DNA of 64,000 bases, taken from the NCBI RefSeq assembly GCF_900105145.1, contig NZ_LT629752.1, positions 1,398,001 to 1,462,000 on the forward strand, in the 5' to 3' direction. A program made the position numbers and the translations under genes. The stretch comes from Polaribacter sp. KT25b. Its GTDB lineage: Bacteria > Bacteroidota > Bacteroidia > Flavobacteriales > Flavobacteriaceae. Positions 1 through 64,000 of this stretch are shown in pieces. How positions within the stretch are numbered: the first letter of the stretch is position 1; each line of letters opens with the position of its first letter. The notes under the pieces were generated by a model. The model worked only from the letters and a program-made list of their open reading frames with translations, was not told the DNA's origin and ran no database searches.

Positions 1-845
1 GAATAATAAGAAGCTAAATTGTCTTCCTCTTTTTCTATGTTTTTTAAAACGTGATTCATATTTTTAATAATAACCAATTCTGCATTTGGTTTTGCATTTT
101 TCAAGTTTTCTGCATCTTCAATTTTAACTTGTAAATCTTTATCGCCATTTATAATTAAAGTAGGAATCGTAATTTTTTTAATTTCTTCTGTAGGATTTAT
201 TTGCATCCATTCGTATAAAAATTCTTGATTTTGTTTTGCAAAAATACTGATCAAAAACGGATTTACAGTTTCAATTTTTCCTTTCGCTTTTAAAGTGTCA
301 AATTGCTGTTGAGCAGCTTCTCCTAAAGTAGGATTATTTTTACCAATTTGTTTTACAATCGTTTTATCAATCGTTTCTCCGGCACCTGCAAGAGAAATAT
401 ATTTATCAATATTTTTTGACGCCAACATAGCAATTAAAGAACCTTGACTATGACCAATTAACGTGATTTTTGTAAAACGTTTGTCTTTTTTAAAATGATT
501 TACAATTACATCAATATCTAAGGCAAAATCAGTAAATTTTGTATCTTTTAAATACTTGCTATTATTTTTATTGGCTGTTCTCTTATCAAAACTAAAAAAA
601 GCGATGTTTTCTTTGTTAACTGCTTCTCTAAATTGTTGAATATAATTTGGTTGATTTCCGTTTCTATCAACAACACCAGAACCGTGAACCCAAATAATTA
701 AAGGTGCATTTTCCTCAGAGAAAGTTAAAGTTCCAGGAAGTTCAATTGCATCGTTCTTAATTGTAATTTCTTCGGATTTTATTTGCCCGAAAGAAACTAA
801 AATTCCGAAAATGGAAACGATTAGGTAGGTAATAACTCGTATCAT
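1..845 (-). CDS. alpha/beta hydrolase, exported, C-terminal end missing
   Basis: Translating the minus strand from the ATG at 843-845 gives an N-terminal signal-like helix (MIRVITYLIVSIFGILVSFG) and then an alpha/beta hydrolase fold. I see an oxyanion-side HGSG motif (WVHGSGVVDRNG), the nucleophile elbow GHSQG, a likely acid in NGDKD and a likely catalytic His in NMNH near the window edge. Such exported enzymes are serine esterases or peptidases of unknown substrate. The ORF runs off the left edge, so the C-terminus is missing. Its start overlaps the stop of the upstream membrane-protein gene by ATGA, which indicates translational coupling in a four-gene operon headed by the SPFH gene. Confidence 0.85.
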   Translation of the reverse strand, partial: MIRVITYLIVSIFGILVSFGQIKSEEITIKNDAIELPGTLTFSEENAPLIIWVHGSGVVDRNGNQPNYIQQFREAVNKENIAFFSFDKRTANKNNSKYLKDTKFTDFALDIDVIVNHFKKDKRFTKITLIGHSQGSLIAMLASKNIDKYISLAGAGETIDKTIVKQIGKNNPTLGEAAQQQFDTLKAKGKIETVNPFLISIFAKQNQEFLYEWMQINPTEEIKKITIPTLIINGDKDLQVKIEDAENLKNAKPNAELVIIKNMNHVLKNIEKEEDNLASYY

Positions 846-1366
846 ATTATTTTATTTTGATAGGTTTCTAAAACACTTTTTGCTTCAGCTTCTTTTAGTG
901 TTCCTATAAGTAATTTATTTCCGTTTTTAAATTCAAGTTGAATACCAATATCACCAGAAATGTTCAATGCTTTTCCTTTGCCTTTATTGCCAAAAAAGCC
1001 ACTTCTAAAACCCCAACCACCAAATTCTGAAAGAGGTAAATAAGTTCTAACTCTTGCTGCTTTTATTTCTGACCATTTAATAGTTTTTAAAGAAAAATGA
1101 ATAGGATAAAACTGATAATGAATCCCAATTTCATCAATTTTTGTGGTTAATTTAAAGAGGAAAATCAGAATTGAAAAACACAACATTACAAAGGTGAATA
1201 CGAGTAATCCAGTATCAGACATTGGTTGATCTCCAAAAGGTTTTTTTAAAAATATTTGCTGTACAATTCCGTAAATTCCAAAACAAAGTGGACCAATAAG
1301 AGCAATTATCAGAATAATTATTAGCCAACTTTGCGTAAAACGTTGTTCTTCTTTAAATACTTTCAT
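842..1366 (-). CDS. two-helix membrane protein with PH-like C-terminal domain
   Basis: This 174-residue protein has two hydrophobic helices (about residues 13-37 and 52-72). A soluble beta-rich domain follows, containing SEFGGWGFRSG and later GIQLEFKNGNKLLIGT. That pattern resembles bacterial PH-like domains found in small Bacteroidota membrane proteins. No catalytic motif is visible. It starts one base after the stop of the DUF4177 gene and its stop overlaps the hydrolase start, so it is in the SPFH operon. A role in membrane organisation with the SPFH protein is inference from context only. Confidence 0.7.
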   Translation of the reverse strand: MKVFKEEQRFTQSWLIIILIIALIGPLCFGIYGIVQQIFLKKPFGDQPMSDTGLLVFTFVMLCFSILIFLFKLTTKIDEIGIHYQFYPIHFSLKTIKWSEIKAARVRTYLPLSEFGGWGFRSGFFGNKGKGKALNISGDIGIQLEFKNGNKLLIGTLKEAEAKSVLETYQNKII

Positions 1367-1367
1367 T

Positions 1368-1526
1368 TTAGCGGTTTTTTTCTCTTTCTAAAACAATATT
1401 TGACCAGTTTGGAGCAATATTTATTACATTCCAACCTTCTCTTGCATACTGATTTAAATTGTCTTCCATGCTTTGTAAACGATTTCTAAAACTTAATTTT
1501 GGTTGTACTACTTTATATTCTTTCAT
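1368..1526 (-). CDS. DUF4177-type small protein
   Basis: A 52-codon ORF starts at the ATG complementary to 1524-1526 and stops with TAA at 1368-1370. The protein begins MKEYKVVQPKLSFRNRL and contains NQYAREGWNV and NIVLERE, the usual shape of DUF4177 proteins: a short strand, a helix, GW, then a C-terminal strand ending in E-R. It lies between the SPFH gene (27 bases upstream) and the membrane-protein gene (1 base downstream), so it is almost certainly translated within that operon. The family has no established function. It is easy to miss because of its length. Confidence 0.8.
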   Translation of the reverse strand: MKEYKVVQPKLSFRNRLQSMEDNLNQYAREGWNVINIAPNWSNIVLEREKNR

Positions 1527-1553
1527 GTTAATTTTATTTTTTGTTAACTGAAT

Positions 1554-2414
1554 TTAATGACTTAAAGTTCCTGCATTTACAACAGGCGAAGCTTCTTTAT
1601 CTCCACATAAAATAACTAATAAATTACTAACCATTGCAGCTTTTCGTTCTTCATCAAGTTCAACAATTTGTTTTTTATTTAGTTCATTTAGCGCCATTTC
1701 TACCATTTCAACTGCACCCTGTACAATTTTATGTCTTGCAGCCACAATTGCAGTTGCTTGTTGTCTTTTTAACATAGCAGAAGCAATTTCTTGCGCGTAC
1801 GCTAAATAACCAATTCTAGCTTCTAAAACTTCAATTCCTGCAATCGATAAACGTTCGTCAATTTCTTTTTCTAAAGCTTCAGAAACTTCATTTACGCTAG
1901 AACGTAACGTAATATCTTCATCGTGGCCTTCATCAGCAAAATTATCATAAGGATACATACTAGCTAATTTTCTAACAGCTGCATCTGTTTGTACACGTAC
2001 AAAATTTTCGTAATTATCAACATCAAAAGCAGCTTTATAAGTATCTGTAACTCTCCAAACTAAAATCGTAGAAATCATAATTGGATTTCCAAGTTTGTCA
2101 TTTACTTTTAAACGTTCACTGTCAAAATTACTTGCTCTTAAAGAAATTGATTTCTTTCTAAATAAAGGATTTGCCCAATACAAACCATTGTCTTTTATGG
2201 TTCCTACATATTTACCAAAAAGTAAAATAACTTTTGATGTATTCGGATTCACTAAAATAAAACCGAAAAATCCTATAAAACCTATTATTGAAGCTGGAAG
2301 AAAGATTGGATTCTCTTTAATAAATGATGTTGCTATTCCGCCAAAGAATAATACTAAAACTACTAATAACATTAAATAACCATTTGCTGGTTTAATTATT
2401 TTTTCTGATTTCAT
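1554..2414 (-). CDS. SPFH/band-7 domain protein
   Basis: This 286-residue protein has two N-terminal hydrophobic segments (about 14-30 and 35-55). An SPFH domain follows, with the typical VNPNTSKVILLFGKYVGT entry, TILVWRVTDTYKAAF and the helical stretch EVLEARIGYLAYAQEIASAM that precedes a QQATAIVAAR coiled-coil region. Members form membrane-bound oligomers and microdomains; specific partners vary. The C-terminus (residues 265-286) carries a short VILCGD segment and a PVVNAGTL tail common in this bacterial subgroup. It is the first gene of a minus-strand operon and is transcribed divergently from the S1/P1 nuclease, with a 124-bp gap. Confidence 0.88.
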   Translation of the reverse strand: MKSEKIIKPANGYLMLLVVLVLFFGGIATSFIKENPIFLPASIIGFIGFFGFILVNPNTSKVILLFGKYVGTIKDNGLYWANPLFRKKSISLRASNFDSERLKVNDKLGNPIMISTILVWRVTDTYKAAFDVDNYENFVRVQTDAAVRKLASMYPYDNFADEGHDEDITLRSSVNEVSEALEKEIDERLSIAGIEVLEARIGYLAYAQEIASAMLKRQQATAIVAARHKIVQGAVEMVEMALNELNKKQIVELDEERKAAMVSNLLVILCGDKEASPVVNAGTLSH

Positions 2415-2538
2415 TTATGTTTAGATTAAATTGATATTATTTTGATATCACAAAGATATAGGATATTTTTTAATATTTACAAATTATTAAGTATTATTTT
2501 TTATACTTTAGCTGAAAATTAATTTTAAAATATTTAAA

Positions 2539-3321
2539 ATGAAAATCAAATTACTTTTATTGATTCCGTTTCTTTTTTTTATGAAATCCTCTTCGGATGA
2601 CGCTTATTTTTGGGGAAAAAACGGGCATAGAGTTACAGGTAAAATAGCAGAAAAATATCTAACAAGAAGAACTAAAAAACGTGTTGATAAAATACTAAAA
2701 GGACATAGTTTGGCTTTTGTATCTACATTTGCAGATGAAATAAAATCTGATAGAAAATACAGTAAATATTATCCGTTACATTATGTAAATATGGATTTAG
2801 ATCAAACCTATGAACAAGCAGAAAAAAATCCACAAGGAGATTTAGTAACAGGAATTAATGAGTCAATTGCTATTTTGAAAGATAAAAATAGTACAGACGA
2901 AGAGCAGAATTTTCATTTAAAAATGTTAATTCATTATATTGGCGATTTACATCAACCTATGCATATTGGGCAAAAGGAAGATAAAGGTGGTAATACTATT
3001 CAAGTTCAGTGGTTTGGAAACGGTGCAAATTTACACAGTGTTTGGGATAGTAAAATGATTGATGATTGGGAAATGAGTTACGTAGAATTGGCTGAAAATG
3101 CAGACGATTTGTCAAAAAAACAAATTGAAGCAATCGAAAAAGGGACAATTATTGACTGGGTAAATGAAGTACATGCAATTACAAAAGAAGTATATAATTC
3201 AGTAAAAGTAGGTGAAAATTTACGTTATAAATATTCTTACAATCATTTTGCAACTGTAAGAACACAATTACAAAGAGGTGGAATTCGTTTGGCAAAAGTG
3301 CTGAATGATATTTATAATTAA
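2539..3321 (+). CDS. S1/P1-type nuclease, secreted
   Basis: The 260-residue protein has a short signal peptide (about residues 1-18) and a mature N-terminus at or near Trp25 (YFWGKNGH). S1/P1 nucleases use this Trp amino group as a zinc ligand, followed by His30. Further ligand motifs are visible: HYVNMD, HYIGDLHQPMHIG and NLHSVWDSKMI. These three-zinc enzymes cleave single-stranded DNA and RNA and 3'-nucleotides, typically outside the cytoplasm, where they supply phosphate or nucleosides. Length and motif order fit the family. It is monocistronic: a terminator follows directly and the upstream neighbour is divergent. Confidence 0.93.
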   Translation: MKIKLLLLIPFLFFMKSSSDDAYFWGKNGHRVTGKIAEKYLTRRTKKRVDKILKGHSLAFVSTFADEIKSDRKYSKYYPLHYVNMDLDQTYEQAEKNPQGDLVTGINESIAILKDKNSTDEEQNFHLKMLIHYIGDLHQPMHIGQKEDKGGNTIQVQWFGNGANLHSVWDSKMIDDWEMSYVELAENADDLSKKQIEAIEKGTIIDWVNEVHAITKEVYNSVKVGENLRYKYSYNHFATVRTQLQRGGIRLAKVLNDIYN

Positions 3322-3342
3322 CTACTTGTAAAACATTATTTT

Positions 3343-3376
3343 AAAACCTCATAAACTAGTTTGGTGAGGTTTTTTT
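3343..3376 (+). terminator. intrinsic terminator after nuclease gene
   Basis: A 9-bp stem (AAAACCTCA at 3343-3351 with TGAGGTTTT at 3365-3373) and a T-tract lie 22 bases after the nuclease stop codon. Confidence 0.8.
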
Positions 3377-3431
3377 GTTAATTAAGAGTTAATTATTTTA
3401 ATCGAGTATTTAAAATAAGTATTTTTATTAA

Positions 3432-3953
3432 ATGATAAAAAAAACAATTTTTATTTTTTTGTTTTCTGTTGGTTTTGTTTCTTGTAAAAAAGAAGTTGTA
3501 AAAGAAACGAACACGCAAAAAGTAGCAGAAGTAATATTAGTTAAAACGTATAATTACAGTGAGTTAAAACCTTTTTTAGAAAAGAAGGATGATAAGATTT
3601 ATGTAATAAATTTTTGGGCAACTTGGTGTGCTCCTTGTGTAAAAGAATTACCTTTTTTTGAAAAAATTAAACAAAAATATGCAGATAAAAATGTGGAGGT
3701 TTTATTGGTGAGTTTAGATTTTCCAAAACAAGTTGAAAAGAAATTAATTCCTTTTATTAAAAAGCATAAAATACAATCTGAAGTTGTTTTATTAGATGAT
3801 GTTAATGAAGATGTTTGGATTAAAGCAATTGACGAAAATTGGAGTGGCGCTTTGCCAGCAACCATTATTTATAATAAAAATAACAGAAAGTTTTATGAAC
3901 AATCTTTTGATTATGAAACTTTAGAAAGTGAATTACTAACATTTATCAATTAA
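3432..3953 (+). CDS. TlpA-like thioredoxin lipoprotein
   Basis: The 173-residue protein begins with a lipoprotein signal ending at Cys18 (SVGFVSC). A thioredoxin fold follows, with the active site WCAPC (Cys66 and Cys69) in the context NFWATWCAPCVKELPFF. The cis-Pro region is visible as LPATIIYN. TlpA/ResA-type proteins reduce disulfides in the periplasm, for example in cytochrome maturation or oxidative defence. The next gene begins 3 bases after its stop and is also an exported thioredoxin-fold protein, so the two are likely co-transcribed and may act in the same redox step. The actual substrate cannot be read from the sequence. Confidence 0.9.
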   Translation: MIKKTIFIFLFSVGFVSCKKEVVKETNTQKVAEVILVKTYNYSELKPFLEKKDDKIYVINFWATWCAPCVKELPFFEKIKQKYADKNVEVLLVSLDFPKQVEKKLIPFIKKHKIQSEVVLLDDVNEDVWIKAIDENWSGALPATIIYNKNNRKFYEQSFDYETLESELLTFIN

Positions 3954-3956
3954 CAA

Positions 3957-4574
3957 ATGAAAACAATTAAAACAGCACTAATTTTATCAGTATTTGCCTT
4001 TATAACAGTAGCTTTTACCGTAAAAACGGATGCTGGTTATAAAGTAGGTGATATAATTGAAGATTTTAAATTAAAGAATATAGATGGTAAATCGGTCTCT
4101 TTATCAGATTATAAAGAAGCAAAAGGTTATATCATTATTTTTACTTGTAATACTTGTCCGTTTTCTGTAGCAAATGAAGACAGAATTAACGATTTAGATG
4201 CAAAATATAAATCAAAAGGATTTCCTGTAATTGCTATTAATCCTAATGACCCAAAAGCTTCAAGAGGAGATGGTTTTGAAGATATGAAAATTCGTGCATC
4301 AGAAAAAGGGTTTACATTTCCTTATTTATTTGATGAAGGTCAAAAAGTGTATCCTAAATTTGGAGCGTCAAAAACACCACATGTTTTTATTGTGAGTAAA
4401 AAGGAAATGACAGTAGAATATATTGGTGCAATTGATGACAGTTCTAGAAACCCAGATGCAGTTACAGAAAAATATGTAGAAAATGCTGTTGATGCTTTAT
4501 TATTAGGAAAAAAGATAGAAAAAACTGAAACAAGAGCAATTGGTTGTTCTATAAAAAGTGGTAAAAAATCTTAG
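3957..4574 (+). CDS. exported thioredoxin/AhpC-TSA family protein
   Basis: This 205-residue protein has an N-terminal hydrophobic signal (about 5-22). Its thioredoxin-like domain opens with VGDIIEDFKLKNIDGK and carries a CxxC motif in TCNTCPFS (Cys64 and Cys67). The cis-Pro segment is KTPHVFIV. This form is common in Bacteroidota, where it is annotated as a peroxiredoxin-like or thioredoxin family protein. A further Cys near the C-terminus (AIGCSIK) could help resolve disulfides. It is co-transcribed with the TlpA-like gene 3 bases upstream. The substrate is unknown. Confidence 0.85.
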   Translation: MKTIKTALILSVFAFITVAFTVKTDAGYKVGDIIEDFKLKNIDGKSVSLSDYKEAKGYIIIFTCNTCPFSVANEDRINDLDAKYKSKGFPVIAINPNDPKASRGDGFEDMKIRASEKGFTFPYLFDEGQKVYPKFGASKTPHVFIVSKKEMTVEYIGAIDDSSRNPDAVTEKYVENAVDALLLGKKIEKTETRAIGCSIKSGKKS

Positions 4575-4623
4575 AATAATTATTTTTGAGGTAATTTCTA
4601 ATAAAGTGAGTAAGTATGGTTAT

Positions 4624-4647
4624 TGTATTTTAACAATACATTTTTTT
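4624..4647 (+). terminator. possible weak terminator after thioredoxin operon
   Basis: A 6-bp hairpin (TGTATT at 4624-4629 with AATACA at 4635-4640) is followed at once by seven T. The stem is AT-rich, so the call is modest. Confidence 0.45.
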
Positions 4648-4694
4648 GTTTTTCTTACTTTTTGTTGCTTTTAAAGTGTAATTAATAATATTTG

Positions 4695-4713
4695 CCAATA
4701 CATTACCTATACA
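4695..4713 (+). promoter_or_regulatory. direct-repeat candidate operator, regulator promoter
   Basis: CCAATACA (4695-4702), TTA, CCTATACA (4706-4713): two copies of an 8-mer with an 11-bp period. The same arrangement occurs upstream of susC and of the gene at 28367. Here it lies 70-88 bp upstream of the regulator start and 26 bp before a possible -7 box (TATATTTA, 4740-4747), a position consistent with autoregulation. Binding by the regulator is inference. Confidence 0.6.
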
Positions 4714-4747
4714 TAGTTCTATTATTTTCTATATTTTATTATATTTA

Positions 4748-4774
4748 ACGTAATTTAGTAACCAAACATTACGT
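4748..4774. repeat. short inverted repeat in regulator leader
   Basis: ACGTAA (4748-4753) and TTACGT (4769-4774) are inverted around a 15-base spacer and end 8 bases before the regulator ATG. It could be a binding site or a leader hairpin; the short arms could also be chance. Confidence 0.3.
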
Positions 4775-4782
4775 AACAAAAT

Positions 4783-7578
4783 ATGTATAGAGTTATTTAT
4801 TCCTTTATTTTTTTTTTAGTAACTAATTTAACGTTTTCTCAAGAGCTACCGCCAATAAATATTTTTTCTGCAGAAAATTATGGAGCGGCCAATCAAAATT
4901 GGGCAATTACCCAAGCATCTAATAAGTTTATTTATGTAGCTAATAATGAAGGGTTATTGGAGTATAATGGTGCAAGTTGGCAGTTATATCCTACACCAAA
5001 CGAAACAATAATGCGTTCTGTTAAATCTTTTAAAGATAAGATTTATACCGGTTTTTACATGGATTTTGGTTTCTGGAAAAAAAATGACTTTGGTCTTTTA
5101 GAATTTAATTCAATTGTAAAAGAACACGATATTAAAATGCTAGAAGATGAGCAAATCTGGGAGATTTTTGAGCTAGATGGTTGGATGATATTTAAATCTT
5201 TAGAAAGAATTTATTTATATAATATAAAAAAGAATACAGTAAAAATTATTAAGTCAGAAAGTAGAATTCATAAACTTTCTATAGTAGATGAAATTATCTA
5301 TTTTCAAGAAAATGATAGAGGAGTTTTTAGAATAGAAAATGGAATTGCTAAGTTAGTTTCTGACGACCCAGTTTTAAAAAATAATAGGATAGTAGATTTT
5401 TTTGTCAAAGATGATAAACTACTTATTTTAACACAAAAAGAAGGCTTTTTCTTTTTAGAAGGTAAAGTGTTAATTCCGTGGAAAATACCTGCTGATCAAT
5501 TTTTGTCAGACAAGACTATTTATAGTGCAAGTCATTTAAAAAACGGAAATTTTGCTTTGGGATCAATTTCTAGTGGATTAGTATATCTTAGGGAAAATGG
5601 TGAATTAGATTATCATATTACACAAACTTTAGGTTTAGGAAATAACACTGTTTTAAGTGTTTTTGAAGATATTGATAATAATATTTGGTTAGGTTTAGAT
5701 AGCGGAATAAATTCTATAAATTTTAAATCTCCTTTTAAATTATTTGTAAAAAAGAATAATTTTTGGGGAACAATTTATGCCTCAATAGTTTATAAAGATT
5801 ATTTATATATAGGCACAAATCAAGGCTTATATTATAGAGAAAAAGATTCTGATAATGCTTTTAGTTTTGTTACAAATACTCAGGGCCAAGTTTGGAACCT
5901 ACAAATAATAAATAATACTTTGTTTTGTAGTCATGATTTTGGTACATATATAATTAATAATAATAAAGCAGAATTAATAAAGGGTGTAGTAGGAACTTGG
6001 GGGTTAGAGAAGATTAATGAAACGACTTTATTACAAGGTAATTATGAGGGTTTATATATTTTAACTAAAGAGGGTTCGTCTTGGAAATTGAGAAATAAAA
6101 TAGCAGGATTTTCTAATTCTAGTAGGTATTTTATCTTAACCGATAAAAATAAAATATTTGTAAATCATGAGTATAAAGGGGTTTTTAAATTAGAAATTGA
6201 TAAAGATTTTAGAACAGTTTTAAAAATTAGTAAAGACAAATCTGTAGAAAAGGGAATACATTCAAGTTTAATAAAATATAATAAAGATATTTTTTATTCG
6301 TCTAAAAAAGGAGTTTATAAATATGAAGCAGCAAAAGATCAATTTATATTAGATTCTATTTATAGTAAGTTATTACCTAAAGATGTTTTTTTATCGGCTA
6401 AATTATTATATGATAAACCTACTAATAAGCTGTGGTCTTTTACTAAAGAGGATATTCGTTATTTTACTCCAGGAAAATTAAGTAATAAGCCAAAATTAGA
6501 AATTATACCTATAAAAGGTTCTGTTCATAAAGGAGCTACCGGTTTCGAAAATATTTTATATTTAAATGATAAGAAATATTTGATTGGTACTTATGATGGT
6601 TATTTAGTTGTTGACTTAAATAATGTTATTCAACCAAAGGATTTTTTGGTTAGTATCAATAGAATTTATAATAATGAGTTAGATAAGCCGCAAAATAAAA
6701 TTAGTTTATTAAAGAAAACGGCTTTTAAGAGTAGTGAAAATAATTTTGAATTTTTTTATAGTGTTACAAATTTTAATAAAACGTCATCTGTAAATTATCA
6801 ATATCAATTAGTTGGTTTTAATGAGAAATGGAGCAAGCTATCAAATTCTAATTCACTTTTATTTGAGAATTTACCACCAGGAAATTATACATTTAAAGTA
6901 CGAGCTTTAGTAGATCAAAAGGTAAGTGAAAATGTAGCAAAATATGCCTTTGAGATTGATAAACCTTGGCATTTAGGTAGCTTTATGGTTATTGTTTATG
7001 TTTTATTGTTTATCTATTTAGGGTATATTACAAATGTGTTGCATCGTAAATATTATAGAAATCAAAGAGAAAAATTATTAGAAAAAGCTCAAAAAGAATT
7101 AGAATTACAGGAGTTAGAGAACTCTCAAAAAATAATTAAGCTTAATAACGAAAAATTAAGAAATGATATTGAAGGTAAAAATAGAGAATTGGCTACTTCT
7201 ACAATGAGTATCATTAGAAAAAACGAATTTTTAAGTTCTATAAAAACAGAATTAGTTTCCGGGGGAAAAGATAGTTTAAATAAAGTTGTTAAAATTATTG
7301 ATAAAAATTTAAACAATACAGATGATTGGAAAATGTTTCAAGAGGCATTTAATAATGCAGATAAAAAGTTTTTAGATAAAATAAAAACGAAGCACCCAGA
7401 ACTTACTCCAAACGATTTAAGGTTATGCGCCTATCTTAGGCTAAACTTATCGTCTAAAGAAATAGCACCACTTTTAAATATTTCTCCAAGAAGTGTAGAG
7501 GTAAAACGTTATCGATTGCGAAAAAAAATGAATTTACCTCATGATGAGAACTTAACAAGCTACATCATTGAAGTGTAG
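4783..7578 (+). CDS. SusR-like membrane sensor-regulator with LuxR-type HTH
   Basis: The 931-residue protein has a signal peptide (1-19). A long periplasmic sensor of beta-propeller repeats follows (for example NIWLGLDSGINSI and YIGTNQGLYYR), then a Y_Y_Y domain (about 670-725, ending LPPGNYTFKVRAL). Next come one membrane helix (about 730-752, GSFMVIVYVLLFIYLGYI), a coiled coil (about 760-810) and a C-terminal helix-turn-helix (about 860-925, with LRLNLSSKEIAPLLNISPRSVEVKRY quoted in part: SSKEIAPLLNISPRSVE). No histidine kinase or receiver domain is present. This is the architecture of one-protein PUL regulators of the SusR type, which sense an oligosaccharide in the periplasm and activate an adjacent susCD operon. 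Its position just upstream of susC fits that role. The inducer is probably a beta-1,3-glucan oligosaccharide (inference). Confidence 0.9.
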   Translation: MYRVIYSFIFFLVTNLTFSQELPPINIFSAENYGAANQNWAITQASNKFIYVANNEGLLEYNGASWQLYPTPNETIMRSVKSFKDKIYTGFYMDFGFWKKNDFGLLEFNSIVKEHDIKMLEDEQIWEIFELDGWMIFKSLERIYLYNIKKNTVKIIKSESRIHKLSIVDEIIYFQENDRGVFRIENGIAKLVSDDPVLKNNRIVDFFVKDDKLLILTQKEGFFFLEGKVLIPWKIPADQFLSDKTIYSASHLKNGNFALGSISSGLVYLRENGELDYHITQTLGLGNNTVLSVFEDIDNNIWLGLDSGINSINFKSPFKLFVKKNNFWGTIYASIVYKDYLYIGTNQGLYYREKDSDNAFSFVTNTQGQVWNLQIINNTLFCSHDFGTYIINNNKAELIKGVVGTWGLEKINETTLLQGNYEGLYILTKEGSSWKLRNKIAGFSNSSRYFILTDKNKIFVNHEYKGVFKLEIDKDFRTVLKISKDKSVEKGIHSSLIKYNKDIFYSSKKGVYKYEAAKDQFILDSIYSKLLPKDVFLSAKLLYDKPTNKLWSFTKEDIRYFTPGKLSNKPKLEIIPIKGSVHKGATGFENILYLNDKKYLIGTYDGYLVVDLNNVIQPKDFLVSINRIYNNELDKPQNKISLLKKTAFKSSENNFEFFYSVTNFNKTSSVNYQYQLVGFNEKWSKLSNSNSLLFENLPPGNYTFKVRALVDQKVSENVAKYAFEIDKPWHLGSFMVIVYVLLFIYLGYITNVLHRKYYRNQREKLLEKAQKELELQELENSQKIIKLNNEKLRNDIEGKNRELATSTMSIIRKNEFLSSIKTELVSGGKDSLNKVVKIIDKNLNNTDDWKMFQEAFNNADKKFLDKIKTKHPELTPNDLRLCAYLRLNLSSKEIAPLLNISPRSVEVKRYRLRKKMNLPHDENLTSYIIEV

Positions 7579-7601
7579 TACCTTATCAACCTTTAAAAAC
7601 A

Positions 7602-7620
7602 CCTATACAATACCACAACA
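7602..7620 (+). promoter_or_regulatory. direct-repeat candidate operator, susC promoter
   Basis: CCTATACA (7602-7609), ATA, CCACAACA (7613-7620): the same 11-bp-period direct repeat as at 4695 and 28157. It starts 24 bases after the regulator stop codon and about 170 bp upstream of the susC start. The flank AACA before the first copy is shared with the 28157 site. Confidence 0.6.
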
Positions 7621-7703
7621 TTTACTGTTTTTTTTGCTTTATATTAAATTTTAATGTTTCTTTAACATTAGACGTAATAAGGGTTTATATGTGTTTTTTT
7701 GTT

Positions 7704-7763
7704 ATGTATGTTTTTTGTTGCGGTTGTTTTTAATGATTCAGTAAAAAAAGATATCTATTTTTA
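7704..7763 (+). promoter_or_regulatory. candidate susC promoter region with shared upstream element
   Basis: ATGTATGTTTTTTGTTG starts at 7704 and matches the element at 28280 in 16 of 17 bases. A possible -7 box TATTTTTA lies at 7756-7763, 52 bp from the element start, compared with 51 bp at the second promoter. The -7 box deviates from TAnnTTTG at the last base and no clear -33 TTG is present, so exact promoter placement is uncertain. Confidence 0.45.
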
Positions 7764-7789
7764 CATTATTATTAACTAAAACATTATTC

Positions 7790-10700
7790 ATGAGAAAAAA
7801 AGGTTCATTACTACTCTTTATGTTTATTAGCTTTTGGGCTACAGCTCAAACATTAAACGTAAAAGGTGTTGTAAAAGATGCGGCAACTGGAGATGCATTG
7901 CCAGGAGTAAGTATAATTATTAAAGGTACAACTACAGGTACACAAACTGATTTTGATGGGTTATACAGTTTATCAAAAGTAGCAAAAGGATCTGTATTAG
8001 TATTTAATTATTTAGGATATAAGAAAAAAGAAGTTATTGTAAATGAAGAAACAATAAATGCTTCTTTAGAAGAATCTGCAGAATCTTTAGATGAGATTGT
8101 TGTAGTTGGTTATGGTTCACAAAGAAAAGAATTAGTTTCTGGAGCGTTTTCTAGTATTAGCTCAGAAAAAATTGCCGAAGCAAATCCTACTAGAATTGAA
8201 GAAGCTTTAAAAGGTAGCGCTGCAGGTGTCCAAGTTACGGCAAATTCTGGTTCTCCAGGAGCTTCTTTAAATATTAGAATTCGTGGTGTAACTACAAATG
8301 GAGATAATAGTCCATTAGTAATTGTAGATGGTGTTAATATTGGTTCAGATTTAAGTATTATTGATCCGAATGATATTGAAAAAATGGATATTATTAAAGA
8401 TGCGAGTTCTGCAATTTATGGTGTGCAAGCAGCAAATGGAGTTATTTTAATCACTACAAAAGGAGGTAAATTAAATAGAAAAACAAAATTTTCTTTAAAT
8501 TCTTACATTTCTTTTCAAGAAGCTTCAAACAAATTAGATTTAATGAATGCATCAGAATATGCAATTTATGTTAATGAAACAGAAGTTGCAGATGGTAACC
8601 AAATTCCATTTACTAATATAAGTAGTTATGGAGTTGGTACAGATTGGCAAGATGCATTATTTACAACTTCACCAATTGTTAGTCATACATTAGGTGCAAC
8701 TGGAGGATCTGATAAAGTAACTTATGGTTTTAGTGCTAGTTACTTTAATCAAGAAGGGATTATTGCTCCTGAAAAGTCTAATTTTAATAGGTTTACCCTA
8801 AAAAATAATTTAGGTATAGATTTAACAGATAAATTAAAGCTTAATACCTTTTTATTATATACTAACATTAAAAATAGAAGTATTAATGAATCTGGTAGAG
8901 GTTCTACTTTATACTATGCATTAAATGCTTCTCCTCTAACATCTATTTATGATGGTACTGATGGTACAGGTCCTTCAGGAGGATTTTCCTATATAGCAGA
9001 TAATCAAGGTTCAGAAATTGTAAATCCTTTAGCGTTAATAGATAATACTAATAACGTTACGAGAACTAACAGGTTTACAGGAAAAGTAGAATTAGTTTAT
9101 AATGTACTTGAAAACTTAAAAGCTACAAGTCGTTATAATTTTAATTATTCAGATGTAGTAAATAGACAATATTTTCCAATAAGCTATTATGGTGCAGGTA
9201 AAGTTGTAAATAGTGTAAATTTAGAAGGTGGAGCTTTTGATTTGGATAGAAATGACAACGGAACGACTGATGTTTTTAGTACTGTTTATGAAAATAATCA
9301 AAATTATTACGATTTTACTTTTGAAAACTTTATAGACTATAACTTTTCAATAGAAGATAAACATAATTTTAATGTTTTAGCTGGTACTTCTTTAAGAAGC
9401 GAACAATTTTATGGTGCGTATGCAACTGGTTTCTTAACTGTAAGTGCAGATAGAGATAATTGGAGTAATGCTTATTTGTTTAATACACAGTCTTTTATTT
9501 ATGATGAAGCATTAGATGTTGATGGAAATATAGATTCAGACAATACTTTAAGACAAAACAACAATGCGTCAACAGGTGTTCTTGAAGATAGATGGTATTC
9601 ATTTTTTGGAAGAATTCAATACGATTATGAAAGTAGATATCTTTTTTCTGCAATGTTAAGAAGAGATGCTTCTACAAGATTTGGTCCAGATAATAGATTT
9701 GGGTATTTTCCTTCTGTTTCTGCAGGTTGGGTAATAAATAAAGAAGAATATTTCAATGTTAAAGCTATCGACAGATTAAAGTTAAGAGCAAGTTGGGGTA
9801 TAACAGGTAATGATAAAATAGGTAGTTATAGATACTTAGGATTTTTACAAGGAACAAACGGAAGTGAAGCTTCTTATTCTTTCGGTAATAATCTATATTA
9901 TGGTAACGCAATAGGAGCGCTAGCTAATCCAGATTTACAATGGGAAACAAACAAGCAACTAAATTTAGGTTTTGATGTTAGCTTATTTTCTAATAAATTA
10001 GATGTTACTTTCGATTACTATAAAAAAAGAACAGAAAACTTATTATTAGTAGCTGATGTTTCTGGACTTGTTGGCGCTTCTGCACCAGGAAGTAGTGCGC
10101 CAGTAGTAAACGCAGGTACGATAGAAAATAAAGGTTTTGATGTAAGTATTAATTTTAATCATGAAATATCAGAAGATCTTAAATTTAGTTTAGGAGTTAA
10201 TGCTACAACCGTTAAAAATAAAGCCATAGAAGTTAATAATGCTGCTGGTTTTTTCTCTGGCGGATTGTTTGATTTAGCTCAAACTACTTCTAGATTTCAA
10301 ACAGGATTACCAATTGGTGTTTTCTACGGATTAAAAACAGATGGTATTTTTCAAAATCAAGCAGAAATCACTGCACATGCAACACAATCAGGAGCAAAAC
10401 CTGGAGATATTAGATTTGTAGATGTAGATGGAGATGGTGTTGTAGAATTTGGTAGTAGTGATGATCAAACTGTTATAGGAAACCCAATTCCAGATGTTAC
10501 TTTAGGTGCTAATTTAAACATAAACTATAAAAATTTCGATTTTGCTACTTCAATTTATGCATCAATAGGTAATGACGTTGCTAGAAGTTACGAACGTTTT
10601 TTAACATACAGCAATAAGCCAACATTATATTTAGATAGATGGGTTGGCGAAGGAACTTCTAATACAGTACCAAGAGCAACAACTACTTCTACAGCAAATA

Positions 10701-10969
10701 CATTGTTTTCAGATTTTTATGTAGAAGATGGATCGTATTTAAGAATTCAAAATGTACAAGTAGGGTATTCTTTACCTGCAGGTGTTTTAGAGAAATTAAA
10801 TATGGATAAATTAAGAGTGTATTTTGCTGTAAACAATTTATATACGTTTACTAAGTATAGTGGTTATAATCCTGATGTTTCTAACTCGAGTCCTTTAGGA
10901 GCAGGTGTAGATTTAGGTCAATACCCACAAACACGCACATTTACAACAGGAGTTAACCTATCATTTTAA
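7790..10969 (+). CDS. susC: SusC-like TonB-dependent glucan transporter
   Basis: The 1059-residue protein starts with a signal peptide (MRKKGSLLLFMFISFWATAQ). A carboxypeptidase-D-like beta-sandwich follows (about 25-100, KGVVKDAATGDALPGVSI). The TonB box region LDEIVVVGYGSQ, the plug with IRGVTTNGDNSPLVIVDGV, and a long 22-strand barrel complete it; the last residues FTTGVNLSF form the usual terminal strand ending in Phe. SusC-type receptors import oligosaccharides across the outer membrane using TonB energy, working as a lidded pair with SusD. Here susD follows after 13 bases. Neighbouring GH16, GH17, GH30, GH3 and GH149-like genes indicate beta-1,3-glucan (laminarin) fragments as cargo. 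Confidence 0.95.
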   Translation: MRKKGSLLLFMFISFWATAQTLNVKGVVKDAATGDALPGVSIIIKGTTTGTQTDFDGLYSLSKVAKGSVLVFNYLGYKKKEVIVNEETINASLEESAESLDEIVVVGYGSQRKELVSGAFSSISSEKIAEANPTRIEEALKGSAAGVQVTANSGSPGASLNIRIRGVTTNGDNSPLVIVDGVNIGSDLSIIDPNDIEKMDIIKDASSAIYGVQAANGVILITTKGGKLNRKTKFSLNSYISFQEASNKLDLMNASEYAIYVNETEVADGNQIPFTNISSYGVGTDWQDALFTTSPIVSHTLGATGGSDKVTYGFSASYFNQEGIIAPEKSNFNRFTLKNNLGIDLTDKLKLNTFLLYTNIKNRSINESGRGSTLYYALNASPLTSIYDGTDGTGPSGGFSYIADNQGSEIVNPLALIDNTNNVTRTNRFTGKVELVYNVLENLKATSRYNFNYSDVVNRQYFPISYYGAGKVVNSVNLEGGAFDLDRNDNGTTDVFSTVYENNQNYYDFTFENFIDYNFSIEDKHNFNVLAGTSLRSEQFYGAYATGFLTVSADRDNWSNAYLFNTQSFIYDEALDVDGNIDSDNTLRQNNNASTGVLEDRWYSFFGRIQYDYESRYLFSAMLRRDASTRFGPDNRFGYFPSVSAGWVINKEEYFNVKAIDRLKLRASWGITGNDKIGSYRYLGFLQGTNGSEASYSFGNNLYYGNAIGALANPDLQWETNKQLNLGFDVSLFSNKLDVTFDYYKKRTENLLLVADVSGLVGASAPGSSAPVVNAGTIENKGFDVSINFNHEISEDLKFSLGVNATTVKNKAIEVNNAAGFFSGGLFDLAQTTSRFQTGLPIGVFYGLKTDGIFQNQAEITAHATQSGAKPGDIRFVDVDGDGVVEFGSSDDQTVIGNPIPDVTLGANLNINYKNFDFATSIYASIGNDVARSYERFLTYSNKPTLYLDRWVGEGTSNTVPRATTTSTANTLFSDFYVEDGSYLRIQNVQVGYSLPAGVLEKLNMDKLRVYFAVNNLYTFTKYSGYNPDVSNSSPLGAGVDLGQYPQTRTFTTGVNLSF

Positions 10970-10982
10970 AAAAAAAATAGAT

Positions 10983-12476
10983 ATGCAAAATAAAATAACA
11001 AAAATAATTACACTTTTGGTTTTAGCCTTTAGCTTTAACGCTTGTGATGATTATTTAGACATAACAAAAGAAGGAGAACAAAGTTCTGAAAACTTTTTTA
11101 ATAGTCAGCAAGACTATGAAGACGCACTAATTGGTGTTTATGACCTTTTAGGAACCAATTATTTAAATCATATTTTAGGAGAAATAGCTTCTGATAATGC
11201 ATATTGTGGAGGAGAAAGACCAGATGATGTAACAGATTGGCAACAAATAGATGATATGATTCATACTCCAGATAATGAAGCTTTGCGTAATGTTTGGAAA
11301 TGGATGTATGCAGGTATTAGTAGAGCAAATTATATAGTAGAGTTTCAAGACAAAGTAGATTTTTCTAGAAAACCAGAATTATTAGCAGAAAATTTATTCT
11401 TAAGATCTTACTACTATTTTGAATTGGTGAAATTTTTTGGTGATGTTCCTCTTTTTACAGAAAATAGAGTAAGTGTAGCAGATTCCCAATCAGCAGAAAG
11501 AACAGCAAAAGCAGATGTTTATGCTAAAATTGAAGCAGATTTAACAGCGGCAATACCAAATTTACCATGGGTACAAACTCAACCAGGTAGAGCAACAAAA
11601 GGTGCTGCATTAGCTTTATTAGGTAAAATTTATTTATTTGATAAAAAGTATGATGAAGCTGCTACTGAATTTCAAAAAGTAATTTCATCAGGTCAATATC
11701 AGTTAGTAGCAGACTATAGTACAATTTTCTTAAATAATAATGAAAATAATTCAGAATCTGTTTTTGAAATTCAATATTCTATTGGTGTAGAAGGAGCAAG
11801 TTATGATTTCTTAGAAGGTTCAGAAGGTAATGTAGCTGCAGGTTTTATGTCGCCAAGATTTACAGGAGACAGAACTAATTGGGCGCCGTATGATGATGGT
11901 AATACATTTAGTACACCAGTACAAGCATTAGTAGATTTATATGTTGCCGGAGATTCAAGATTAAACCCAACTATTTTTAATATGTCAGATTTTGTTGCAG
12001 CAAATCCAGCAGTAACTTTTGATACTAGAAATGAATATACAGGTTATTATAATCATAAATATATGGTATATCAGGAATCAAACTTAGGAGATACTAGAAT
12101 TACTCATGGTAATAACTATAGAGCAATTCGTTATTCAGATGTTTTATTAATGGCAGCAGAAGCAAACTTATTAGCATCAGCTCAAAAGAATAATCCTCAA
12201 GATTTATTAGATGAAGTTAGAGATAGAGCTTTTGGAGATTCAGACCATAGAGTTACAGCAAATCTGGATAACATTTTGTTAGAAAGAAGATTAGAGTTAG
12301 CAGGTGAAGGTCATCGTTTTTTCGATCAAGTAAGAACAGGTAAAACAATTACCATTTCTGGTTTTAAAACAGAAAAAAACGAATTATTTCCAATACCAAG
12401 AATAGAAATTGAATTGGCAGGAAATAGATGGTGTCAAAATAAAGGATATGCAACATCTACATGTTCAACAAATTAA
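10983..12476 (+). CDS. susD: SusD-like surface glycan-binding lipoprotein
   Basis: This 497-residue lipoprotein has its acylated Cys at position 21 (FSFNACDDYLD), followed by an acidic stretch typical of surface-exported Bacteroidota lipoproteins. The RagB/SusD fold is recognisable from the helical TPR-like N-terminal half (RNVWKWMYAGISRANYI, LFLRSYYYFELVKFFGDVPL) and the C-terminal segment YRAIRYSDVLLMAAEANLL, then RRLELAGEGHRFFDQVRTG. SusD proteins cap the SusC channel from outside and bind glycan. It is directly downstream of its SusC partner. Ligand specificity for beta-glucan is inferred from the locus. Confidence 0.95.
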   Translation: MQNKITKIITLLVLAFSFNACDDYLDITKEGEQSSENFFNSQQDYEDALIGVYDLLGTNYLNHILGEIASDNAYCGGERPDDVTDWQQIDDMIHTPDNEALRNVWKWMYAGISRANYIVEFQDKVDFSRKPELLAENLFLRSYYYFELVKFFGDVPLFTENRVSVADSQSAERTAKADVYAKIEADLTAAIPNLPWVQTQPGRATKGAALALLGKIYLFDKKYDEAATEFQKVISSGQYQLVADYSTIFLNNNENNSESVFEIQYSIGVEGASYDFLEGSEGNVAAGFMSPRFTGDRTNWAPYDDGNTFSTPVQALVDLYVAGDSRLNPTIFNMSDFVAANPAVTFDTRNEYTGYYNHKYMVYQESNLGDTRITHGNNYRAIRYSDVLLMAAEANLLASAQKNNPQDLLDEVRDRAFGDSDHRVTANLDNILLERRLELAGEGHRFFDQVRTGKTITISGFKTEKNELFPIPRIEIELAGNRWCQNKGYATSTCSTN

Positions 12477-12488
12477 AATAATATAGAT

Positions 12489-14459
12489 ATGAAAATAATT
12501 AATAAAATAACAAAAGTATTTATCATTATTTTAATGATATATGCTTGTACAGATGATGATAATTTAAGTTTTTTAGATAATATTCCTGCTCCATCTAATG
12601 TGTCTGCTGTGTTTAATATTACACAAGATAATACAGGTGTAGTTACTATAATGCCAGTAGCAGAAGGTGCAACTGTTTTCGATATTTATTTTGGAGATGG
12701 AACAGTAGAACCAGAAACGATAAATCAAGGAAATGCTATTGAACACACATATTTAGAAGGTACTTATCAAGTAAAAGTAGTAGCTTCTAACATTAAAGGA
12801 GATACAGTAGAAATAACAGAAGAATTAATGGTTTCTTTTAAAGCACCAGAAAATTTAGTTGTTAGCATAGAAAATGATGCTGCAATTTCTAAACAAGTTA
12901 ATGTAACTGCTACAGCAGATTTTGCTACTGTATATGAATTTTATTCTGGCGAAGATGGTGTTACACAGCCTGTAGTTACCAGTAATATTGGTGAAGCGGT
13001 TTCTTATGTTTATGCTAATCCAGGTATTTATGCTATTAAAGTAGTAGCAAAAGGTGGTGCTGTTGATACAACAGAATATGCAGCAGATTTTGAAGTTACA
13101 GAAATTTTAGCTCCTATAATTTCTGCAAGTATACCATCAACTCGAGAAGATGAAGATGTAATTTCTATTTTTAGTGATAAGTATACAGATATTGCTGATA
13201 CAGATTTTAATCCAAATTGGAGTCAATCTACTCTTTATAATGTTTATGATCTTAATGGAGATAAGATGATTCAGTATAGTAACTTAAACTATCAAGGTAT
13301 AGATATTGGTTCAGAAATAGATGCATCATCTATGGAGATGTTACATATAGATATTTGGACTACAGATGCTACAAGTATAGATATTTTTCCACTACCAAAT
13401 GGAGTTCAGCCTGAAGATGAAAGATTTGTGACTAAAACGTTAGTAGCTGATCAATGGAATAGTTTTGATATACCTATGTCAGAATTTACTAGTCAGGGTT
13501 TATCAGTAGATAAATTAAAACAATTTAAATTTGTAGGTTCTGGTACAATTTTTATTGATAATTTATATTTCTATAAACAAGGATCTGGAGTAATTTTTGA
13601 TGATGGTTTACTTACAAATGGAGATTTTGAAAACGGTAGTGATTCTTGGCTTATAGGAGTAGATGATTCTACATCGGCACCAGTTGTTACCGAAGGTGGT
13701 AATACTTATTATTCTGTTGATGTTACTGCAGCAGGAAATTCTTATGATGTAAATACTAGTCAAAAAGTTGAAATTATACAAGGAAATACATATACCTTAA
13801 CTTTTGACGCTTGGTCTAATGTTAACAGAGGAATTATTGCTGGTATTGGTCTTAGTAAAGATCCTTGGACTAATAAATCTGAAACTGTAAACATAACAAC
13901 ATCAAAAACTACATATTCTTTAACGTTATCTGCGGCAGAATTTGGAGCAACAGATGCAAGAGTTATTTTCGATTTAGGAGCAGAAATAGGTATTGTTAAT
14001 ATAGATAATGTATCATTAATAATTGGTACAGGAAATATAGTTGTTAATGGAGATTTTGAAAATGGAAGTGATTCTTGGTTAATAGGTGTAGATACATCTA
14101 CATCAGCTCCTGTAGTTACCGAAGGTGGTAATACTTATTATTCTGTTAATGTTACTGCTGCAGGAAATGCTTATGATGTAAATGCAAGTCAGATACTTGA
14201 AATTATACAAGGAAATACTTATACTTTAACTTTTGATGCTTGGTCTGATGTTAATAGAGGAATTTTTGCAGGTATAGGTCTTAGTAAAGATCCTTGGACA
14301 AATACTGTAGAAACTGTAAATATAACATCAACTAGAACAACATATACACTTACACTTACTGCAACTGAGTTTGGAGCTGCAGATGCAAGAATTATATTCG
14401 ATTTAGGTGCAGAAATAGGTATGGTTAATATAGATGACGTTTCATTATCTAGTAATTAG
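12489..14459 (+). CDS. PKD/CBM surface glycan-binding lipoprotein
   Basis: The 656-residue lipoprotein (acyl Cys at 20, MIYAC followed by TDDD) sits at the SusE/SusF position of the locus. Residues about 35-200 form two PKD-like domains (FDIYFGDGTVEPETINQG). Residues about 210-375 look like a beta-sandwich carbohydrate-binding module ending SGTIFIDNLYFYKQ. Residues about 377-656 are two tandem CBM4/9-like modules of 143 residues each (NGDFENGSDSWLIGVD, KDPWTN, FDLGAEIG), differing by about 20 positions by eye. No catalytic domain is present, so it is a surface glycan-binding protein that probably recruits laminarin for SusCD. It is co-transcribed with susD (12-base gap) and precedes GH16. Confidence 0.85.
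   Translation: MKIINKITKVFIIILMIYACTDDDNLSFLDNIPAPSNVSAVFNITQDNTGVVTIMPVAEGATVFDIYFGDGTVEPETINQGNAIEHTYLEGTYQVKVVASNIKGDTVEITEELMVSFKAPENLVVSIENDAAISKQVNVTATADFATVYEFYSGEDGVTQPVVTSNIGEAVSYVYANPGIYAIKVVAKGGAVDTTEYAADFEVTEILAPIISASIPSTREDEDVISIFSDKYTDIADTDFNPNWSQSTLYNVYDLNGDKMIQYSNLNYQGIDIGSEIDASSMEMLHIDIWTTDATSIDIFPLPNGVQPEDERFVTKTLVADQWNSFDIPMSEFTSQGLSVDKLKQFKFVGSGTIFIDNLYFYKQGSGVIFDDGLLTNGDFENGSDSWLIGVDDSTSAPVVTEGGNTYYSVDVTAAGNSYDVNTSQKVEIIQGNTYTLTFDAWSNVNRGIIAGIGLSKDPWTNKSETVNITTSKTTYSLTLSAAEFGATDARVIFDLGAEIGIVNIDNVSLIIGTGNIVVNGDFENGSDSWLIGVDTSTSAPVVTEGGNTYYSVNVTAAGNAYDVNASQILEIIQGNTYTLTFDAWSDVNRGIFAGIGLSKDPWTNTVETVNITSTRTTYTLTLTATEFGAADARIIFDLGAEIGMVNIDDVSLSSN
13617..14459 (+). repeat. two tandem 429-bp intragenic repeats
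   Basis: AATGGAGATTTTGAAAA recurs at 13617 and 14046, giving a period of 429 bp (143 codons). Both copies encode the CBM4/9-like module of the surface lipoprotein. This is a recent in-frame duplication. Confidence 0.9.
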
Positions 14460-14504
14460 ATTTAAACTTTTATTTATAAAAGATAACTTTATAAAAATAT
14501 AAAA

Positions 14505-16184
14505 ATGAAAAAAATAAAAAATATTTATATCGTATTATTTTCTCTAATTACTGTTTTCTACAGTTGTCAAGAAAATAAATATGAAGTAGGTGAAATAGTA
14601 GTACCATCTAACTTAGCTATTAGTTTAGAAGTGGTTGGTCAGGATGCTAGTAATCCTAATGGAGATGGAACTGGTTTTGTTGTTTTTACAGCAACATCAG
14701 ATGACGTTATTAATTATCAATTCGATTTTGGTGACGGTAAAAAAGATGTAGAACCAACAGGTGTAATTACACATAGATATACAGAGGTTGGTGTTAATTC
14801 ATATACAGTTATTGTAAATGCAACAGGTACTGGTGGTTTAAGCACTAGTACAACAATAGATGTTACAATATTTAGTTCTTTTTCCGATGTTGAAGCGGGT
14901 AACTTTTTAACAGGATCTGCTAGTGAAGAAGATTTTGGTAGTAGTAAAAAATGGTATTGGCAAGCAGACAAAGATGTACACGTTGGTTTAGGTCCAGTTA
15001 CTGATGATTATGGAAATGGAGAATTTGCATATGAAGCTTGGTGGAATGGAATTAAAGCTTGGGATACAGAAAAAAGCTGTATGTATGATAATGAGTTTGT
15101 GTTTACAAGAACTGCAAACGGAATTACATTTGAACAAACTGTTGGGCCAGCATTTGTACCTGGTACATATGCAGATGTTTTAGGTGTTACTGGTGATACT
15201 TGTCAAGATGAAACAGTTGCTACTTCTATGTTTGGTGTTAAAACTGTTACAATGGTTCCTTCAGAATCTAAAGCTGCTACAGAAGGTACTTATAATAACG
15301 AACCTTATAGAGGTACAACTTTCGAAATTTCTGATGGTGGTTTTATGGGGTGGTTAGTAGGTTCTAGTACTTACGATATCATTTCAATTTCTAATGACGA
15401 ATTAATAGTTAGAATTATTCAAGATGGAGATGGTTTTGCTTGGTATCATAAATTTACATCAACAAAACCAGTAGAAGGTGCTGTAAGTTATACTTACAAT
15501 GACTTAGTTTGGGAAGATGATTTTAATACTGATGGAGCACCAGATGCTGCAAATTGGACCTATGATTTAGGTGCAGGTGGCTGGGGAAATGGAGAGGCTC
15601 AAACTTACACAAACGAATTAGAAAATGCAAAAGTAGAAAATGGTTCTTTAATTATTACAGCGAAAGCTGATGGTAGTGGAGGCTATACTTCTGCAAGATT
15701 AAAATCGGAAGGGCTTTATGATTTTACATATGGTAGAGTAGAGGTTAGAGCAAAATTACCAACTGCACAAGGTACTTGGCCAGCAATTTGGATGCTTGGT
15801 TCTAATTTTTCTACTGTAGGTTGGCCAAAATCTGGTGAAATTGATATTATGGAAATGACAGGTCAAGATAAAAATACAACTTTAGCTACTTGCCATTGGT
15901 TTGATGAAGCAAGCCAAACAAAAGCAGATTATGGAACAACAACTGCAATTACTAATGTAGATTCTGAGTTTCATTTGTATACTTTAGAGTGGACAGATAC
16001 TGCTATTAAAATGTATGTAGATGGAGTTTCTTTTTATGAATTAACAAACAATTCAGATTTACCATTTAATGATGATTTCTTTTTAATTTTAAATGTAGCA
16101 ATGGGTGGTACTCTTGGTGGTGATATAGATGCTGGGTTTACAGAAGATATAATGGAAATTGATTACGTAAAAGTTTATCAGTAA
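14505..16184 (+). CDS. GH16 endo-beta-1,3-glucanase lipoprotein
   Basis: The 559-residue lipoprotein (acyl Cys21, TVFYSC) has a PKD domain (about 35-125, QFDFGDGKKDVEP) and a middle beta-domain of unassigned type (about 130-315). A GH16 catalytic jelly roll occupies about 325-559. The GH16 signature ExDxxE is intact as GEIDIME: nucleophile Glu445, Asp447 and acid/base Glu450. WPAIWML and the closing MEIDYVKVYQ are also typical. The subgroup with an extra Met in the signature is the laminarinase type, which cuts internal beta-1,3 bonds. It is the last gene before a strong terminator and most likely acts on the cell surface, making oligomers for SusCD. Confidence 0.93.
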   Translation: MKKIKNIYIVLFSLITVFYSCQENKYEVGEIVVPSNLAISLEVVGQDASNPNGDGTGFVVFTATSDDVINYQFDFGDGKKDVEPTGVITHRYTEVGVNSYTVIVNATGTGGLSTSTTIDVTIFSSFSDVEAGNFLTGSASEEDFGSSKKWYWQADKDVHVGLGPVTDDYGNGEFAYEAWWNGIKAWDTEKSCMYDNEFVFTRTANGITFEQTVGPAFVPGTYADVLGVTGDTCQDETVATSMFGVKTVTMVPSESKAATEGTYNNEPYRGTTFEISDGGFMGWLVGSSTYDIISISNDELIVRIIQDGDGFAWYHKFTSTKPVEGAVSYTYNDLVWEDDFNTDGAPDAANWTYDLGAGGWGNGEAQTYTNELENAKVENGSLIITAKADGSGGYTSARLKSEGLYDFTYGRVEVRAKLPTAQGTWPAIWMLGSNFSTVGWPKSGEIDIMEMTGQDKNTTLATCHWFDEASQTKADYGTTTAITNVDSEFHLYTLEWTDTAIKMYVDGVSFYELTNNSDLPFNDDFFLILNVAMGGTLGGDIDAGFTEDIMEIDYVKVYQ

Positions 16185-16205
16185 TATTTTATTTTAATTA
16201 GGTTT

Positions 16206-16242
16206 AATAAGGTCAGTTTATATTGGCTGACCTTATTTTTTA
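16206..16242 (+). terminator. strong terminator inside the PUL
   Basis: A perfect 11-bp stem (AATAAGGTCAG at 16206-16216 with CTGACCTTATT at 16227-16237) and a T-tract follow the GH16 gene. It separates susC-susD-CBM-GH16 from the downstream enzyme genes. Confidence 0.88.
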
Positions 16243-16281
16243 TTCTCAATTCAATTTTAGGTTTATAATAAATTCATAATT

Positions 16282-17562
16282 ATGAAAAGTACTTTTATTG
16301 CCTTTTTTATCATTTTAATCACCTTAAGTTCTTGCGCGCAAAAAAATAATGTTGCTGTTGTAAGTAATGATCAAGGCGTTAAATTAAAGGTAAATGGAAA
16401 AGACTTTTTTATAAATGGGATGAATTGGGATTACTTCCCAATAGGCGCAAATTTCGAATACAGCCTTTGGAATCAATCAGAAGATTTTATAGAAAAAGCA
16501 TTAGAATCAGAAATGAGTTTATTGCAAAAAATGGGCGTAAATACAATTCGCGTGTATTCAGGTATTCCACCAAAATGGATTACGCATATCTATAAACACT
16601 ACGGAATTTACACAATGTTAAATCACTCTTTTGGTAGATATGGAAATACAATAAATAACCAATGGATTCCTGTTACAGATTACAGAAACCCAGAAACTCA
16701 AAAAGGTTTATTATCAGAAGTTACTAATATGGCTAAGGCTTATAAAGATACTCCAGGATTACTTTTATTTCTTTTAGGGAATGAGAATAATTATGGACTT
16801 TTTTGGGCAGGCTCAGAAACAGAAGACTTTCCTGATGATGAAAATCAAAAAAGAGAAATGGGCGAAAAAAGAGGAAGACCTATGTACAAGCTCTTTAATG
16901 AAGCTGCAAAATTGATAAAAGAAATTGATAATAATCATCCTATTGCAGTTTGTAATGGCGATTTATTATTTGCAGATATGTTTGCAGACGAATGCAAAGA
17001 TGTAGACATTTTTGGTACAAATATGTATAGAGGTAAATCTTTTGGTGATGCCTTTGTAAGAGTAAAAAAAGAAATTAATAAACCTATTCTTTTTACAGAA
17101 TTTGGTGCAGATGCTTTCAATGCAAAAACCAATGCAGAAGATCAGAAAATGCAAGCTTATTTTATGATTGAAAATTGGAAAGAAATTTATTTAAATGCAG
17201 CAAACTTGGGTAAAGCAAATAATTCAATTGGCGGATTTACATTTCAATTTAGTGATGGTTGGTGGAAATATGGGCAAACCAAAAACTTAGAAATTCACGA
17301 TAATAATGCTTCTTGGTCAAGTCCTGGTTATCATTTCGATTTTACAGAAGGTAGCCAAAATATGAACGAAGAATGGTTTGGAATCTGTGCAAAAGAAACT
17401 CCAGATCAAGAAGGTTTTTATGTGCTAAAGCCAAGAGTGGCGTATTATGCAATTCAAGAAATACATCAACTAAATCCTTATAAAAAAGGACTTACAAAAG
17501 AGTTTATATCAAACTATTTTAAAAATATTCAGGCAAAACATACTGGTTTAATTAAAGAGTAA
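16282..17562 (+). CDS. clan GH-A glycoside hydrolase lipoprotein (family unassigned)
   Basis: This 426-residue lipoprotein (SSCAQKN, acyl Cys18) carries a TIM-barrel glycosidase. I see the barrel entry FFINGMNWDYFPIG, the acid/base motif LLGNENNYG (Glu168) and the nucleophile motif LFTEFGAD (Glu273). These are the two strand-4 and strand-7 glutamates of clan GH-A. It resembles the catalytic barrel of GH2 proteins without their beta-sandwich domains, and could belong to GH2, GH5 or GH158-like groups; I cannot decide by eye. Its place in the locus suggests a beta-glucan linkage. It begins 98 bp after the GH16 gene, beyond the terminator, and heads the second enzyme block. Confidence 0.75.
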   Translation: MKSTFIAFFIILITLSSCAQKNNVAVVSNDQGVKLKVNGKDFFINGMNWDYFPIGANFEYSLWNQSEDFIEKALESEMSLLQKMGVNTIRVYSGIPPKWITHIYKHYGIYTMLNHSFGRYGNTINNQWIPVTDYRNPETQKGLLSEVTNMAKAYKDTPGLLLFLLGNENNYGLFWAGSETEDFPDDENQKREMGEKRGRPMYKLFNEAAKLIKEIDNNHPIAVCNGDLLFADMFADECKDVDIFGTNMYRGKSFGDAFVRVKKEINKPILFTEFGADAFNAKTNAEDQKMQAYFMIENWKEIYLNAANLGKANNSIGGFTFQFSDGWWKYGQTKNLEIHDNNASWSSPGYHFDFTEGSQNMNEEWFGICAKETPDQEGFYVLKPRVAYYAIQEIHQLNPYKKGLTKEFISNYFKNIQAKHTGLIKE

Positions 17563-17622
17563 AAACAAATATCGATAGCCTAAAAATTATCAACAGAAAA
17601 AATCAATATAATAAAGAAAAAA

Positions 17623-20600
17623 ATGAGCAAAACTGTTTCTTACAAAGACAATGTAAACTCGAATCCTAATACAGCTATAACAGGAGAGTTGGTAACTTTA
17701 GAAAACGAATCTTACTATAAAATATCGAATAGTCATACAATGCGTCCTTTTTTTATGACGATTGTTTCAGACTCAAATCACTGGATGTTTATTTCTAGTA
17801 ATGGAGGTTTAACAGCCGGAAGAAAAAATGCAGAATACGCAATTTTTCCATATTACACAGACGATAAAATTACAGAACTTGCAGAAACTACAGGTTGTAA
17901 AACAATTTTTAAAATTGCTAAAAATAATAAAACTGTTTTATGGGAACCTTTTTCTGAAAGACAAGCTGGTTTGTATCACATCACCAGAAATGTTTACAAA
18001 AACGAATATGGTAATAAAGTAATTTTCGAAGAAATTAATCACGATTTAAACCTAACGTTTAAATATCAATGGAACTCTTCTGACCAATTTGGATTTGTAA
18101 GAAAAGCAAGTTTAATCAATAATACTGATGAAAACCTGGATATTTCTATTTTAGACGGATTTCAAGACATCATTCCTTATGGTGTAGGTTCAGACATACA
18201 AGGTATTCGAAGTAATTTGGTTGATGCCTATAAAAAGTGCGAATTAGAAGCAGAAGTTGGATTAGGTATTTATGCTTTAAGTGCTATTATTGTTGATAAA
18301 GCAGAACCAAGTGAAGCCTTAAAAGCCAATTTAGTGTGGTCTTTAGGTTTAGAAAATCCAACTTATTTATTATCCTCTTTACAAGTGAATAATTTTAGAA
18401 GAGGTTTACAACTTCAACAAGAAGTGGATATGAAAGCAGAAAAAGGCGCATATCTTATAAATGCTGATATTCATTTACCTAGTAATTCAGAAAAAAAATG
18501 GCTACAAGTTGCGAACGTAAATCAAACAGTTGCAGATGTTACTCGCATTTCTGAGTTGATAAAAACCAATGATAATTTAGAGGAACTATTACAAAACAAT
18601 ATTGAAGCAGGTACAAAAAACTTAATTAATTTAGTTGCTGCTTCTGATGGTTTACAGCTTTCTAATGATCCATTAATCAATACAAGACATTTTTCTAATA
18701 CACTTTTCAATATTATGAGAGGTGGTATTTTTGATGATAATTATACCATAGAAAAAGACGATTTCACAACCTATTTATCAAAAGCAAACAAGCCATTATT
18801 TGCGGCTAAAAAAGAGTCTTTAGCAAATTTACCAGAAAAATTTACGCTAACTTTTATTAAAAATTTGGCAGAGAACGATGCTGATAAGGATTTTAAACGA
18901 TTGTGTTTAGAGTATTTACCATTAAAATTTAGTAGAAGACATGGAGATCCAAGTAGACCTTGGAACAAGTTTTCTATCAATACAAAAAGTGAAATTGACG
19001 GTTCTAAAATTTTAGATTACGAAGGGAACTGGAGAGACATTTTCCAAAACTGGGAAACTCTTGCACATTCATATCCTCAATTTATTGAGAGTATGATTCA
19101 CAAGTTTTTAAACGCCACTACTTTTGAGGGTTACAATCCTTACAGAGTTACAAAAGGTGGTTTTGATTGGGAAGTAATAGAAGAACACGATCCTTGGTCT
19201 TACATTGGTTATTGGGGAGATCATCAGATAATTTACTTGCTAAAATTCTTAGAGTTTATAGAAAAACATTATCCTTCTAAACTAGCAGAATTGTTTAATG
19301 ATGACATTTTTGTGTACGCAAATGTGCCTTACATTATAAAACCGTATGCAGATATTTTAAAAAATCCAAAAGATACTATTGATTTTGATCATCAATTAAA
19401 TGCAAAAATTGATGAAAAAAGAGCAGAAATTGGTGCTGATGGTGCTTTAATTTCAAATAAAAACAACAAGGTTCATAAGGTTAATTTAATAGAAAAACTT
19501 TTGGTTACAGTTTTGGCTAAAGTATCAAACTTTATTCCAGAAGGTGGTATTTGGTTAAACACGCAAAGACCAGAATGGAATGACGCCAACAACGCTTTAG
19601 TAGGTAATGGAGTGTCTATGGTTACCTTAAATTATCTAAGAAGATTTATTAATTTCTTTGAAGGAATTGTCGCAAATGCGGATGTAAGCGAAGTACAAAT
19701 TTCTGATGAATTGGCTACTTTATTTGCAGAAATTGTAGAAACTTTAGAAAATAATGAAGCTATTTTATCTAGAAAAGTTACAGACAAAGAAAGAAAAACG
19801 GTTTTAGATGGATTAGGAAATCCTGCAAGCGAGTATAGAACTACGATTTATAAAAACGGATTTTCATCAAACAAAACCACAATTTCAAAAAGTGCATTAG
19901 CACACTTTTTAGAAATTACCAAAAGTTATTTAGAGCATAGTATTAGAGCAAACAAACGTTCAGATAATATGTACCATGCTTACAATTTAATGACTATCGA
20001 AAATGATGAAGAGGTTTCAATTTCGTATTTATCAGAAATGTTAGAAGGGCAAGTTGCAGCTTTAAGTTCTGGTTATTTATCGCCAAAAGAGGCCTTAGAT
20101 TTATTAGATGGTTTAAAAGCATCTGCTTTGTTTAGACCAGATCAATACAGTTATATTTTATACCCAAATAAAGATTTACCAAGATTTACACAGAAGAATA
20201 ATATTAGTGCAAATCAAGTTGAAAGTTCAAAATTATTACAACAATTAATTGCGGATAATAATATAGAAATTATTGAAAAAGACGTTTTAGGAAACTGTCA
20301 TTTTAACGGAAATTTCAACAATGCAAACAGTGTAAAAGCTGCTTTAGCAAATTTATCAGAAGAATATTCTTCTTTAATTTCTGAGGATGAAAATACAGTA
20401 TTATCAATTTTCGAAGATATTTTCGATCATAAATCGTTTACAGGTCGTTCAGGAACTTTCTTTGGTTACGAAGGTTTGGGCTCTATTTATTGGCATATGG
20501 TTTCTAAGCTTTTAGTTGCTGTACAAGAAAATTGTTTATTGGCTGTAAAACTTGGCGAAAGTGAAAAGGTAATTGGTAGATTATTAGACCATTATTATGA

Positions 20601-21078
20601 AATAAGTGCAGGTATTGGTGTACACAAATCACCAGAATTGTATGGTGCTTTTCCAACAGATGCTTATTCGCATACGCCAGCAAATAAAGGCGCTCAACAA
20701 CCAGGAATGACAGGTCAAGTAAAAGAAGATTTACTAAGTAGATTTGGTGAATTGGGTGTCTTTGTAAAAGAAGGAAAAGTTGTGTTTAATCCGAGATTAT
20801 TGAAGGTTTCTGAGTTTTTAAATGATGCTAAAGCGTTTACCTACATCAATGTAAATAGCGAAAAAGCAGCTTTAGATATTGCTAAAAATCAACTGGCTTT
20901 TACTTATTGTCAAGTGCCAATTATCTATAATTTATCAGATAAAAATACAATCGATGTTATTTTTAATGATGATAAAAAAGTTGTTTTTGATGGTCTTGAA
21001 TTAGACAAAGAAACAAGTACAAAAATGTTTGATAGATCTAATGAAATTAACCATATAAAAGTATCGATAGTTAAATAA
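17623..21078 (+). CDS. GH149-like beta-1,3-oligoglucan phosphorylase, cytoplasmic
   Basis: The 1151-residue protein has no signal peptide and starts MSKTVSYKDN. Its overall plan matches GH94-type phosphorylases: N-terminal beta-sandwich (FFMTIVSDSNHWMFISSNGG), helical linker and (alpha/alpha)6 barrel. The catalytic Asp is in PEWNDANNALVGNG (Asp654), the position of the general acid in GH94 and GH149. The length, far above the roughly 800 of GH94 cellobiose phosphorylases, fits GH149, which phosphorolyses beta-1,3-glucan oligosaccharides to glucose 1-phosphate. The cytoplasmic location matches the sugar permease encoded downstream. The gene sits between the GH-A and GH3 genes (5 bases to the latter). 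Family assignment is from recall, not from a search. Confidence 0.85.
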   Translation: MSKTVSYKDNVNSNPNTAITGELVTLENESYYKISNSHTMRPFFMTIVSDSNHWMFISSNGGLTAGRKNAEYAIFPYYTDDKITELAETTGCKTIFKIAKNNKTVLWEPFSERQAGLYHITRNVYKNEYGNKVIFEEINHDLNLTFKYQWNSSDQFGFVRKASLINNTDENLDISILDGFQDIIPYGVGSDIQGIRSNLVDAYKKCELEAEVGLGIYALSAIIVDKAEPSEALKANLVWSLGLENPTYLLSSLQVNNFRRGLQLQQEVDMKAEKGAYLINADIHLPSNSEKKWLQVANVNQTVADVTRISELIKTNDNLEELLQNNIEAGTKNLINLVAASDGLQLSNDPLINTRHFSNTLFNIMRGGIFDDNYTIEKDDFTTYLSKANKPLFAAKKESLANLPEKFTLTFIKNLAENDADKDFKRLCLEYLPLKFSRRHGDPSRPWNKFSINTKSEIDGSKILDYEGNWRDIFQNWETLAHSYPQFIESMIHKFLNATTFEGYNPYRVTKGGFDWEVIEEHDPWSYIGYWGDHQIIYLLKFLEFIEKHYPSKLAELFNDDIFVYANVPYIIKPYADILKNPKDTIDFDHQLNAKIDEKRAEIGADGALISNKNNKVHKVNLIEKLLVTVLAKVSNFIPEGGIWLNTQRPEWNDANNALVGNGVSMVTLNYLRRFINFFEGIVANADVSEVQISDELATLFAEIVETLENNEAILSRKVTDKERKTVLDGLGNPASEYRTTIYKNGFSSNKTTISKSALAHFLEITKSYLEHSIRANKRSDNMYHAYNLMTIENDEEVSISYLSEMLEGQVAALSSGYLSPKEALDLLDGLKASALFRPDQYSYILYPNKDLPRFTQKNNISANQVESSKLLQQLIADNNIEIIEKDVLGNCHFNGNFNNANSVKAALANLSEEYSSLISEDENTVLSIFEDIFDHKSFTGRSGTFFGYEGLGSIYWHMVSKLLVAVQENCLLAVKLGESEKVIGRLLDHYYEISAGIGVHKSPELYGAFPTDAYSHTPANKGAQQPGMTGQVKEDLLSRFGELGVFVKEGKVVFNPRLLKVSEFLNDAKAFTYINVNSEKAALDIAKNQLAFTYCQVPIIYNLSDKNTIDVIFNDDKKVVFDGLELDKETSTKMFDRSNEINHIKVSIVK

Positions 21079-21083
21079 ATTTG

Positions 21084-22886
21084 ATGAAGATCAGCTATTT
21101 TATATATCTAATTTGTTCTTTTTTATTGATAGGATTTTCTTGTACAAAAGAAATAAAAATCAGTAAAGAAGATGTTATTGAGCAAAAAGTAGATTCTCTT
21201 CTAAAGTTAATGACTTTAGAGGAGAAAATCGGACAGATGTCGCAAATAAGGCATTTTGATCAAGCAGCAGATTCGCTCATAACTTCCAATTTTATTGGCT
21301 CAATAATTCATACTCAAGGGCCAAATCCGGGTAAAACTGCTTTAGAATGGCAAAATAGATTTTATGAGCTTCAAAAGAAAGCTTTATCAACGAGATTAGG
21401 CATTCCTTTGTTATTTGCAGTTGATGCTGTGCACGGACAAAATACTTTTGATGGAGCTACTATTTTTCCTCATAATATTGGTTTAGGAGCCACAAGAAAT
21501 GAAAAATTAGTAGAAGAAATAGCGAGAATTACAGCTATAGAGAGTCAAGCTACTGGTTTTAACTGGGTGTTTTCGCCCTGTGTAGCCATTCCTTTTAATG
21601 AAAAATGGGGAAGAGTTTATGAAGCTTTTTCAGAAAGCACATCACTAACTGAAAAGCTTACAAAAGCTGCTGTAAATGGGCTTCAAGGTAATTTAGAGAA
21701 TTCCAAAACAGTATTGGCAACAGCCAAACATTTTATTGGTGATGGAGCTACAGATTTTGGTAGAGAAGGAGGTAATACTTCTTTATCAGTAAAAGAAATA
21801 GAAACCTATTTGTTGCCACCATATAAAGTTGCAGTTCAAGAAAATGTAGGTGCAATTATGGCTTCTTTTAATACAATTTCTGGTATTTCTATGCACGCTC
21901 ACAAAGCACTAATTACAGACACTTTAAAAGTAGGAATGAACTTTAAAGGAATTGTTGTTTCTGATTGGCAAGGATATTCAAGATTTGGTAAAAATGATAT
22001 TATAAATGCAGGTGTAGATATGGTTATGGCTGTAGATGGTAATGTTATTGGTTATCAAAAAGGATTAAAAGAAGGTATAGAAAATAAAGCTGTTTCAATA
22101 GTTAGAATAGATGATGCTGTTAGAAGAATTTTACGTCAAAAATTTAGATTGGGTTTGTTTAAAAATCCTTTTCCGGATACAACTTTAGCAAATAAAGTTG
22201 GTGTAAAAGAACATAGAAAAGTTGCAAAACAAGCAGTAAGAGAATCGTTGGTTTTATTAAAAAATAAAGAGAAAATATTGCCTTTATCAAAAGAAACAAA
22301 GAAGATTGTTGTGGTTGGCGAGCACGCAAATTCTGGGGGTTTACAATCTGGAGGTTGGACGATAAATTGGCAAGGAACCAAAGAAAATTATAAAGGAGCA
22401 ACAACCATCTTAGACGGAATTAAAAAGCTTTCTAAAGGAGAAGTCTTATACGATTCAACAGCAACAAAAAATCATTTAGATGTAGATGTAGCAATTATTG
22501 TTGTGGGTGAAACACCTTATGCTGAGTTTTTTGGTGATATAGGTCACGAGTCTAATCAGTTAAGATTAACCTTATCAGAAGAACATCAAAAATATATTAA
22601 AAACTATCAAGAAAATGGAGTTAAAACAATCGTGGTTTTAGTTTCTGGTAGACCATTAGTAGTTACAAATCAAATTAAAAAAGTAGATGCTTTTGTAGCG
22701 GCTTGGTTGCCAGGTTCTGAAGGAGATGGAATTGCAGAAGTACTTTTTGGCGATTATAATTTTTTAGGAAAACTTCCTCATTCTTGGCCAAAATCCGAAG
22801 AAGATTATAAAGGTGAATATGGTCCTAATTTTTGGGATAATTCTATAGAAACATTATTCCCTTTTGGTTTTGGATTAAACTATTAA
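21084..22886 (+). CDS. GH3 beta-glucosidase/exo-beta-glucanase lipoprotein
   Basis: I take the ATG at 21084 rather than the TTG just before it, giving 600 residues. The lipoprotein signal ends at GFSCTKE. The GH3 N-terminal barrel shows MTLEEKIGQMSQ, FAVDAVHGQN, SPCVAIPFNEKWGR and KHFIGDGAT; the nucleophile is Asp294 in VVSDWQGY. The second alpha/beta domain is present (RESLVLLKNKE, WLPGSEGDGIAEVLFG) and no fibronectin-III domain follows. That two-domain length matches the plant-like beta-glucan exohydrolase branch, which removes terminal glucose from beta-1,3/1,4-glucans. It probably acts in the periplasm on imported laminari-oligosaccharides. It is followed after one base by GH17. Confidence 0.93.
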   Translation: MKISYFIYLICSFLLIGFSCTKEIKISKEDVIEQKVDSLLKLMTLEEKIGQMSQIRHFDQAADSLITSNFIGSIIHTQGPNPGKTALEWQNRFYELQKKALSTRLGIPLLFAVDAVHGQNTFDGATIFPHNIGLGATRNEKLVEEIARITAIESQATGFNWVFSPCVAIPFNEKWGRVYEAFSESTSLTEKLTKAAVNGLQGNLENSKTVLATAKHFIGDGATDFGREGGNTSLSVKEIETYLLPPYKVAVQENVGAIMASFNTISGISMHAHKALITDTLKVGMNFKGIVVSDWQGYSRFGKNDIINAGVDMVMAVDGNVIGYQKGLKEGIENKAVSIVRIDDAVRRILRQKFRLGLFKNPFPDTTLANKVGVKEHRKVAKQAVRESLVLLKNKEKILPLSKETKKIVVVGEHANSGGLQSGGWTINWQGTKENYKGATTILDGIKKLSKGEVLYDSTATKNHLDVDVAIIVVGETPYAEFFGDIGHESNQLRLTLSEEHQKYIKNYQENGVKTIVVLVSGRPLVVTNQIKKVDAFVAAWLPGSEGDGIAEVLFGDYNFLGKLPHSWPKSEEDYKGEYGPNFWDNSIETLFPFGFGLNY

Positions 22887-22887
22887 A

Positions 22888-24180
22888 ATGCCTATGAAAT
22901 CATTTATAAACATAAAAATATCAATCTTAATGCTGGTTTTGTTCTTTGGATGCAATTCTAAAAAAGAAAATAAAACAGCAGATAAGCAAGAAATTAAAAC
23001 TAATATGACAGCAGCTCAAATTTTAGGTAATCCAGATTATTTGGCAATTTCTTATGGAGGTTATAGACAGAAATCAAGAGAAAATCAACCAACAATTGCG
23101 CAGTTAAAAGAAGATTTAAAATTGATGTTTGCTATGGGGATTCGCATTATAAGAACCTATAATGTACAGCCAGAATTGCCTCACGCAGCTAATGTTTTAG
23201 AAGCCATTCATCAATTAAAACAAGAAGATTCCAGTTTCGAAATGTACGTAATGTTAGGAGCTTGGATAGATTGTTTAAACGCTTGGACAGACAAAGAACC
23301 TAATCACGAAGTAGAGAGTGAACAAAATGAAGGAGAAATTGAAAGAGCAGTTGCTTTGACGAATAAATATCCAGATATCGTAAAAATAATTGCTGTTGGT
23401 AATGAAGCTATGGTTAATTGGGCAACTAGTTATTATGTGCAACCAAGTGTTATTTTAAAATATGTAAACTATTTACAAAATCTAAAAAAGCAAGGTAAAT
23501 TAGATAAAGATTTATGGATTACAAGTTCAGATGATTTTGCTTCTTGGGGTGGTGGAGATTCAAGTTATAGAGTAGCAGATTTAGAAAATTTAATTAAGGC
23601 TGTAGATTATGTTTCTATGCACACGTATGCATATCATAATTCACATTACAATCCTAATTTTTGGAAAGTTCCAGATAATGAACAGCATTTATCAGAAAAA
23701 GAAAAAATTGATAATGCTATGTTACGTGCTTTAGAATTTGCAAAAATGCAATACAAAAATGTTTCAGATTATGTAAAAAGTATAGACGCAACCAAAACAA
23801 TTCATATTGGCGAAACGGGTTGGGCAACAGTTTCTAGTGGTCATTATGGAGTTAATGGTTCTAGAGCAACAGACGAATACAAGCAAGGTTTGTATTACAA
23901 GCATTTAAGAAACTGGACCAACAAAGCAGGGATTTCTTGCTTTTATTTTGAAGCTTTTGATGAGCAATGGAAAGATGCACAAAATCCTTTAGGATCAGAA
24001 AATCATTTTGGTTTATTCACTTTAAAGGGCGAAGCTAAATACCCAATTTGGAGTTTGGTAGATCAAGGAATTTTTAAAGATTTAAAAAGAGGAGGTAACC
24101 CAATTACCAAAACATTTAATGGAAATAAAGAAGAATTAATGAAAACGGTTTTAGTTCCAAATACAGAATATCAAAGATAA
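22888..24180 (+). CDS. GH17 beta-1,3-glucanase lipoprotein
   Basis: The 430-residue lipoprotein (FFGCNSKK) could also start at the Met of codon 3. The mature part is a GH17 TIM barrel: AISYGGYR start, GIRIIRTYNVQ, acid/base Glu173 in VGNEAMVN, VSMHTYAYHN, nucleophile Glu309 in HIGETGWAT and the closing FYFEAFDEQWK. GH17 enzymes of marine flavobacterial laminarin loci act as endo- or exo-acting beta-1,3-glucanases. Lipidation places it in the periplasm or on the surface. It is tightly packed between GH3 (1 base) and GH30 (6 bases). A second, leaderless GH17 lies at the end of this block. Confidence 0.92.
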   Translation: MPMKSFINIKISILMLVLFFGCNSKKENKTADKQEIKTNMTAAQILGNPDYLAISYGGYRQKSRENQPTIAQLKEDLKLMFAMGIRIIRTYNVQPELPHAANVLEAIHQLKQEDSSFEMYVMLGAWIDCLNAWTDKEPNHEVESEQNEGEIERAVALTNKYPDIVKIIAVGNEAMVNWATSYYVQPSVILKYVNYLQNLKKQGKLDKDLWITSSDDFASWGGGDSSYRVADLENLIKAVDYVSMHTYAYHNSHYNPNFWKVPDNEQHLSEKEKIDNAMLRALEFAKMQYKNVSDYVKSIDATKTIHIGETGWATVSSGHYGVNGSRATDEYKQGLYYKHLRNWTNKAGISCFYFEAFDEQWKDAQNPLGSENHFGLFTLKGEAKYPIWSLVDQGIFKDLKRGGNPITKTFNGNKEELMKTVLVPNTEYQR

Positions 24181-24186
24181 AGAATT

Positions 24187-25683
24187 ATGAAAAAGACAAC
24201 CTATTTTTTATATACACTACTATCATTTATGATTTTAAGCTGTCAAAATAATCAAGATAAATTAAATGTAGAGGTTTACGAAACTTCTGCAAGCGGAAAT
24301 AATTTAACCAAATTAGAGGGTTTTTCTTCGGATGAAAATCAGAAAGAAACCATAAAAGTGAAGCTATTACCAACTAAAAAAAGACAAACAATTACTGGTT
24401 TTGGGGGTGCTTTTACAGAATCTTCAGCGTATTTGTTAAATCGTTTAAGCAAAGAAAAAAGAGACACGATAATTCAGGCTTATTTTTCAACTGAAGGTGC
24501 AAATTATTCATTGACAAGAACACATATGAATTCTTGCGATTTTTCAATTTCTCAATACTCGTATTCGCCTGTGGCTGATGATGTTAATCTTGAACATTTT
24601 TCAGTAAAAGAAGACAAAGACGATTTAATTCCGATGATAAAAGATGCCTTGAAAGCATCAACAGACGGATTTAAAATTTTTGCTTCTCCTTGGACAGCAG
24701 TCCCTTGGATGAAAGATAATAACAAATGGGTAGGTGGTAAATTACTGCCAAATTATTATGATACTTGGGCATTGTTTTTCTCTAAATATGTAGATGCTTA
24801 CAAAGCAGAAGGTATAGATATTTGGGGTTTTACTGTAGAAAATGAACCTTTAGGAAATGGTAATAATTGGGAAAGTATGCATTATTCACCTGATGAAATG
24901 ACCAATTTTGTACAAAATCATTTAGGACCAAAATTAGAAGCAGATGGTCATCAAGTAAAAATTTTAGGATACGATCAAAATAGAGAGCATTTAAAAGAAT
25001 GGATAGATTCTCAATACAAAAACGAAGCAACTTCTAAATATTTTGATGGTACAGCCATTCATTGGTATGCAAGTACGTATGAAATTTTTCCTGAAGAGTT
25101 GCAATACGCACACCAAAAAGCGCCAAATAAATATTTAATTCAAACAGAAGCTTGTGTAGATTCTCAGGTTCCTGTTTGGCAAGATGATGCTTGGTATTGG
25201 CAAAAAGAAGCAACAGATTGGGGTTGGGATTGGGCTCCTGAAAAAGACAAATATCTACATCCTAAATACGCTCCTGTTAATAGATATGCAAGAGATATTA
25301 TTGGTTGTTTAAATAATTATGTTGATGGTTGGGTAGATTGGAATATGGTTTTAGACACCAAAGGTGGACCAAATTGGTTTAAGAATTGGTGTATTGCTCC
25401 AGTTATTGTAGATCCGCAAACAGATGAGGTGTATTTTACGCCTTTGTATTATACATTGGCACATTTTAGCAAATTTATTAGACCTGAAGCTAAAGTTATA
25501 GAACTAGAAAATACAGATAAAGATTTACTGATTACAGCTGCAGAAAATCTTGATGGAACGATAGCTGTAGTTGTTTTTAATGAAAAAGAAACTCCAAAAA
25601 GTATTAAGCTTTCTTTAGGTGAAAAGAACATCAAAATAGCTATTCAAGGTCAAGCAATTCAAACGATTGTTGTTAAAAACTAA
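24187..25683 (+). CDS. GH30 beta-1,6-glucanase-type lipoprotein
   Basis: The 498-residue lipoprotein (ILSCQNN) has the GH30 plan: an N-terminal strand set, TITGFGGAFTESSAYLLN, a TIM barrel and a C-terminal beta-sandwich ending IQTIVVKN. The acid/base is Glu220 in TVENEPLG and the nucleophile is Glu321 in IQTEACVD. ASPWTAVPWMKDN is the usual SPW segment. GH30 subfamily 1/3 enzymes of laminarin loci cleave beta-1,6-linked glucose and so remove the side branches that block beta-1,3 enzymes. Subfamily is inferred from the locus. It lies 15 bases before the permease gene in the same block. Confidence 0.93.
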   Translation: MKKTTYFLYTLLSFMILSCQNNQDKLNVEVYETSASGNNLTKLEGFSSDENQKETIKVKLLPTKKRQTITGFGGAFTESSAYLLNRLSKEKRDTIIQAYFSTEGANYSLTRTHMNSCDFSISQYSYSPVADDVNLEHFSVKEDKDDLIPMIKDALKASTDGFKIFASPWTAVPWMKDNNKWVGGKLLPNYYDTWALFFSKYVDAYKAEGIDIWGFTVENEPLGNGNNWESMHYSPDEMTNFVQNHLGPKLEADGHQVKILGYDQNREHLKEWIDSQYKNEATSKYFDGTAIHWYASTYEIFPEELQYAHQKAPNKYLIQTEACVDSQVPVWQDDAWYWQKEATDWGWDWAPEKDKYLHPKYAPVNRYARDIIGCLNNYVDGWVDWNMVLDTKGGPNWFKNWCIAPVIVDPQTDEVYFTPLYYTLAHFSKFIRPEAKVIELENTDKDLLITAAENLDGTIAVVVFNEKETPKSIKLSLGEKNIKIAIQGQAIQTIVVKN

Positions 25684-25698
25684 ATCCAACATAAAACG

Positions 25699-27129
25699 AT
25701 GTCAGATAAAATATTAATAAAAGGGAAAGTGGCAATGGGGCAAAAAATTGCTTTTGGCATAGGAATGTTTGCAAACCAAATGTTTCCTGCTATTTTGGGT
25801 ATTTTTATGGTTGTTTTGGTACAAGATTTAGGTTTCCCTGGTTGGATGTGGTCTTTAATTTATTTTTTTCCAAGAATTTTCGATTCAATCACAGATCCAA
25901 TAATGGGGTTTATTTCTGATAATACAAAATCGAAATGGGGTAGAAGAAGACAATATGTTTTAATTGGCGGAATTATTATGGGAATTGCTTATATTTTTAT
26001 GTGGCAATTGTTTAAAGAAAATTCTCTGCAATTCAATTTTTGGTATTTTTTCATTTGGTCAATTGTTTTTTATTTAGGACTCACATTTTTTAGTGTGCCT
26101 TATGTAGCAATGGGTTACGAAATGAGCGATGATTTTCACGAACGTACAAGTATAATGGCAATTGCTCAGTGGATTGGTCAATGGGCTTGGGTAATTGCAC
26201 CTTGGTTTTGGGTTATTATGTATGATCCTGATTGGTTTCCATCAGCAGAAGTAGCAGTTAGGGAATTATCAATTTGGGTGGCAATTCCGTGTGCAATTTG
26301 TGCTATTGTTCCTGCTTTATTTATTAAAAGTAAATCAACACTTAATGAGAATTACGAGCCTTTAAATTCTTCAAATATTGGTAATAGTTTAGTGAAAATT
26401 TACGATAGTTTTAAAGAAGCTTTTAAAATAAAAGTATTTAGAAAATTATGTGGAGCAACATTTTTAATTTACAACGCTTTTAACACAGTTGCTGCCTTAA
26501 CTTTTTTTGTTATTGTTTACAAATTATTTAATGGTGATGCTGCAGAAAGCGGAATTTGGGTTTCTCTTTTTGGTTGTTTAGGTGCTTTAGGAACAACGTT
26601 TTTGGTAATTCCGATTATCACAAAAATGTCTAAAATCTGGGGAAAGAAAAAAGCCTTTTTAATAGCCCAAGGAATATCAATAATAGGTTATATAATGCTT
26701 TGGTTTTTATTTGTACCAGGTAAACCTTGGATGTATATTATTGCTTTGCCTTTCTTTTCTTTTGGTATTGGTAGTTTGTTTACAATTATGATGTCTATGA
26801 CAGCAGATGTCATTGATATTGATGAGTTAAATACAGGAAAAAGAAGAGAAGGTATATTTGGCGCTATTTATTGGTGGATGGTAAAAGTTGGCTTTGCAAT
26901 TGCAGGTGCATTAAGTGGAGCTATTATTGCTGTTGTAGGTTTTAATCCAGATTTACCAACTATAAACCAACAATCTGCCGTAAATGGTTTACATACCTTC
27001 TTTTGTTTTTTTCCAGTTTTAGGTACTGTTTTAGCTATGTATATCATGTGGGATTATGATATTGATGAAAAACGTGCTAATGAAATTAGGTTAGAATTAG
27101 AAAAAAGAAAAGAACTAAAAAACAATTAA
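25699..27129 (+). CDS. MFS sugar permease, GPH symporter type
   Basis: The 476-residue protein has about twelve membrane helices and the GPH/MelB-like signature FDSITDPIMGFISDNT followed by KWGRRRQYVLIGG. A second half-repeat shows KKKAFLIAQG and FFSFGIGSLFTIMMSMTADV. These cation-coupled permeases import glycosides and oligosaccharides across the inner membrane. In this locus it would deliver short beta-glucan oligosaccharides to the cytoplasmic phosphorylase. Its stop overlaps the next start (TAATG), so it is translationally coupled to the leaderless GH17 gene, which supports a shared substrate. Confidence 0.92.
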   Translation: MSDKILIKGKVAMGQKIAFGIGMFANQMFPAILGIFMVVLVQDLGFPGWMWSLIYFFPRIFDSITDPIMGFISDNTKSKWGRRRQYVLIGGIIMGIAYIFMWQLFKENSLQFNFWYFFIWSIVFYLGLTFFSVPYVAMGYEMSDDFHERTSIMAIAQWIGQWAWVIAPWFWVIMYDPDWFPSAEVAVRELSIWVAIPCAICAIVPALFIKSKSTLNENYEPLNSSNIGNSLVKIYDSFKEAFKIKVFRKLCGATFLIYNAFNTVAALTFFVIVYKLFNGDAAESGIWVSLFGCLGALGTTFLVIPIITKMSKIWGKKKAFLIAQGISIIGYIMLWFLFVPGKPWMYIIALPFFSFGIGSLFTIMMSMTADVIDIDELNTGKRREGIFGAIYWWMVKVGFAIAGALSGAIIAVVGFNPDLPTINQQSAVNGLHTFFCFFPVLGTVLAMYIMWDYDIDEKRANEIRLELEKRKELKNN

Positions 27130-28043
27130 TGTCATATAGAAAAGAAAACCATATTTCATTTGAGAAGGTTAAAGTTAATTTTTCCAAGAATATTGGCGTA
27201 GAATTTAGCCAGTATTCTAAAGAAGATATAGTAAAACTTTGGCGAGAAACACTAGATTCTGGTATGCATGGAATTTGTTTTAGTATATATGCAGATAGTC
27301 AAAAACCAGGTGACTTTATATCCGAAGAACAAATAGAAAGAAGAATTAATATCTTAAAACCCTATACCAAATGGATTCGTTCTTTTTCTTGTACAGAAGG
27401 TCATGAACATATTGCTAAAATAGCAAAAAAACATGGGATTAAAACTCTAGTTGGTGCTTGGTTAAGTGATGATTTAGAAAAAAACGAAGAAGAAATAGAA
27501 GGATTAATTCAACTTGCAAAAAAAGGCTTTGTAGATATTGCTGCAGTTGGTAATGAAGTTTTATACCGTAAAGAATTAACAGAAGAAGAGTTGTTAGTTT
27601 ATATAAATAGAGTTAAAGAAGAAATTTCAAATATAGAAGTTGGTTATGTAGATGCATATTATGAATTTTCTAAACGACCAGCAATTACTGCAGCTTGCGA
27701 TGTTATTTTATCAAACTGTTATCCTTTTTGGGAAGGTTGTAACATAGAGTATTCTTTAAATCATATGCAAGAAATGTATGAACAAGCTAAAAAAACAGCA
27801 AAAGGAAAACGAATTATTATTACCGAAACTGGTTGGCCAAGTAAAGGAAGTAGTTTAGAAGGTGCACATTCTAATGCCGAGAATGCAATGAAATATTTTA
27901 TAAACTCTCAAGTTTGGGCAGAAGTAGATAATATAGAAATGTTTTATTTTTCTTCTTTTGATGAATCTTGGAAAGTTGGTGATGAAGGAGATGTTGGTGC
28001 TTATTGGGGATTATGGGACAAATATGGTAACTTAAAGTTTTAA
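27129..28043 (+). CDS. GH17-family protein without signal peptide (cytoplasmic)
   Basis: This 304-residue protein starts MSYRKENHISFEKVKVNFSK with no export signal. It is a minimal GH17 barrel: GVEFSQYSKEDIVKLW, acid/base Glu143 in AVGNEVLYR, YVDAYYEF, and nucleophile Glu233 in IITETGWPSKGSS. Both catalytic residues are intact. Start and stop overlap at TAATG with the permease, so it likely acts on the imported sugar in the cytoplasm, as a beta-1,3-glucosidase or transglycosylase alongside the phosphorylase (inference). It ends the second enzyme block and a terminator follows. Confidence 0.88.
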   Translation: MSYRKENHISFEKVKVNFSKNIGVEFSQYSKEDIVKLWRETLDSGMHGICFSIYADSQKPGDFISEEQIERRINILKPYTKWIRSFSCTEGHEHIAKIAKKHGIKTLVGAWLSDDLEKNEEEIEGLIQLAKKGFVDIAAVGNEVLYRKELTEEELLVYINRVKEEISNIEVGYVDAYYEFSKRPAITAACDVILSNCYPFWEGCNIEYSLNHMQEMYEQAKKTAKGKRIIITETGWPSKGSSLEGAHSNAENAMKYFINSQVWAEVDNIEMFYFSSFDESWKVGDEGDVGAYWGLWDKYGNLKF

Positions 28044-28070
28044 TATGTAATTTTTACTTGATAAAATAAT

Positions 28071-28107
28071 AAAAAATCAGAATATATATTTATTCTGATT
28101 TTTTTTG
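28071..28107 (+). terminator. terminator after PUL enzyme block
   Basis: AAAATCAGAAT pairs perfectly with ATTCTGATTTT across a short AT loop and is followed by a run of T, about 30 bases after the GH17 stop. End coordinates are approximate. Confidence 0.88.
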
Positions 28108-28156
28108 TTTTAATAAGTTTAAAATGTAAGTTATTTAAATACAGTTAAATAAAACA

Positions 28157-28175
28157 CCTATACATTACCCATACA
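28157..28175 (+). promoter_or_regulatory. direct-repeat candidate operator, binding-protein promoter
   Basis: CCTATACA (28157-28164), TTA, CCCATACA (28168-28175): the third copy of the 11-bp-period direct repeat. It lies in the 323-bp gap between the GH17 terminator and the T9SS binding-protein gene, about 192 bp upstream of its start. The rest of this gap holds the element at 28280 and the promoter at 28308. Confidence 0.6.
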
Positions 28176-28279
28176 AATGTAAAAATTAGTTATTAGATGT
28201 TTTTTTTTGACTAAAATTTAAATAGCTCAAAACCTAGTTGTAGTATGTAATTCATAATATTTTATGACTATAATTATCA

Positions 28280-28296
28280 ATGTATGTTTTTTGTAG
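28280..28296 (+). promoter_or_regulatory. shared upstream element of two PUL promoters
   Basis: ATGTATGTTTTTTGTAG matches 16 of 17 bases at 7704-7720. It starts 51 bp upstream of the -7 box here and 52 bp upstream of the candidate -7 box of susC. The function is unknown; an activator or enhancer site is possible. Confidence 0.45.
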
Positions 28297-28307
28297 TGGC
28301 AATATTA

Positions 28308-28338
28308 TTGTATTCGTAATATTAGAAGTGTAAGTTTG
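28308..28338 (+). promoter_or_regulatory. Bacteroidota-type promoter (-33 TTG, -7 TAAGTTTG)
   Basis: TTG at 28308-28310 and TAAGTTTG at 28331-28338 are separated by 20 bases and match the Bacteroidota consensus TTTG-N19-20-TAnnTTTG. The start codon of the binding protein is 29 bases downstream, leaving a short leader. Confidence 0.7.
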
Positions 28339-28366
28339 AAGAATATTAACTTAAAACAATAATAAA

Positions 28367-30673
28367 ATGAAAAAAATTACTTTACTAATCGCTTTTCTGA
28401 TTACATCAATTGGTTTTGCACAACAACAACAATATCATTTAGATTTTGAAGAAGGAACTCCATCTGGAATAGCAGCCAATTGGTTTACTTTTGATAATAA
28501 TCCTGCTCCAGCTGAAATTATAGATAATCCAGATTTAGATGGTGTAAATGCAACAGCTTCTAAAGTAATGAAAGTCGTTGTTGGTCCTGGAAATGCTTTT
28601 TATGCGGGTGTTAATAATGCTTGGGAAACTTCTAAGTTTGGTACATGGAAAATAGATAAATCTTTAGCTAGCAATTTGACATTAAGTATAGACGTAAACA
28701 AAAACTATGTAGGTACTGTAGGTATAAAAATGGGAACTAATAGTGCTGGTACTTCATTTCAAATTACAGATCAAAACGTAAATAATAATGTTGTAGATCA
28801 ATGGCAAACTTTAACTTGGGATCTTTCTGCTATTGAAGACGGTCTTTTATCTGATATTAGTCAAATAGTAATTTTTGTAGATTGGACTCAAGATAAAGCA
28901 GATAGAGCAGAAGGAAGTACAATTTATATAGACAATATTAAATTTAATGCAGAAAAGTTAACAGATGCGCCAGCAGTTCCTGTTGCAGGTACAGCAACTT
29001 TACCACTAGATTTTGAAAATGCAACTACTTGGGTAGATTTTGATGGAGGTGAAGTTACAACAGTTGAAAACCCTCATAATAATGCCGATAATAATTCTGC
29101 AAATGTTGGTAAAATGATAAAAAATGCTGATAAAACTTGGGGAGGAAGTTCAATTGCTTTAGCTTCAGGAATGGATTTTGCTAATAATGATACTTTTACA
29201 ATGAAAGTATATTCACCAAGAGTTGGAGCTAAAGTTTTATTAAAAGTAGAAAACTCATCAGACGCTAATACTTTTTTCGAAAAAGAAGTTGTTACTACAG
29301 TAGCAAATTCTTGGGAAACTTTAACTTTCGATTATGCAGCAATTAGTAAAACTAATATTTACGATAAGTTAGTTTTAATTTTTGATAACGGAACAGAAGG
29401 AGATGGTTCTGCTAACTTTACTTTTTATATAGATGATATTGCGTTATCAAGTTCTGGAGTTGTAGTTCCTTCAGTAGCTTTACCATTAGATTTTGAAAGT
29501 GCAACTACTTGGGCAGATTTTGATGGAGGAGTTGTAACTACCGTAACTAACCCTCATAATAATGCAAATAATAGTTCTGCAAATGTTGGTAAAATGGTTA
29601 AAAGTGCTGGTCAAACATGGGGAGGAAGTTCACTTGTATTAAGTTCAGGTATGGATTTTGCAAACAATGATATCTTTACAATGAAAGTTTATTCACCAAG
29701 AGTTGGTGCAAAAGTTTTGTTAAAAGTAGAAAACTCTGGAAACTCAGGAACATTTTTTGAAAAAGAAGTACCTACCACAATGGCAAATGCATGGGAAACA
29801 TTAACTTTTGATTATGCAGCAATTAGTAAAACGAATATTTACGATAAGTTTGTTTTAATTTTTGATAATGGTACAGAAGGAGATGGTTCTGCAAACTTTA
29901 CTTTTTATATAGATGATATTGCTCTAACTAGTTCGGGGGTTGTAGTTCCTACAGTAGCTTTACCTTTAGATTTTGAAAGCACAACGATTTGGGGCGATTT
30001 TGATGGAGGAGTTGTAACTACCGTAACAAACCCTCATAACAATGCAAATAATAGTTCTGCAAATGTTGGTAAAATGGTAAAAAGTGCTGGTCAAGTTTGG
30101 GGAGGAAGTTCTCTTAATTTGAGTTCTCCAATGGATTTTGCAAATAATGATACTTTTACCATGAAAGTATTTTCTCCAAGAGTAGGAGCAAAAGTATTAT
30201 TAAAAGTAGAAGACTCTGGAAATGGTGCAACATTTTTCGAAAAAGAAGTTGCAACAACTATTGCTAATGAATGGGAAACTTTAACTTTTGATTATGCAGC
30301 AATTAATAAAGCTAATACTTATGATAAATTTGTTATAATTTTTGATAACGGAACAGAAGGAGATGGAAGTGCGAACTTTACTTTTTATATTGATGATGTT
30401 ACTTTATTTAATTCTGCAACTGCAAGTGTTGTAGATAATGATTTATTAAATATTAAAATGTATCCAAATCCTACAACTAATACATTAAATATTTCTGCAG
30501 TAAATACTATTAAAAATGCTCAAATTTATAATGTACTTGGTAAAAAAGTAAAGAGTTTAGATATCAATAAAAATAGTGAATCTATAGATGTTTCTAATTT
30601 AGCTTCTGGTATATATTTGATTAAATATCAGGTTTCTAATGCTGTGGGAACGGCAAAATTTATTAAAGAATAA
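28367..30673 (+). CDS. T9SS-exported multi-CBM-like glycan-binding protein
   Basis: The 768-residue protein has a signal peptide (ending GFAQQQ). An N-terminal beta-sandwich module occupies about 22-200 (DFEEGTPSGIAANWF to STIYIDNIKF). Three tandem modules of 160 residues each follow (about 212-690), with DFDGG, NPHNNA, WGGSS, SPRVGAKVLLKVE and FTFYIDDIAL in every copy. A type A T9SS sorting domain forms the last ~75 residues (MYPNPTTNTLNISAV, LASGIYLIKY, AKFIKE). No catalytic motif is present. It is likely a secreted or surface-anchored beta-glucan-binding protein; the carbohydrate-binding role is inferred from fold-like pattern and locus. It has its own promoter carrying the same candidate operator as susC. 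Confidence 0.82.
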   Translation: MKKITLLIAFLITSIGFAQQQQYHLDFEEGTPSGIAANWFTFDNNPAPAEIIDNPDLDGVNATASKVMKVVVGPGNAFYAGVNNAWETSKFGTWKIDKSLASNLTLSIDVNKNYVGTVGIKMGTNSAGTSFQITDQNVNNNVVDQWQTLTWDLSAIEDGLLSDISQIVIFVDWTQDKADRAEGSTIYIDNIKFNAEKLTDAPAVPVAGTATLPLDFENATTWVDFDGGEVTTVENPHNNADNNSANVGKMIKNADKTWGGSSIALASGMDFANNDTFTMKVYSPRVGAKVLLKVENSSDANTFFEKEVVTTVANSWETLTFDYAAISKTNIYDKLVLIFDNGTEGDGSANFTFYIDDIALSSSGVVVPSVALPLDFESATTWADFDGGVVTTVTNPHNNANNSSANVGKMVKSAGQTWGGSSLVLSSGMDFANNDIFTMKVYSPRVGAKVLLKVENSGNSGTFFEKEVPTTMANAWETLTFDYAAISKTNIYDKFVLIFDNGTEGDGSANFTFYIDDIALTSSGVVVPTVALPLDFESTTIWGDFDGGVVTTVTNPHNNANNSSANVGKMVKSAGQVWGGSSLNLSSPMDFANNDTFTMKVFSPRVGAKVLLKVEDSGNGATFFEKEVATTIANEWETLTFDYAAINKANTYDKFVIIFDNGTEGDGSANFTFYIDDVTLFNSATASVVDNDLLNIKMYPNPTTNTLNISAVNTIKNAQIYNVLGKKVKSLDINKNSESIDVSNLASGIYLIKYQVSNAVGTAKFIKE
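29001..30440 (+). repeat. three in-frame 480-bp tandem repeats
   Basis: Copies start at 29001, 29481 and 29961, with an exact 480-bp period (160 codons); the last copy fades near its end. Long runs are identical at DNA level, for example GGAACAGAAGGAGATGG in copies 1 and 3. This indicates recent duplication or continuing gene conversion. Confidence 0.92.
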
Positions 30674-30704
30674 TTAGATTTTTATATCTAAAATAATTAG
30701 TAAC

Positions 30705-30736
30705 AAAAAAGCCGAGCAATTTGCTCGGCTTTTTTA
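30705..30736. terminator. bidirectional terminator between convergent genes
   Basis: AAAAAAGCCGAGCAA (30705-30719) pairs with TTGCTCGGCTTTTTT (30721-30735). A-tract and T-tract on the two sides allow it to serve both the binding-protein gene and the minus-strand operon ending at 30758. Confidence 0.93.
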
Positions 30737-30757
30737 TTTTTAAAAAATAGTGTTAAT

Positions 30758-31459
30758 TTATTCTTTATCAGACTTAATGTTATCTAAGTATTCTTGAAAA
30801 CGTTTACCATATTCAGAGCTTTTAACTTTTGGAGTTAAACTTGCATTTACCGTATCTAACATTTTTAAACTAGCATCATACATTTCTGTTAATGCAATGT
30901 AAGGAGCGGCTTCAAAATCTGCATTTGTTATAGCAAAATTAGTGGTGTATAAAACTCTTCTTCTTACTAACTTATTATAGTCTTCTTCTAATTTTTTTAT
31001 TAATTCTTTATCATCTGCTTTTTTAGCATAAAAATCTTTTTTAATAAATTCTAAACGTTCATTTTGAAACCTTTTGCTAACAAGATGATATTTATCTAAA
31101 ACTTTTTGATTTTTAGAACCCGTAATTTTAGGATTAAAACCAAATTTTTCTACCTTATCATTAATTGTGATGACACCCTGTTCTCCAAAAAATAAAATTC
31201 TTTTATCTGTTGTATTTCCATCAAAAGTTAAATAATACATAACAGGTGACTCTACATTATCTGTCAATATAAATTTATCAGAACCATTTAATGCAATAGA
31301 ATCTACAGAAACTATCAAAGTATCTGCCATTTTTTGTAAGTATAAAGTCCCTTTTTTAAGACCTTTAATTTGTCCTTGAACAATCATGTTTCCTTCTTTT
31401 TTAGAAGAACATGCAAAAAGTATAATTGATAAAGCTAAAATAGCTGTAATTTTTTTCAT
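30758..31459 (-). CDS. DUF4369 lipoprotein
   Basis: I place the start at the ATG complementary to 31457-31459, giving 233 residues with a proper lipoprotein signal (MKKITAILALSIILFACSSK, acyl Cys17). A longer reading begins inside a non-signal region and is unlikely. The mature N-terminal half matches the DUF4369 pattern (IVQGQIKGLKKGTLYLQKM, then VDSIAL). The C-terminal half is charged and helical (VSKRFQNERLEFIKKDF, LEEDYNKLVRRR). DUF4369 often precedes a thioredoxin domain, but no CxxC is present here. It is the last gene of a four-gene minus-strand operon, 38 bases after DUF819. Confidence 0.82.
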   Translation of the reverse strand: MKKITAILALSIILFACSSKKEGNMIVQGQIKGLKKGTLYLQKMADTLIVSVDSIALNGSDKFILTDNVESPVMYYLTFDGNTTDKRILFFGEQGVITINDKVEKFGFNPKITGSKNQKVLDKYHLVSKRFQNERLEFIKKDFYAKKADDKELIKKLEEDYNKLVRRRVLYTTNFAITNADFEAAPYIALTEMYDASLKMLDTVNASLTPKVKSSEYGKRFQEYLDNIKSDKE

Positions 31460-31497
31460 TTTGATTAAAATTTTGGAGTGCAAATATGCTGATTTTT

Positions 31498-32805
31498 TTA
31501 TAAAGTTGATGATAATTCCATTAAAATAGTACAAGCAATTGCACCAACTGTACCAATTGCATACCCAAAAACGGCTAATAAAACACCAACAGTTGCTAAT
31601 GATGGATGAAAAGCTTGTGCAACAATTGGGGCAGAAGCTGCACCACCAACATTTGCTTGGCTTCCTACAGCTAAAAAGAAATAAGGAGCTCTTATAATTT
31701 TAGCAACTAGTATTAATAAAACGGCATGAATTGTCATCCAAACTAAACCAATAACCATTAAACCTGGATTTTCAAAAGCCTGATTTAAATCCATTTTCAT
31801 ACCAATTGTGGCAACTAAAATGTAAATAAAAACGCTACCTAATTTACTTGCGCCCGCGCCTTCATAGTTTCTTGCTTTTGTAAATGATAAAACAATGGCA
31901 ACAATTGTAGAAATACTAATTAACCAGAAAAATTCTGAATCTAAAAAAGAGAAGATATTTCGCCAAGTTTGTGATGACATAGAAGCAACAATATCAGAGA
32001 AAAATGAACCTAAATAACCAGCTGCAAAATGACCAAAACCAACGGTTCCGAAAGCAATTGCAAGCATTACCATTAAATCTGTTAGAGTAGGATTTCTTTT
32101 CACTTTTTTAGTGAATTTAATTACTTTTTCTTTCAATTCTTCAATGGCAGAATTGTCTGCTTTTAACCATTTATTTATTTTTTCTTTTTTTCCAATTCCT
32201 ATTAATAAAATTGCCATCCAAATATTAGCAACAACAATATCAACAATTACCATTCCTCCATATTTTGCAGGGTTGTATTTGTAAATTTCTAACATAGCTG
32301 TTTGGTTTGCTCCACCACCAATCCAACTTCCTGCAAGTGTAGAAAGTCCACGCCAAACTGCATCAAAATCAGATCCTCCAACAGTTTCTGGAGAAAAAAT
32401 TGAAATCAATAAAATTGCAATTGGGCCACCAATTATAATACCAACAGTTCCTGTAAAAAACATAATTAAAGCTTTAGAACCAAGGTTAAAAATAGCTTTT
32501 AAATCTATACTTAATGTCATTAAAACCAAAGCTGCAGGCAATAAAAAACGACTAGCAACATAATATAATTGAGAGCTGTTTTTTACAACTTCTCCAGCTA
32601 TATTTTTAGTTTCCCATTCTGGGGATATGATTCTAAAAGTTGTAAAAATAGCAGGAATAAAATAGGCCATAAATAAACCGGGTACAATTTTGTAAAATTT
32701 AGGCCAAAACCCTGTTTTTAAATTTTCTGTGTAAAAAACAAAACCTAAAGAAATCATTAAAACACCAAAAACAATGGCATCATTTGTAAATATTGGTTCA
32801 CTCAT
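31498..32805 (-). CDS. DUF819 family inner-membrane protein
   Basis: This 435-residue protein has about eleven or twelve hydrophobic helices. It shows the DUF819 pattern of inverted halves with GSWIGGGANQTAM in the middle and GSQANVGGAASAPIVAQAF near the C-terminus, followed by ATVGVLLAVFGYAIGTVGA. Those glycine-rich re-entrant stretches resemble anion/sodium symporters, but no substrate is established for the family. It lies one base after the DUF2490 gene in the same operon, and a DUF4369 lipoprotein follows. Transport of a product made by the propeller protein upstream is only a guess. Confidence 0.85.
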   Translation of the reverse strand: MSEPIFTNDAIVFGVLMISLGFVFYTENLKTGFWPKFYKIVPGLFMAYFIPAIFTTFRIISPEWETKNIAGEVVKNSSQLYYVASRFLLPAALVLMTLSIDLKAIFNLGSKALIMFFTGTVGIIIGGPIAILLISIFSPETVGGSDFDAVWRGLSTLAGSWIGGGANQTAMLEIYKYNPAKYGGMVIVDIVVANIWMAILLIGIGKKEKINKWLKADNSAIEELKEKVIKFTKKVKRNPTLTDLMVMLAIAFGTVGFGHFAAGYLGSFFSDIVASMSSQTWRNIFSFLDSEFFWLISISTIVAIVLSFTKARNYEGAGASKLGSVFIYILVATIGMKMDLNQAFENPGLMVIGLVWMTIHAVLLILVAKIIRAPYFFLAVGSQANVGGAASAPIVAQAFHPSLATVGVLLAVFGYAIGTVGAIACTILMELSSTL

Positions 32806-32806
32806 T

Positions 32807-33481
32807 TTATAAATTATTTTTAATATGATTTGTGTTTAAAATAATTCCTAATTGCAATCTATGGAGACTGCTGTTAGAAAATTTTGTGTAAAAGTAACCT
32901 AATTTTAATTTAAGGTTTTCATTGATTCCTCTTATAAATCCTGCTCCAGTTCTATTTTGACTAAATGCTTTTGCAGCAAATTTTATAAATATTTCACTAA
33001 AAGCATACGTTTCCCATTTTTGAGACAATGGATATTTTAAAAACAATCCATATCTTATTCTATGCTTAACTTCGTCTTCAAAATTTTTTCTTTTAAATCT
33101 TTGTGCCAATCTAACTCTATGATTAACTTGAATTTTATTCCAATTATCTTTTAAATTTACATCTTGATAAAAGCGGTATTCGTATAAGTCTGGTAAATTA
33201 CTTTTATAAGAAGTATCTGTAATTGAGTAGACAACTCCACCTGTAATATTTACTTTTTTAGTAAGATTATAGTTAAGCCCCGTTCTATAAATTTCTTGTT
33301 GATATTCTGATGCAAGTTCATAGTACCTAAAATGTGCACTTGTTTTTAGTTTTATATTTTTAGATAGTTTATGAGAACCATTATACATATACCAAGTTCC
33401 TAATTTATTTTCTGCAGAATTTTGAGCTTGTATTTTATAGCAAAAAAGACTTACGCACAAAAGAACACATATTTTTCTCAT
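32807..33481 (-). CDS. DUF2490 protein, probable outer-membrane beta-barrel
   Basis: The 224-residue protein has a signal peptide (MRKICVLLCVSLFCYKIQAQ). Alternating amphipathic strands follow, such as KLGTWYMYNGSHKLSK, SAHFRYYEL, HRVRLAQRFKRKN and HRIRYGLFLKYPL, the usual DUF2490 pattern. The strands predict a small outer-membrane barrel. Function is not established. It is 10 bases downstream of the BNR-propeller gene and 1 base upstream of DUF819, so the three are co-transcribed. Confidence 0.78.
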   Translation of the reverse strand: MRKICVLLCVSLFCYKIQAQNSAENKLGTWYMYNGSHKLSKNIKLKTSAHFRYYELASEYQQEIYRTGLNYNLTKKVNITGGVVYSITDTSYKSNLPDLYEYRFYQDVNLKDNWNKIQVNHRVRLAQRFKRKNFEDEVKHRIRYGLFLKYPLSQKWETYAFSEIFIKFAAKAFSQNRTGAGFIRGINENLKLKLGYFYTKFSNSSLHRLQLGIILNTNHIKNNL

Positions 33482-33491
33482 TCTTTAGTAT

Positions 33492-36400
33492 TTATTTGAA
33501 GGTTTTTATTTCTTTAAATAATGAAATTTGAATTTTTTCTACGGATGATTTGTACGTTAACCAATCAGAATTAAAAAATGAATTTGTTTCTTTAACAGCT
33601 TTTGTAAATGCTTCTTTAAACTGATGTACCAATTGAGTTTCTGTAGCTGTTTGTTTACCAAAACGCGAACTTACATATCGACTTGCAGTTCTTAAACGTT
33701 GATTTATAGTAACTTCTTTATTTCTAGTAATACCTTGTCTTTTATCAATTTTACCTAAATAAATATCAATTAAATTATTAATTTTTTTAATAATCTCTGT
33801 AGATGATTTTATTTCTAATTCATATTTTTTCTTGTCTTCTTTAGAAAGTTGAGATTTTATAGTTTCTGTAGTATTTTTACTTTCTACCAATTGTTTTACA
33901 ATGGCTGCAATTTTTTCTTGATAAGATTCAAGTTCTTTGCTAGCTTCATATTTTTGATTGATAGCTTCCTCAGAAATTTGTAAACGAGGGTCAAATTTTA
34001 CGTTTATATCTTGTTCAGAAATGTTATTACCTAAAGTCATTTTTAAATGATATGTACCTGGTTTTACAGCAACACCTCTAGGTTCATTTTTAGATTCTCT
34101 AATACTTCTAGAAGCCCTATTAACACCTTTTTCTCTAAAATACCAAGTTGTTTTATGAACACCGTTTTCTTTAGGCGTTTTAAATTTTAAGGTTCTTATC
34201 AATCTTTGTCCATCAAAAACTTCTAGTTTTATAGAATCATTTTTGATACTATTTTCTGTCTTATCAGATTTGTCAGCTGAATTTTTATCATTTTCATCAG
34301 CGCTTTTTTCTTCTTTTTTCTCAATTTGAGGAATATTAATATAATAAGAAATTATTGCGCCTCCTTTTCTATTTTCTCCTTGATACAATGCATCAGCACC
34401 AAATCTACTTCCTGTAGGTTGTTGTATTGCAACTTGATGCGCAGTTGGCGGAACAAATAGTGCTAGATTTTTAGAAATCACATTTCCATTTGCAATAGCT
34501 CTTAACGGACGAATATCATCTAAAATCCAAGCAGCTCTCCCGAAAGTACCAATAACTAAATCATTTTCTCTTGGATGAATTACTAAATCTTTAACAGGAA
34601 CAGTTGGGAAACCTTCTGTCCATTTTGTCCATTTTTCGCCAGCATTTATAGAAATATACAAACCATCATCAGTTCCTAAAAAAAGTAAATTTTCGTTTTC
34701 AGGATCTTCAATAATACACAAAGCATAACTTTGTACGTCATTTTCATCCACAATACGTTCCCAAGTTTTACCGTAATTTTTGGTTCTATATGCGTAAGGT
34801 GTATAATTAAATCGTCTGTAATCATTTGCAATTAAAAGAGCTTCTCCTTTGTTTTTGTTGGATGCTTTTATTTGTGTAATCCAACTATTTTCTGGTAAAC
34901 CTTTGATGTTTTTTGCAACGTTTGTCCAAGTTTCTCCACCATTTTTTGTGATGTGAACTTGACCATCATCCGTAGCAGCCCAAAGCATATCTTTTTCTAA
35001 AACGGATGGTTCTATTACTAAAATTGTACAGTGATTTTCTGCTCCTGTTGCATCTAAAGTTAAACCACCACTTTCGCTTTGTTTTAATTTTTCTGGATTA
35101 TTGGTTGATAAATCCGGAGAAATAACAGACCAAGTTAAGCCTTTATCTGTTGATTTATGTACAAACTGACTTCCAAAATACAATGTAGCATTATCAAAAG
35201 GATCTATGTTAATAGCTGCGTTCCAGTTAAAACGTAACTGTATATTAGCATCAGGATGTGTAGGTTGTACTCCATAATTATTACCAGTAATATAATCATA
35301 TCTAGAAACAGAACCTTGTTGACTCATAGACCAACCATATCTAGAATCGTCTTTATCTGGAACAACATCAAATCCATCACCAAAACTAATTTCTTGCCAG
35401 TAAGAATTTCTGATTCCTTGCACTTTCCAAACATACGCAGGACCTCGCCAAGAACCATTATCTTGCATTCCGCCATAAACATTATATGGAAACTCATTAT
35501 CTACATTAATATGATAAAATTGTGCAACGGGAATGTTACCAATAAAACGCCAAGATTTTCCGCCATCTTTTGTAATATTTAAACCACCATCATTTCCATC
35601 AATCATAAATTTACCATTCTTTGGATGAATCCACCAAGCATGATGATCTGGATGCACACCATTATCAACACCATAAGCAGGCATTAATTGTTTAAAGTTT
35701 TTTCCTCCATCTTCGGATACATTAATGTAAGTAAAAACAGAATACACTCTATTTTCATTTTGAGGATCTACATAAATTTCTGAATAATAAAAAGGACGAT
35801 TTCCAATATCCGATTTATCGTTTATTTTTTTCCATTTAAATCCGCCATCTTCACTTTTATACAAAGCATTTTTTTTGGCTTCCACCAATGCATAAATTAC
35901 ATCTGTATTATTAGGTGCAATAGCAACACCAATTCTGCCTAATTCACCTTTTGGAAAACCTTCTTTTTCTGTAATTTGTTTCCAATTTTCTCCTCCATCA
36001 TGCGTAATATACAAACCACTTCCTGTTCCACCTGATTTAAAAAACCAAGGATCACGTTTGTGTTCCCACATGGTAGCTATTAATTTATTCGGATTTTTTG
36101 GATCCATAATTAAATCTGCAGCTCCAGCTTTTGCATTTGTAAATAAAATTTGTTTCCATGTTTTTCCTCCATCAATCGTTTTGTAAACGCCACGTTCTTG
36201 GTGTTCTCCCCAAGGCGAACCAATTGCGCCAACGTACACAATATTAGGATTTGTAGGATCAATAACAACTCTATGAATATGTCTGGTTTTTTCTAAACCC
36301 ATAGATTTCCAAGTTTTTCCGGCATCTAAAGATTTGTAAATTCCGAAACCACCATTTAAACTATTTCTAGGGTTTCCTTCACCAGTTCCTGCCCAAATTA

Positions 36401-36695
36401 CACTTGGATTCGATTGCTGAATAGCAACTGCACCAATTGATGCCGTAAGTTCTTTTTCGAAAATTGGCTCCCATTTTATTCCTCCGGATGTAGATTTCCA
36501 GATTCCGCCAGAAGCTGTACCAACGTACATAATTTCGGGGTTAGAATGTACAACATCAATAGCTGTTACACGACCAGACATTCCTCCAGGACCAATATTT
36601 CTTGGTTTCATATTTTTAACTAAATCCATAGAAAACTCTTGAGAAAAGAGTAGAGAAGTAGCACTTAAAAAAAAGATTGTAAGTAATTTTTTCAT
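33492..36695 (-). CDS. secreted BNR/VPS10-like beta-propeller protein
   Basis: The 1067-residue protein has a signal peptide (MKKLLTIFFLSATSLLFSQ). Two large beta-propellers follow, with many Asp-box/BNR repeats (SxDxGxTW type): SLDAGKTWK, TIDGGKTWKQ, THDGGENWKQ, SEDGGFKWKK, TKDGGKSWRF, STDKGLTW, TKNGGETWTN and NYGKTWERI. A helical C-terminal region with a beta-sandwich insertion occupies about 770-1067 (EPRGVAVKPGTYHLKM). Proteins with this plan are annotated as VPS10-domain or glycosyl-hydrolase-like, without proven catalysis; I see no catalytic pair to assign. A Lys/Asp/Ser-rich linker (about 802-825) joins the parts. It starts the four-gene operon and is divergent from the HerA-like gene. 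No T9SS tail is present. Confidence 0.83.
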   Translation of the reverse strand: MKKLLTIFFLSATSLLFSQEFSMDLVKNMKPRNIGPGGMSGRVTAIDVVHSNPEIMYVGTASGGIWKSTSGGIKWEPIFEKELTASIGAVAIQQSNPSVIWAGTGEGNPRNSLNGGFGIYKSLDAGKTWKSMGLEKTRHIHRVVIDPTNPNIVYVGAIGSPWGEHQERGVYKTIDGGKTWKQILFTNAKAGAADLIMDPKNPNKLIATMWEHKRDPWFFKSGGTGSGLYITHDGGENWKQITEKEGFPKGELGRIGVAIAPNNTDVIYALVEAKKNALYKSEDGGFKWKKINDKSDIGNRPFYYSEIYVDPQNENRVYSVFTYINVSEDGGKNFKQLMPAYGVDNGVHPDHHAWWIHPKNGKFMIDGNDGGLNITKDGGKSWRFIGNIPVAQFYHINVDNEFPYNVYGGMQDNGSWRGPAYVWKVQGIRNSYWQEISFGDGFDVVPDKDDSRYGWSMSQQGSVSRYDYITGNNYGVQPTHPDANIQLRFNWNAAINIDPFDNATLYFGSQFVHKSTDKGLTWSVISPDLSTNNPEKLKQSESGGLTLDATGAENHCTILVIEPSVLEKDMLWAATDDGQVHITKNGGETWTNVAKNIKGLPENSWITQIKASNKNKGEALLIANDYRRFNYTPYAYRTKNYGKTWERIVDENDVQSYALCIIEDPENENLLFLGTDDGLYISINAGEKWTKWTEGFPTVPVKDLVIHPRENDLVIGTFGRAAWILDDIRPLRAIANGNVISKNLALFVPPTAHQVAIQQPTGSRFGADALYQGENRKGGAIISYYINIPQIEKKEEKSADENDKNSADKSDKTENSIKNDSIKLEVFDGQRLIRTLKFKTPKENGVHKTTWYFREKGVNRASRSIRESKNEPRGVAVKPGTYHLKMTLGNNISEQDINVKFDPRLQISEEAINQKYEASKELESYQEKIAAIVKQLVESKNTTETIKSQLSKEDKKKYELEIKSSTEIIKKINNLIDIYLGKIDKRQGITRNKEVTINQRLRTASRYVSSRFGKQTATETQLVHQFKEAFTKAVKETNSFFNSDWLTYKSSVEKIQISLFKEIKTFK

Positions 36696-36837
36696 TTGTA
36701 TTTGATTTTCTGATAAAAGTGAACAATATACAAAATAGAAAACGTTCTTTAAAAACTGTGTGTTTTAAAAAGAAACTAAATTCACTTTTTATTTTCAAAC
36801 TCTTAAACTTTGATTATTTTTATCGAAATTTAATAAA

Positions 36838-38376
36838 ATGAGTCAGCAAGAAGAATTCTTTGAGTTTATAAACGATGGTTATGCAACCAAAGGCGATTAT
36901 ATAGAACTTGGAGCAGCAATGTTAGGAGAAGAAACAGTTACAAACGCAATTGTAAAAATACCTTTAAAAACACTAAATAGACATGGTTTAATTGCTGGCG
37001 CAACTGGAACAGGAAAAACAAAAACACTACAAGTTTTAGCAGAAACATTATCAGACAAAGGAATTCCTGTTTTATTGATGGATATAAAAGGAGATTTATC
37101 TGGTTTAGCACAACCAAGTCCTGGTCATCCAAAGATAGACGAACGTCATGCAAAAATTGGTTTTCCTTTTGAAGCTAAAAAATTTCCAATTGAAGTACTG
37201 TCAATATCAGAACAAAACGGAACAAGAATGCGTGCAACTGTATCAGAATTTGGTCCAGTTTTATTATCAAGAATTTTAGATTTATCAGAAGTACAACAAG
37301 GAATTGTTGCTATTATTTTTAAATATTGCGATGATAATAAATTGCCTTTATTAGATATTAAAGACTTTAAAAAAGTGTTGCAATTTATTACGGATGAAGG
37401 TAAAGAAGAAATTAAAAAAGAATATGGCCGTATTTCTTCTTCAAGTACAGGAGCTATTTTGCGTAAAATTATAGAAATAGAACAACAAGGAGGAGATTTG
37501 TTTTTTGGAGAAAAATCTTTTGATGTTGAAGATTTAACTAGAATTGATGAAAATGGAAGAGGAATTATTTCTGTGTTACGTTTAACAGATATTCAAGATA
37601 AACCAAAGTTGTTTTCTACTTTTATGATGCAATTATTGGCAGAAGTTTATGAAACTTTTCCAGAACAAGGAGATAGTGGCAGACCAGAATTAGTAATATT
37701 TATTGACGAAGCACATTTGGTTTTTGAAGAAGCATCTAAAGCCTTATTAAATCAGATAGAAAGTATTGTAAAACTAATTCGTTCTAAAGGAATTGGTTTG
37801 TATTTTGTAACTCAAAACCCTAATGATGTTCCAGAAGATGTGTTAGCACAATTGGGTTTAAAAATACAACATGCATTAAGGGCATTTACTGCAAAAGATA
37901 GAAAAGCAATTAAGTTAGCAGCAGAAAATTATCCTTCATCAGAATTTTATGACACGAAAGAAGTGTTAACGCAATTAGGAATTGGAGAAGCATTTGTATC
38001 CGTTTTAAACGAAAAAGGAATTCCAACTCCTTTAGCAAGAACCATGTTACGAGCGCCAATGAGTAGAATGGATGTTTTAACAGATAGTGAGTTGACTACT
38101 GTTATTAATAATTCTAAACTGATACACAAATACAATCAAGAATTAGATAGAGAAAGTGCTTATGAAATGCTGAATAGTAAAATAGAAAAGATTAATTTAG
38201 CAGAAGAAAAAGCAATTAAGGCAGAAGCTGATGAGAAAGAAAGAAAAAGAAATCAAAAATCTTCCTCTAGAAGTTACACAAGAAAAAGTACAAGAATAAA
38301 CCCAATTGTAAAAGTATTAACAAGTGCCACTTTTATTAGAGCCGTTTTTGGAATTTTAAAAAAAGTGATTAAATAA
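36838..38376 (+). CDS. HerA-like/DUF853 ATPase
   Basis: This 512-residue soluble protein has Walker A GATGTGKTKT (Lys60) and Walker B LVIFIDEAHLVFE. The DUF853 sequence context MDIKGDLSGLAQPS follows, with the sensor/arginine region QNPNDVPEDVLAQLG and IQHALRAFTAKDRKA. These ATPases resemble HerA/FtsK-type hexameric motors and are usually annotated as DNA helicase HerA-like. No nuclease partner (NurA-like) is adjacent, so a DNA-end role is unproven. The C-terminus is basic and serine-rich (RNQKSSSRSYTRKSTR). It is the first gene of a plus-strand cluster. Confidence 0.9.
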   Translation: MSQQEEFFEFINDGYATKGDYIELGAAMLGEETVTNAIVKIPLKTLNRHGLIAGATGTGKTKTLQVLAETLSDKGIPVLLMDIKGDLSGLAQPSPGHPKIDERHAKIGFPFEAKKFPIEVLSISEQNGTRMRATVSEFGPVLLSRILDLSEVQQGIVAIIFKYCDDNKLPLLDIKDFKKVLQFITDEGKEEIKKEYGRISSSSTGAILRKIIEIEQQGGDLFFGEKSFDVEDLTRIDENGRGIISVLRLTDIQDKPKLFSTFMMQLLAEVYETFPEQGDSGRPELVIFIDEAHLVFEEASKALLNQIESIVKLIRSKGIGLYFVTQNPNDVPEDVLAQLGLKIQHALRAFTAKDRKAIKLAAENYPSSEFYDTKEVLTQLGIGEAFVSVLNEKGIPTPLARTMLRAPMSRMDVLTDSELTTVINNSKLIHKYNQELDRESAYEMLNSKIEKINLAEEKAIKAEADEKERKRNQKSSSRSYTRKSTRINPIVKVLTSATFIRAVFGILKKVIK

Positions 38377-38421
38377 CAAAATTAAAATTTTAACGTTAAA
38401 GAAAATATAAAACCACCAAAC

Positions 38422-38985
38422 ATGAATAAAAAGAATTTTTTACCACTAATAGCAATTGTATTTTTATTATTAATTATAAGCTGTAATAAAGGCGATGATT
38501 TTAAAATTGAAAAAGGAAAAGTGGGTAAAATCTCTACACTAACTACAATTAACGATTTAGAAACCATCTTTAAAAATGATTCTATTGTTAAAAATTTAAG
38601 TGAAGGTGCATTAGGTGATGACTATTTTCAAGATGATGACGAATATTTAATTTTTGAAAAAGGAGGTAATCTTTTACTTACAATTACGCCTAAAGAACAA
38701 TTAGATTCAACATCAACCATAAAAAGTATAGAAATTCATGATACTCGTTTTAAAACCGAAAACGGTATTAGTTTAAGCTCTAATTTTTCTGAAATAAATG
38801 CAAATAATATTTTAAGACCAGAGTCTACTTTACAATCTGTTACGTTGTTTTTAGACGAATTAAATGCAACAATAACTATTGATAAAGAAGAATTAGGAAT
38901 TAAAGATTTTATTACTAAAAAAATATCTTTAGAGCAAATACCAGATTTAGCAAAAATAAAATCATTTATCGTTTGGTTTAATTAA
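38422..38985 (+). CDS. hypothetical lipoprotein
   Basis: The 187-residue protein has a lipoprotein signal (FLLLIISCNKGDD, acyl Cys17 by count from the ATG). I do not recognise the mature domain. It is acidic, with a DDYFQDDDEYL stretch, and beta-rich towards the end. It starts 45 bases after the HerA-like gene. Its stop TAA (38983-38985) is in frame with the next gene, three codons before that gene's TTG start. Confidence 0.7.
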   Translation: MNKKNFLPLIAIVFLLLIISCNKGDDFKIEKGKVGKISTLTTINDLETIFKNDSIVKNLSEGALGDDYFQDDDEYLIFEKGGNLLLTITPKEQLDSTSTIKSIEIHDTRFKTENGISLSSNFSEINANNILRPESTLQSVTLFLDELNATITIDKEELGIKDFITKKISLEQIPDLAKIKSFIVWFN

Positions 38986-38994
38986 ATCGAAAAC

Positions 38995-39387
38995 TTGAAA
39001 GAATTCTCAATTTTACATCAAAAGGAAACAATTCTTAGACCAAATTCTGAGTTTGAAAGAAGAATAATTTTTCAATATTATTTAGATAATGATATTAAAA
39101 TTGATAAAAAAGAAAGAGAAATACTTTTAGAATGTGTAGCTGTAGAAGCAGAAAACATTGGTATTATAGGCTGTCTTTTAAAAGATAAAACGCATATAAA
39201 TACCTTAAGATTAGCAATTGGAGCAAAAAATAAATCGAATGTAAAATTGGCTAATTTGTCTAAAATATATCTAGAAAACTTAAGTATAGAAACAGCTGAC
39301 AATTATTATGCATTAGAAAAAGATTTTTCTACTTTTACAAAAGTAGAAGTAGATGTAGAAAGCATTTATAACATGATTTATTATTAA
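38995..39387 (+). CDS. hypothetical protein with TTG start
   Basis: A 130-residue cytoplasmic-looking protein begins at TTG (38995) because the preceding in-frame stop is only three codons upstream and no ATG occurs until near the end of the ORF. It contains LRPNSEFERRIIFQYYLDND and a Cys-bearing stretch GIIGCLLKD. I do not recognise the family. Codon use and the tight spacing to the cupin gene (2 bases) support a real gene. It is in the same frame as the lipoprotein gene before it, separated by a single TAA. Confidence 0.62.
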   Translation: MKEFSILHQKETILRPNSEFERRIIFQYYLDNDIKIDKKEREILLECVAVEAENIGIIGCLLKDKTHINTLRLAIGAKNKSNVKLANLSKIYLENLSIETADNYYALEKDFSTFTKVEVDVESIYNMIYY

Positions 39388-39389
39388 TT

Positions 39390-39758
39390 ATGGATAAAAA
39401 ATATACAATTCAAAATAAGCCATTTGTTGTACCAACAACAGATTGCAAATTAATAGAAGAACATTTTGGTAATGCTACAGATAAAAATTCGCAAATAAGT
39501 ATTGCTCATATGATTGCACCGCCAAAATGGAAAGAGCCTTTTCAAACGCCAGCTTTTGATGAATATACGTATATTATTAAAGGGAAAAAACAATTTATTA
39601 TCGACGACGAAATTGTTGTTTTAGAAGCTGGTCAATCTATCAAAATAGAGAAAAATATAAGAGTTCAATACTCAAATCCTTTTGATGATGAATGTGAATA
39701 TTTAGCTGTTTGTTTGCCAGCATTTTCTATTGATTTGGTAAATAGAGAAGACGAATAA
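39390..39758 (+). CDS. cupin-domain protein
   Basis: This 122-residue single-domain cupin starts MDKKYTIQNKPFVVPTT. The two cupin motifs are visible as FDEYTYIIKGKKQFIIDDE and VVLEAGQSIKIEKNIRVQYSNP. Motif 1 lacks the usual paired His residues (FDEYTYI in place of HxH), so metal binding is doubtful and a sugar- or ligand-binding role is possible. It is coupled to the upstream small gene by a 2-base gap. No product can be assigned. Confidence 0.82.
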   Translation: MDKKYTIQNKPFVVPTTDCKLIEEHFGNATDKNSQISIAHMIAPPKWKEPFQTPAFDEYTYIIKGKKQFIIDDEIVVLEAGQSIKIEKNIRVQYSNPFDDECEYLAVCLPAFSIDLVNREDE

Positions 39759-40070
39759 AAACTGTTTTTTTAGTATATTATTAAATCAAATAAGCATTTT
39801 ATGAAATAATATGCTATCTTCTTATGCTTTTTTATATTTCTCTAATTAGAGTTTCATACAAAGAAAACAAAATTTCATATCGTATTTTTAAAGAGAATTC
39901 TTACAGAAAATAAAATCCAAATATATACTTTGAAATTCAAGAATTCTAAAAGACGGTTTCTCCAATATGAAAAATTATTTTGTTCAAGTTATTTCTTATT
40001 TTAAGATAAATGATTATTTATAATTTTTAGAATAAAATATTTTATAAATTACAGAAAAAAATATTCACAA
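39759..40070. other. 312-bp gap without a recognisable gene
   Basis: AT-rich DNA between the cupin and permease genes. I see only a weak possible hairpin (AAGCAT near 39791 with ATGCTT near 39823, then T-run) and no ORF, tRNA or clear promoter box. Confidence 0.5.
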
Positions 40071-41078
40071 ATGTCAGATACAATTCCCTCTAAAAAAATA
40101 AGACAAGTTTTTGTTTTATTAATAATTTTATTATTTGCAATTTTAATTTTTTTAGAGATGATACCTTATTTATTGGGTGTTTTTGGGGCAATAACAATGT
40201 ATGTTTTGTTAAGAAAATGGATGGCATTTTTAGTAAGAAAAAAATGGCATCCAGATTTAGCTGCTGGTATGTTAATGTTTTTGTCTTTTATATGTATTTT
40301 GTTACCTGTTTCTGGAATTATATTTATGCTTGGCAATAAAATTGGTCAAGTTGTAAATAATTCTGAAAAAGTTGAAGAGGCTATTAAAAACTTTGCAGTT
40401 ACTTTTGAGAATAAATATGGTTATGATTTAAGTTCTAATATTAATGTTTCAGAAATTTCTAAATGGTTAGCAAGTAATTTAGATAATTTTGCAGGAAGCA
40501 CTTTTAATACATTTATAGCTTTAGGTTTAATGTATTTTATGCTTTATTACATGTTAACTAACAGAAATAAATTAAAAGATTCTTTGTTAGAATATATTCC
40601 TATTGATGATAAAAACTTAAAAATTATTGGAAAAGAAGCAGTTGCTATGGTTCGTTCTAATGCTGTAGGAATTCCTTTAGTTGCAATTGCACAAGGACTT
40701 ATTGCCTTAATTGGTCTTCTAATTTTTGATATTAAAGATCCTTTTTTCTGGTTTATAATAGTAACTATTGGTTCTATGATTCCTTTTGTAGGTACTTTAA
40801 TTGGTATAATTCCTGTTTTTGTTTTAACTATTTCTTCTGGAAATGAATTTACCGCTTGGGGAATTCTTATTTATGGTTTACTAGTTGTGGGTTCTACAGA
40901 TAATATTATTAGACTTTTTGTGCTTAGAAAACTAGACAACGTTCATCCTTTAATAACGCTAATTGGTGTTATTGTTGGCGTACCTCTTTTTGGGTTTATT
41001 GGCTTAATTTTTGGACCTTTATTAATAAGTTTATTTCTGATAATAATGCGTATTTATAAAAAAGAATTTGGAGTGTAA
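40071..41078 (+). CDS. AI-2E family transporter-like permease
   Basis: The 335-residue protein has about eight membrane helices in the AI-2E/PerM pattern: an N-terminal pair (ILFAILIFLEMIPYLLGVF), a central soluble segment (about 90-145), then IAQGLIALIGLLIFDI, MIPFVGTLIGIIPV and the closing PLFGFIGLIFGPLLISLFL. PF-G-GxxFGP is characteristic. The family exports diverse small molecules; substrate cannot be assigned. It stands alone, with a 312-bp gap upstream and a long hairpin downstream. Confidence 0.88.
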   Translation: MSDTIPSKKIRQVFVLLIILLFAILIFLEMIPYLLGVFGAITMYVLLRKWMAFLVRKKWHPDLAAGMLMFLSFICILLPVSGIIFMLGNKIGQVVNNSEKVEEAIKNFAVTFENKYGYDLSSNINVSEISKWLASNLDNFAGSTFNTFIALGLMYFMLYYMLTNRNKLKDSLLEYIPIDDKNLKIIGKEAVAMVRSNAVGIPLVAIAQGLIALIGLLIFDIKDPFFWFIIVTIGSMIPFVGTLIGIIPVFVLTISSGNEFTAWGILIYGLLVVGSTDNIIRLFVLRKLDNVHPLITLIGVIVGVPLFGFIGLIFGPLLISLFLIIMRIYKKEFGV

Positions 41079-41261
41079 ATTAGTAATTTTAATTTTTTAT
41101 TTAAAATATCAATTCTAATAATTTATAAATCTTCGGATGTTTTATTGTTGTCATAAACAGAACTACTTTTAATATTTAAAATATAACAAATAAAGAAGAT
41201 CTATAATTTTTACTTGATTTTTTTAGTAATAAATCAATTTATATAATACTACAAACTAATA

Positions 41262-41336
41262 AAAAATAAGCTAATATTTTTATGAAGAATTCTGGTAAAA
41301 AATCAGAAAAGTTATCAAAAAAATATTAGCTTTTTT
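41262..41336. terminator. bidirectional terminator with long loop
   Basis: AAGCTAATATTTTT (41268-41281) pairs perfectly with AAAAATATTAGCTT (41319-41332) across a 37-base loop, with A- and T-tracts outside. It lies between the convergent permease and folD genes. Confidence 0.75.
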
Positions 41337-41356
41337 AAAATAGGTAATGGTTAATT

Positions 41357-42232
41357 TTAGCTTTTTCTATTACGCGCTAATAATGTGTTTTTTAATAACA
41401 TCGCAATCGTCATTGGGCCAACTCCGCCAGGAACAGGTGTTATAAAAGCTGCTTTTTCTGAAACTTCATTAAAAGCAACATCACCAACTAATCTAAAACC
41501 ATTTTTTTTGCTAGAATCGGCTAAACGAGTTATACCAACATCAATAATAGTAACATTGTCTTTAACCATATCTGCTTTTAAAAACTCTGGAATACCAATT
41601 GCAGCAATAATAATATCAGCTTGTAAAGTAAAGCTTTTTAGGTTTTGAGTTCTACTATGGCACATGGTAACAGTTGCATTACCAACTTTTCTTTTTTGTG
41701 ATAATAAAATACTCATTGGGCTACCAACAATATGACTTCTTCCCAAAACAACAACATGTTTTCCAGAAGTTTCTACATTATATCTGTCTAATAATTCTAG
41801 AATTCCGAAAGGTGTTGCAGAGATAAAAGTAGGTAAGTTTAACGCCATTTTTCCAACATTCGTTGGATGAAAACCATCAACATCTTTATCAGGATTAATT
41901 GCCATTATTATTTTTTGCTCATCAATATGTTTTGGTAAAGGAAGCTGAACAATAAAGCCATCAATATCATTATCAATATTTAAGATTGCAATTTCATTAA
42001 GTAATTCTTCTTCTGTAGTTTGTTCTGATAAACGAATTAAAGAAGATTCAAAACCTACACGTTCACAAGCTTTTACTTTTGCATTTACATAGGTAATACT
42101 TGCGCCATCGTTACCAACTATAACAGCTGCTAAATGTGGTGTTTTATTTCCTTTATCTTTTAATTCTCTTACTTCTAAAGCAATTTCTTCTTTAATATCT
42201 GCTGAAGTTTTTTTTCCGTCTAGTAAAATCAT
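41357..42232 (-). CDS. folD: FolD, methylene-THF dehydrogenase/cyclohydrolase
   Basis: The 291-residue protein has the full FolD pattern: [14 protein letters not shown] with the catalytic-site Lys, [38 protein letters not shown] (NADP-binding) and [18 protein letters not shown]. FolD converts 5,10-methylene-THF to 10-formyl-THF in the cytoplasm, supplying purine and formyl-Met synthesis. Its start overlaps the stop of the upstream glycosyltransferase gene by ATGA (42229-42232), which indicates coupling. Confidence 0.97.
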
Positions 42233-43659
42233 TTTTCTTTTAAAATATAAATTATGACTGTTATGTTATTTTTATTGAATTCTTTTAAAATGTTGTAATT
42301 AGTATCTAAAATTTCGTATTCTTTATCCGTTAAATTAAAGACATTAGAATAAAAAATGTACTTATTTTTTGTGTTAAATTTAGAAAAAGCTCTTTGATCA
42401 CCTCTTAAATCAATATTATCTAAAGTAGTTAAATTCGGAAAAAAACTAGCAACTTTATCAATATCAATATTTTCTTTATTTAAGTAATTTATGGCTTTTA
42501 TTCTTAAAGAATGATAAGGAATATGTGCCAAACTTGCATCCCAACCTTGTGATAATTCTCTTGGATAAACCCATAAATTTCCAGAAATAAGCCCTAAGAA
42601 AAGTAATGAAAAGAGTATTTTTTTTGATTTGTAGTACTGTTGTAAAATAGTATATGCTAATAAAGTAAAAGCAATATAAGAGACAATAAAATAGCGATGA
42701 CCAAATGTATTTGTAGATATTAAAGAAATTACAACAATAAAAAATACAGAAGCTATTGCTAATAATAAAAGTTGCTTATTTTTTGTTGATGTAATTATTT
42801 TTTTTCCAAAAAATATACAAATAATTGCTAAAAATATAAAAATAAAAACCCGTCCAAAATCAGCATATCTATGAACTAGAAAAAAACAATTTTTTAAAAA
42901 AGTTTTTAAATCAGCAAAACCCCAAAGTCCAGCCCAAGGTGAATCTGGGTGTGTTTGTAACCAACCTTTTGTTAATAATCTCCAACAAACAAAAACAAAC
43001 CCTGGTAAAGCACTTAAAAAGTAAAATAAGAGAAATTTTAAATTCAATATTTTTTTTAAATTCTTCTTTTCTAATAAATAGGTATTAAAAATATCAAACA
43101 AAAAGAGTCCGCCAAACAATAGCATACTTCTAAATGAAACGATGCTTAAAAAGAATAACCCAATAAATTTAGTTTTTTTATTTTTAAATAGAATTCCGTT
43201 TAGAGATAGTAAAAAGAAAAATACAATAATTACTTCTGGATTTACAATTACGAATTGAGTTGATAATGTTGGATCTGCAATAATCAGTAAAAATGCTAAA
43301 ATTTGATTTTTTTGATTTTCTACAAAATAGGATATAAATTTAAATAACTGATAAAAAACGCCAATTGTAAAAGGCATCATTAAAAAATGACCAACCCAAA
43401 GTTTATGACCTAATATTTTCCAAGAAATAGCTAAAAGAAAACCTAAAAAAGGAGGATGACCGGGATCAAATTGGTCTGGAATCGTCCAGTTAAAAATAGA
43501 ATTATAATATAAATGGTTGCCCATTTTTGAAGCAAAAAGAACGTTGTCCCAAAACATTCCATTTGTATTTGAAACAAAAAAAATACAAACACCCAAAAAA
43601 ATAAAAAGTAATTTTTTTATGTTTTCAAAAGCTAGGTTGTTTGTAATTTCTTTAGACAT
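42229..43659 (-). CDS. GT-C (GT39/ArnT-like) membrane glycosyltransferase
   Basis: The 476-residue protein has ten or more hydrophobic helices. The first external loop carries [13 protein letters not shown], then [20 protein letters not shown]; the acidic residues there and the GHPP motif are typical of GT-C enzymes that use polyprenyl-phosphate sugars. A short soluble C-terminal part follows (about 390-476). It probably transfers a sugar to a lipid or surface protein in the envelope; donor and acceptor are unknown. It lies between ffh (42 bases) and folD (4-base overlap), an association that looks positional rather than functional. Confidence 0.75.
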
Positions 43660-43701
43660 TTTGCAAATTAAAATGGCTGCTAAAAAGCAGCCAAATATTT
43701 T

Positions 43702-45030
43702 TTATTTCATTCCTTGCATCATTTGCATCATTTTTTTGCCTCCTCCTCCTTGCATCATCTTCATCATTTTACTCATTTGATTAAATTGCTTCATCAATTG
43801 ATTTACTTCTTGAATGCTAGTTCCAGATCCTTTTGCAATTCTCTTTTTTCTACTTGCATTTATAGTTGTTGGCGTACTTCTTTCACTTGGCGTCATAGAA
43901 TGTATAATTGCTTCAATACCTTTAAAAGCATCATCATCAATATCAACATCTTTCATTGCTTTACCAGCGCCAGGAATCATACCAACTAAATCTTTCATGC
44001 TTCCCATCTTTTTAATTTGTTGAATCTGACTTAAAAAGTCATCAAAACCAAATTGATTTTTAGCAATCTTTTTTTGTAATTTTCTAGCTTCTTCTTCATC
44101 ATATTGATCTTGAGCACGCTCAACAAGAGAAATAACATCTCCCATTCCCAATATTCTGTCTGCCATTCTATCTGGATGAAAAACATCAATTGCATCCATT
44201 TTTTCTCCTGTACCAATAAACTTTATAGGTTTATCAACAACAGATTTTATGGATAAAGCAGCTCCACCACGCGTATCACCATCTAATTTTGTAAGTACAA
44301 CACCATTAAAATTTAAAATATCATTAAATGCTTTAGCAGTATTTACAGCATCTTGTCCAGTCATAGAATCTACCACAAATAAAGTTTCTTGTGGATTTAC
44401 AGCTTTATGAATATTAGAGATTTCTGTCATCATGGCATCATCTACAGCCAAACGACCAGCAGTATCAATAATAACAACATTTTTGCCTTTTGCTTTGGCG
44501 TGTTTTATAGCATTTAAAGAAATTTCTACAGGATTGTTATTACCAACCTCTGCATAAACATCAACATCAATTTGTTCACCTACAACTTGTAATTGATTTA
44601 TAGCGGCTGGTCTGTAAACATCACAACCAACTAAAAGAACTTGTTTAGATTTTTTAGTTTTTAAGTAATTTGCTAATTTTCCTGAAAAAGTAGTTTTACC
44701 AGAACCTTGTAAACCAGACATTAAAATTACAGTTGGCGAGCCTCCTAAATTTACGCCAACAGTTTCGCCACCCATTAATTCCGTTAGTTGATCTTTAACT
44801 AACTTTACCATTAATTGCCCTGGATTCAAGGTAGTTAATACATCTTGACCAATAGCTTGTGTTTGTACTTTTTTAGTAAATTCTTTGGCAATTTTAAAGT
44901 TAACATCGGCATCTAAAAGTGCTCTTCTAACTTCTTTTAACGTTTCTGCAACGTTTACTTCTGTAATTTTACCATGACCTTTTAAGGTGTGTAAGGCTTT
45001 ATCTAATTTATCGCTTAAATTATTAAACAT
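43702..45030 (-). CDS. ffh: signal recognition particle protein Ffh
   Basis: The 442-residue protein has the N domain, the G domain with P-loop GLQGSGKTTFSGKLA, DTAGRLAVDD and TKLDGDTRGG, and the M domain with GMGDVISLVERAQ. The M domain ends in the Met-rich tail KMMKMMQGGGGKKMMQMM. Ffh binds 4.5S RNA and signal sequences of nascent membrane proteins. A matching TATATTTG -7 box lies just upstream. I found no 4.5S RNA gene in the window. Confidence 0.98.
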   Translation of the reverse strand: MFNNLSDKLDKALHTLKGHGKITEVNVAETLKEVRRALLDADVNFKIAKEFTKKVQTQAIGQDVLTTLNPGQLMVKLVKDQLTELMGGETVGVNLGGSPTVILMSGLQGSGKTTFSGKLANYLKTKKSKQVLLVGCDVYRPAAINQLQVVGEQIDVDVYAEVGNNNPVEISLNAIKHAKAKGKNVVIIDTAGRLAVDDAMMTEISNIHKAVNPQETLFVVDSMTGQDAVNTAKAFNDILNFNGVVLTKLDGDTRGGAALSIKSVVDKPIKFIGTGEKMDAIDVFHPDRMADRILGMGDVISLVERAQDQYDEEEARKLQKKIAKNQFGFDDFLSQIQQIKKMGSMKDLVGMIPGAGKAMKDVDIDDDAFKGIEAIIHSMTPSERSTPTTINASRKKRIAKGSGTSIQEVNQLMKQFNQMSKMMKMMQGGGGKKMMQMMQGMK

Positions 45031-45055
45031 AATTTGTTTTCTTTTTTAGGAAGCA

Positions 45056-45063
45056 CAAATATA
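45056..45063 (-). promoter_or_regulatory. -7 promoter element of ffh (TATATTTG)
   Basis: The minus strand reads TATATTTG here, a perfect TAnnTTTG match, 26 bases before the ffh ATG. Confidence 0.65.
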
Positions 45064-45107
45064 AGAATTAGAGATGATTAGTAAAGTGATAAAAGGGAGT
45101 TTTTTAA

Positions 45108-45548
45108 TTATTTAGTCTTTAAAAATAAGCTTGTAAAAAAGCTGATTAAATGTATAAATATTGAGCATAGAAAAATTATAAATGATATGGCAATTGCTAA
45201 ATCTAAATCTATGAAATAGAAAGAATTAATTTGAGTTAATTTTTCATCAGAATTTAAGCTGAAAATTCCATATATAAATGGTATTAGTGAAATTGTTTGT
45301 AAAAAGATATGCAAAATAGTTAACCATACTTTAGGTGTTTTTTTTGCCCAAATTAAACTGAAATAATTTAAACCAATTAAGCAAAAGAAAATGGCAGAAA
45401 GATAGCACCAAAAATCTGCATGAAACTCAAAATAGGTACTGTATACAGCAATATCTAATGTTATATCTTTTTTATATAAACCCAATAAAATAAAAACGAA
45501 TGCTAATCCGAAGAAAAATAAATGAGGTTTAGTTATTATTTTTTTCAT
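45108..45548 (-). CDS. four-helix mini membrane protein, COX1-helix-like
   Basis: The 146-residue protein starts MKKIITKPHLFFFGL and has four hydrophobic helices with almost no soluble part. It is a clear paralogue of the next gene upstream: both share KPHxFFF at the start, WCYxSA and IGxNYxxLxWAKK in helix 2, and FxQxxxLIPF in helix 3. The segment DIAVYSTYFEFHADFW before helix 2 recalls the heme-ligand helix of cytochrome oxidase subunit I (DxxxHDTYYVVAHFH), though the histidine pair is not conserved. Function is unknown. It is 18 bases downstream of its paralogue. Confidence 0.65.
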   Translation of the reverse strand: MKKIITKPHLFFFGLAFVFILLGLYKKDITLDIAVYSTYFEFHADFWCYLSAIFFCLIGLNYFSLIWAKKTPKVWLTILHIFLQTISLIPFIYGIFSLNSDEKLTQINSFYFIDLDLAIAISFIIFLCSIFIHLISFFTSLFLKTK

Positions 45549-45566
45549 AATTAATATTAAAATAGA

Positions 45567-45995
45567 TTAGCTAGTTTTTCTTAAAATTGTTAAAATAAAA
45601 TTAAGAATATGTAAGCATATCGAAATAGTAAAAAGGATATAAGAAATAGAAAGAATGTAATAAAAATCTATTGAACTTTTGGTGAAAACTACTTTTGTAT
45701 TTAAAAAGAAAATGCAAAAAGTAAAAGGAATTAAAGCCGCAAACTGAAACAATATATGAAACAAAGACAAAATATGTACAGTTCGTTTTTTTGCCCAATA
45801 AAGCATGTAATAATTTATGCCAATTAAAGCCGTAAAAACAGCCGAAAAATAACACCAATAATGAATTTTAACAGCAAAGAATGTATTATTTATTGTTATA
45901 TCTATAATACCACCTTTTTTAATAATAGCAAAAATAATAAAAAGAGGAATTAAGCTAAAAAAGAAAATATGTGGTTTTTTAATAATCGTTTTCAA
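45567..45995 (-). CDS. four-helix mini membrane protein, paralogue, TTG start
   Basis: This 142-residue protein begins with TTG directly after the stop codon of the DinB reading frame. The start is supported by alignment of KTIIKKPHIFFFSL with the ATG-started paralogue (KKIITKPHLFFFGL). It has four helices with DITINNTFFAVKIHYWCYFSAVF before and in helix 2 (quoted only in parts: NNTFFAVKIHYW), close in pattern to helix X of heme-copper oxidase subunit I. No complete oxidase is present nearby. Role unknown; tandem duplication with the next gene is evident. Confidence 0.65.
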   Translation of the reverse strand: MKTIIKKPHIFFFSLIPLFIIFAIIKKGGIIDITINNTFFAVKIHYWCYFSAVFTALIGINYYMLYWAKKRTVHILSLFHILFQFAALIPFTFCIFFLNTKVVFTKSSIDFYYILSISYILFTISICLHILNFILTILRKTS

Positions 45996-46519
45996 TTAAT
46001 ATAAATTTTGTAAAGTTTTTGTGTGATGCTCAGTATGATAAGCCGTCCACATAATAATTTCTCTAACAGTCATTTTACCCATTAATGGATGTGGAAGCAC
46101 TAATGTGTCTAAGTTTTTTTCGCTAATATGAACTGTTTTATATTGCAATTTTTTTTGTTGAATTTGCAATCTTGTCAACAAACGATTTCTTCCTTTTAAA
46201 GTGGGTTTCTTTAACTTTTGATTAAAACTCTTGCTTTTTCTAAATTTTCTAAAAGTTTTTGCTGATAGTTTTTGGCAACAGTTTCGTAATCTCTAGGTGC
46301 TCTATTACAAGTACCGAATTTATATTTTAAAATAAATCTTGGATAACTTAAAGCGTTATTTAGTAACTGTAAACTATTAACTAAATGCTCAATATGCTGA
46401 CTTGTAGACCATTTTGTTTCTGGACCAATTTCCCAATTTTCTATGGGTTGATTCTCTAGCCAACTAAATAATTGTTGGTGTTTTTCTTCTAATAAATTGG
46501 CTATCTCAACTTTATCCAC
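45996..46519 (-). pseudogene. DinB-family protein, broken by a one-base frameshift
   Basis: Two ORFs together make one DinB-like four-helix protein. The first (GTG at 46519, 102 residues) has KWSTSQHIEHLVNSLQLLN with the first metal-site His and stops at 46211. The second frame continues KLKKPTLKGRNRLLTRLQ and ends with MTVREIIMWTAYHTEHHT, the C-terminal HxxxHH-type metal motif. Adding one A to the AAAA run near 46218 joins them as ARVLIKKLKKPTLKGRNRLL. The break is in a homopolymer, so it may be a sequencing error rather than true decay. DinB-like proteins are thiol- or metal-dependent transferases. Confidence 0.8.
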
Positions 46520-46578
46520 CCAACAATAATTTAATGCTTAAAAATAAGAAATTTAATTTGGTTATATCTACATTTTAG

Positions 46579-48075
46579 TTAGATATAAACAGAAATGGTT
46601 AAAAAGATCATAGAAACTAAAGTTAAAATGAGCACTAAAGGAATTACAAATTTCAACCATTTATCATATCCAATTTTTACAATTGCAAGTGAAGCCAAAA
46701 TTAATCCCGTAGGATTTATAAAATTAAATAACCCCATTCCTAAAAGATACGTGTTTACAATATGTTCTCTACCTAATGAAACCGTATCTGCTAAAGGAGA
46801 CAAAATGGGCATTGTTAAAACTGCCATTCCAGATGATGAAGGAATAAAAAACGACAATCCACTATACACAAAAAGCATCGAGTTAATAAACAAACCTTTG
46901 TTCATTCCTTCTGTAAATGAGCTAGCATAAAACAGTAAAGTATCACTAATTAAACCATCTTCCATTAAAATAGTAACACCTCTTGCCAATCCAATAATAA
47001 ATGCAACACTTAATAATTCGTTAGCTCCTTTTATAAAAGTATCCACAAAAACAGTTTCATTTATTCTGCAAATAAATCCTATTAAAAGTGCGCCAACAAA
47101 GAAAACTCCTGTCATTTCTAAAAACCACCAATCTAGATTGCTAACACCATAAACCATAATTATAAAACATAAAATAAAAATGGTTAATACTAATTTTAAG
47201 CGAAAAGTAAAGTTAATTTTTTCTAATGAATCTTGATAAGAAAATCTTTTTTCAATGCTTTCTTTTTGATCAAAAATGATAGATTTTGATGGATCTTTTT
47301 TAACTTTTTGAGCATATCTTATAATGTATAAAATACAAATAATCAATCCAATTAAAAGCATTACAACTCTTCCTTCAATTCCTGTAGTCCAATTAATTCC
47401 GGCAGAATTTGATGCAATAATTGTACTAAAAGGATTTATAGTAGAAACCATTGTACCAATAGAAGAACCAATATAAATACATGCTAAAGCTACAATTGCA
47501 TCGTATTTTGCAGCAATAAAAATAGGAATTAAAATAGGGTAGAAGGCAATTGTTTCTTCGGCCAAACCAAAAGTCGTTCCGCCTAAAGCAATCAAGGTTG
47601 TTACTACAATTATAAGAATATATTCTTTGCCCTTTAAGACATTGGAAAGTCTAGAAATTCCTGCTTCAAAAGCACCTGTAAAATTTACAATTGCAACTAA
47701 ACCTCCAATAAATAAAACCAAAATAATTATATCAGCAACTGCTATAATCCCTTTTAAAGGCGCTAAAATAAATTCGATAAACCCTTGAGGTTTGGCTTCT
47801 AATTTTTGATAAGTTCCAGGAATACTAATTGCTTTATAAATGGCGCCAGAGGTGAATTTTTCTAACGGAATTTTAACCTCTAAATCATCTAATGTTTTTT
47901 GCGATGCTTCTAAAATAATTGATCCTTCCTGACTCGTTTTTATAAAACTATTATCGTCTTTATTATAAGCTAATCTGTCATATTGTCCAGAAGGAACACA
48001 CCAAGTTAAAAGCGCAACAAAAGCAGCTATTAATAACAAAACTGTTTGTGCGCTTGGAAATTTTATTTTTTTCAT
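46579..48075 (-). CDS. YfcC family permease
   Basis: I use the ATG complementary to 48073-48075 (498 residues); a TTG four codons earlier is less likely. The protein has about twelve helices with the YfcC pattern: LTWCVPSGQYDR after helix 1, GGTTFGLAEETIAFYPI, GSSIGTMVSTINPFST and FFIPSSSGMAVLTMPILSPL. The family belongs to the ion-transporter superfamily and is thought to carry amino acids or C4-dicarboxylates; substrate is not determined here. It is monocistronic, downstream of msrB by 60 bases and upstream of the DinB remnant. Confidence 0.88.
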   Translation of the reverse strand: MKKIKFPSAQTVLLLIAAFVALLTWCVPSGQYDRLAYNKDDNSFIKTSQEGSIILEASQKTLDDLEVKIPLEKFTSGAIYKAISIPGTYQKLEAKPQGFIEFILAPLKGIIAVADIIILVLFIGGLVAIVNFTGAFEAGISRLSNVLKGKEYILIIVVTTLIALGGTTFGLAEETIAFYPILIPIFIAAKYDAIVALACIYIGSSIGTMVSTINPFSTIIASNSAGINWTTGIEGRVVMLLIGLIICILYIIRYAQKVKKDPSKSIIFDQKESIEKRFSYQDSLEKINFTFRLKLVLTIFILCFIIMVYGVSNLDWWFLEMTGVFFVGALLIGFICRINETVFVDTFIKGANELLSVAFIIGLARGVTILMEDGLISDTLLFYASSFTEGMNKGLFINSMLFVYSGLSFFIPSSSGMAVLTMPILSPLADTVSLGREHIVNTYLLGMGLFNFINPTGLILASLAIVKIGYDKWLKFVIPLVLILTLVSMIFLTISVYI

Positions 48076-48135
48076 CTTTAAAACCAAATAAGTTTTAAAG
48101 ATACTATTTTAAAAAAATAATTAAATAAAATATTT

Positions 48136-48615
48136 TTATTTTTCTGGAACAAATTCTAATGCAGCTCCGTTTATACAATGTCGCTTTCCTGTAGTTTTTC
48201 TTGGTCCATCATCAAAAGAATGTCCTAAATGTCCACCACAAGTAGTACATTTTAATTCAGTTCTTGCATAACCAATTTTGTAATCGATGTCTAATTCAAC
48301 ATTTCCTTTTATTGCTCTATCAAATGAAGGCCAACCAGAACCAGAATCGTATTTATGGTCAGATTTGTACAAAGCAGTTTTACATGCAGCACAAACATAA
48401 GTTCCTTTTTTATGATTATTATTCAAATCACTAGAAAAAGCTCTTTCTGTTCCAGCTTCTCTTAAAACATTATATTGTAGGGGAGAAAGTAGTTCTTTCC
48501 ATTCAATATCTGTTTTAACAATTTTATATATTTTCTTTTCTTTGGATGAGTTTTGTGCATTTCCTACACAACTTATCATCAAAAATAAGACAAGAATACT
48601 TGCTAGTTTTTTCAT
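48136..48615 (-). CDS. msrB: MsrB, peptide methionine-(R)-S-oxide reductase, lipoprotein
   Basis: The ATG complementary to 48613-48615 gives 159 residues with a lipoprotein-like signal (ASILVLFLMISCVGNAQ). An upstream TTG would add 15 residues that spoil the signal. The MsrB domain has both zinc CxxC pairs (CAACKTALY and CTTCGGHLGH), GSGWPSF and the catalytic RHCINGAALEF. It reduces methionine-R-sulfoxide in proteins; export implies repair of envelope proteins. No msrA is fused or adjacent. Confidence 0.94.
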   Translation of the reverse strand: MKKLASILVLFLMISCVGNAQNSSKEKKIYKIVKTDIEWKELLSPLQYNVLREAGTERAFSSDLNNNHKKGTYVCAACKTALYKSDHKYDSGSGWPSFDRAIKGNVELDIDYKIGYARTELKCTTCGGHLGHSFDDGPRKTTGKRHCINGAALEFVPEK

Positions 48616-48884
48616 TTTTTTTTGAGTTAAAAATTGATTTTTATAACTTTTTTGAATCAATTTTATAATGATTATATTAATTTACACAAAAGATCCTATT
48701 TAACATCAGACGAACATTTTTTGTGAATCTTACAAGCCTATCAGAATTAAATAAACATTTAAATTTTTCTTTTTTTTGAAAAGTTTTAGTTTTAGAAATA
48801 TAGAATACGTAATTTTATTGAAAATTATAAGTGACTAAGACCGATATTTGGTGTCTTATAATATGAACCAAAAAGTAAAAAATA

Positions 48885-49709
48885 ATGAAAAAAATAATAG
48901 TTTTAATAGTCGCAGTTTTTCTTTTTTCAGAATGTAGTACTGTGCCAATTACTGGTAGAAAACGAGTTAATCTTGTAAGTGATGCGCAAGTTTTACCCGC
49001 TAGTTTTGCTCAATATCAAGGGTTTTTAGAAGAAAATAAACTTTCTTCTAATAGCAAAATGACAAATCAAGTAAAAGAAGTTGGTAAAAATATTTCTGCT
49101 GCAGTAGATCGTTTTATGAGAGCAAATAATATGACATCAGAAGCAGATTCTTATAAATGGGAATTTAATTTAGTAGAAGACGCAACTGTAAATGCATGGT
49201 GTATGCCAGGAGGAAAAGTTGTTTTCTATACAGGAATTATGCCAATTTGTGCAAATGATAATGGAGTTGCTGCAGTTATGGGGCACGAAGTTGCGCATGC
49301 ATTTGCTAAACATGGTCAAGAAAGAATGACAAATTCTTATGGACAACAAATAGGAGGTTTATTAGTTGCTTTAGGAACGTCAAATAAAAGTGCAGAATCT
49401 CAACAAATGTGGAATACAGCTTTTGGTGTAGGCTCTGGTTTAGGAATGTTAAAGTTTAGTAGAGTTCATGAGCAAGAAGCAGACAGATTAGGGTTGGTTT
49501 TTATGATTATGGCTGGTTATGATGGTACAGAAGCTGCTGAAGTTTGGGTAAGAATGAGTGCAAATTCTGGTGGAAGTTCTCAACCAGAAATTTTAAGTAC
49601 ACACCCTTCAAATGAATCTAGAATACAAGATTTAAGAAGTTATTTACCAACTGCTAAAAAATATGCAGCAGAATATAATGTAAAAGGTAATTTACTTATG
49701 AAAAATTAG
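48885..49709 (+). CDS. M48-family metallopeptidase lipoprotein
   Basis: The 274-residue protein starts with a lipoprotein signal (FLFSECSTVPITGRKR, acyl Cys17). The zinc motif is HEVAH (His134, Glu135, His138), with the third ligand in HEQEADRLG. WCMPGGKVVFYTGIM is the strand pair typical of the LoiP/BepA/Oma1-like M48 group, here without TPR repeats. Such peptidases degrade misfolded outer-membrane proteins. THPSNESRI near the C-terminus is also conserved in the family. It is a single gene with a terminator after it. Confidence 0.93.
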   Translation: MKKIIVLIVAVFLFSECSTVPITGRKRVNLVSDAQVLPASFAQYQGFLEENKLSSNSKMTNQVKEVGKNISAAVDRFMRANNMTSEADSYKWEFNLVEDATVNAWCMPGGKVVFYTGIMPICANDNGVAAVMGHEVAHAFAKHGQERMTNSYGQQIGGLLVALGTSNKSAESQQMWNTAFGVGSGLGMLKFSRVHEQEADRLGLVFMIMAGYDGTEAAEVWVRMSANSGGSSQPEILSTHPSNESRIQDLRSYLPTAKKYAAEYNVKGNLLMKN

Positions 49710-49734
49710 ATTAACAATTAGATTTCATATATTG

Positions 49735-49768
49735 TGGCCGTTCAAAATTATTTTTTGAACGGTTATTT
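49735..49768 (+). terminator. terminator after M48 peptidase gene
   Basis: GCCGTTCAAAA pairs with TTTTGAACGGT across a short loop; the following T-tract is interrupted (TTATTTTAT). Confidence 0.65.
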
Positions 49769-49782
49769 TATATAAAATAAGT

Positions 49783-51078
49783 ATGTTAAAAATAGGAGAT
49801 AAAAAATTAATAAATGGTTGGGCTTTTTATGATTGGGCAAATTCGGTATATTCTTTAGTTATAAGTACTGCAGTTTTTCCCTTGTATTATAGTGCAGTAA
49901 CAGATGGTAAAACAGTTATTTTTCTAGGCACAGAATGGAATCATCCTGATAGTTTGTATAGTTATGCGTTGTCATTCTCATTTTTAGTTGTTGCATTTAT
50001 TTCTCCAATTTTATCAGGAATTGCAGATTATACAGGAAGTAAGAAAAAGTTTATGAAGTTTTTCTGTTGGTTAGGAGGTTTGTCTGTGGCAAGTTTATAT
50101 TTTTTTGATGGCATAGATACGGTTTGGATTGGTATTGTTTTTACCATTTTAGCAAGTATAGGATTTTGGGCAAGTTTAGTTTTTTACAATGCTTATTTAC
50201 CAGAAGTTGCACATCCAGAACAACAAGATAGAGCAAGTGCAAAAGGTTTTATTTATGGATATGCAGGTTCTGTTATTTTACTGATAATCAATTTAATTAT
50301 GATTCAGAAACCAGATTGGTTTGGTATAGATGCATCTTTGGCATCAAGAATTTCGTTTTTATTAGTTGGTATTTGGTGGATTGGTTTTGCGCAAATAACA
50401 TTTAAAAGATTGCCAAATGATATTTATAATAAAAAACCTGAGGAAGATTATATTTGGAGAGGTTTTAAAGAATTAAAAATAGTTGCTAAAGAAGTAATGA
50501 ATTATCCTACTTTAAAGCGTTTTTTAATCTCATTTTTCCTATTAAGTATTGGTGTACAAACTATTATTTTAATGGCGGCAATTTTTGGGTCAAGTGAATT
50601 AGGTTTACCAGCAATTAACTTAATTATAACTATTTTATTAGTACAAATTGTAGCAATTATTGGTGCATTTGTTTTTTCTAGACTTTCAGAAAAATGGGGA
50701 AATATAAAAGCACTTAAAGTTACCATTCTAATTTGGATGGTTGTTTGTTTTGCAGCTTTTATGCTCGATAAAAAGCAAGAAAATGTAGCGTTTTATTTCT
50801 ACGGATTAGGAGTTTTATTGGGTTTTGTGCAAGGTGCAATTCAGTCTTTAACACGTTCTACGTATTCTAAATTATTACCAGAGACAGAAGATCATGCAAC
50901 GTATTTTAGTTTTTATGATGTTACTGAAAAAATAGCAATTGTTTTAGGAACTTTTGTGTACGGATTTTTATATTCTATAACAGATTCTATGCAATGGAGT
51001 GTACTTTGTATGGCAGTTTTCTTTTTAGCTTCTTTTATCATTTTAAGTTCATTAAAGAAAACAAAATATGTACAATAA
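49783..51078 (+). CDS. UMF1-type MFS permease
   Basis: The 431-residue protein has twelve predicted helices and begins with the UMF1 hallmark NGWAFYDWANSVYSLVISTAVFP (quoted in part: GWAFYDWANSVYSLV). SPILSGIADYTGSKKK is the MFS motif A region and GFVQGAIQSLTRSTYSKLLP is the second-half signature. The family relates to yeast Atg22 vacuolar efflux permeases and may export amino acids; bacterial substrates are unknown. A strong terminator follows. Confidence 0.88.
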   Translation: MLKIGDKKLINGWAFYDWANSVYSLVISTAVFPLYYSAVTDGKTVIFLGTEWNHPDSLYSYALSFSFLVVAFISPILSGIADYTGSKKKFMKFFCWLGGLSVASLYFFDGIDTVWIGIVFTILASIGFWASLVFYNAYLPEVAHPEQQDRASAKGFIYGYAGSVILLIINLIMIQKPDWFGIDASLASRISFLLVGIWWIGFAQITFKRLPNDIYNKKPEEDYIWRGFKELKIVAKEVMNYPTLKRFLISFFLLSIGVQTIILMAAIFGSSELGLPAINLIITILLVQIVAIIGAFVFSRLSEKWGNIKALKVTILIWMVVCFAAFMLDKKQENVAFYFYGLGVLLGFVQGAIQSLTRSTYSKLLPETEDHATYFSFYDVTEKIAIVLGTFVYGFLYSITDSMQWSVLCMAVFFLASFIILSSLKKTKYVQ

Positions 51079-51113
51079 AAAAGTGCTGAGTTTAATTAAC
51101 TCAGCACTTTTTA
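51077..51113. terminator. bidirectional terminator, convergent genes
   Basis: AAAAAAGTGCTGAGTT pairs with AACTCAGCACTTTTT around a short loop, between the UMF1-type gene and the convergent TonB-receptor gene. Confidence 0.93.
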
Positions 51114-51133
51114 AAACTATATATTATCTAGTT

Positions 51134-53389
51134 TTATAAAACAAAATTAACACCTACAACTATATTTCTTCCTTGATTTAAAATTCCATCTGCTTTTAAA
51201 CGAGACAAATGATTAATGTATTCTTTATCAAACAAATTATTTACAGAAATTGATGTGGTAAACGTTGTTTTTCCAAGTACAACATCACCTCCAAAACCTA
51301 AGTTTACTAAATTGTAACTAGGAGTTTCTGTTTCAAAAACACTAACGTTATTTTGATTAAAAGTGCTTTGTAAACTCAATGAAGTATATCCTTTTTGCAA
51401 CCAATTTTTGATATTAAATTCTGTTCTAAATGTATTTTTCCAAGTATTTGCGGGAATCAATGGTAAATAATCACCACTACTTTGTTTACCAGTAACTGTT
51501 TCAAAAGTACTTTCTAAATGCAACCAATCAATTGGATGTGGGTGTAAATGGAAACCAAATTCACCACCGTATAATTTTGCATTTTCTTGCACATACGTAT
51601 AAACAGGATTTTCATCTTCAATTTCTCCTGTAGGATTTAAAAAAATATAATCATTTAAATGATTGTAAAATCCGTTAGCAAAAAACTCAAAATGTTCAGT
51701 TTTATATTCTAAAGAAACATCAATTTGAGTGTTTTTCTCATTTGATAAATTATTATTTCCTTCTTCAAACCTATTGGTTCCATGATGAACTCCATTAGAT
51801 GTTAATTCCGCTAAATTTGGTGCTCTAAAACCAGTTGCTAAATTTATTCTAGTTGTAAAAAAATCTGTGAAAGAAGTTTTAAATCCTAAAGAAGTTGTAA
51901 AACTATTGAAAGATTTATCAATAGCATTAAAAACATGAATTTCATCTTCATGAGCAACTTCATGACTTTCTGTGCTTATATTTCTATTATCAAAACGAAT
52001 TCCTGCTTGTAATGTACTTTTATTCCACGCATAATTTGCAGTTGTAAAAATTCCAAAATCATTAATAATTGCATTAGGAATTAATATTTCTTCGCCAAAA
52101 TTTGTATTTGTTTGATGTAATCCTTGTACACCAGAAAGAATTTCAAAATTTCCAGTTTTAGGAAAATGATATTTGGCATTATAAGAATATGTTTTTAATT
52201 TCATTCTTAAAGCAGCTTCTTCATGTTCCTCATGTTCTTCATCCTCTTCGCCATCATCATGCTCTTCGTGTTCTTCAAATTCTTGTCGGTCATTAAAAGT
52301 ATATCCTAAATCGATATCTAATTTAGAATTACCAAAAAAGATATGATTATGAGCACTTAATATATGATTATCAATAACTTGATATGGTTCTAAAAGAGAT
52401 TTACTAGTAGATTGATCAGCAATTCCTTCTGTTAAACCTAATTGAGAATTGTTAAAATTATAACGAATTTCTGATGTGAATTTATTTTTAGAATATGCAA
52501 TTCCTGTTTTAAAATCTTTTTCATTAAAACGAGTATTTGTTACTCTTTCATCCGTAGGAATTGTATAATCAGAATGAGAAGCATACGTTCCTCTGGCTAA
52601 AAATTTCCAATTTTCTTTAGACGTTTTTAATCCAACAGAAGTATTGCTACCTAAAGTATTACTAAAATATTTTTGACTAAAATTAATTTCTTTTTGATTT
52701 TCTGATGCAAATCTTTCTGGATTTAAATACAAAACTCCACCTAAAGCATCAGAACCATAAAGAAGAGAAGCTGGCCCTTTTATTACTTCAACACTGCTAA
52801 TTCCTGCATCGTTAATTCCCAAACCATGTTCGCCACCAAATTGCTGATTTTCTAAACGAATTCCTTGTGTATACACTAAAACTCTATTACCACTCAATCC
52901 TCTAATTACAGGTTTTCCGATAGAACTTCCTGTAGAAATTTGAGAAACTCCAGCAATATTTGTGATGCCTTCAGCAAGTGTTGTAGCTCCCATTTTTTTA
53001 ATAGATTCTGCTGATAATCTTTCAACTTTCATTACATTATCAGATTGTAACTTATTAAAAGGAGTAGAAATAATAATTTCATCCATTTCAAAAGAAGAAT
53101 CTTCTAATTGAATATTTAGGATTTCATTTTTAGAAGTTATTACAATTGTTTTTGTTACCGATTTGTATCCTAAATAGGTAAAAGTAATTTTTAATTTTCC
53201 ATTAGGAATATTCTTTATTACATAAGTTCCATCTTCATTTGTAGTTGTTCCTTTATGAATTTCTTGAGCATAAATTCCTACTTCAGATAATGGGTTATTG
53301 TTGTTATCTGTTATTTTTCCTGAAATACTGTTTTGTGCATTCGCAGAAAATACTGCTACTAAAAGTAGCAATTTTATAAATGTTTTCAT
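51134..53389 (-). CDS. TonB-dependent receptor with His/Glu-rich loop (probable metal receptor)
   Basis: The 751-residue receptor has a signal peptide (ending FSANAQN), a carboxypeptidase-like domain (about 20-100, SGKITDNNNNPLSEVGIY), the plug (TLAEGITNIAGVSQ, KPVIRGLSGNRVLVY, GPASLLYGSDALGG) and a barrel ending GRNIVVGVNFVL. A loop at about residues 370-392 is rich in His, Glu and Asp (EEHEEHDDGEEDEEHEEHEE). Such loops in ZnuD-like receptors bind zinc or other divalent metals. No SusD partner is adjacent, which also argues against a glycan receptor. A His-rich small exported protein lies upstream in the same direction. Metal identity is inference. Confidence 0.85.
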   Translation of the reverse strand: MKTFIKLLLLVAVFSANAQNSISGKITDNNNNPLSEVGIYAQEIHKGTTTNEDGTYVIKNIPNGKLKITFTYLGYKSVTKTIVITSKNEILNIQLEDSSFEMDEIIISTPFNKLQSDNVMKVERLSAESIKKMGATTLAEGITNIAGVSQISTGSSIGKPVIRGLSGNRVLVYTQGIRLENQQFGGEHGLGINDAGISSVEVIKGPASLLYGSDALGGVLYLNPERFASENQKEINFSQKYFSNTLGSNTSVGLKTSKENWKFLARGTYASHSDYTIPTDERVTNTRFNEKDFKTGIAYSKNKFTSEIRYNFNNSQLGLTEGIADQSTSKSLLEPYQVIDNHILSAHNHIFFGNSKLDIDLGYTFNDRQEFEEHEEHDDGEEDEEHEEHEEAALRMKLKTYSYNAKYHFPKTGNFEILSGVQGLHQTNTNFGEEILIPNAIINDFGIFTTANYAWNKSTLQAGIRFDNRNISTESHEVAHEDEIHVFNAIDKSFNSFTTSLGFKTSFTDFFTTRINLATGFRAPNLAELTSNGVHHGTNRFEEGNNNLSNEKNTQIDVSLEYKTEHFEFFANGFYNHLNDYIFLNPTGEIEDENPVYTYVQENAKLYGGEFGFHLHPHPIDWLHLESTFETVTGKQSSGDYLPLIPANTWKNTFRTEFNIKNWLQKGYTSLSLQSTFNQNNVSVFETETPSYNLVNLGFGGDVVLGKTTFTTSISVNNLFDKEYINHLSRLKADGILNQGRNIVVGVNFVL

Positions 53390-53412
53390 TAATGTTATTT
53401 TTACTGATTAAA

Positions 53413-53438
53413 AAAAGATAAATACGACAATGTAGCAA
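53413..53438 (-). promoter_or_regulatory. possible promoter of TonB receptor
   Basis: Minus strand: TTG at 53438-53436 and TATCTTTT at 53420-53413, about 15 bases apart, one mismatch from TAnnTTTG. Spacing is short of the usual 19-20, so this is tentative. Confidence 0.3.
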
Positions 53439-53511
53439 TAAAGGAAGCTATTATTTAGATGTTAAATTTCTGATTAATAGTAATCTTTGTTGCTTTTCGT
53501 GATAATATAAA

Positions 53512-53826
53512 TTAAACAGTAAAACTTGGTGGACCTCTTGTAGATTTAATAGATTGATAAATTTCTTTATCAATTTGAGGATTTAAAATAAATATTGAAG
53601 TGTAAAAATGTGTAGGAATTACATCAAAATTAGATGTAAAATCAAAAGTAAAAAAAGTTAAATGCTTATGTAATTCTTTACAATTAAAACTTTGTTTATG
53701 AATATGATTTTCTACTTTAGAAGTACAAGAAGTGTGTTCGTGATTTTCTAAAACATGCAAAATTTGTATTGATAGTGGTGCTATCAATACAAAAAGGAAA
53801 AAAGTGCTAATTAGTTTTTTAACCAA
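53512..53826 (-). CDS. small His/Cys-rich exported protein, TTG start
   Basis: The 104-residue protein begins at TTG (53824-53826), four bases after the TerC stop; no ATG is available. An N-terminal helix (ISTFFLFVLIAPLSIQILHV) acts as signal or anchor. The rest holds clustered His and Cys: ENHEHTSCTSKVENHIHKQS then CKELHKHL (each quoted within limits). The C-terminus is STRGPPSF. It is not a family I can name. Small His-rich proteins of this shape occur beside metal TonB receptors in flavobacteria, and the next gene in the direction of transcription is such a receptor, so metal sensing or binding is plausible. Confidence 0.65.
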   Translation of the reverse strand: MVKKLISTFFLFVLIAPLSIQILHVLENHEHTSCTSKVENHIHKQSFNCKELHKHLTFFTFDFTSNFDVIPTHFYTSIFILNPQIDKEIYQSIKSTRGPPSFTV

Positions 53827-53830
53827 TACT

Positions 53831-54595
53831 CTATTTTTTACGCATTTTTAAATTTAACATTTCTACACCTAAAGAAAATGCGATCGCAAAGTACAAATAA
53901 CCTTTTGGAATTGCGCCTACAGTTTTGTTAAAAATTTCTGTGTGCGATAAATGAGCTGCTTCTGTAATTAGCATAAAGCCAATTAAAATTAAAAAAGCTA
54001 AAGCCAACATCTGTATAGTTGGGTTGTTGTTTACAAAATTACTTATAGGATTAGAGAAAATCATCATAATAACAATAGAAATTATTACAGCAATAATCAT
54101 AATCAATAAAGCACCATGAATACCATTTGTCATTCCAACAGCAGTTAAAATACTATCAAAAGAAAAAACAATATCAATTAAAATAATCTGAATTATAACA
54201 CTTTTAAAAGAAATTACTTTAGGTGTTTTTAGCACATGTTCTTCATTTGTGTTTTCTACTTTTTGACGAATTTCTTTAGTACTTTTATAGAGTAAAAATA
54301 AACCACCTAAAAATAATATGATACTTTGCCCAGTTAACGCAGTTTTAAACCAACCTAAATCTATTTCAAAAAACGGATCTTTTAAAGCAATTAAATAAGA
54401 GATACTAAAAAGTAATAAAATTCTAGTTACCATTGCTAAAGCCAAACCTAAAAGAGTTGCTTTTCTTACTTGATTTTTGGGTAATTTATTTGCGGTTATA
54501 GAAATAAAAATAATATTATCTATACCTAAAATTATCTCTAAAAAAGTTAATGTCACTAATGCTACCCAAGTATCTGCGTGTAAAAATATTTCCAT
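53831..54595 (-). CDS. TerC family membrane protein
   Basis: This 254-residue protein has seven or eight helices and the TerC signature EIILGIDNIIFISI, with the matching second acidic motif DIVFSFDSILTAVGM. TerC proteins are linked to tellurite resistance and to Mn/metal efflux coupled to protein secretion. It sits 4 bases after a hypothetical lipoprotein gene and 4 bases before the small His-rich protein gene, so it belongs to the purB-headed run. A metal-related role fits the neighbouring receptor. Confidence 0.92.
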   Translation of the reverse strand: MEIFLHADTWVALVTLTFLEIILGIDNIIFISITANKLPKNQVRKATLLGLALAMVTRILLLFSISYLIALKDPFFEIDLGWFKTALTGQSIILFLGGLFLLYKSTKEIRQKVENTNEEHVLKTPKVISFKSVIIQIILIDIVFSFDSILTAVGMTNGIHGALLIMIIAVIISIVIMMIFSNPISNFVNNNPTIQMLALAFLILIGFMLITEAAHLSHTEIFNKTVGAIPKGYLYFAIAFSLGVEMLNLKMRKK

Positions 54596-54599
54596 TTTT

Positions 54600-54971
54600 T
54601 TACTTTACTTTATAAACTGTTGCTTTTTTACTGAATTTAGAAAAACCAATTTTTACAGTAAAATCATAAGAATCTTTATGAATTTTATTTATCTGAACAA
54701 ACATCGGATCTTCTTGTAAATCATTTTTTGGGTTGATGTATTTTAAGGTGTAAAAGAAATTATTTTTCCATTTTATAGACAAAGTATCCACATGGTCGCC
54801 ATGTTTACTAATTTGAATACTATCTTTTCTGATAATCGTTTCTTTTACAAAACCTTTACCAGCAGGAATTTCAAAAACACCCAATTTAAATCTATCAGAA
54901 TTATCTTCAAATTCTGATTTACATGATGTTAAAGCTAAAATTCCTACTAAAATAAAGACTAATTTTTTCAT
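54600..54971 (-). CDS. hypothetical lipoprotein
   Basis: A 123-residue lipoprotein (GILALTSCKSEFED, acyl Cys17 or so). The mature part has IPAGKGFVKETIIRKDSIQI and closing KKATVYKVK; it looks like a single beta-domain. I cannot assign a family. It overlaps the purB stop by one base (TAATG) and precedes TerC by 4 bases, so it is translated with both. Similar short lipoproteins follow purB in related genomes (recalled, not checked). Confidence 0.7.
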   Translation of the reverse strand: MKKLVFILVGILALTSCKSEFEDNSDRFKLGVFEIPAGKGFVKETIIRKDSIQISKHGDHVDTLSIKWKNNFFYTLKYINPKNDLQEDPMFVQINKIHKDSYDFTVKIGFSKFSKKATVYKVK

Positions 54972-56314
54972 TAAATTCCTGTATAATTTGATGGTGTAAT
55001 TGCTTTTAGTTCTGCTTTAATTTCTGATGAAACTTCTAAAGTATCAATAAAATCTGCAATTGATTTTTGATTGATTTTAGCATTAGTTCTCGTCAATCCT
55101 TTTAAAGCTTCATAAGGATTTGGATATGCTTCACGTCTTAAAATCGTCTGAATTGCTTCTGCAACAACAGCCCAATTATTTTCTAAATCATCTTCAAATT
55201 TTTGTTTGTTCAACAATAATTTGTTCAATCCTTTTAAGGTTGATGTAAAAGCAATAATTGTATGTCCAAAAGGCACACCAACATTACGTAAAACTGTACT
55301 ATCCGTTAAATCGCGCTGTAATCTAGAAACTGGTAATTTTGCTGATAAATGTTCAAAAATTGCATTTGCCAACCCTAAATTTCCTTCAGAATTTTCAAAA
55401 TCAATAGGATTTACTTTATGTGGCATAGCAGAAGAACCAACTTCGCCAGCTTTAATTTTTTGTTTAAAATAATCTGTAGAAACGTATGTCCAGAAATCTC
55501 TGTCTAAATCTAAAATGATGGTATTAATACGTTTTAAAGTATCAAATAAAGCCGCTAAATGATCGTAATGTTCTATTTGTGTTGTTGGAAAAGAATGGTA
55601 TAAACCTAACTTTTCTTGTACAAATTTACTTCCAAATTCTTTCCAATCAATTGTTGGATACGCAACTTTATGTGCATTATAATTACCTGTTGCACCACCA
55701 AATTTAGCAGCACTTGGTATGTCATTTAATAAATTAAATTGTTCTTTTAAACGAACCACAAAAACTTCAATTTCCTTTCCTAATCTTGTTGGTGATGCAG
55801 GCTGACCATGAGTTCTTGCCAACATAGAAATGTCTTTCCATTCAATTACTAATTCTTGTAATTTTTCTAAAAGTTCAAAATAATGAGGAACATACACATC
55901 ATTCATAGCTTCTTTAATTGATAAAGGAACTGCTGTGTTATTAATGTCTTGAGAAGTTAATCCGAAGTGGATAAATTCTTTATGTTTTTGTAAACCTAAA
56001 GCGTCAAATTTTTCTTTGATAAAATATTCAACAGCTTTTACATCATGATTTGTAATGCTTTCAATATCTTTTATTTTTTGAGCATCTTCAGTTGTAAAAT
56101 CAGTATAAATTTTACGTAAATCAGCAAATAAATCGTTGTTAAAATCAGCTAATTGTGGCAAAGGAATTTCGCACAAAGCAATAAAATATTCAATTTCTAC
56201 GCGAACTCTATATTTTATTAAAGCTTCTTCAGAAAAATAGTCTGCTAATTTTGATATTTTATTTCTATAACGTCCATCAATAGGAGAGATGGCATTTAAT
56301 TGTGATAATTCCAT
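54971..56314 (-). CDS. purB: adenylosuccinate lyase
   Basis: The 447-residue enzyme has the fumarase/aspartase-superfamily signature GSSAMPHKVNPIDFENSEG, with N-terminal SPIDGRYRNK, TSQDIN and the HGQPASPTRLGKE histidine motif. It cleaves SAICAR to AICAR and adenylosuccinate to AMP plus fumarate in purine synthesis. The length and motifs match the E. coli-like PurB branch. A TATTTTTG -7 box lies upstream at 56337-56344. It leads a run with the lipoprotein, TerC and the His-rich protein. Confidence 0.97.
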   Translation of the reverse strand: MELSQLNAISPIDGRYRNKISKLADYFSEEALIKYRVRVEIEYFIALCEIPLPQLADFNNDLFADLRKIYTDFTTEDAQKIKDIESITNHDVKAVEYFIKEKFDALGLQKHKEFIHFGLTSQDINNTAVPLSIKEAMNDVYVPHYFELLEKLQELVIEWKDISMLARTHGQPASPTRLGKEIEVFVVRLKEQFNLLNDIPSAAKFGGATGNYNAHKVAYPTIDWKEFGSKFVQEKLGLYHSFPTTQIEHYDHLAALFDTLKRINTIILDLDRDFWTYVSTDYFKQKIKAGEVGSSAMPHKVNPIDFENSEGNLGLANAIFEHLSAKLPVSRLQRDLTDSTVLRNVGVPFGHTIIAFTSTLKGLNKLLLNKQKFEDDLENNWAVVAEAIQTILRREAYPNPYEALKGLTRTNAKINQKSIADFIDTLEVSSEIKAELKAITPSNYTGI

Positions 56315-56336
56315 TTTTTAGTTATGTTGTTAACTG

Positions 56337-56344
56337 CAAAAATA
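56337..56344 (-). promoter_or_regulatory. -7 promoter element of purB (TATTTTTG)
   Basis: The minus strand reads TATTTTTG, matching TAnnTTTG, 23 bases before the purB ATG. It also lies just before the end of the upstream gene, so purB probably has its own promoter. Confidence 0.5.
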
Positions 56345-56359
56345 ATCAATTCAACAGAT

Positions 56360-56947
56360 TTATGAAGCAGAATTCTCATGTTTTTCTATCATTTGTAAGA
56401 TGTATTTTCCACGTGCTTTACAGCCTTTACTTTCGTGTATTATTTTTGTTTCTATTAGATGTTTTAATTCTGGATGAATCCAATCTTTTTGTAATCCAAA
56501 GAAATATAAAGTGTTCATTGTATAAGCTCTAACTGCAATTTTTTGCGGAGTAATTAACCAATCAAATCCAGTTTCTACAATTGAATCAATGTGTTTTGTG
56601 GTAAGTTGATTTTTAATCTCATTATCATTTTTAGCAAAATAAGCATTTGCTAAAAGTTCACAAATTTTAGCGCAAGGTCTTATTGCACTATCAAATTTTA
56701 AATTAGAAATTTTTGTAGAGAATTCTTTTAAATGTGGTAAAATCCAATTTAATTGATGATGATTACAAATCCATTCTAAAATCCAAGCAGCTTTTATAGA
56801 TACTTTATTTTCAACATCAAAAGTAATCGTAACTAAATCTTTAAATAATTTTTGATCTGCTAAAACAATATTTGCAACTCTTTCTCGGTTTTCTCTTTTA
56901 GGATTTTCCATATTATTGAGTTGTTCTGTAACAAAAAAGATGCTCAT
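56360..56947 (-). CDS. helical-repeat (HEAT-like) protein of unknown function
   Basis: The ORF reads 195 residues from the ATG at 56947. A second ATG at 56911 (MENPKRENRERVANIVLADQ) gives 183 residues and leaves room for promoters between this gene and the divergent MORN-like gene; I favour the shorter form. The protein is all-helical with repeated amphipathic helices (SIKAAWILEWICNHH, IRPCAKICELLANAYF, KIAVRAYTMNTLYFFG), like HEAT or armadillo repeats. No enzyme motif is present. It is placed just upstream of purB, in the same direction. Confidence 0.7.
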   Translation of the reverse strand: MSIFFVTEQLNNMENPKRENRERVANIVLADQKLFKDLVTITFDVENKVSIKAAWILEWICNHHQLNWILPHLKEFSTKISNLKFDSAIRPCAKICELLANAYFAKNDNEIKNQLTTKHIDSIVETGFDWLITPQKIAVRAYTMNTLYFFGLQKDWIHPELKHLIETKIIHESKGCKARGKYILQMIEKHENSAS

Positions 56948-56987
56948 TTTGGTCTGATTTATGTATATTTACTTTAAAATTGTTGCC

Positions 56988-57707
56988 ATGCTAAATATAA
57001 AAAGACTTATTGCAGTTTTTGCATTTATAGCTTGTTTTTTTACAAATGAAAAAATAAGTGCTCAAAAGATTAATCAATTTAATGAAAATAAACAACGAAC
57101 AGGTACTTGGATTAAGTATTATTCGGATGATAAAATACGTTATACTGGTCAATTTGAAAATGGAAAAGAAGTTGGTGTTTTTAAATTTTATGATATTTCT
57201 AGTTCTAAATATCCAGTAATTATTAAAACATATTCTAAAGAAAGTCAAAATGTTTTAGTAGAATTTTATACCATTAAAGGCAAACTACAAAGCAAAGGTT
57301 ATTTTAAAGATAAAAACAGAATTGGTAATTGGACTTATTTTTTTTCTGATGGAAAAATAATGTCAGAAGAAGTTTACAAAGAAGGAAAACTTGATGGAAA
57401 ATTAGTTAATTATTATCCAAACGGAAAAGAAACAGAAATTACTTTTTATGTAAACGGATTAAAAAATGGTCTTTCTCAAAAATATTCTAGTGACGGAATT
57501 TTAATTGAAGAAATCACTTTCAAAAACGGAAAACCAAATGGACAGGCAAAGTATTTTGAGTTAAATGGAAATCTTAAAGAAGCAGGTACTTATCTAAAAG
57601 GAAAAAGGGTAGGAGAATGGGAATATTATTTAGACGGAGAAGTTGCAAACAAAAAAGATATTGAAAATAATAAGAAGTATAAGAAAAACGAAAACGATGA
57701 AAAGTAG
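56988..57707 (+). CDS. MORN-like repeat exported protein
   Basis: I use the ATG at 56988 rather than 56961, because it gives a clean signal peptide (MLNIKRLIAVFAFIACFF) and avoids a 13-base gap to the divergent gene. The 239-residue protein carries repeats of the bacterial MORN-variant kind: GTWIKYYSDDKIRYTGQF, GNWTYFFSDGKIMSEEVY, GKLVNYYPNGKETEITFY, GLSQKYSSDGILIEEITF and GEWEYYLDGEV. Such proteins are widespread and are sometimes called toxin-antitoxin MORN proteins, without proof. A charged C-terminal tail ends the protein. Confidence 0.78.
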   Translation: MLNIKRLIAVFAFIACFFTNEKISAQKINQFNENKQRTGTWIKYYSDDKIRYTGQFENGKEVGVFKFYDISSSKYPVIIKTYSKESQNVLVEFYTIKGKLQSKGYFKDKNRIGNWTYFFSDGKIMSEEVYKEGKLDGKLVNYYPNGKETEITFYVNGLKNGLSQKYSSDGILIEEITFKNGKPNGQAKYFELNGNLKEAGTYLKGKRVGEWEYYLDGEVANKKDIENNKKYKKNENDEK

Positions 57708-57782
57708 CACATTTTTCAATTTAAAAGCTATTAAATTAATATTGAAATATAAAGAAGAAAAAAACGGAAATAAAACTTTCTA

Positions 57783-57824
57783 AAAATCATCAATTTGTTC
57801 AATAAAATCATCAATTCTTTCAAT
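57783..57824 (+). repeat. 21-bp tandem repeat upstream of mnmA
   Basis: Two adjacent 21-bp copies, 57783-57803 and 57804-57824, share AAAATCATCAATT and TTCAAT and differ at two positions. They end 22 bp before the -7 box of mnmA. The period equals two DNA helical turns. Confidence 0.6.
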
Positions 57825-57846
57825 GAATAAATTCTAATCAAAGTTG

Positions 57847-57854
57847 TAACTTTG
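57847..57854 (+). promoter_or_regulatory. -7 promoter element of mnmA (TAACTTTG)
   Basis: A perfect TAnnTTTG match 18 bases upstream of the mnmA ATG; the leader is therefore very short. No good -33 TTG lies at the expected distance. Confidence 0.65.
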
Positions 57855-57872
57855 CATCCTCAAAATTAAAAA

Positions 57873-59060
57873 ATGAAACGAGTAGTTGTTGGTCTTTCTG
57901 GCGGTGTAGATTCTAGTGTTACAGCACATTTATTAAAAGAACAAGGGTATGAAGTAATCGGACTTTTTATGAAAAATTGGCACGATGATTCTGTAACAAT
58001 TTCTAACGAATGTCCTTGGTTAGAAGACAGTAACGATGCCATGATTGTTGCCGAAAAATTAGAAATTCCTTTTCAAGTTGTAGATTTAAGCGAGCAATAT
58101 AAAGAACGCATTGTAGATTATATGTTTGATGAATATGAGAAAGGAAGAACTCCAAATCCTGATATTCTTTGTAATCGCGAAATTAAGTTTGATGTTTTTA
58201 TGGACATCGCTTTAAAACTAGGCGCAGATTATGTTGCAACTGGGCATTATTGCAGAAAAAGTGAAGAAATTATTGAAGGAAAACCTGTTTATAAATTATT
58301 AGCAGGGAAAGATAATAACAAAGATCAGTCTTATTTTTTATGTCAATTATCGCAAGAACAATTAACAAAAGCGTTGTTTCCAATTGGAGAACTTACAAAA
58401 CCAGAAGTTAGAGAGATTGCCAAAAAAGCAGATTTAATTACTGCTGAAAAGAAAGATTCTCAAGGTTTGTGTTTTATTGGTAAAGTTCGTTTACCAGAAT
58501 TTTTACAACAAAAATTACAGCCAAAAGAAGGAGTTATTGTTACCATTCCTTCGGATTTTGAGCAGTACACAAAAGCTGCTCCAGAGTTTGAAAACAAGGA
58601 AGCTGAACTAAAATATTACTCAACAAAATTTGCGTACAAAAAAGAAGACGGAAAAGTAGTTGGTAAGCATCAAGGAGCACATTATTTTACAAAAGGTCAG
58701 CGTAAAGGATTAAATGTTGGCGGAACAAAAGAAGGTTTATATGTAATAGAAACCGATGTTGTAGAAAATGTAATTTACGCAGGTGAAGGAAAAAGCCACA
58801 AAGGATTATATAGAAATGTATTATTTGTTGATAATGAAGAAATTCATTGGATTCGTGAAGATTTAATTTTAAAATCTGCAGAAACAATGCAAGTTGATGC
58901 CAGAATTAGATACAGACAACCTTTAGAAAAAGCAACTTTGTACAAAGTAGAAAGTGGTTTATATGTAGAATTTCAAAATAAACAATCTGCAATTCAAGAA
59001 GGGCAGTTTGTAGCCTGGTATAAAAATGAAGAATTGTTAGGTTCTGGCGTAATTTCTTAA
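57873..59060 (+). CDS. mnmA: tRNA-specific 2-thiouridylase MnmA
   Basis: The 395-residue enzyme has the PP-loop [10 protein letters not shown] at residues 7-16. The catalytic cysteines are Cys100 ([12 protein letters not shown]) and Cys200 (SQGLCFIGK), with [15 protein letters not shown] between them and the C-terminal beta-barrel domain with [13 protein letters not shown] [10 protein letters not shown]. MnmA adds sulfur at position 2 of the wobble uridine of Lys, Glu and Gln tRNAs. The protein is slightly long: an insertion around residues 215-245 ([20 protein letters not shown], quoted at the limit) is not in the short E. coli form and is a Bacteroidota feature as I recall. Confidence 0.97.
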
Positions 59061-59101
59061 TAAAAATTTATAGAATCGTAAAAAAGTAGTAATTTCGAAG
59101 T

Positions 59102-60727
59102 ATGAAGAAATTACTACTTTTTTTATGCGTTGCTAGTTTTTTTAGCACTTTTTCTCAAACGGAAGACGCCTGGCTTTATTTAAAAGACAAACCAAATTCG
59201 GCAACTTTTTTGCAAAATCCTTTGCAAATGCTTTCTCAACGTTCTTTAGATAGAAGAATTATACAAAATATTTCTTTAGATGTAAAAGATGTTCCTATTG
59301 ATGAAAATTATTATAATCAACTAAAAAATGAAGGTAACATTACTGTTTTAGGAAAATCTAAATGGTTAAATGCAATTCATGTTCAAGGTACAGTTTCTCA
59401 AATTAATGGTTTGTTATCAAATTTTACTTTTATAGAATCTATTGAGTTTGCTAATAAATCTTTAAATCCTGGAGCAAAAAAAAGAGTAAAAAGTGTAACG
59501 CCAAATCATCAAAATAAATTTTCAAACACAACTACTGATTTTATCTACGGAAATGCAGAAAATCAGATAAAAATGTTAAAAGGAGATTTTTTACATGAAC
59601 AAAATTTTACAGGAGAAGGAATGCAAATTGCAATCATAGATGCTGGTTTTCCTAATGTAAATACCCTTTCTGCTTTTCAAAGAATAAGAGACAATAATCA
59701 AATTTTAGGTGGTTATAATTTTGCTGATAGAAATACTGATATTTACACAAGAGATAGCCATGGAACACATGTTTTATCAACTATTGCTGGTTATGTAGAA
59801 AATCAATTTGTTGGTACAGCACCAGATGCAAAATTTTATTTATTTATATCAGAAATTGCAGAGACAGAAACCGTTTTAGAAGAAACCTTGTGGGTAGAAG
59901 CGGCAGAAAGAGCAGATAGTTTAGGTGTAAACGTTATAAATACTTCTTTAGGATATACAACTTACGATAATCCAGATCACAGTCATTCGTATGCAGATAT
60001 GGATGGAAAAACAACTTTTATCTCAAGAGGAGCAGAAATTGGAGCATCTCGTGGAATAATTTTAGTAAACGCTGCAGGAAATGAAGGAGGTGATTCTTGG
60101 AAATATATTGGCGCGCCTGCCGATGCGGTTTCTGTTTTTTCAATAGGCGCAGTAAATTCATCAGAAAATATAGTATATTTTAGTTCTTTTGGTCCAACAG
60201 CAGATAATCGAATAAAACCAGATGTTTTAGCAAAAGGGCAAAGCGCTGCAGTTATAAATTATTCATCAGGAAACATATCAACATCAAACGGAACTTCTTT
60301 TTCATCTCCAATAATGACAGGAGTTGTAGCTTGTTTTTGGCAAGCTTTTCCAAATAAAACGAATTTTGAAATTATGGATTTAATTCGAAAATCTGCCGAT
60401 AAATATAATAATCCAACAGATCAATATGGTTATGGAGTTCCAGATTTTGAAACTGCTTACAATCAAGTTTTATCTACAAATGATTTTAGTAATTCTACTA
60501 TAAGTATCTATCCAAATCCTGTAAAAAACTCTTTTTCATTTTCTTTTGAAGGTACTTCTGTAGAAAATTTATCAATCCAGATTTTTAATATTTTAGGAGA
60601 AAAAGTTTTAGAAAAATCAAAATTAATATCAAATACTGTTGATATTTCTAATTTAGAAGCAGGATTTTATATGTTGAAAATTCAAATGGAAAATCAGCAA
60701 AAAACTGTTAAATTGATAAAACAATAA
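59102..60727 (+). CDS. S8 subtilisin-like protease, T9SS-exported
   Basis: The 541-residue protein has a signal peptide (ending FFSTFSQ), a propeptide-like N-terminal region (about 20-150) and an S8 domain. The catalytic triad is Asp180 (AIIDAGFP), His220 (DSHGTHVLS) and Ser399 (NGTSFSSPIMTG), with the oxyanion Asn in VNAAGNEGG. A type A T9SS sorting domain forms the last ~75 residues (ISIYPNPVKNSFSF, LEAGFYMLKI, TVKLIKQ). It is a secreted or surface protease. It overlaps the next start by one base (TAATG), an odd coupling for an exported protease and a cytoplasmic enzyme. Confidence 0.93.
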   Translation: MKKLLLFLCVASFFSTFSQTEDAWLYLKDKPNSATFLQNPLQMLSQRSLDRRIIQNISLDVKDVPIDENYYNQLKNEGNITVLGKSKWLNAIHVQGTVSQINGLLSNFTFIESIEFANKSLNPGAKKRVKSVTPNHQNKFSNTTTDFIYGNAENQIKMLKGDFLHEQNFTGEGMQIAIIDAGFPNVNTLSAFQRIRDNNQILGGYNFADRNTDIYTRDSHGTHVLSTIAGYVENQFVGTAPDAKFYLFISEIAETETVLEETLWVEAAERADSLGVNVINTSLGYTTYDNPDHSHSYADMDGKTTFISRGAEIGASRGIILVNAAGNEGGDSWKYIGAPADAVSVFSIGAVNSSENIVYFSSFGPTADNRIKPDVLAKGQSAAVINYSSGNISTSNGTSFSSPIMTGVVACFWQAFPNKTNFEIMDLIRKSADKYNNPTDQYGYGVPDFETAYNQVLSTNDFSNSTISIYPNPVKNSFSFSFEGTSVENLSIQIFNILGEKVLEKSKLISNTVDISNLEAGFYMLKIQMENQQKTVKLIKQ

Positions 60728-61668
60728 TGACAAATAAAATTACCAAATTATTTAAAATTCAATATCCAATTATTCAAGGCGGAATGGTTTGGGTTTCTGG
60801 TTGGAGATTAGCATCTGCAGTTTCTAATGCTGGTGGATTAGGTTTAATTGGTTCAGGATCAATGTATCCAGAGGTTTTAAGAGAGCACATTCAAAAATGT
60901 AAAAAAGCAACAGATAAACCTTTTGGTGTAAATGTACCAATGTTATATCCTGATATTGAAAAAATTATGGATATTATTATTGAAGAAGGAGTGAAGATTG
61001 TTTTTACTTCGGCAGGAAATCCTAAAACTTGGACTTCTTTCTTAAAGGATAAAGGAATTACCGTTGTTCATGTTGTTAGCTCTGTAAAATTTGCATTAAA
61101 AGCAGAATCAGCCGGAGTTGATGCTGTTGTTTGTGAAGGTTTTGAAGCAGGAGGGCATAATGGACGTGAAGAAACAACGACTTTTACTTTAATACCTATG
61201 GTTAATGATCAAGTAAATATTCCTGTAATTGCTGCTGGTGGAATTGCATCTGGAAAAGGAATGTTAGCAGCAATGGTTTTAGGCGCACATGGCGTTCAAA
61301 TAGGAAGTAGATTTGCTGCAACATTAGAATCTTCTGCACATCAAAATTTTAAAAATACTATTGTAAATGTAAAAGATGGAGATACGCAACTTACTTTAAA
61401 AGAATTAGCGCCAGTTAGGTTGGTGAAAAATCAATTTTACAATAAAGTGCAAGAGTTATATCAGCAAAATCCATCAACAGAACAATTAAAAGAATTATTA
61501 GGAAAAGGAAGAGCAAAAAAAGGAATGTTTGAAGGAGATTTAGAGAATGGAGAGTTAGAAATTGGTCAAATTGCAGGTTTAATACATGAAATAAAACCCG
61601 TAAAGGATGTTTTTGATGAAATATTAGAAGAATTTAGTTCGATTAAAGCTTTGTTAACTAGTACTTAA
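60727..61668 (+). CDS. nitronate monooxygenase-like FMN enzyme
   Basis: The 313-residue TIM barrel starts KLFKIQYPIIQGGMVWVSG and has AVSNAGGLGLIGSGS, PFGVNVPML, EGFEAGGHNGREE and the FMN-phosphate motifs IAAGGIASGKGM and GAHGVQIGSRFAAT. This matches nitronate monooxygenases and FabK-like enoyl reductases, which share the fold. The GGHNG motif fits the former. No fatty-acid genes lie nearby. It is coupled to the protease gene (TAATG). Confidence 0.9.
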   Translation: MTNKITKLFKIQYPIIQGGMVWVSGWRLASAVSNAGGLGLIGSGSMYPEVLREHIQKCKKATDKPFGVNVPMLYPDIEKIMDIIIEEGVKIVFTSAGNPKTWTSFLKDKGITVVHVVSSVKFALKAESAGVDAVVCEGFEAGGHNGREETTTFTLIPMVNDQVNIPVIAAGGIASGKGMLAAMVLGAHGVQIGSRFAATLESSAHQNFKNTIVNVKDGDTQLTLKELAPVRLVKNQFYNKVQELYQQNPSTEQLKELLGKGRAKKGMFEGDLENGELEIGQIAGLIHEIKPVKDVFDEILEEFSSIKALLTST

Positions 61669-61721
61669 TGTTTTAGTTTAAATAAGGTTACTGATTATTT
61701 CATTTATTAAAAAAATGGCAT

Positions 61722-61729
61722 TATCTTTG
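61722..61729 (+). promoter_or_regulatory. -7 promoter element of first csp gene (TATCTTTG)
   Basis: TATCTTTG in the context GGCATTATCTTTG, repeated upstream of the second copy. It leaves a leader of about 55 bases, which may carry cold-responsive structure. Confidence 0.65.
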
Positions 61730-61785
61730 TATCTTAATAACAAATCGCTGTTAGAATTAATTTAGCAGCACAATAATTTTTTATA

Positions 61786-61977
61786 ATGAATAAAGGTACC
61801 GTAAAATTTTTCAACGAATCTAAAGGATTTGGATTTATCACTGAAGAAGGAAACAACAAAGAACATTTTGTACATGTGTCAGGATTAATCGATGAAATTC
61901 GTGAAAACGATGAAGTTGAATTTGACTTACAAGATGGAAGAAAAGGATTAAACGCAGTAAACGTAAGAGTATTATAA
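61786..61977 (+). CDS. cold-shock protein, copy 1
   Basis: This 63-residue single CSD protein starts MNKGTVKFFNESKGFGFI, with RNP1 KGFGFI and RNP2 HFVHVS, as in CspA family nucleic-acid chaperones that melt mRNA structure. It differs from copy 2 by one residue (Asn versus Ser at position 23). Promoter, leader, coding sequence and terminator are all shared in arrangement with copy 2, 372 bp downstream. Confidence 0.95.
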   Translation: MNKGTVKFFNESKGFGFITEEGNNKEHFVHVSGLIDEIRENDEVEFDLQDGRKGLNAVNVRVL

Positions 61978-62008
61978 TATATATCTATTACTAGTTAAAT
62001 TTTTATCT

Positions 62009-62041
62009 AAAGCCTTTCAATATTTTGTTAGGCTTTTTTTT
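62009..62041 (+). terminator. terminator of csp copy 1
   Basis: AAAGCCT pairs with AGGCTTT and is followed by a T-run. It is weaker than the copy-2 hairpin, whose stem is longer. Confidence 0.75.
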
Positions 62042-62097
62042 ATGCTTTATTATTTAAAATAAAAGATTAATTAATGTTTTTATTCAGTTATTGGCAT

Positions 62098-62105
62098 TAT
62101 CTTTG
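62098..62105 (+). promoter_or_regulatory. -7 promoter element of second csp gene (TATCTTTG)
   Basis: TATCTTTG preceded by GGCAT, as at copy 1; the leader is about 50 bases. The downstream leader segment CACAATAATTTTT before ATG is common to both copies. Confidence 0.65.
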
Positions 62106-62157
62106 CGAGATAATAAATGTTGTTAGTAATTAAATTAACAACACAATAATTTTTATA

Positions 62158-62349
62158 ATGAATAAAGGTACCGTAAAATTTTTCAACGAATCTAAAGGAT
62201 TTGGATTTATCACTGAAGAAGGATCAAACAAAGAACATTTTGTACATGTGTCAGGATTAATTGACGAAATTCGTGAAAACGATGAAGTTGAATTCGACTT
62301 ACAAGATGGAAGAAAAGGATTAAACGCAGTAAACGTAAGAGTATTATAA
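62158..62349 (+). CDS. cold-shock protein, copy 2
   Basis: A 63-residue cold-shock domain protein that is almost identical to copy 1 (Ser23 in place of Asn). The nucleotide sequences differ at only a few third positions (for example GAC for GAT), so the duplication is recent or the copies are kept alike by gene conversion. RNP motifs are intact. It has its own promoter and terminator. Confidence 0.95.
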   Translation: MNKGTVKFFNESKGFGFITEEGSNKEHFVHVSGLIDEIRENDEVEFDLQDGRKGLNAVNVRVL

Positions 62350-62380
62350 TATATATTTATTACTAGTTAATTTTTTAACT

Positions 62381-62413
62381 AAAAGCCTATCAAATTATTG
62401 ATAGGCTTTTTTT
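62381..62413 (+). terminator. terminator of csp copy 2
   Basis: AAAAGCCTATCAA pairs with TTGATAGGCTTTT around a short loop, then a T-run. The ywbE start lies 23 bases further on. Confidence 0.9.
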
Positions 62414-62435
62414 ATTTTTATAGAAATTTTTTATT

Positions 62436-62636
62436 ATGATTATTGATGCCAGAAAAAGGGCCAATATTAAAGTTGGATTGTTTGTAGAAATAGTGCTAAA
62501 GCCACATCAAAGAACTGGTGAATTAACACAAGGTATTGTTGCTAAAATATTAACAAAATCAGTTACACATCCTTACGGAATAAAAGTACAGCTTGAATCT
62601 GGTTTAGTTGGTAGAGTAAAAAATATTATTGAATAA
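62436..62636 (+). CDS. ywbE: YwbE family protein
   Basis: The 66-residue protein starts MIIDARKRANIKVGLFVEIV and contains KPHQRTGELTQGIVAKILT, HPYGIKVQLESGLVGRVK. This is the YwbE pattern, an SH3-like beta-barrel family of unknown function. Its stop codon is immediately next to the stop of the convergent transglycosylase gene, so no terminator separates them. No promoter is obvious; read-through from csp copy 2 may supply transcripts. Confidence 0.88.
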   Translation: MIIDARKRANIKVGLFVEIVLKPHQRTGELTQGIVAKILTKSVTHPYGIKVQLESGLVGRVKNIIE

Positions 62637-63551
62637 TTATTTTACTGGAATTTTTATTTCATATAATTTTCTACTTTTATTATTCAGCTTATTTTCTCTT
62701 AACCAAGGATTATGGATTTTAAACTCTTTGTAATTTAATCCAAATCCTTTTGCAAAAGTTGCAATATTAGTAATTGCTGTATCAACTTTAATTGTGTATG
62801 TTTTTGGTAAAGAATATAAATCTTCTTTATCAAAAACAAAACCATATTTTTCTGGATTACTTAAAATTTCCTTTAAAGCAATAATTCTAAAAATATAACG
62901 TTCTGTTTCATCAGGTAAAAGTGCGTCATAATAACTATTTACTTGTTGTTCTTCCATTCTTCTAGAAACGCCATACATACCAGCATTGTAAGAAGCCGCA
63001 GCTAGAGTCCAAGTACCAAATCTTTCTTTAGCTTTTTTTAAATATTCTGCAGCTACTTTTGTAGATTTTTCTATGTGATATCTTTCATCTACATTGTTGT
63101 TTATTTCTAAGCCATATTCTTTACCTGTTGTTCTCATAAAATGCCATATTCCGGCAGCACCAACAGAAGAAGTTTCATCTGTAAAACCACTTTCTGCAAG
63201 AGCTAAATATTTAAAATCATCTGGTAAACCATATTTTGCTAATAAAGGTTCTATGATAGGAAAATATTTATTTGCACGTTTTAAAAGTAATAAACCATTA
63301 GATTGCCAATATGTATTTACTAGCAATTCTCTTTCCATTCTTTCTTTTACATCTGCAATTTCTAGCGGAACTTGCTCACCTGCAAGATTTAAATTATCGG
63401 GTAATTTTAATGCTTGTATTTTATAGCTTAAATGTGTACCAATTTTTGGATCATTTATAGCATCCGATTCCGTTTTATTAATAGCGTTCACACATAAAAA
63501 GGTGACAGAAATTACACTAAGAATAGAAATTATTTTATAAGTATTGCTCAT
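62637..63551 (-). CDS. MltD-like lytic transglycosylase
   Basis: The 304-residue protein has an N-terminal signal or anchor (YKIISILSVISVTFLCVNA) and a helical stalk region. The SLT domain follows (about 110-225) with the catalytic Glu in LALAESGF, GAAGIWHFM and ASYNAGMYG. A short C-terminal region with VDTAITNIATFAKGF and KSRKLYEIKIPVK resembles a degenerate LysM. It cleaves peptidoglycan between MurNAc and GlcNAc, forming anhydro-muropeptides. It ends exactly at the ywbE stop on the other strand. Confidence 0.92.
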   Translation of the reverse strand: MSNTYKIISILSVISVTFLCVNAINKTESDAINDPKIGTHLSYKIQALKLPDNLNLAGEQVPLEIADVKERMERELLVNTYWQSNGLLLLKRANKYFPIIEPLLAKYGLPDDFKYLALAESGFTDETSSVGAAGIWHFMRTTGKEYGLEINNNVDERYHIEKSTKVAAEYLKKAKERFGTWTLAAASYNAGMYGVSRRMEEQQVNSYYDALLPDETERYIFRIIALKEILSNPEKYGFVFDKEDLYSLPKTYTIKVDTAITNIATFAKGFGLNYKEFKIHNPWLRENKLNNKSRKLYEIKIPVK

Positions 63552-63595
63552 TTTATGTAATAATTTGATATATAAAAGTACTATAATTTTAGTAG

Positions 63596-64000
63596 TTATT
63601 TTAAATAAGTATTAATAATTTCTGATATTTTTTTTGCTTTCGTCATAATCATAGCATGATCTCCACCTATAATTTGCTCACAATTATGTATATATTTAAT
63701 AGGAAAAACTTTGTCTTTTGTTCCATGAATATGTAAAATATTCTTAGTTGGTATTTCTTGTTGCCAATTTAAAACATTGTAAATAGACCATTGTAAATAT
63801 GTTTTATCTTTAACTGTTAAGTATCTTTTATAATTAGCGGCTTTTTTCTTGAGTTTTTTACCAATAAAAAATTTACTGTATTTCTCGAAATTGGTAATTA
63901 TATTTGTAGGAAAAAGTTTATAAAGATTACTTAAATTTGCAAATTTAAATTTTTTAGGAAATTCATTTTTAGATTTTACACTAGAAATAATAATTATTTT
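63596..64000 (-). CDS. alpha/beta hydrolase, N-terminal part missing
   Basis: The minus strand stops with TAA at 63596-63598, and reading upstream gives an open frame to the window edge. The visible 134 residues contain the acid-bearing segment NILHIHGTKDKVFPIKY and the catalytic His in IIGGDHAMIMTKAKKIS. These are the last two parts of an alpha/beta hydrolase triad; the nucleophile would be outside the window. The start is not visible. The substrate is unknown. Confidence 0.8.
   Translation of the reverse strand, partial: KIIIISSVKSKNEFPKKFKFANLSNLYKLFPTNIITNFEKYSKFFIGKKLKKKAANYKRYLTVKDKTYLQWSIYNVLNWQQEIPTKNILHIHGTKDKVFPIKYIHNCEQIIGGDHAMIMTKAKKISEIINTYLK

Follow-up and report, generated by a model that had tools for sequence, protein, structure and literature searches.

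Our analysis suggests that the paired direct repeats in the 64-kb window (the whole 64,000-nucleotide stretch of DNA analyzed here) are operators of the regulator encoded at 4783-7578, which would act as a one-component activator of a dispersed laminarin regulon. We put the probability of this reading at about 0.86 on the basis of sequence comparison. Marine Flavobacteriia are among the organisms that consume laminarin, a major carbon store of algae. To our knowledge, few operators of polysaccharide regulators seem to have been defined in marine Flavobacteriia. By Pfam, the locus has the content of laminarin PUL variant B (susCD, GH30, at least two GH17 genes, and GH16), and its features are as follows.

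4695-4713, forward strand: tandem half-sites CCAATACA-TTA-CCTATACA in the regulator's promoter region, with the ATG 69 bp downstream
4783-7578, forward strand: regulator of 931 aa, the presumed binder, with an HTCS-like periplasmic sensor with Y_Y_Y followed by a LuxR/GerE-type HTH (7447-7560)
7581-7588, forward strand: weak third half-site CCTTATCA, with the distal pair 21 bp downstream
7602-7620, forward strand: distal tandem pair CCTATACA-ATA-CCACAACA, starting 24 bp past the regulator stop codon
7705-7723, reverse strand: inverted proximal pair CCGCAACA-AAA-AACATACA before susC, starting 103 bp from the start of the distal pair
7756-7763, forward strand: likely -7 box TATTTTTA of the susC promoter, starting 32 bp past the inverted pair
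7790-10969, forward strand: susC, TonB-dependent transporter (Pfam), heading the presumed target operon
10983-12476, forward strand: susD (Pfam)
12489-28043, forward strand: remaining laminarin PUL by Pfam (PKD/CBM4_9 protein, GH16, GH2C/GH72-like, 1151-aa protein, GH3, GH17, GH30, MFS_2, GH17)
28157-28175, forward strand: distal tandem pair CCTATACA-TTA-CCCATACA preceding the T9SS protein gene
28281-28299, reverse strand: inverted proximal pair CCACTACA-AAA-AACATACA before the T9SS gene, starting 124 bp from the start of the distal pair
28331-28338, forward strand: likely -7 box TAAGTTTG of the T9SS gene promoter, starting 31 bp past the inverted pair
28367-30673, forward strand: T9SS-secreted protein of 768 aa (Pfam Por_Secre_tail), second target in the window

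The T9SS protein matches the PKD-domain protein 8qx6 over 113 residues (E of 7e-8), and no Pfam match was found for the 1151-aa protein of the PUL.

The initial annotation had described three 19-mers with an 11-bp period before the regulator, susC, and T9SS protein genes, and all three are present at these positions. The pattern CCNANACANTACCNANACA is exact at 4695 (CCAATACATTACCTATACA) and 28157 (CCTATACATTACCCATACA) and has one mismatch at 7602 (CCTATACAATACCACAACA), and these are its sole matches at up to two mismatches in the window. Dinucleotide shuffles of the window gave a mean of 0.30 matches and a largest count of 2, with three reached in 0 of 100. The initial annotation saw no paired form elsewhere in the window, which holds for the forward form at up to two mismatches but not for the minus strand, which carries the two pairs with an AAA spacer. 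Across the genome (3,951,460 bp), 24 matches at up to two mismatches were found compared to 25 for a reversed-pattern control, so two-mismatch matches beyond the window cannot be told from noise. The same genome holds two exact matches, both in the window, and three with one mismatch: 7602, C1:2911047, which precedes a GH16 laminarinase gene, and C1:2203351, which lies beside an ORF that by eye resembles a tyrosine recombinase and which we took as a chance match. The genome scan proposed earlier as a way of exposing matches at unrelated genes therefore placed four of the five matches at up to one mismatch next to laminarin-system genes.

The operator has more parts than the three sites first described: there are also inverted pairs, which keep a set spacing to the -7 box, and in many cases a third half-site lying 21 bp upstream. 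The inverted pairs share the 11-bp period of the forward pairs, and CCNNNACAAAANNCATACA has exact genome matches only at 7705-7723 and 28281-28299. A genome search with the inverted pair returned six matches (control, two), four of which were at susC, the T9SS gene, the unlinked GH16 laminarinase gene at C1:2911130, 1.5 Mb away, and an unlinked GH81 beta-1,3-glucanase gene at C1:1336351, 66 kb off, that was found through this search. An inverted-pair PWM matched 59 of the 63 gaps behind the regulator, the matrix having been trained on the same gaps that it scored. The flavobacterial sigma-A -7 box is TAnnTTTG at position -12 to -5 (PMC9723704), and boxes of this form were found here when scored as TAnnTTTG/A. 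The best -7 box was at an offset of 31 to 32 bp past the inverted pair in 54/59 susC and 19/29 GH16 promoters, and a perfect box at 31 bp was present at 13/30 GH81 genes. No conserved -33 TTG was seen in the susC promoter consensus, and for the regulator gene, the assignment of a -7 box is ambiguous. A composite promoter pattern matched the genome five times compared to two for the reversed control. We also considered an RNA element, which was rejected given that the sites precede the -7 box and vary in orientation among promoters.

Conservation in relatives, which had been proposed as a check on the motif, was borne out both behind the regulator and at orthologous targets. Four of 67 gaps were left out as near-copies (L041, L043, L058, and L087), and in the 63 scored, the tandem pair was present at up to two mismatches in 47; a PWM trained on these same gaps placed a distal pair within 215 bp past the regulator gene in 62. 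Half-site offsets were 11 bp in 49 gaps, 21 bp in 16, and 32 bp in 19, while every other offset scanned, up to 45 bp, occurred in at most 2 of the 63. In a motif-free scan of 60 divergent family members, offset 11 was found in 26, 21 in 13, and 32 in 14, with other offsets in at most 5 and shuffles at 0.49 per offset. When orthologues were chosen by protein, the site was present at 29/30 GH16, 13/16 T9SS, and 18/30 GH81 loci, leaving 1, 3, and 12 loci, respectively, without a clear site; the T9SS set excludes 14 of 30 loci in which the match did not start at residue 1. Sites were commoner in genus genomes that encode the regulator (73 of 94) than in those that do not (18 of 52; p of 4e-7). Among the 150 genus-wide matches listed, 59 lie outside the five gene types and more than 45 kb from a regulator. 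By eye, a clear pair was not seen in 20 relatives outside Flavobacteriaceae.

The regulator had been labeled SusR-like, which we correct with regard to its sensor: this part is of HTCS type and matches the HTCS sensor structures 3v9f, 3ott, 3va6, and 4a2l (PDB). Pfam gave Y_Y_Y and GerE above cut-off (GerE at 26.9 bits against a curated cut-off of 23.5) and Reg_prop and Sigma70_r4_2 below cut-off, and no kinase, receiver, or AraC-type HTH was found at an E of <=0.001. Shorter proteins of the genome with a C-terminus like that of the regulator, two of them with TPR domains, are separate genes. Autoregulation, as proposed earlier, is likely in this genome but weaker in relatives. Of 62 regulator promoters, counting that of the window, only 14 carry the tandem pair at up to three mismatches, compared to 0.8% of shuffles; a single half-site is found in 39 of 62 compared to 1.3 expected. 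Autoregulation is the weakest part of the interpretation.

Across paralogous regulators, the layout is kept and the word changes with the recognition helix. Regulators with an SVET helix have G at half-site position 5 in 6/8 cases compared to 1/123 for the others (Fisher 3e-8, with relatedness ignored), SVEIR helices go with CT in 12/12 half-sites, and GVET helices accompany the word TACGTCA. The specificity table leaves out 11 of 142 regulators, in which no distal pair was present at up to three mismatches. That the word tracks the HTH of the linked regulator across paralogues is the best nonexperimental evidence for this protein as the binder, and together with the genome scan and conservation, it supports the earlier proposal that the sites are the regulator's operator.

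The distances from distal to inverted pairs move in steps of 11 to 12 bp, close to a helical turn, so a DNA loop or a multimer held at the membrane probably lets the two clusters act together. The period peaked at 11.5 to 12 bp and was weaker at 10.5 bp (resultant of 0.38 for all and 0.34 for family members), which falls short of establishing exact helical phasing. Of the 59 gaps with measured distances, 4 that were partial, frameshifted, or carried stops were left out of the tree.

We propose that the regulator would combine a periplasmic HTCS-type sugar sensor, a putative membrane segment, and a LuxR-type HTH. One HTH would occupy each 8-mer, CCnATACA or CCnCAACA, and the two HTHs of a pair would lie head to tail on the same DNA face at an 11-bp spacing. 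At susC and the T9SS gene, the distal pair, in many cases extended by a third half-site 21 bp farther up, would act with the inverted pair 103 or 124 bp downstream, which is predicted to occupy roughly -62 to -44 relative to the transcription start, where contact with RNA polymerase is possible, and looped DNA or a multimer held at the membrane could bridge the clusters. A laminarin oligosaccharide is the presumed ligand that would make the regulator active, leading to activation of the susCD operon, the T9SS protein, the unlinked GH16 and GH81 genes, and probably the regulator gene itself.

We considered that a different, wider regulator, such as a Crp-like protein or another carbohydrate regulator, binds the sites and that the linked LuxR-type protein does not. 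Even though the 18 genus genomes that hold at least one match and no regulator speak for this possibility, we regard it as improbable, given that site presence tracks regulator presence, that the self-trained PWM places the distal pair within 215 bp behind the regulator gene in nearly all gaps, and that the word follows the linked recognition helix while the layout stays constant. There is little chance that the regulator binds as a repressor relieved by sugar, since the inverted pair lies upstream of the promoter core, ending 31 to 32 bp before the -7 box, and a susC consensus without a conserved -33 TTG would fit an activator-dependent promoter.

We give a similarly low chance to the inverted element being a promoter or UTR element (a UP element or RNA leader), with the forward pairs as the only operators. 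The element is T-rich and keeps a constant distance to the -7 box, as this explanation would have it, but it has the same half-site words and the same 11-bp period as the forward pairs, its word in paralogues shifts together with the distal pair (by eye), and the GH16 and GH81 genes show it with clear CCNATACA words. It is also expected to lie outside the transcript because it is upstream of the -7 box. Many of the loci come from related species and the two-mismatch genome matches equal the control, both of which would suit AT-rich intergenic DNA retained by chance or descent. This explanation has a negligible probability in view of the divergent genera and the HTH covariation, and a chance origin of the pairs was rejected on the shuffle, offset-spectrum, and protein-chosen orthologue controls.

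Beyond the operator reading for this locus, 143 of the 202 Flavobacteriaceae genera sampled had matches to the regulator type, and the grammar was inspected in 142 members. A family-wide operator grammar, which we offer tentatively and at somewhat less than even odds, would consist of three forward half-sites (21 plus 11 bp) behind the gene of the regulator plus an inverted pair of 11-bp period 31 to 32 bp before the -7 box, with the clusters looped by membrane-tethered proteins, which would account for the near-helical distance steps, and one or two recognition-helix residues setting the word. Under this grammar, the code may be V/I-K for CCnATACA or CCnCAACA, I-R for CCTCTACA, T-K/R for CCnCGACA, and G-VET for TACGTCA. 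If it is true, regulons including unlinked secreted enzymes could be read from sequence. A compact conserved operator makes the scattered genes of a polysaccharide response predictable, and here the motif alone led to the GH81 and GH16 genes. It further links regulator and DNA word via the recognition helix and opens the cooperation between two clusters bound by a membrane-tethered activator to direct testing.

Literature searches covering the titles, abstract openings, and passages of openly licensed PMC papers gave no description of this operator. SARPs are cytoplasmic activators of actinomycetes. The archetype PimR, as described in PMC5930380, shares head-to-tail monomers on repeats 11 bp (a helical turn) apart, three- and two-repeat operators, and cooperative binding near the promoter; none of the SARP domains was found in our regulator by Pfam. 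The laminarin PUL variant B of North Sea Flavobacteriia shares GH30, two GH17 genes, GH16, and susCD, and the main text of that paper is without the words "regulator" and "SusR" (PMC6298971). The SusR-like systems of Bacteroides described in PMC3878776 resemble our locus in that their regulators are anchored in the membrane, control susCD operons, and carry the HTH at the C-terminus, and in that their operators are direct repeats on one DNA face. The two boxes of a SusR motif lie 67 or 77 bp from each other, center to center (Ravcheev et al. 2013, PMC3878776), whereas the half-sites here have a spacing of 11 bp and outer spacings of 21 and 32 bp, together with an inverted second pair and an HTCS-type sensor. 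The half-site spectra peak at 11, 21, and 32 bp within scanned offsets of up to 45 bp, a range below the SusR spacings, and a SusR-type operator was set aside as the main structure of the sites. The HTCS of Bacteroides share the homologous periplasmic sensor seen in the four matched structures, and their direct repeats, at an average of 21 bp apart in PMC3878776, equal the outer spacing here. Our regulator differs from them in having GerE rather than an AraC-type HTH and neither kinase nor receiver by Pfam, and its sites differ in their main period of 11 bp and their inverted promoter-proximal pair.

The three tandem pairs that the initial annotation placed at 4695, 7602 and 28157 were confirmed there, and at up to 2 mismatches they are the only matches to the 19-mer in the window, where shuffled sequence gave a mean of 0.30 and three was reached by 0/100 shuffles. 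What the annotation missed is the inverted half of the structure. A second and still more conserved element, TGTATGTTTTTTGTTGnGGT, lies in the gaps behind the regulator of 66 related loci (Polaribacter, Tenacibaculum, Algibacter, Aquimarina, Hanstruepera and others). Its complement, CCnCAACA-AAA-AACATACA, has like 8-mers at an equal 11-bp period on the opposite strand. The elements in this genome are as follows.

4695, forward strand: tandem pair, exact 19-mer match
7602, forward strand: tandem pair, one mismatch
28157, forward strand: tandem pair, exact 19-mer match
7705-7723, opposite strand to the distal pair: inverted pair, exact CCNNNACAAAANNCATACA match
28281-28299, opposite strand to the distal pair: inverted pair, exact CCNNNACAAAANNCATACA match
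susC promoter: -7 box TATTTTTA, offset 32 from the inverted pair
T9SS gene promoter: -7 box TAAGTTTG, offset 31 from the inverted pair
C1:2911047: 19-mer with one mismatch, 64 bp upstream of the start of a T9SS-tailed GH16 laminarinase
C1:2203351: 19-mer with one mismatch, adjoining an ORF that by eye resembles a tyrosine recombinase

The 19-mer has two exact and three one-mismatch matches in the 3.95-Mb genome and CCNNNACAAAANNCATACA has only its two exact ones; at 2 mismatches, the 19-mer scan is noise (24 matches versus 25 for the reversed control). We set the C1:2203351 match aside as chance.

Conservation in related laminarin loci, proposed as a check on the pairs, was borne out, with the 19-mer present within 2 mismatches in 47 of 63 gaps versus 0.13% of shuffles, although many of the loci sampled share kinship. 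Position weight matrices, trained on the very gaps they score and run without a shuffle control, matched the inverted pair in 59 of the 63 gaps left after de-duplication, a set to which the window's own gap belongs; for the distal pair the count was 62. When CCNANACA words (≤1 mismatch each) were scanned at offsets of 3 to 40 bp in the 63 gaps, an offset of 11 bp was found in 49, 21 in 16 and 32 in 19, and every other offset in at most 2. A motif-free test of 60 divergent members (57 genomes, 38 to 47% identity, hand-picked from the lower part of the family list) gave 11 bp in 26, 21 in 13 and 32 in 14, with at most 5 members at any other offset between 8 and 45 and 0.49 per offset in shuffles. 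These peaks indicate that the full distal site consists of three half-sites, spaced 21 + 11 bp.

The 125 distances measured from distal to inverted pair fall into groups at about 89, 102, 114, 125, 136, 147, 158 and 173 bp, with a single outlier at 243. The period peaks at 11.5 bp for all distances and at 12 bp for family members, with a weaker signal at 10.5 bp (0.38 and 0.34, respectively); it is thus near, though not exactly, one turn of relaxed DNA. The periodicity among 54 family members was reached by 0/5000 jittered sets. Five distance classes required 16 changes on a tree of 55 regulators versus 29.8 with shuffled labels, so that they are partly inherited yet have changed many times. 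We infer contact between the two site clusters, with looping of the DNA.

The inverted pair also holds a fixed place in the promoter. Scored as TAnnTTTG/A and sought 20 to 48 bp behind the inverted pair, without a shuffle control, the best -7 box starts at 31 to 32 bp in 54/59 susC and 19/29 GH16 promoters. If the box occupies -12 to -5, the position mapped in Flavobacterium psychrophilum (PMC9723704), the inverted pair would span about -62 to -44.

Sites recur at genes chosen by protein sequence. Among GH16 orthologues (30 loci out of 64 genomes with a match), 29 carry the inverted pair (≤3 mismatches) 52 to 73 bp upstream of the start, versus 0.07% of shuffles. Both pairs are present in 13 of 16 T9SS loci, these being the ones among 30 whose match starts at residue 1; the other three are L172, L174 (start codon uncertain) and L175. 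An inverted-pair search of the genome (≤1 mismatch) returned six matches versus 2 for the reversed control: susC, T9SS, GH16, one inside an ORF (L271), L270, and one at C1:1336351, upstream of an unlinked GH81 endo-beta-1,3-glucanase gene (G000:C1:1336226-1340484; L269, L298; 1377 aa with CBM6, Big_7, PKD and T9SS tail). Its promoter holds two inverted pairs, the second with a -7 box, TATATTTG, at offset 31. Across 30 GH81 loci (out of 42 genomes with a match), the site is found within 3 mismatches in 18, versus 0.27% of shuffles, and is absent at that threshold from 12; 13 of the 18 have a perfect -7 box at 31. The composite TGTANNNTTTNTGT-N36/37-TANNTTT matched five times in the genome (control 2), at GH81, susC, T9SS, a CotH/LTD protein with a T9SS tail (C1:1740063) and one further place. 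The CotH/LTD gene (G000:C1:1736658-1740119, L297, 1100 aa), which carries an inverted pair and -7 box, is a candidate target.

Separately, the T9SS protein (28367-30673) aligns with a relative (L100) in several registers and so seems built of internal repeats; its residues 532-644 resemble the PKD-domain structure 8qx6. The 1151-aa protein of the PUL (17623-21078) has no Pfam match at E ≤ 0.001.

A scan of 146 genus genomes for CCNATACANNACCNATACA (≤1 mismatch) found 153 sites, spread over 91 of them, versus 14 for the reversed control (all counted by hand). A site is present in 73/94 genomes with the regulator (E ≤ 1e-100) versus 18/52 without (p 4e-7). Among 150 sites listed, 67 lie either ≤600 bp before a gene for the regulator, GH16, GH81 or the T9SS protein or no more than 300 bp past the regulator, another 24 within 45 kb of a regulator on its strand, and 59 elsewhere. 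In G035, G079, G091, G099, G120, G126 and G129, a site 1.70 to 1.75 kb upstream of the regulator on the same strand suggests its co-transcription behind another gene. In G036 (C1:935098-937620), the regulator frame has 11 stop codons, and a nearby site is kept before a GH2C/GH72-like gene (L101).

The regulator has Y_Y_Y and GerE domains, its sensor part matches HTCS structures, and no kinase domain was found in it. Matches to this type of regulator occur in 167/249 Flavobacteriaceae genomes and 143/202 genera (E ≤ 1e-60), and in 67/296 genomes across the phylum (E ≤ 1e-50). Across its paralogues the layout is constant and the word differs: SVEVK/SVEIK helices go with CCnATACA and CCnCAACA, SVEIR with CCTCTACA (CT in 12/12 half-sites of 6 regulators), and SVET with CCnCGACA-like words, with G at position 5 in 6/8 regulators versus 1/123 others (Fisher 3e-8, a statistic that ignores relatedness). 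GVET[HIM] regulators (L193-L199, four being near-copies) go with TACGTCA repeated every 11 bp and with an inverted element that resembles TGACGTA; the standard pair was not seen behind the gene in 2/15 genus paralogues (L200, L201). It is mainly because the word covaries with the recognition helix that the linked regulator, as initially proposed, is the putative binder. Regarding the proposed autoregulation, regulator promoters carry a tandem pair in 14/62 and a half-site in 39/62 cases. By eye, 0/20 members from outside Flavobacteriaceae had a clear pair. Four from family f3 of the same class (L272, L274, L275, L276) share a CACTACATCATTACCTCT-like stretch and three of them also a ATGATGTAnnAATGTAGAG-like stretch closer to the gene that follows; this may be a divergent version of the operator grammar.

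No published description of the present operator was found in the excerpted literature; PMC13188888 notes that many laminarin clusters open with a gene carrying a LuxR annotation. In the predictions of Ravcheev 2013 (PMC3878776), SusR boxes are separated by 67/77 bp and HTCS repeats have a mean spacing of 21 bp. A functional analogue is the PimR/SARP operator, for which PMC5930380 describes head-to-tail binding at 11 bp.
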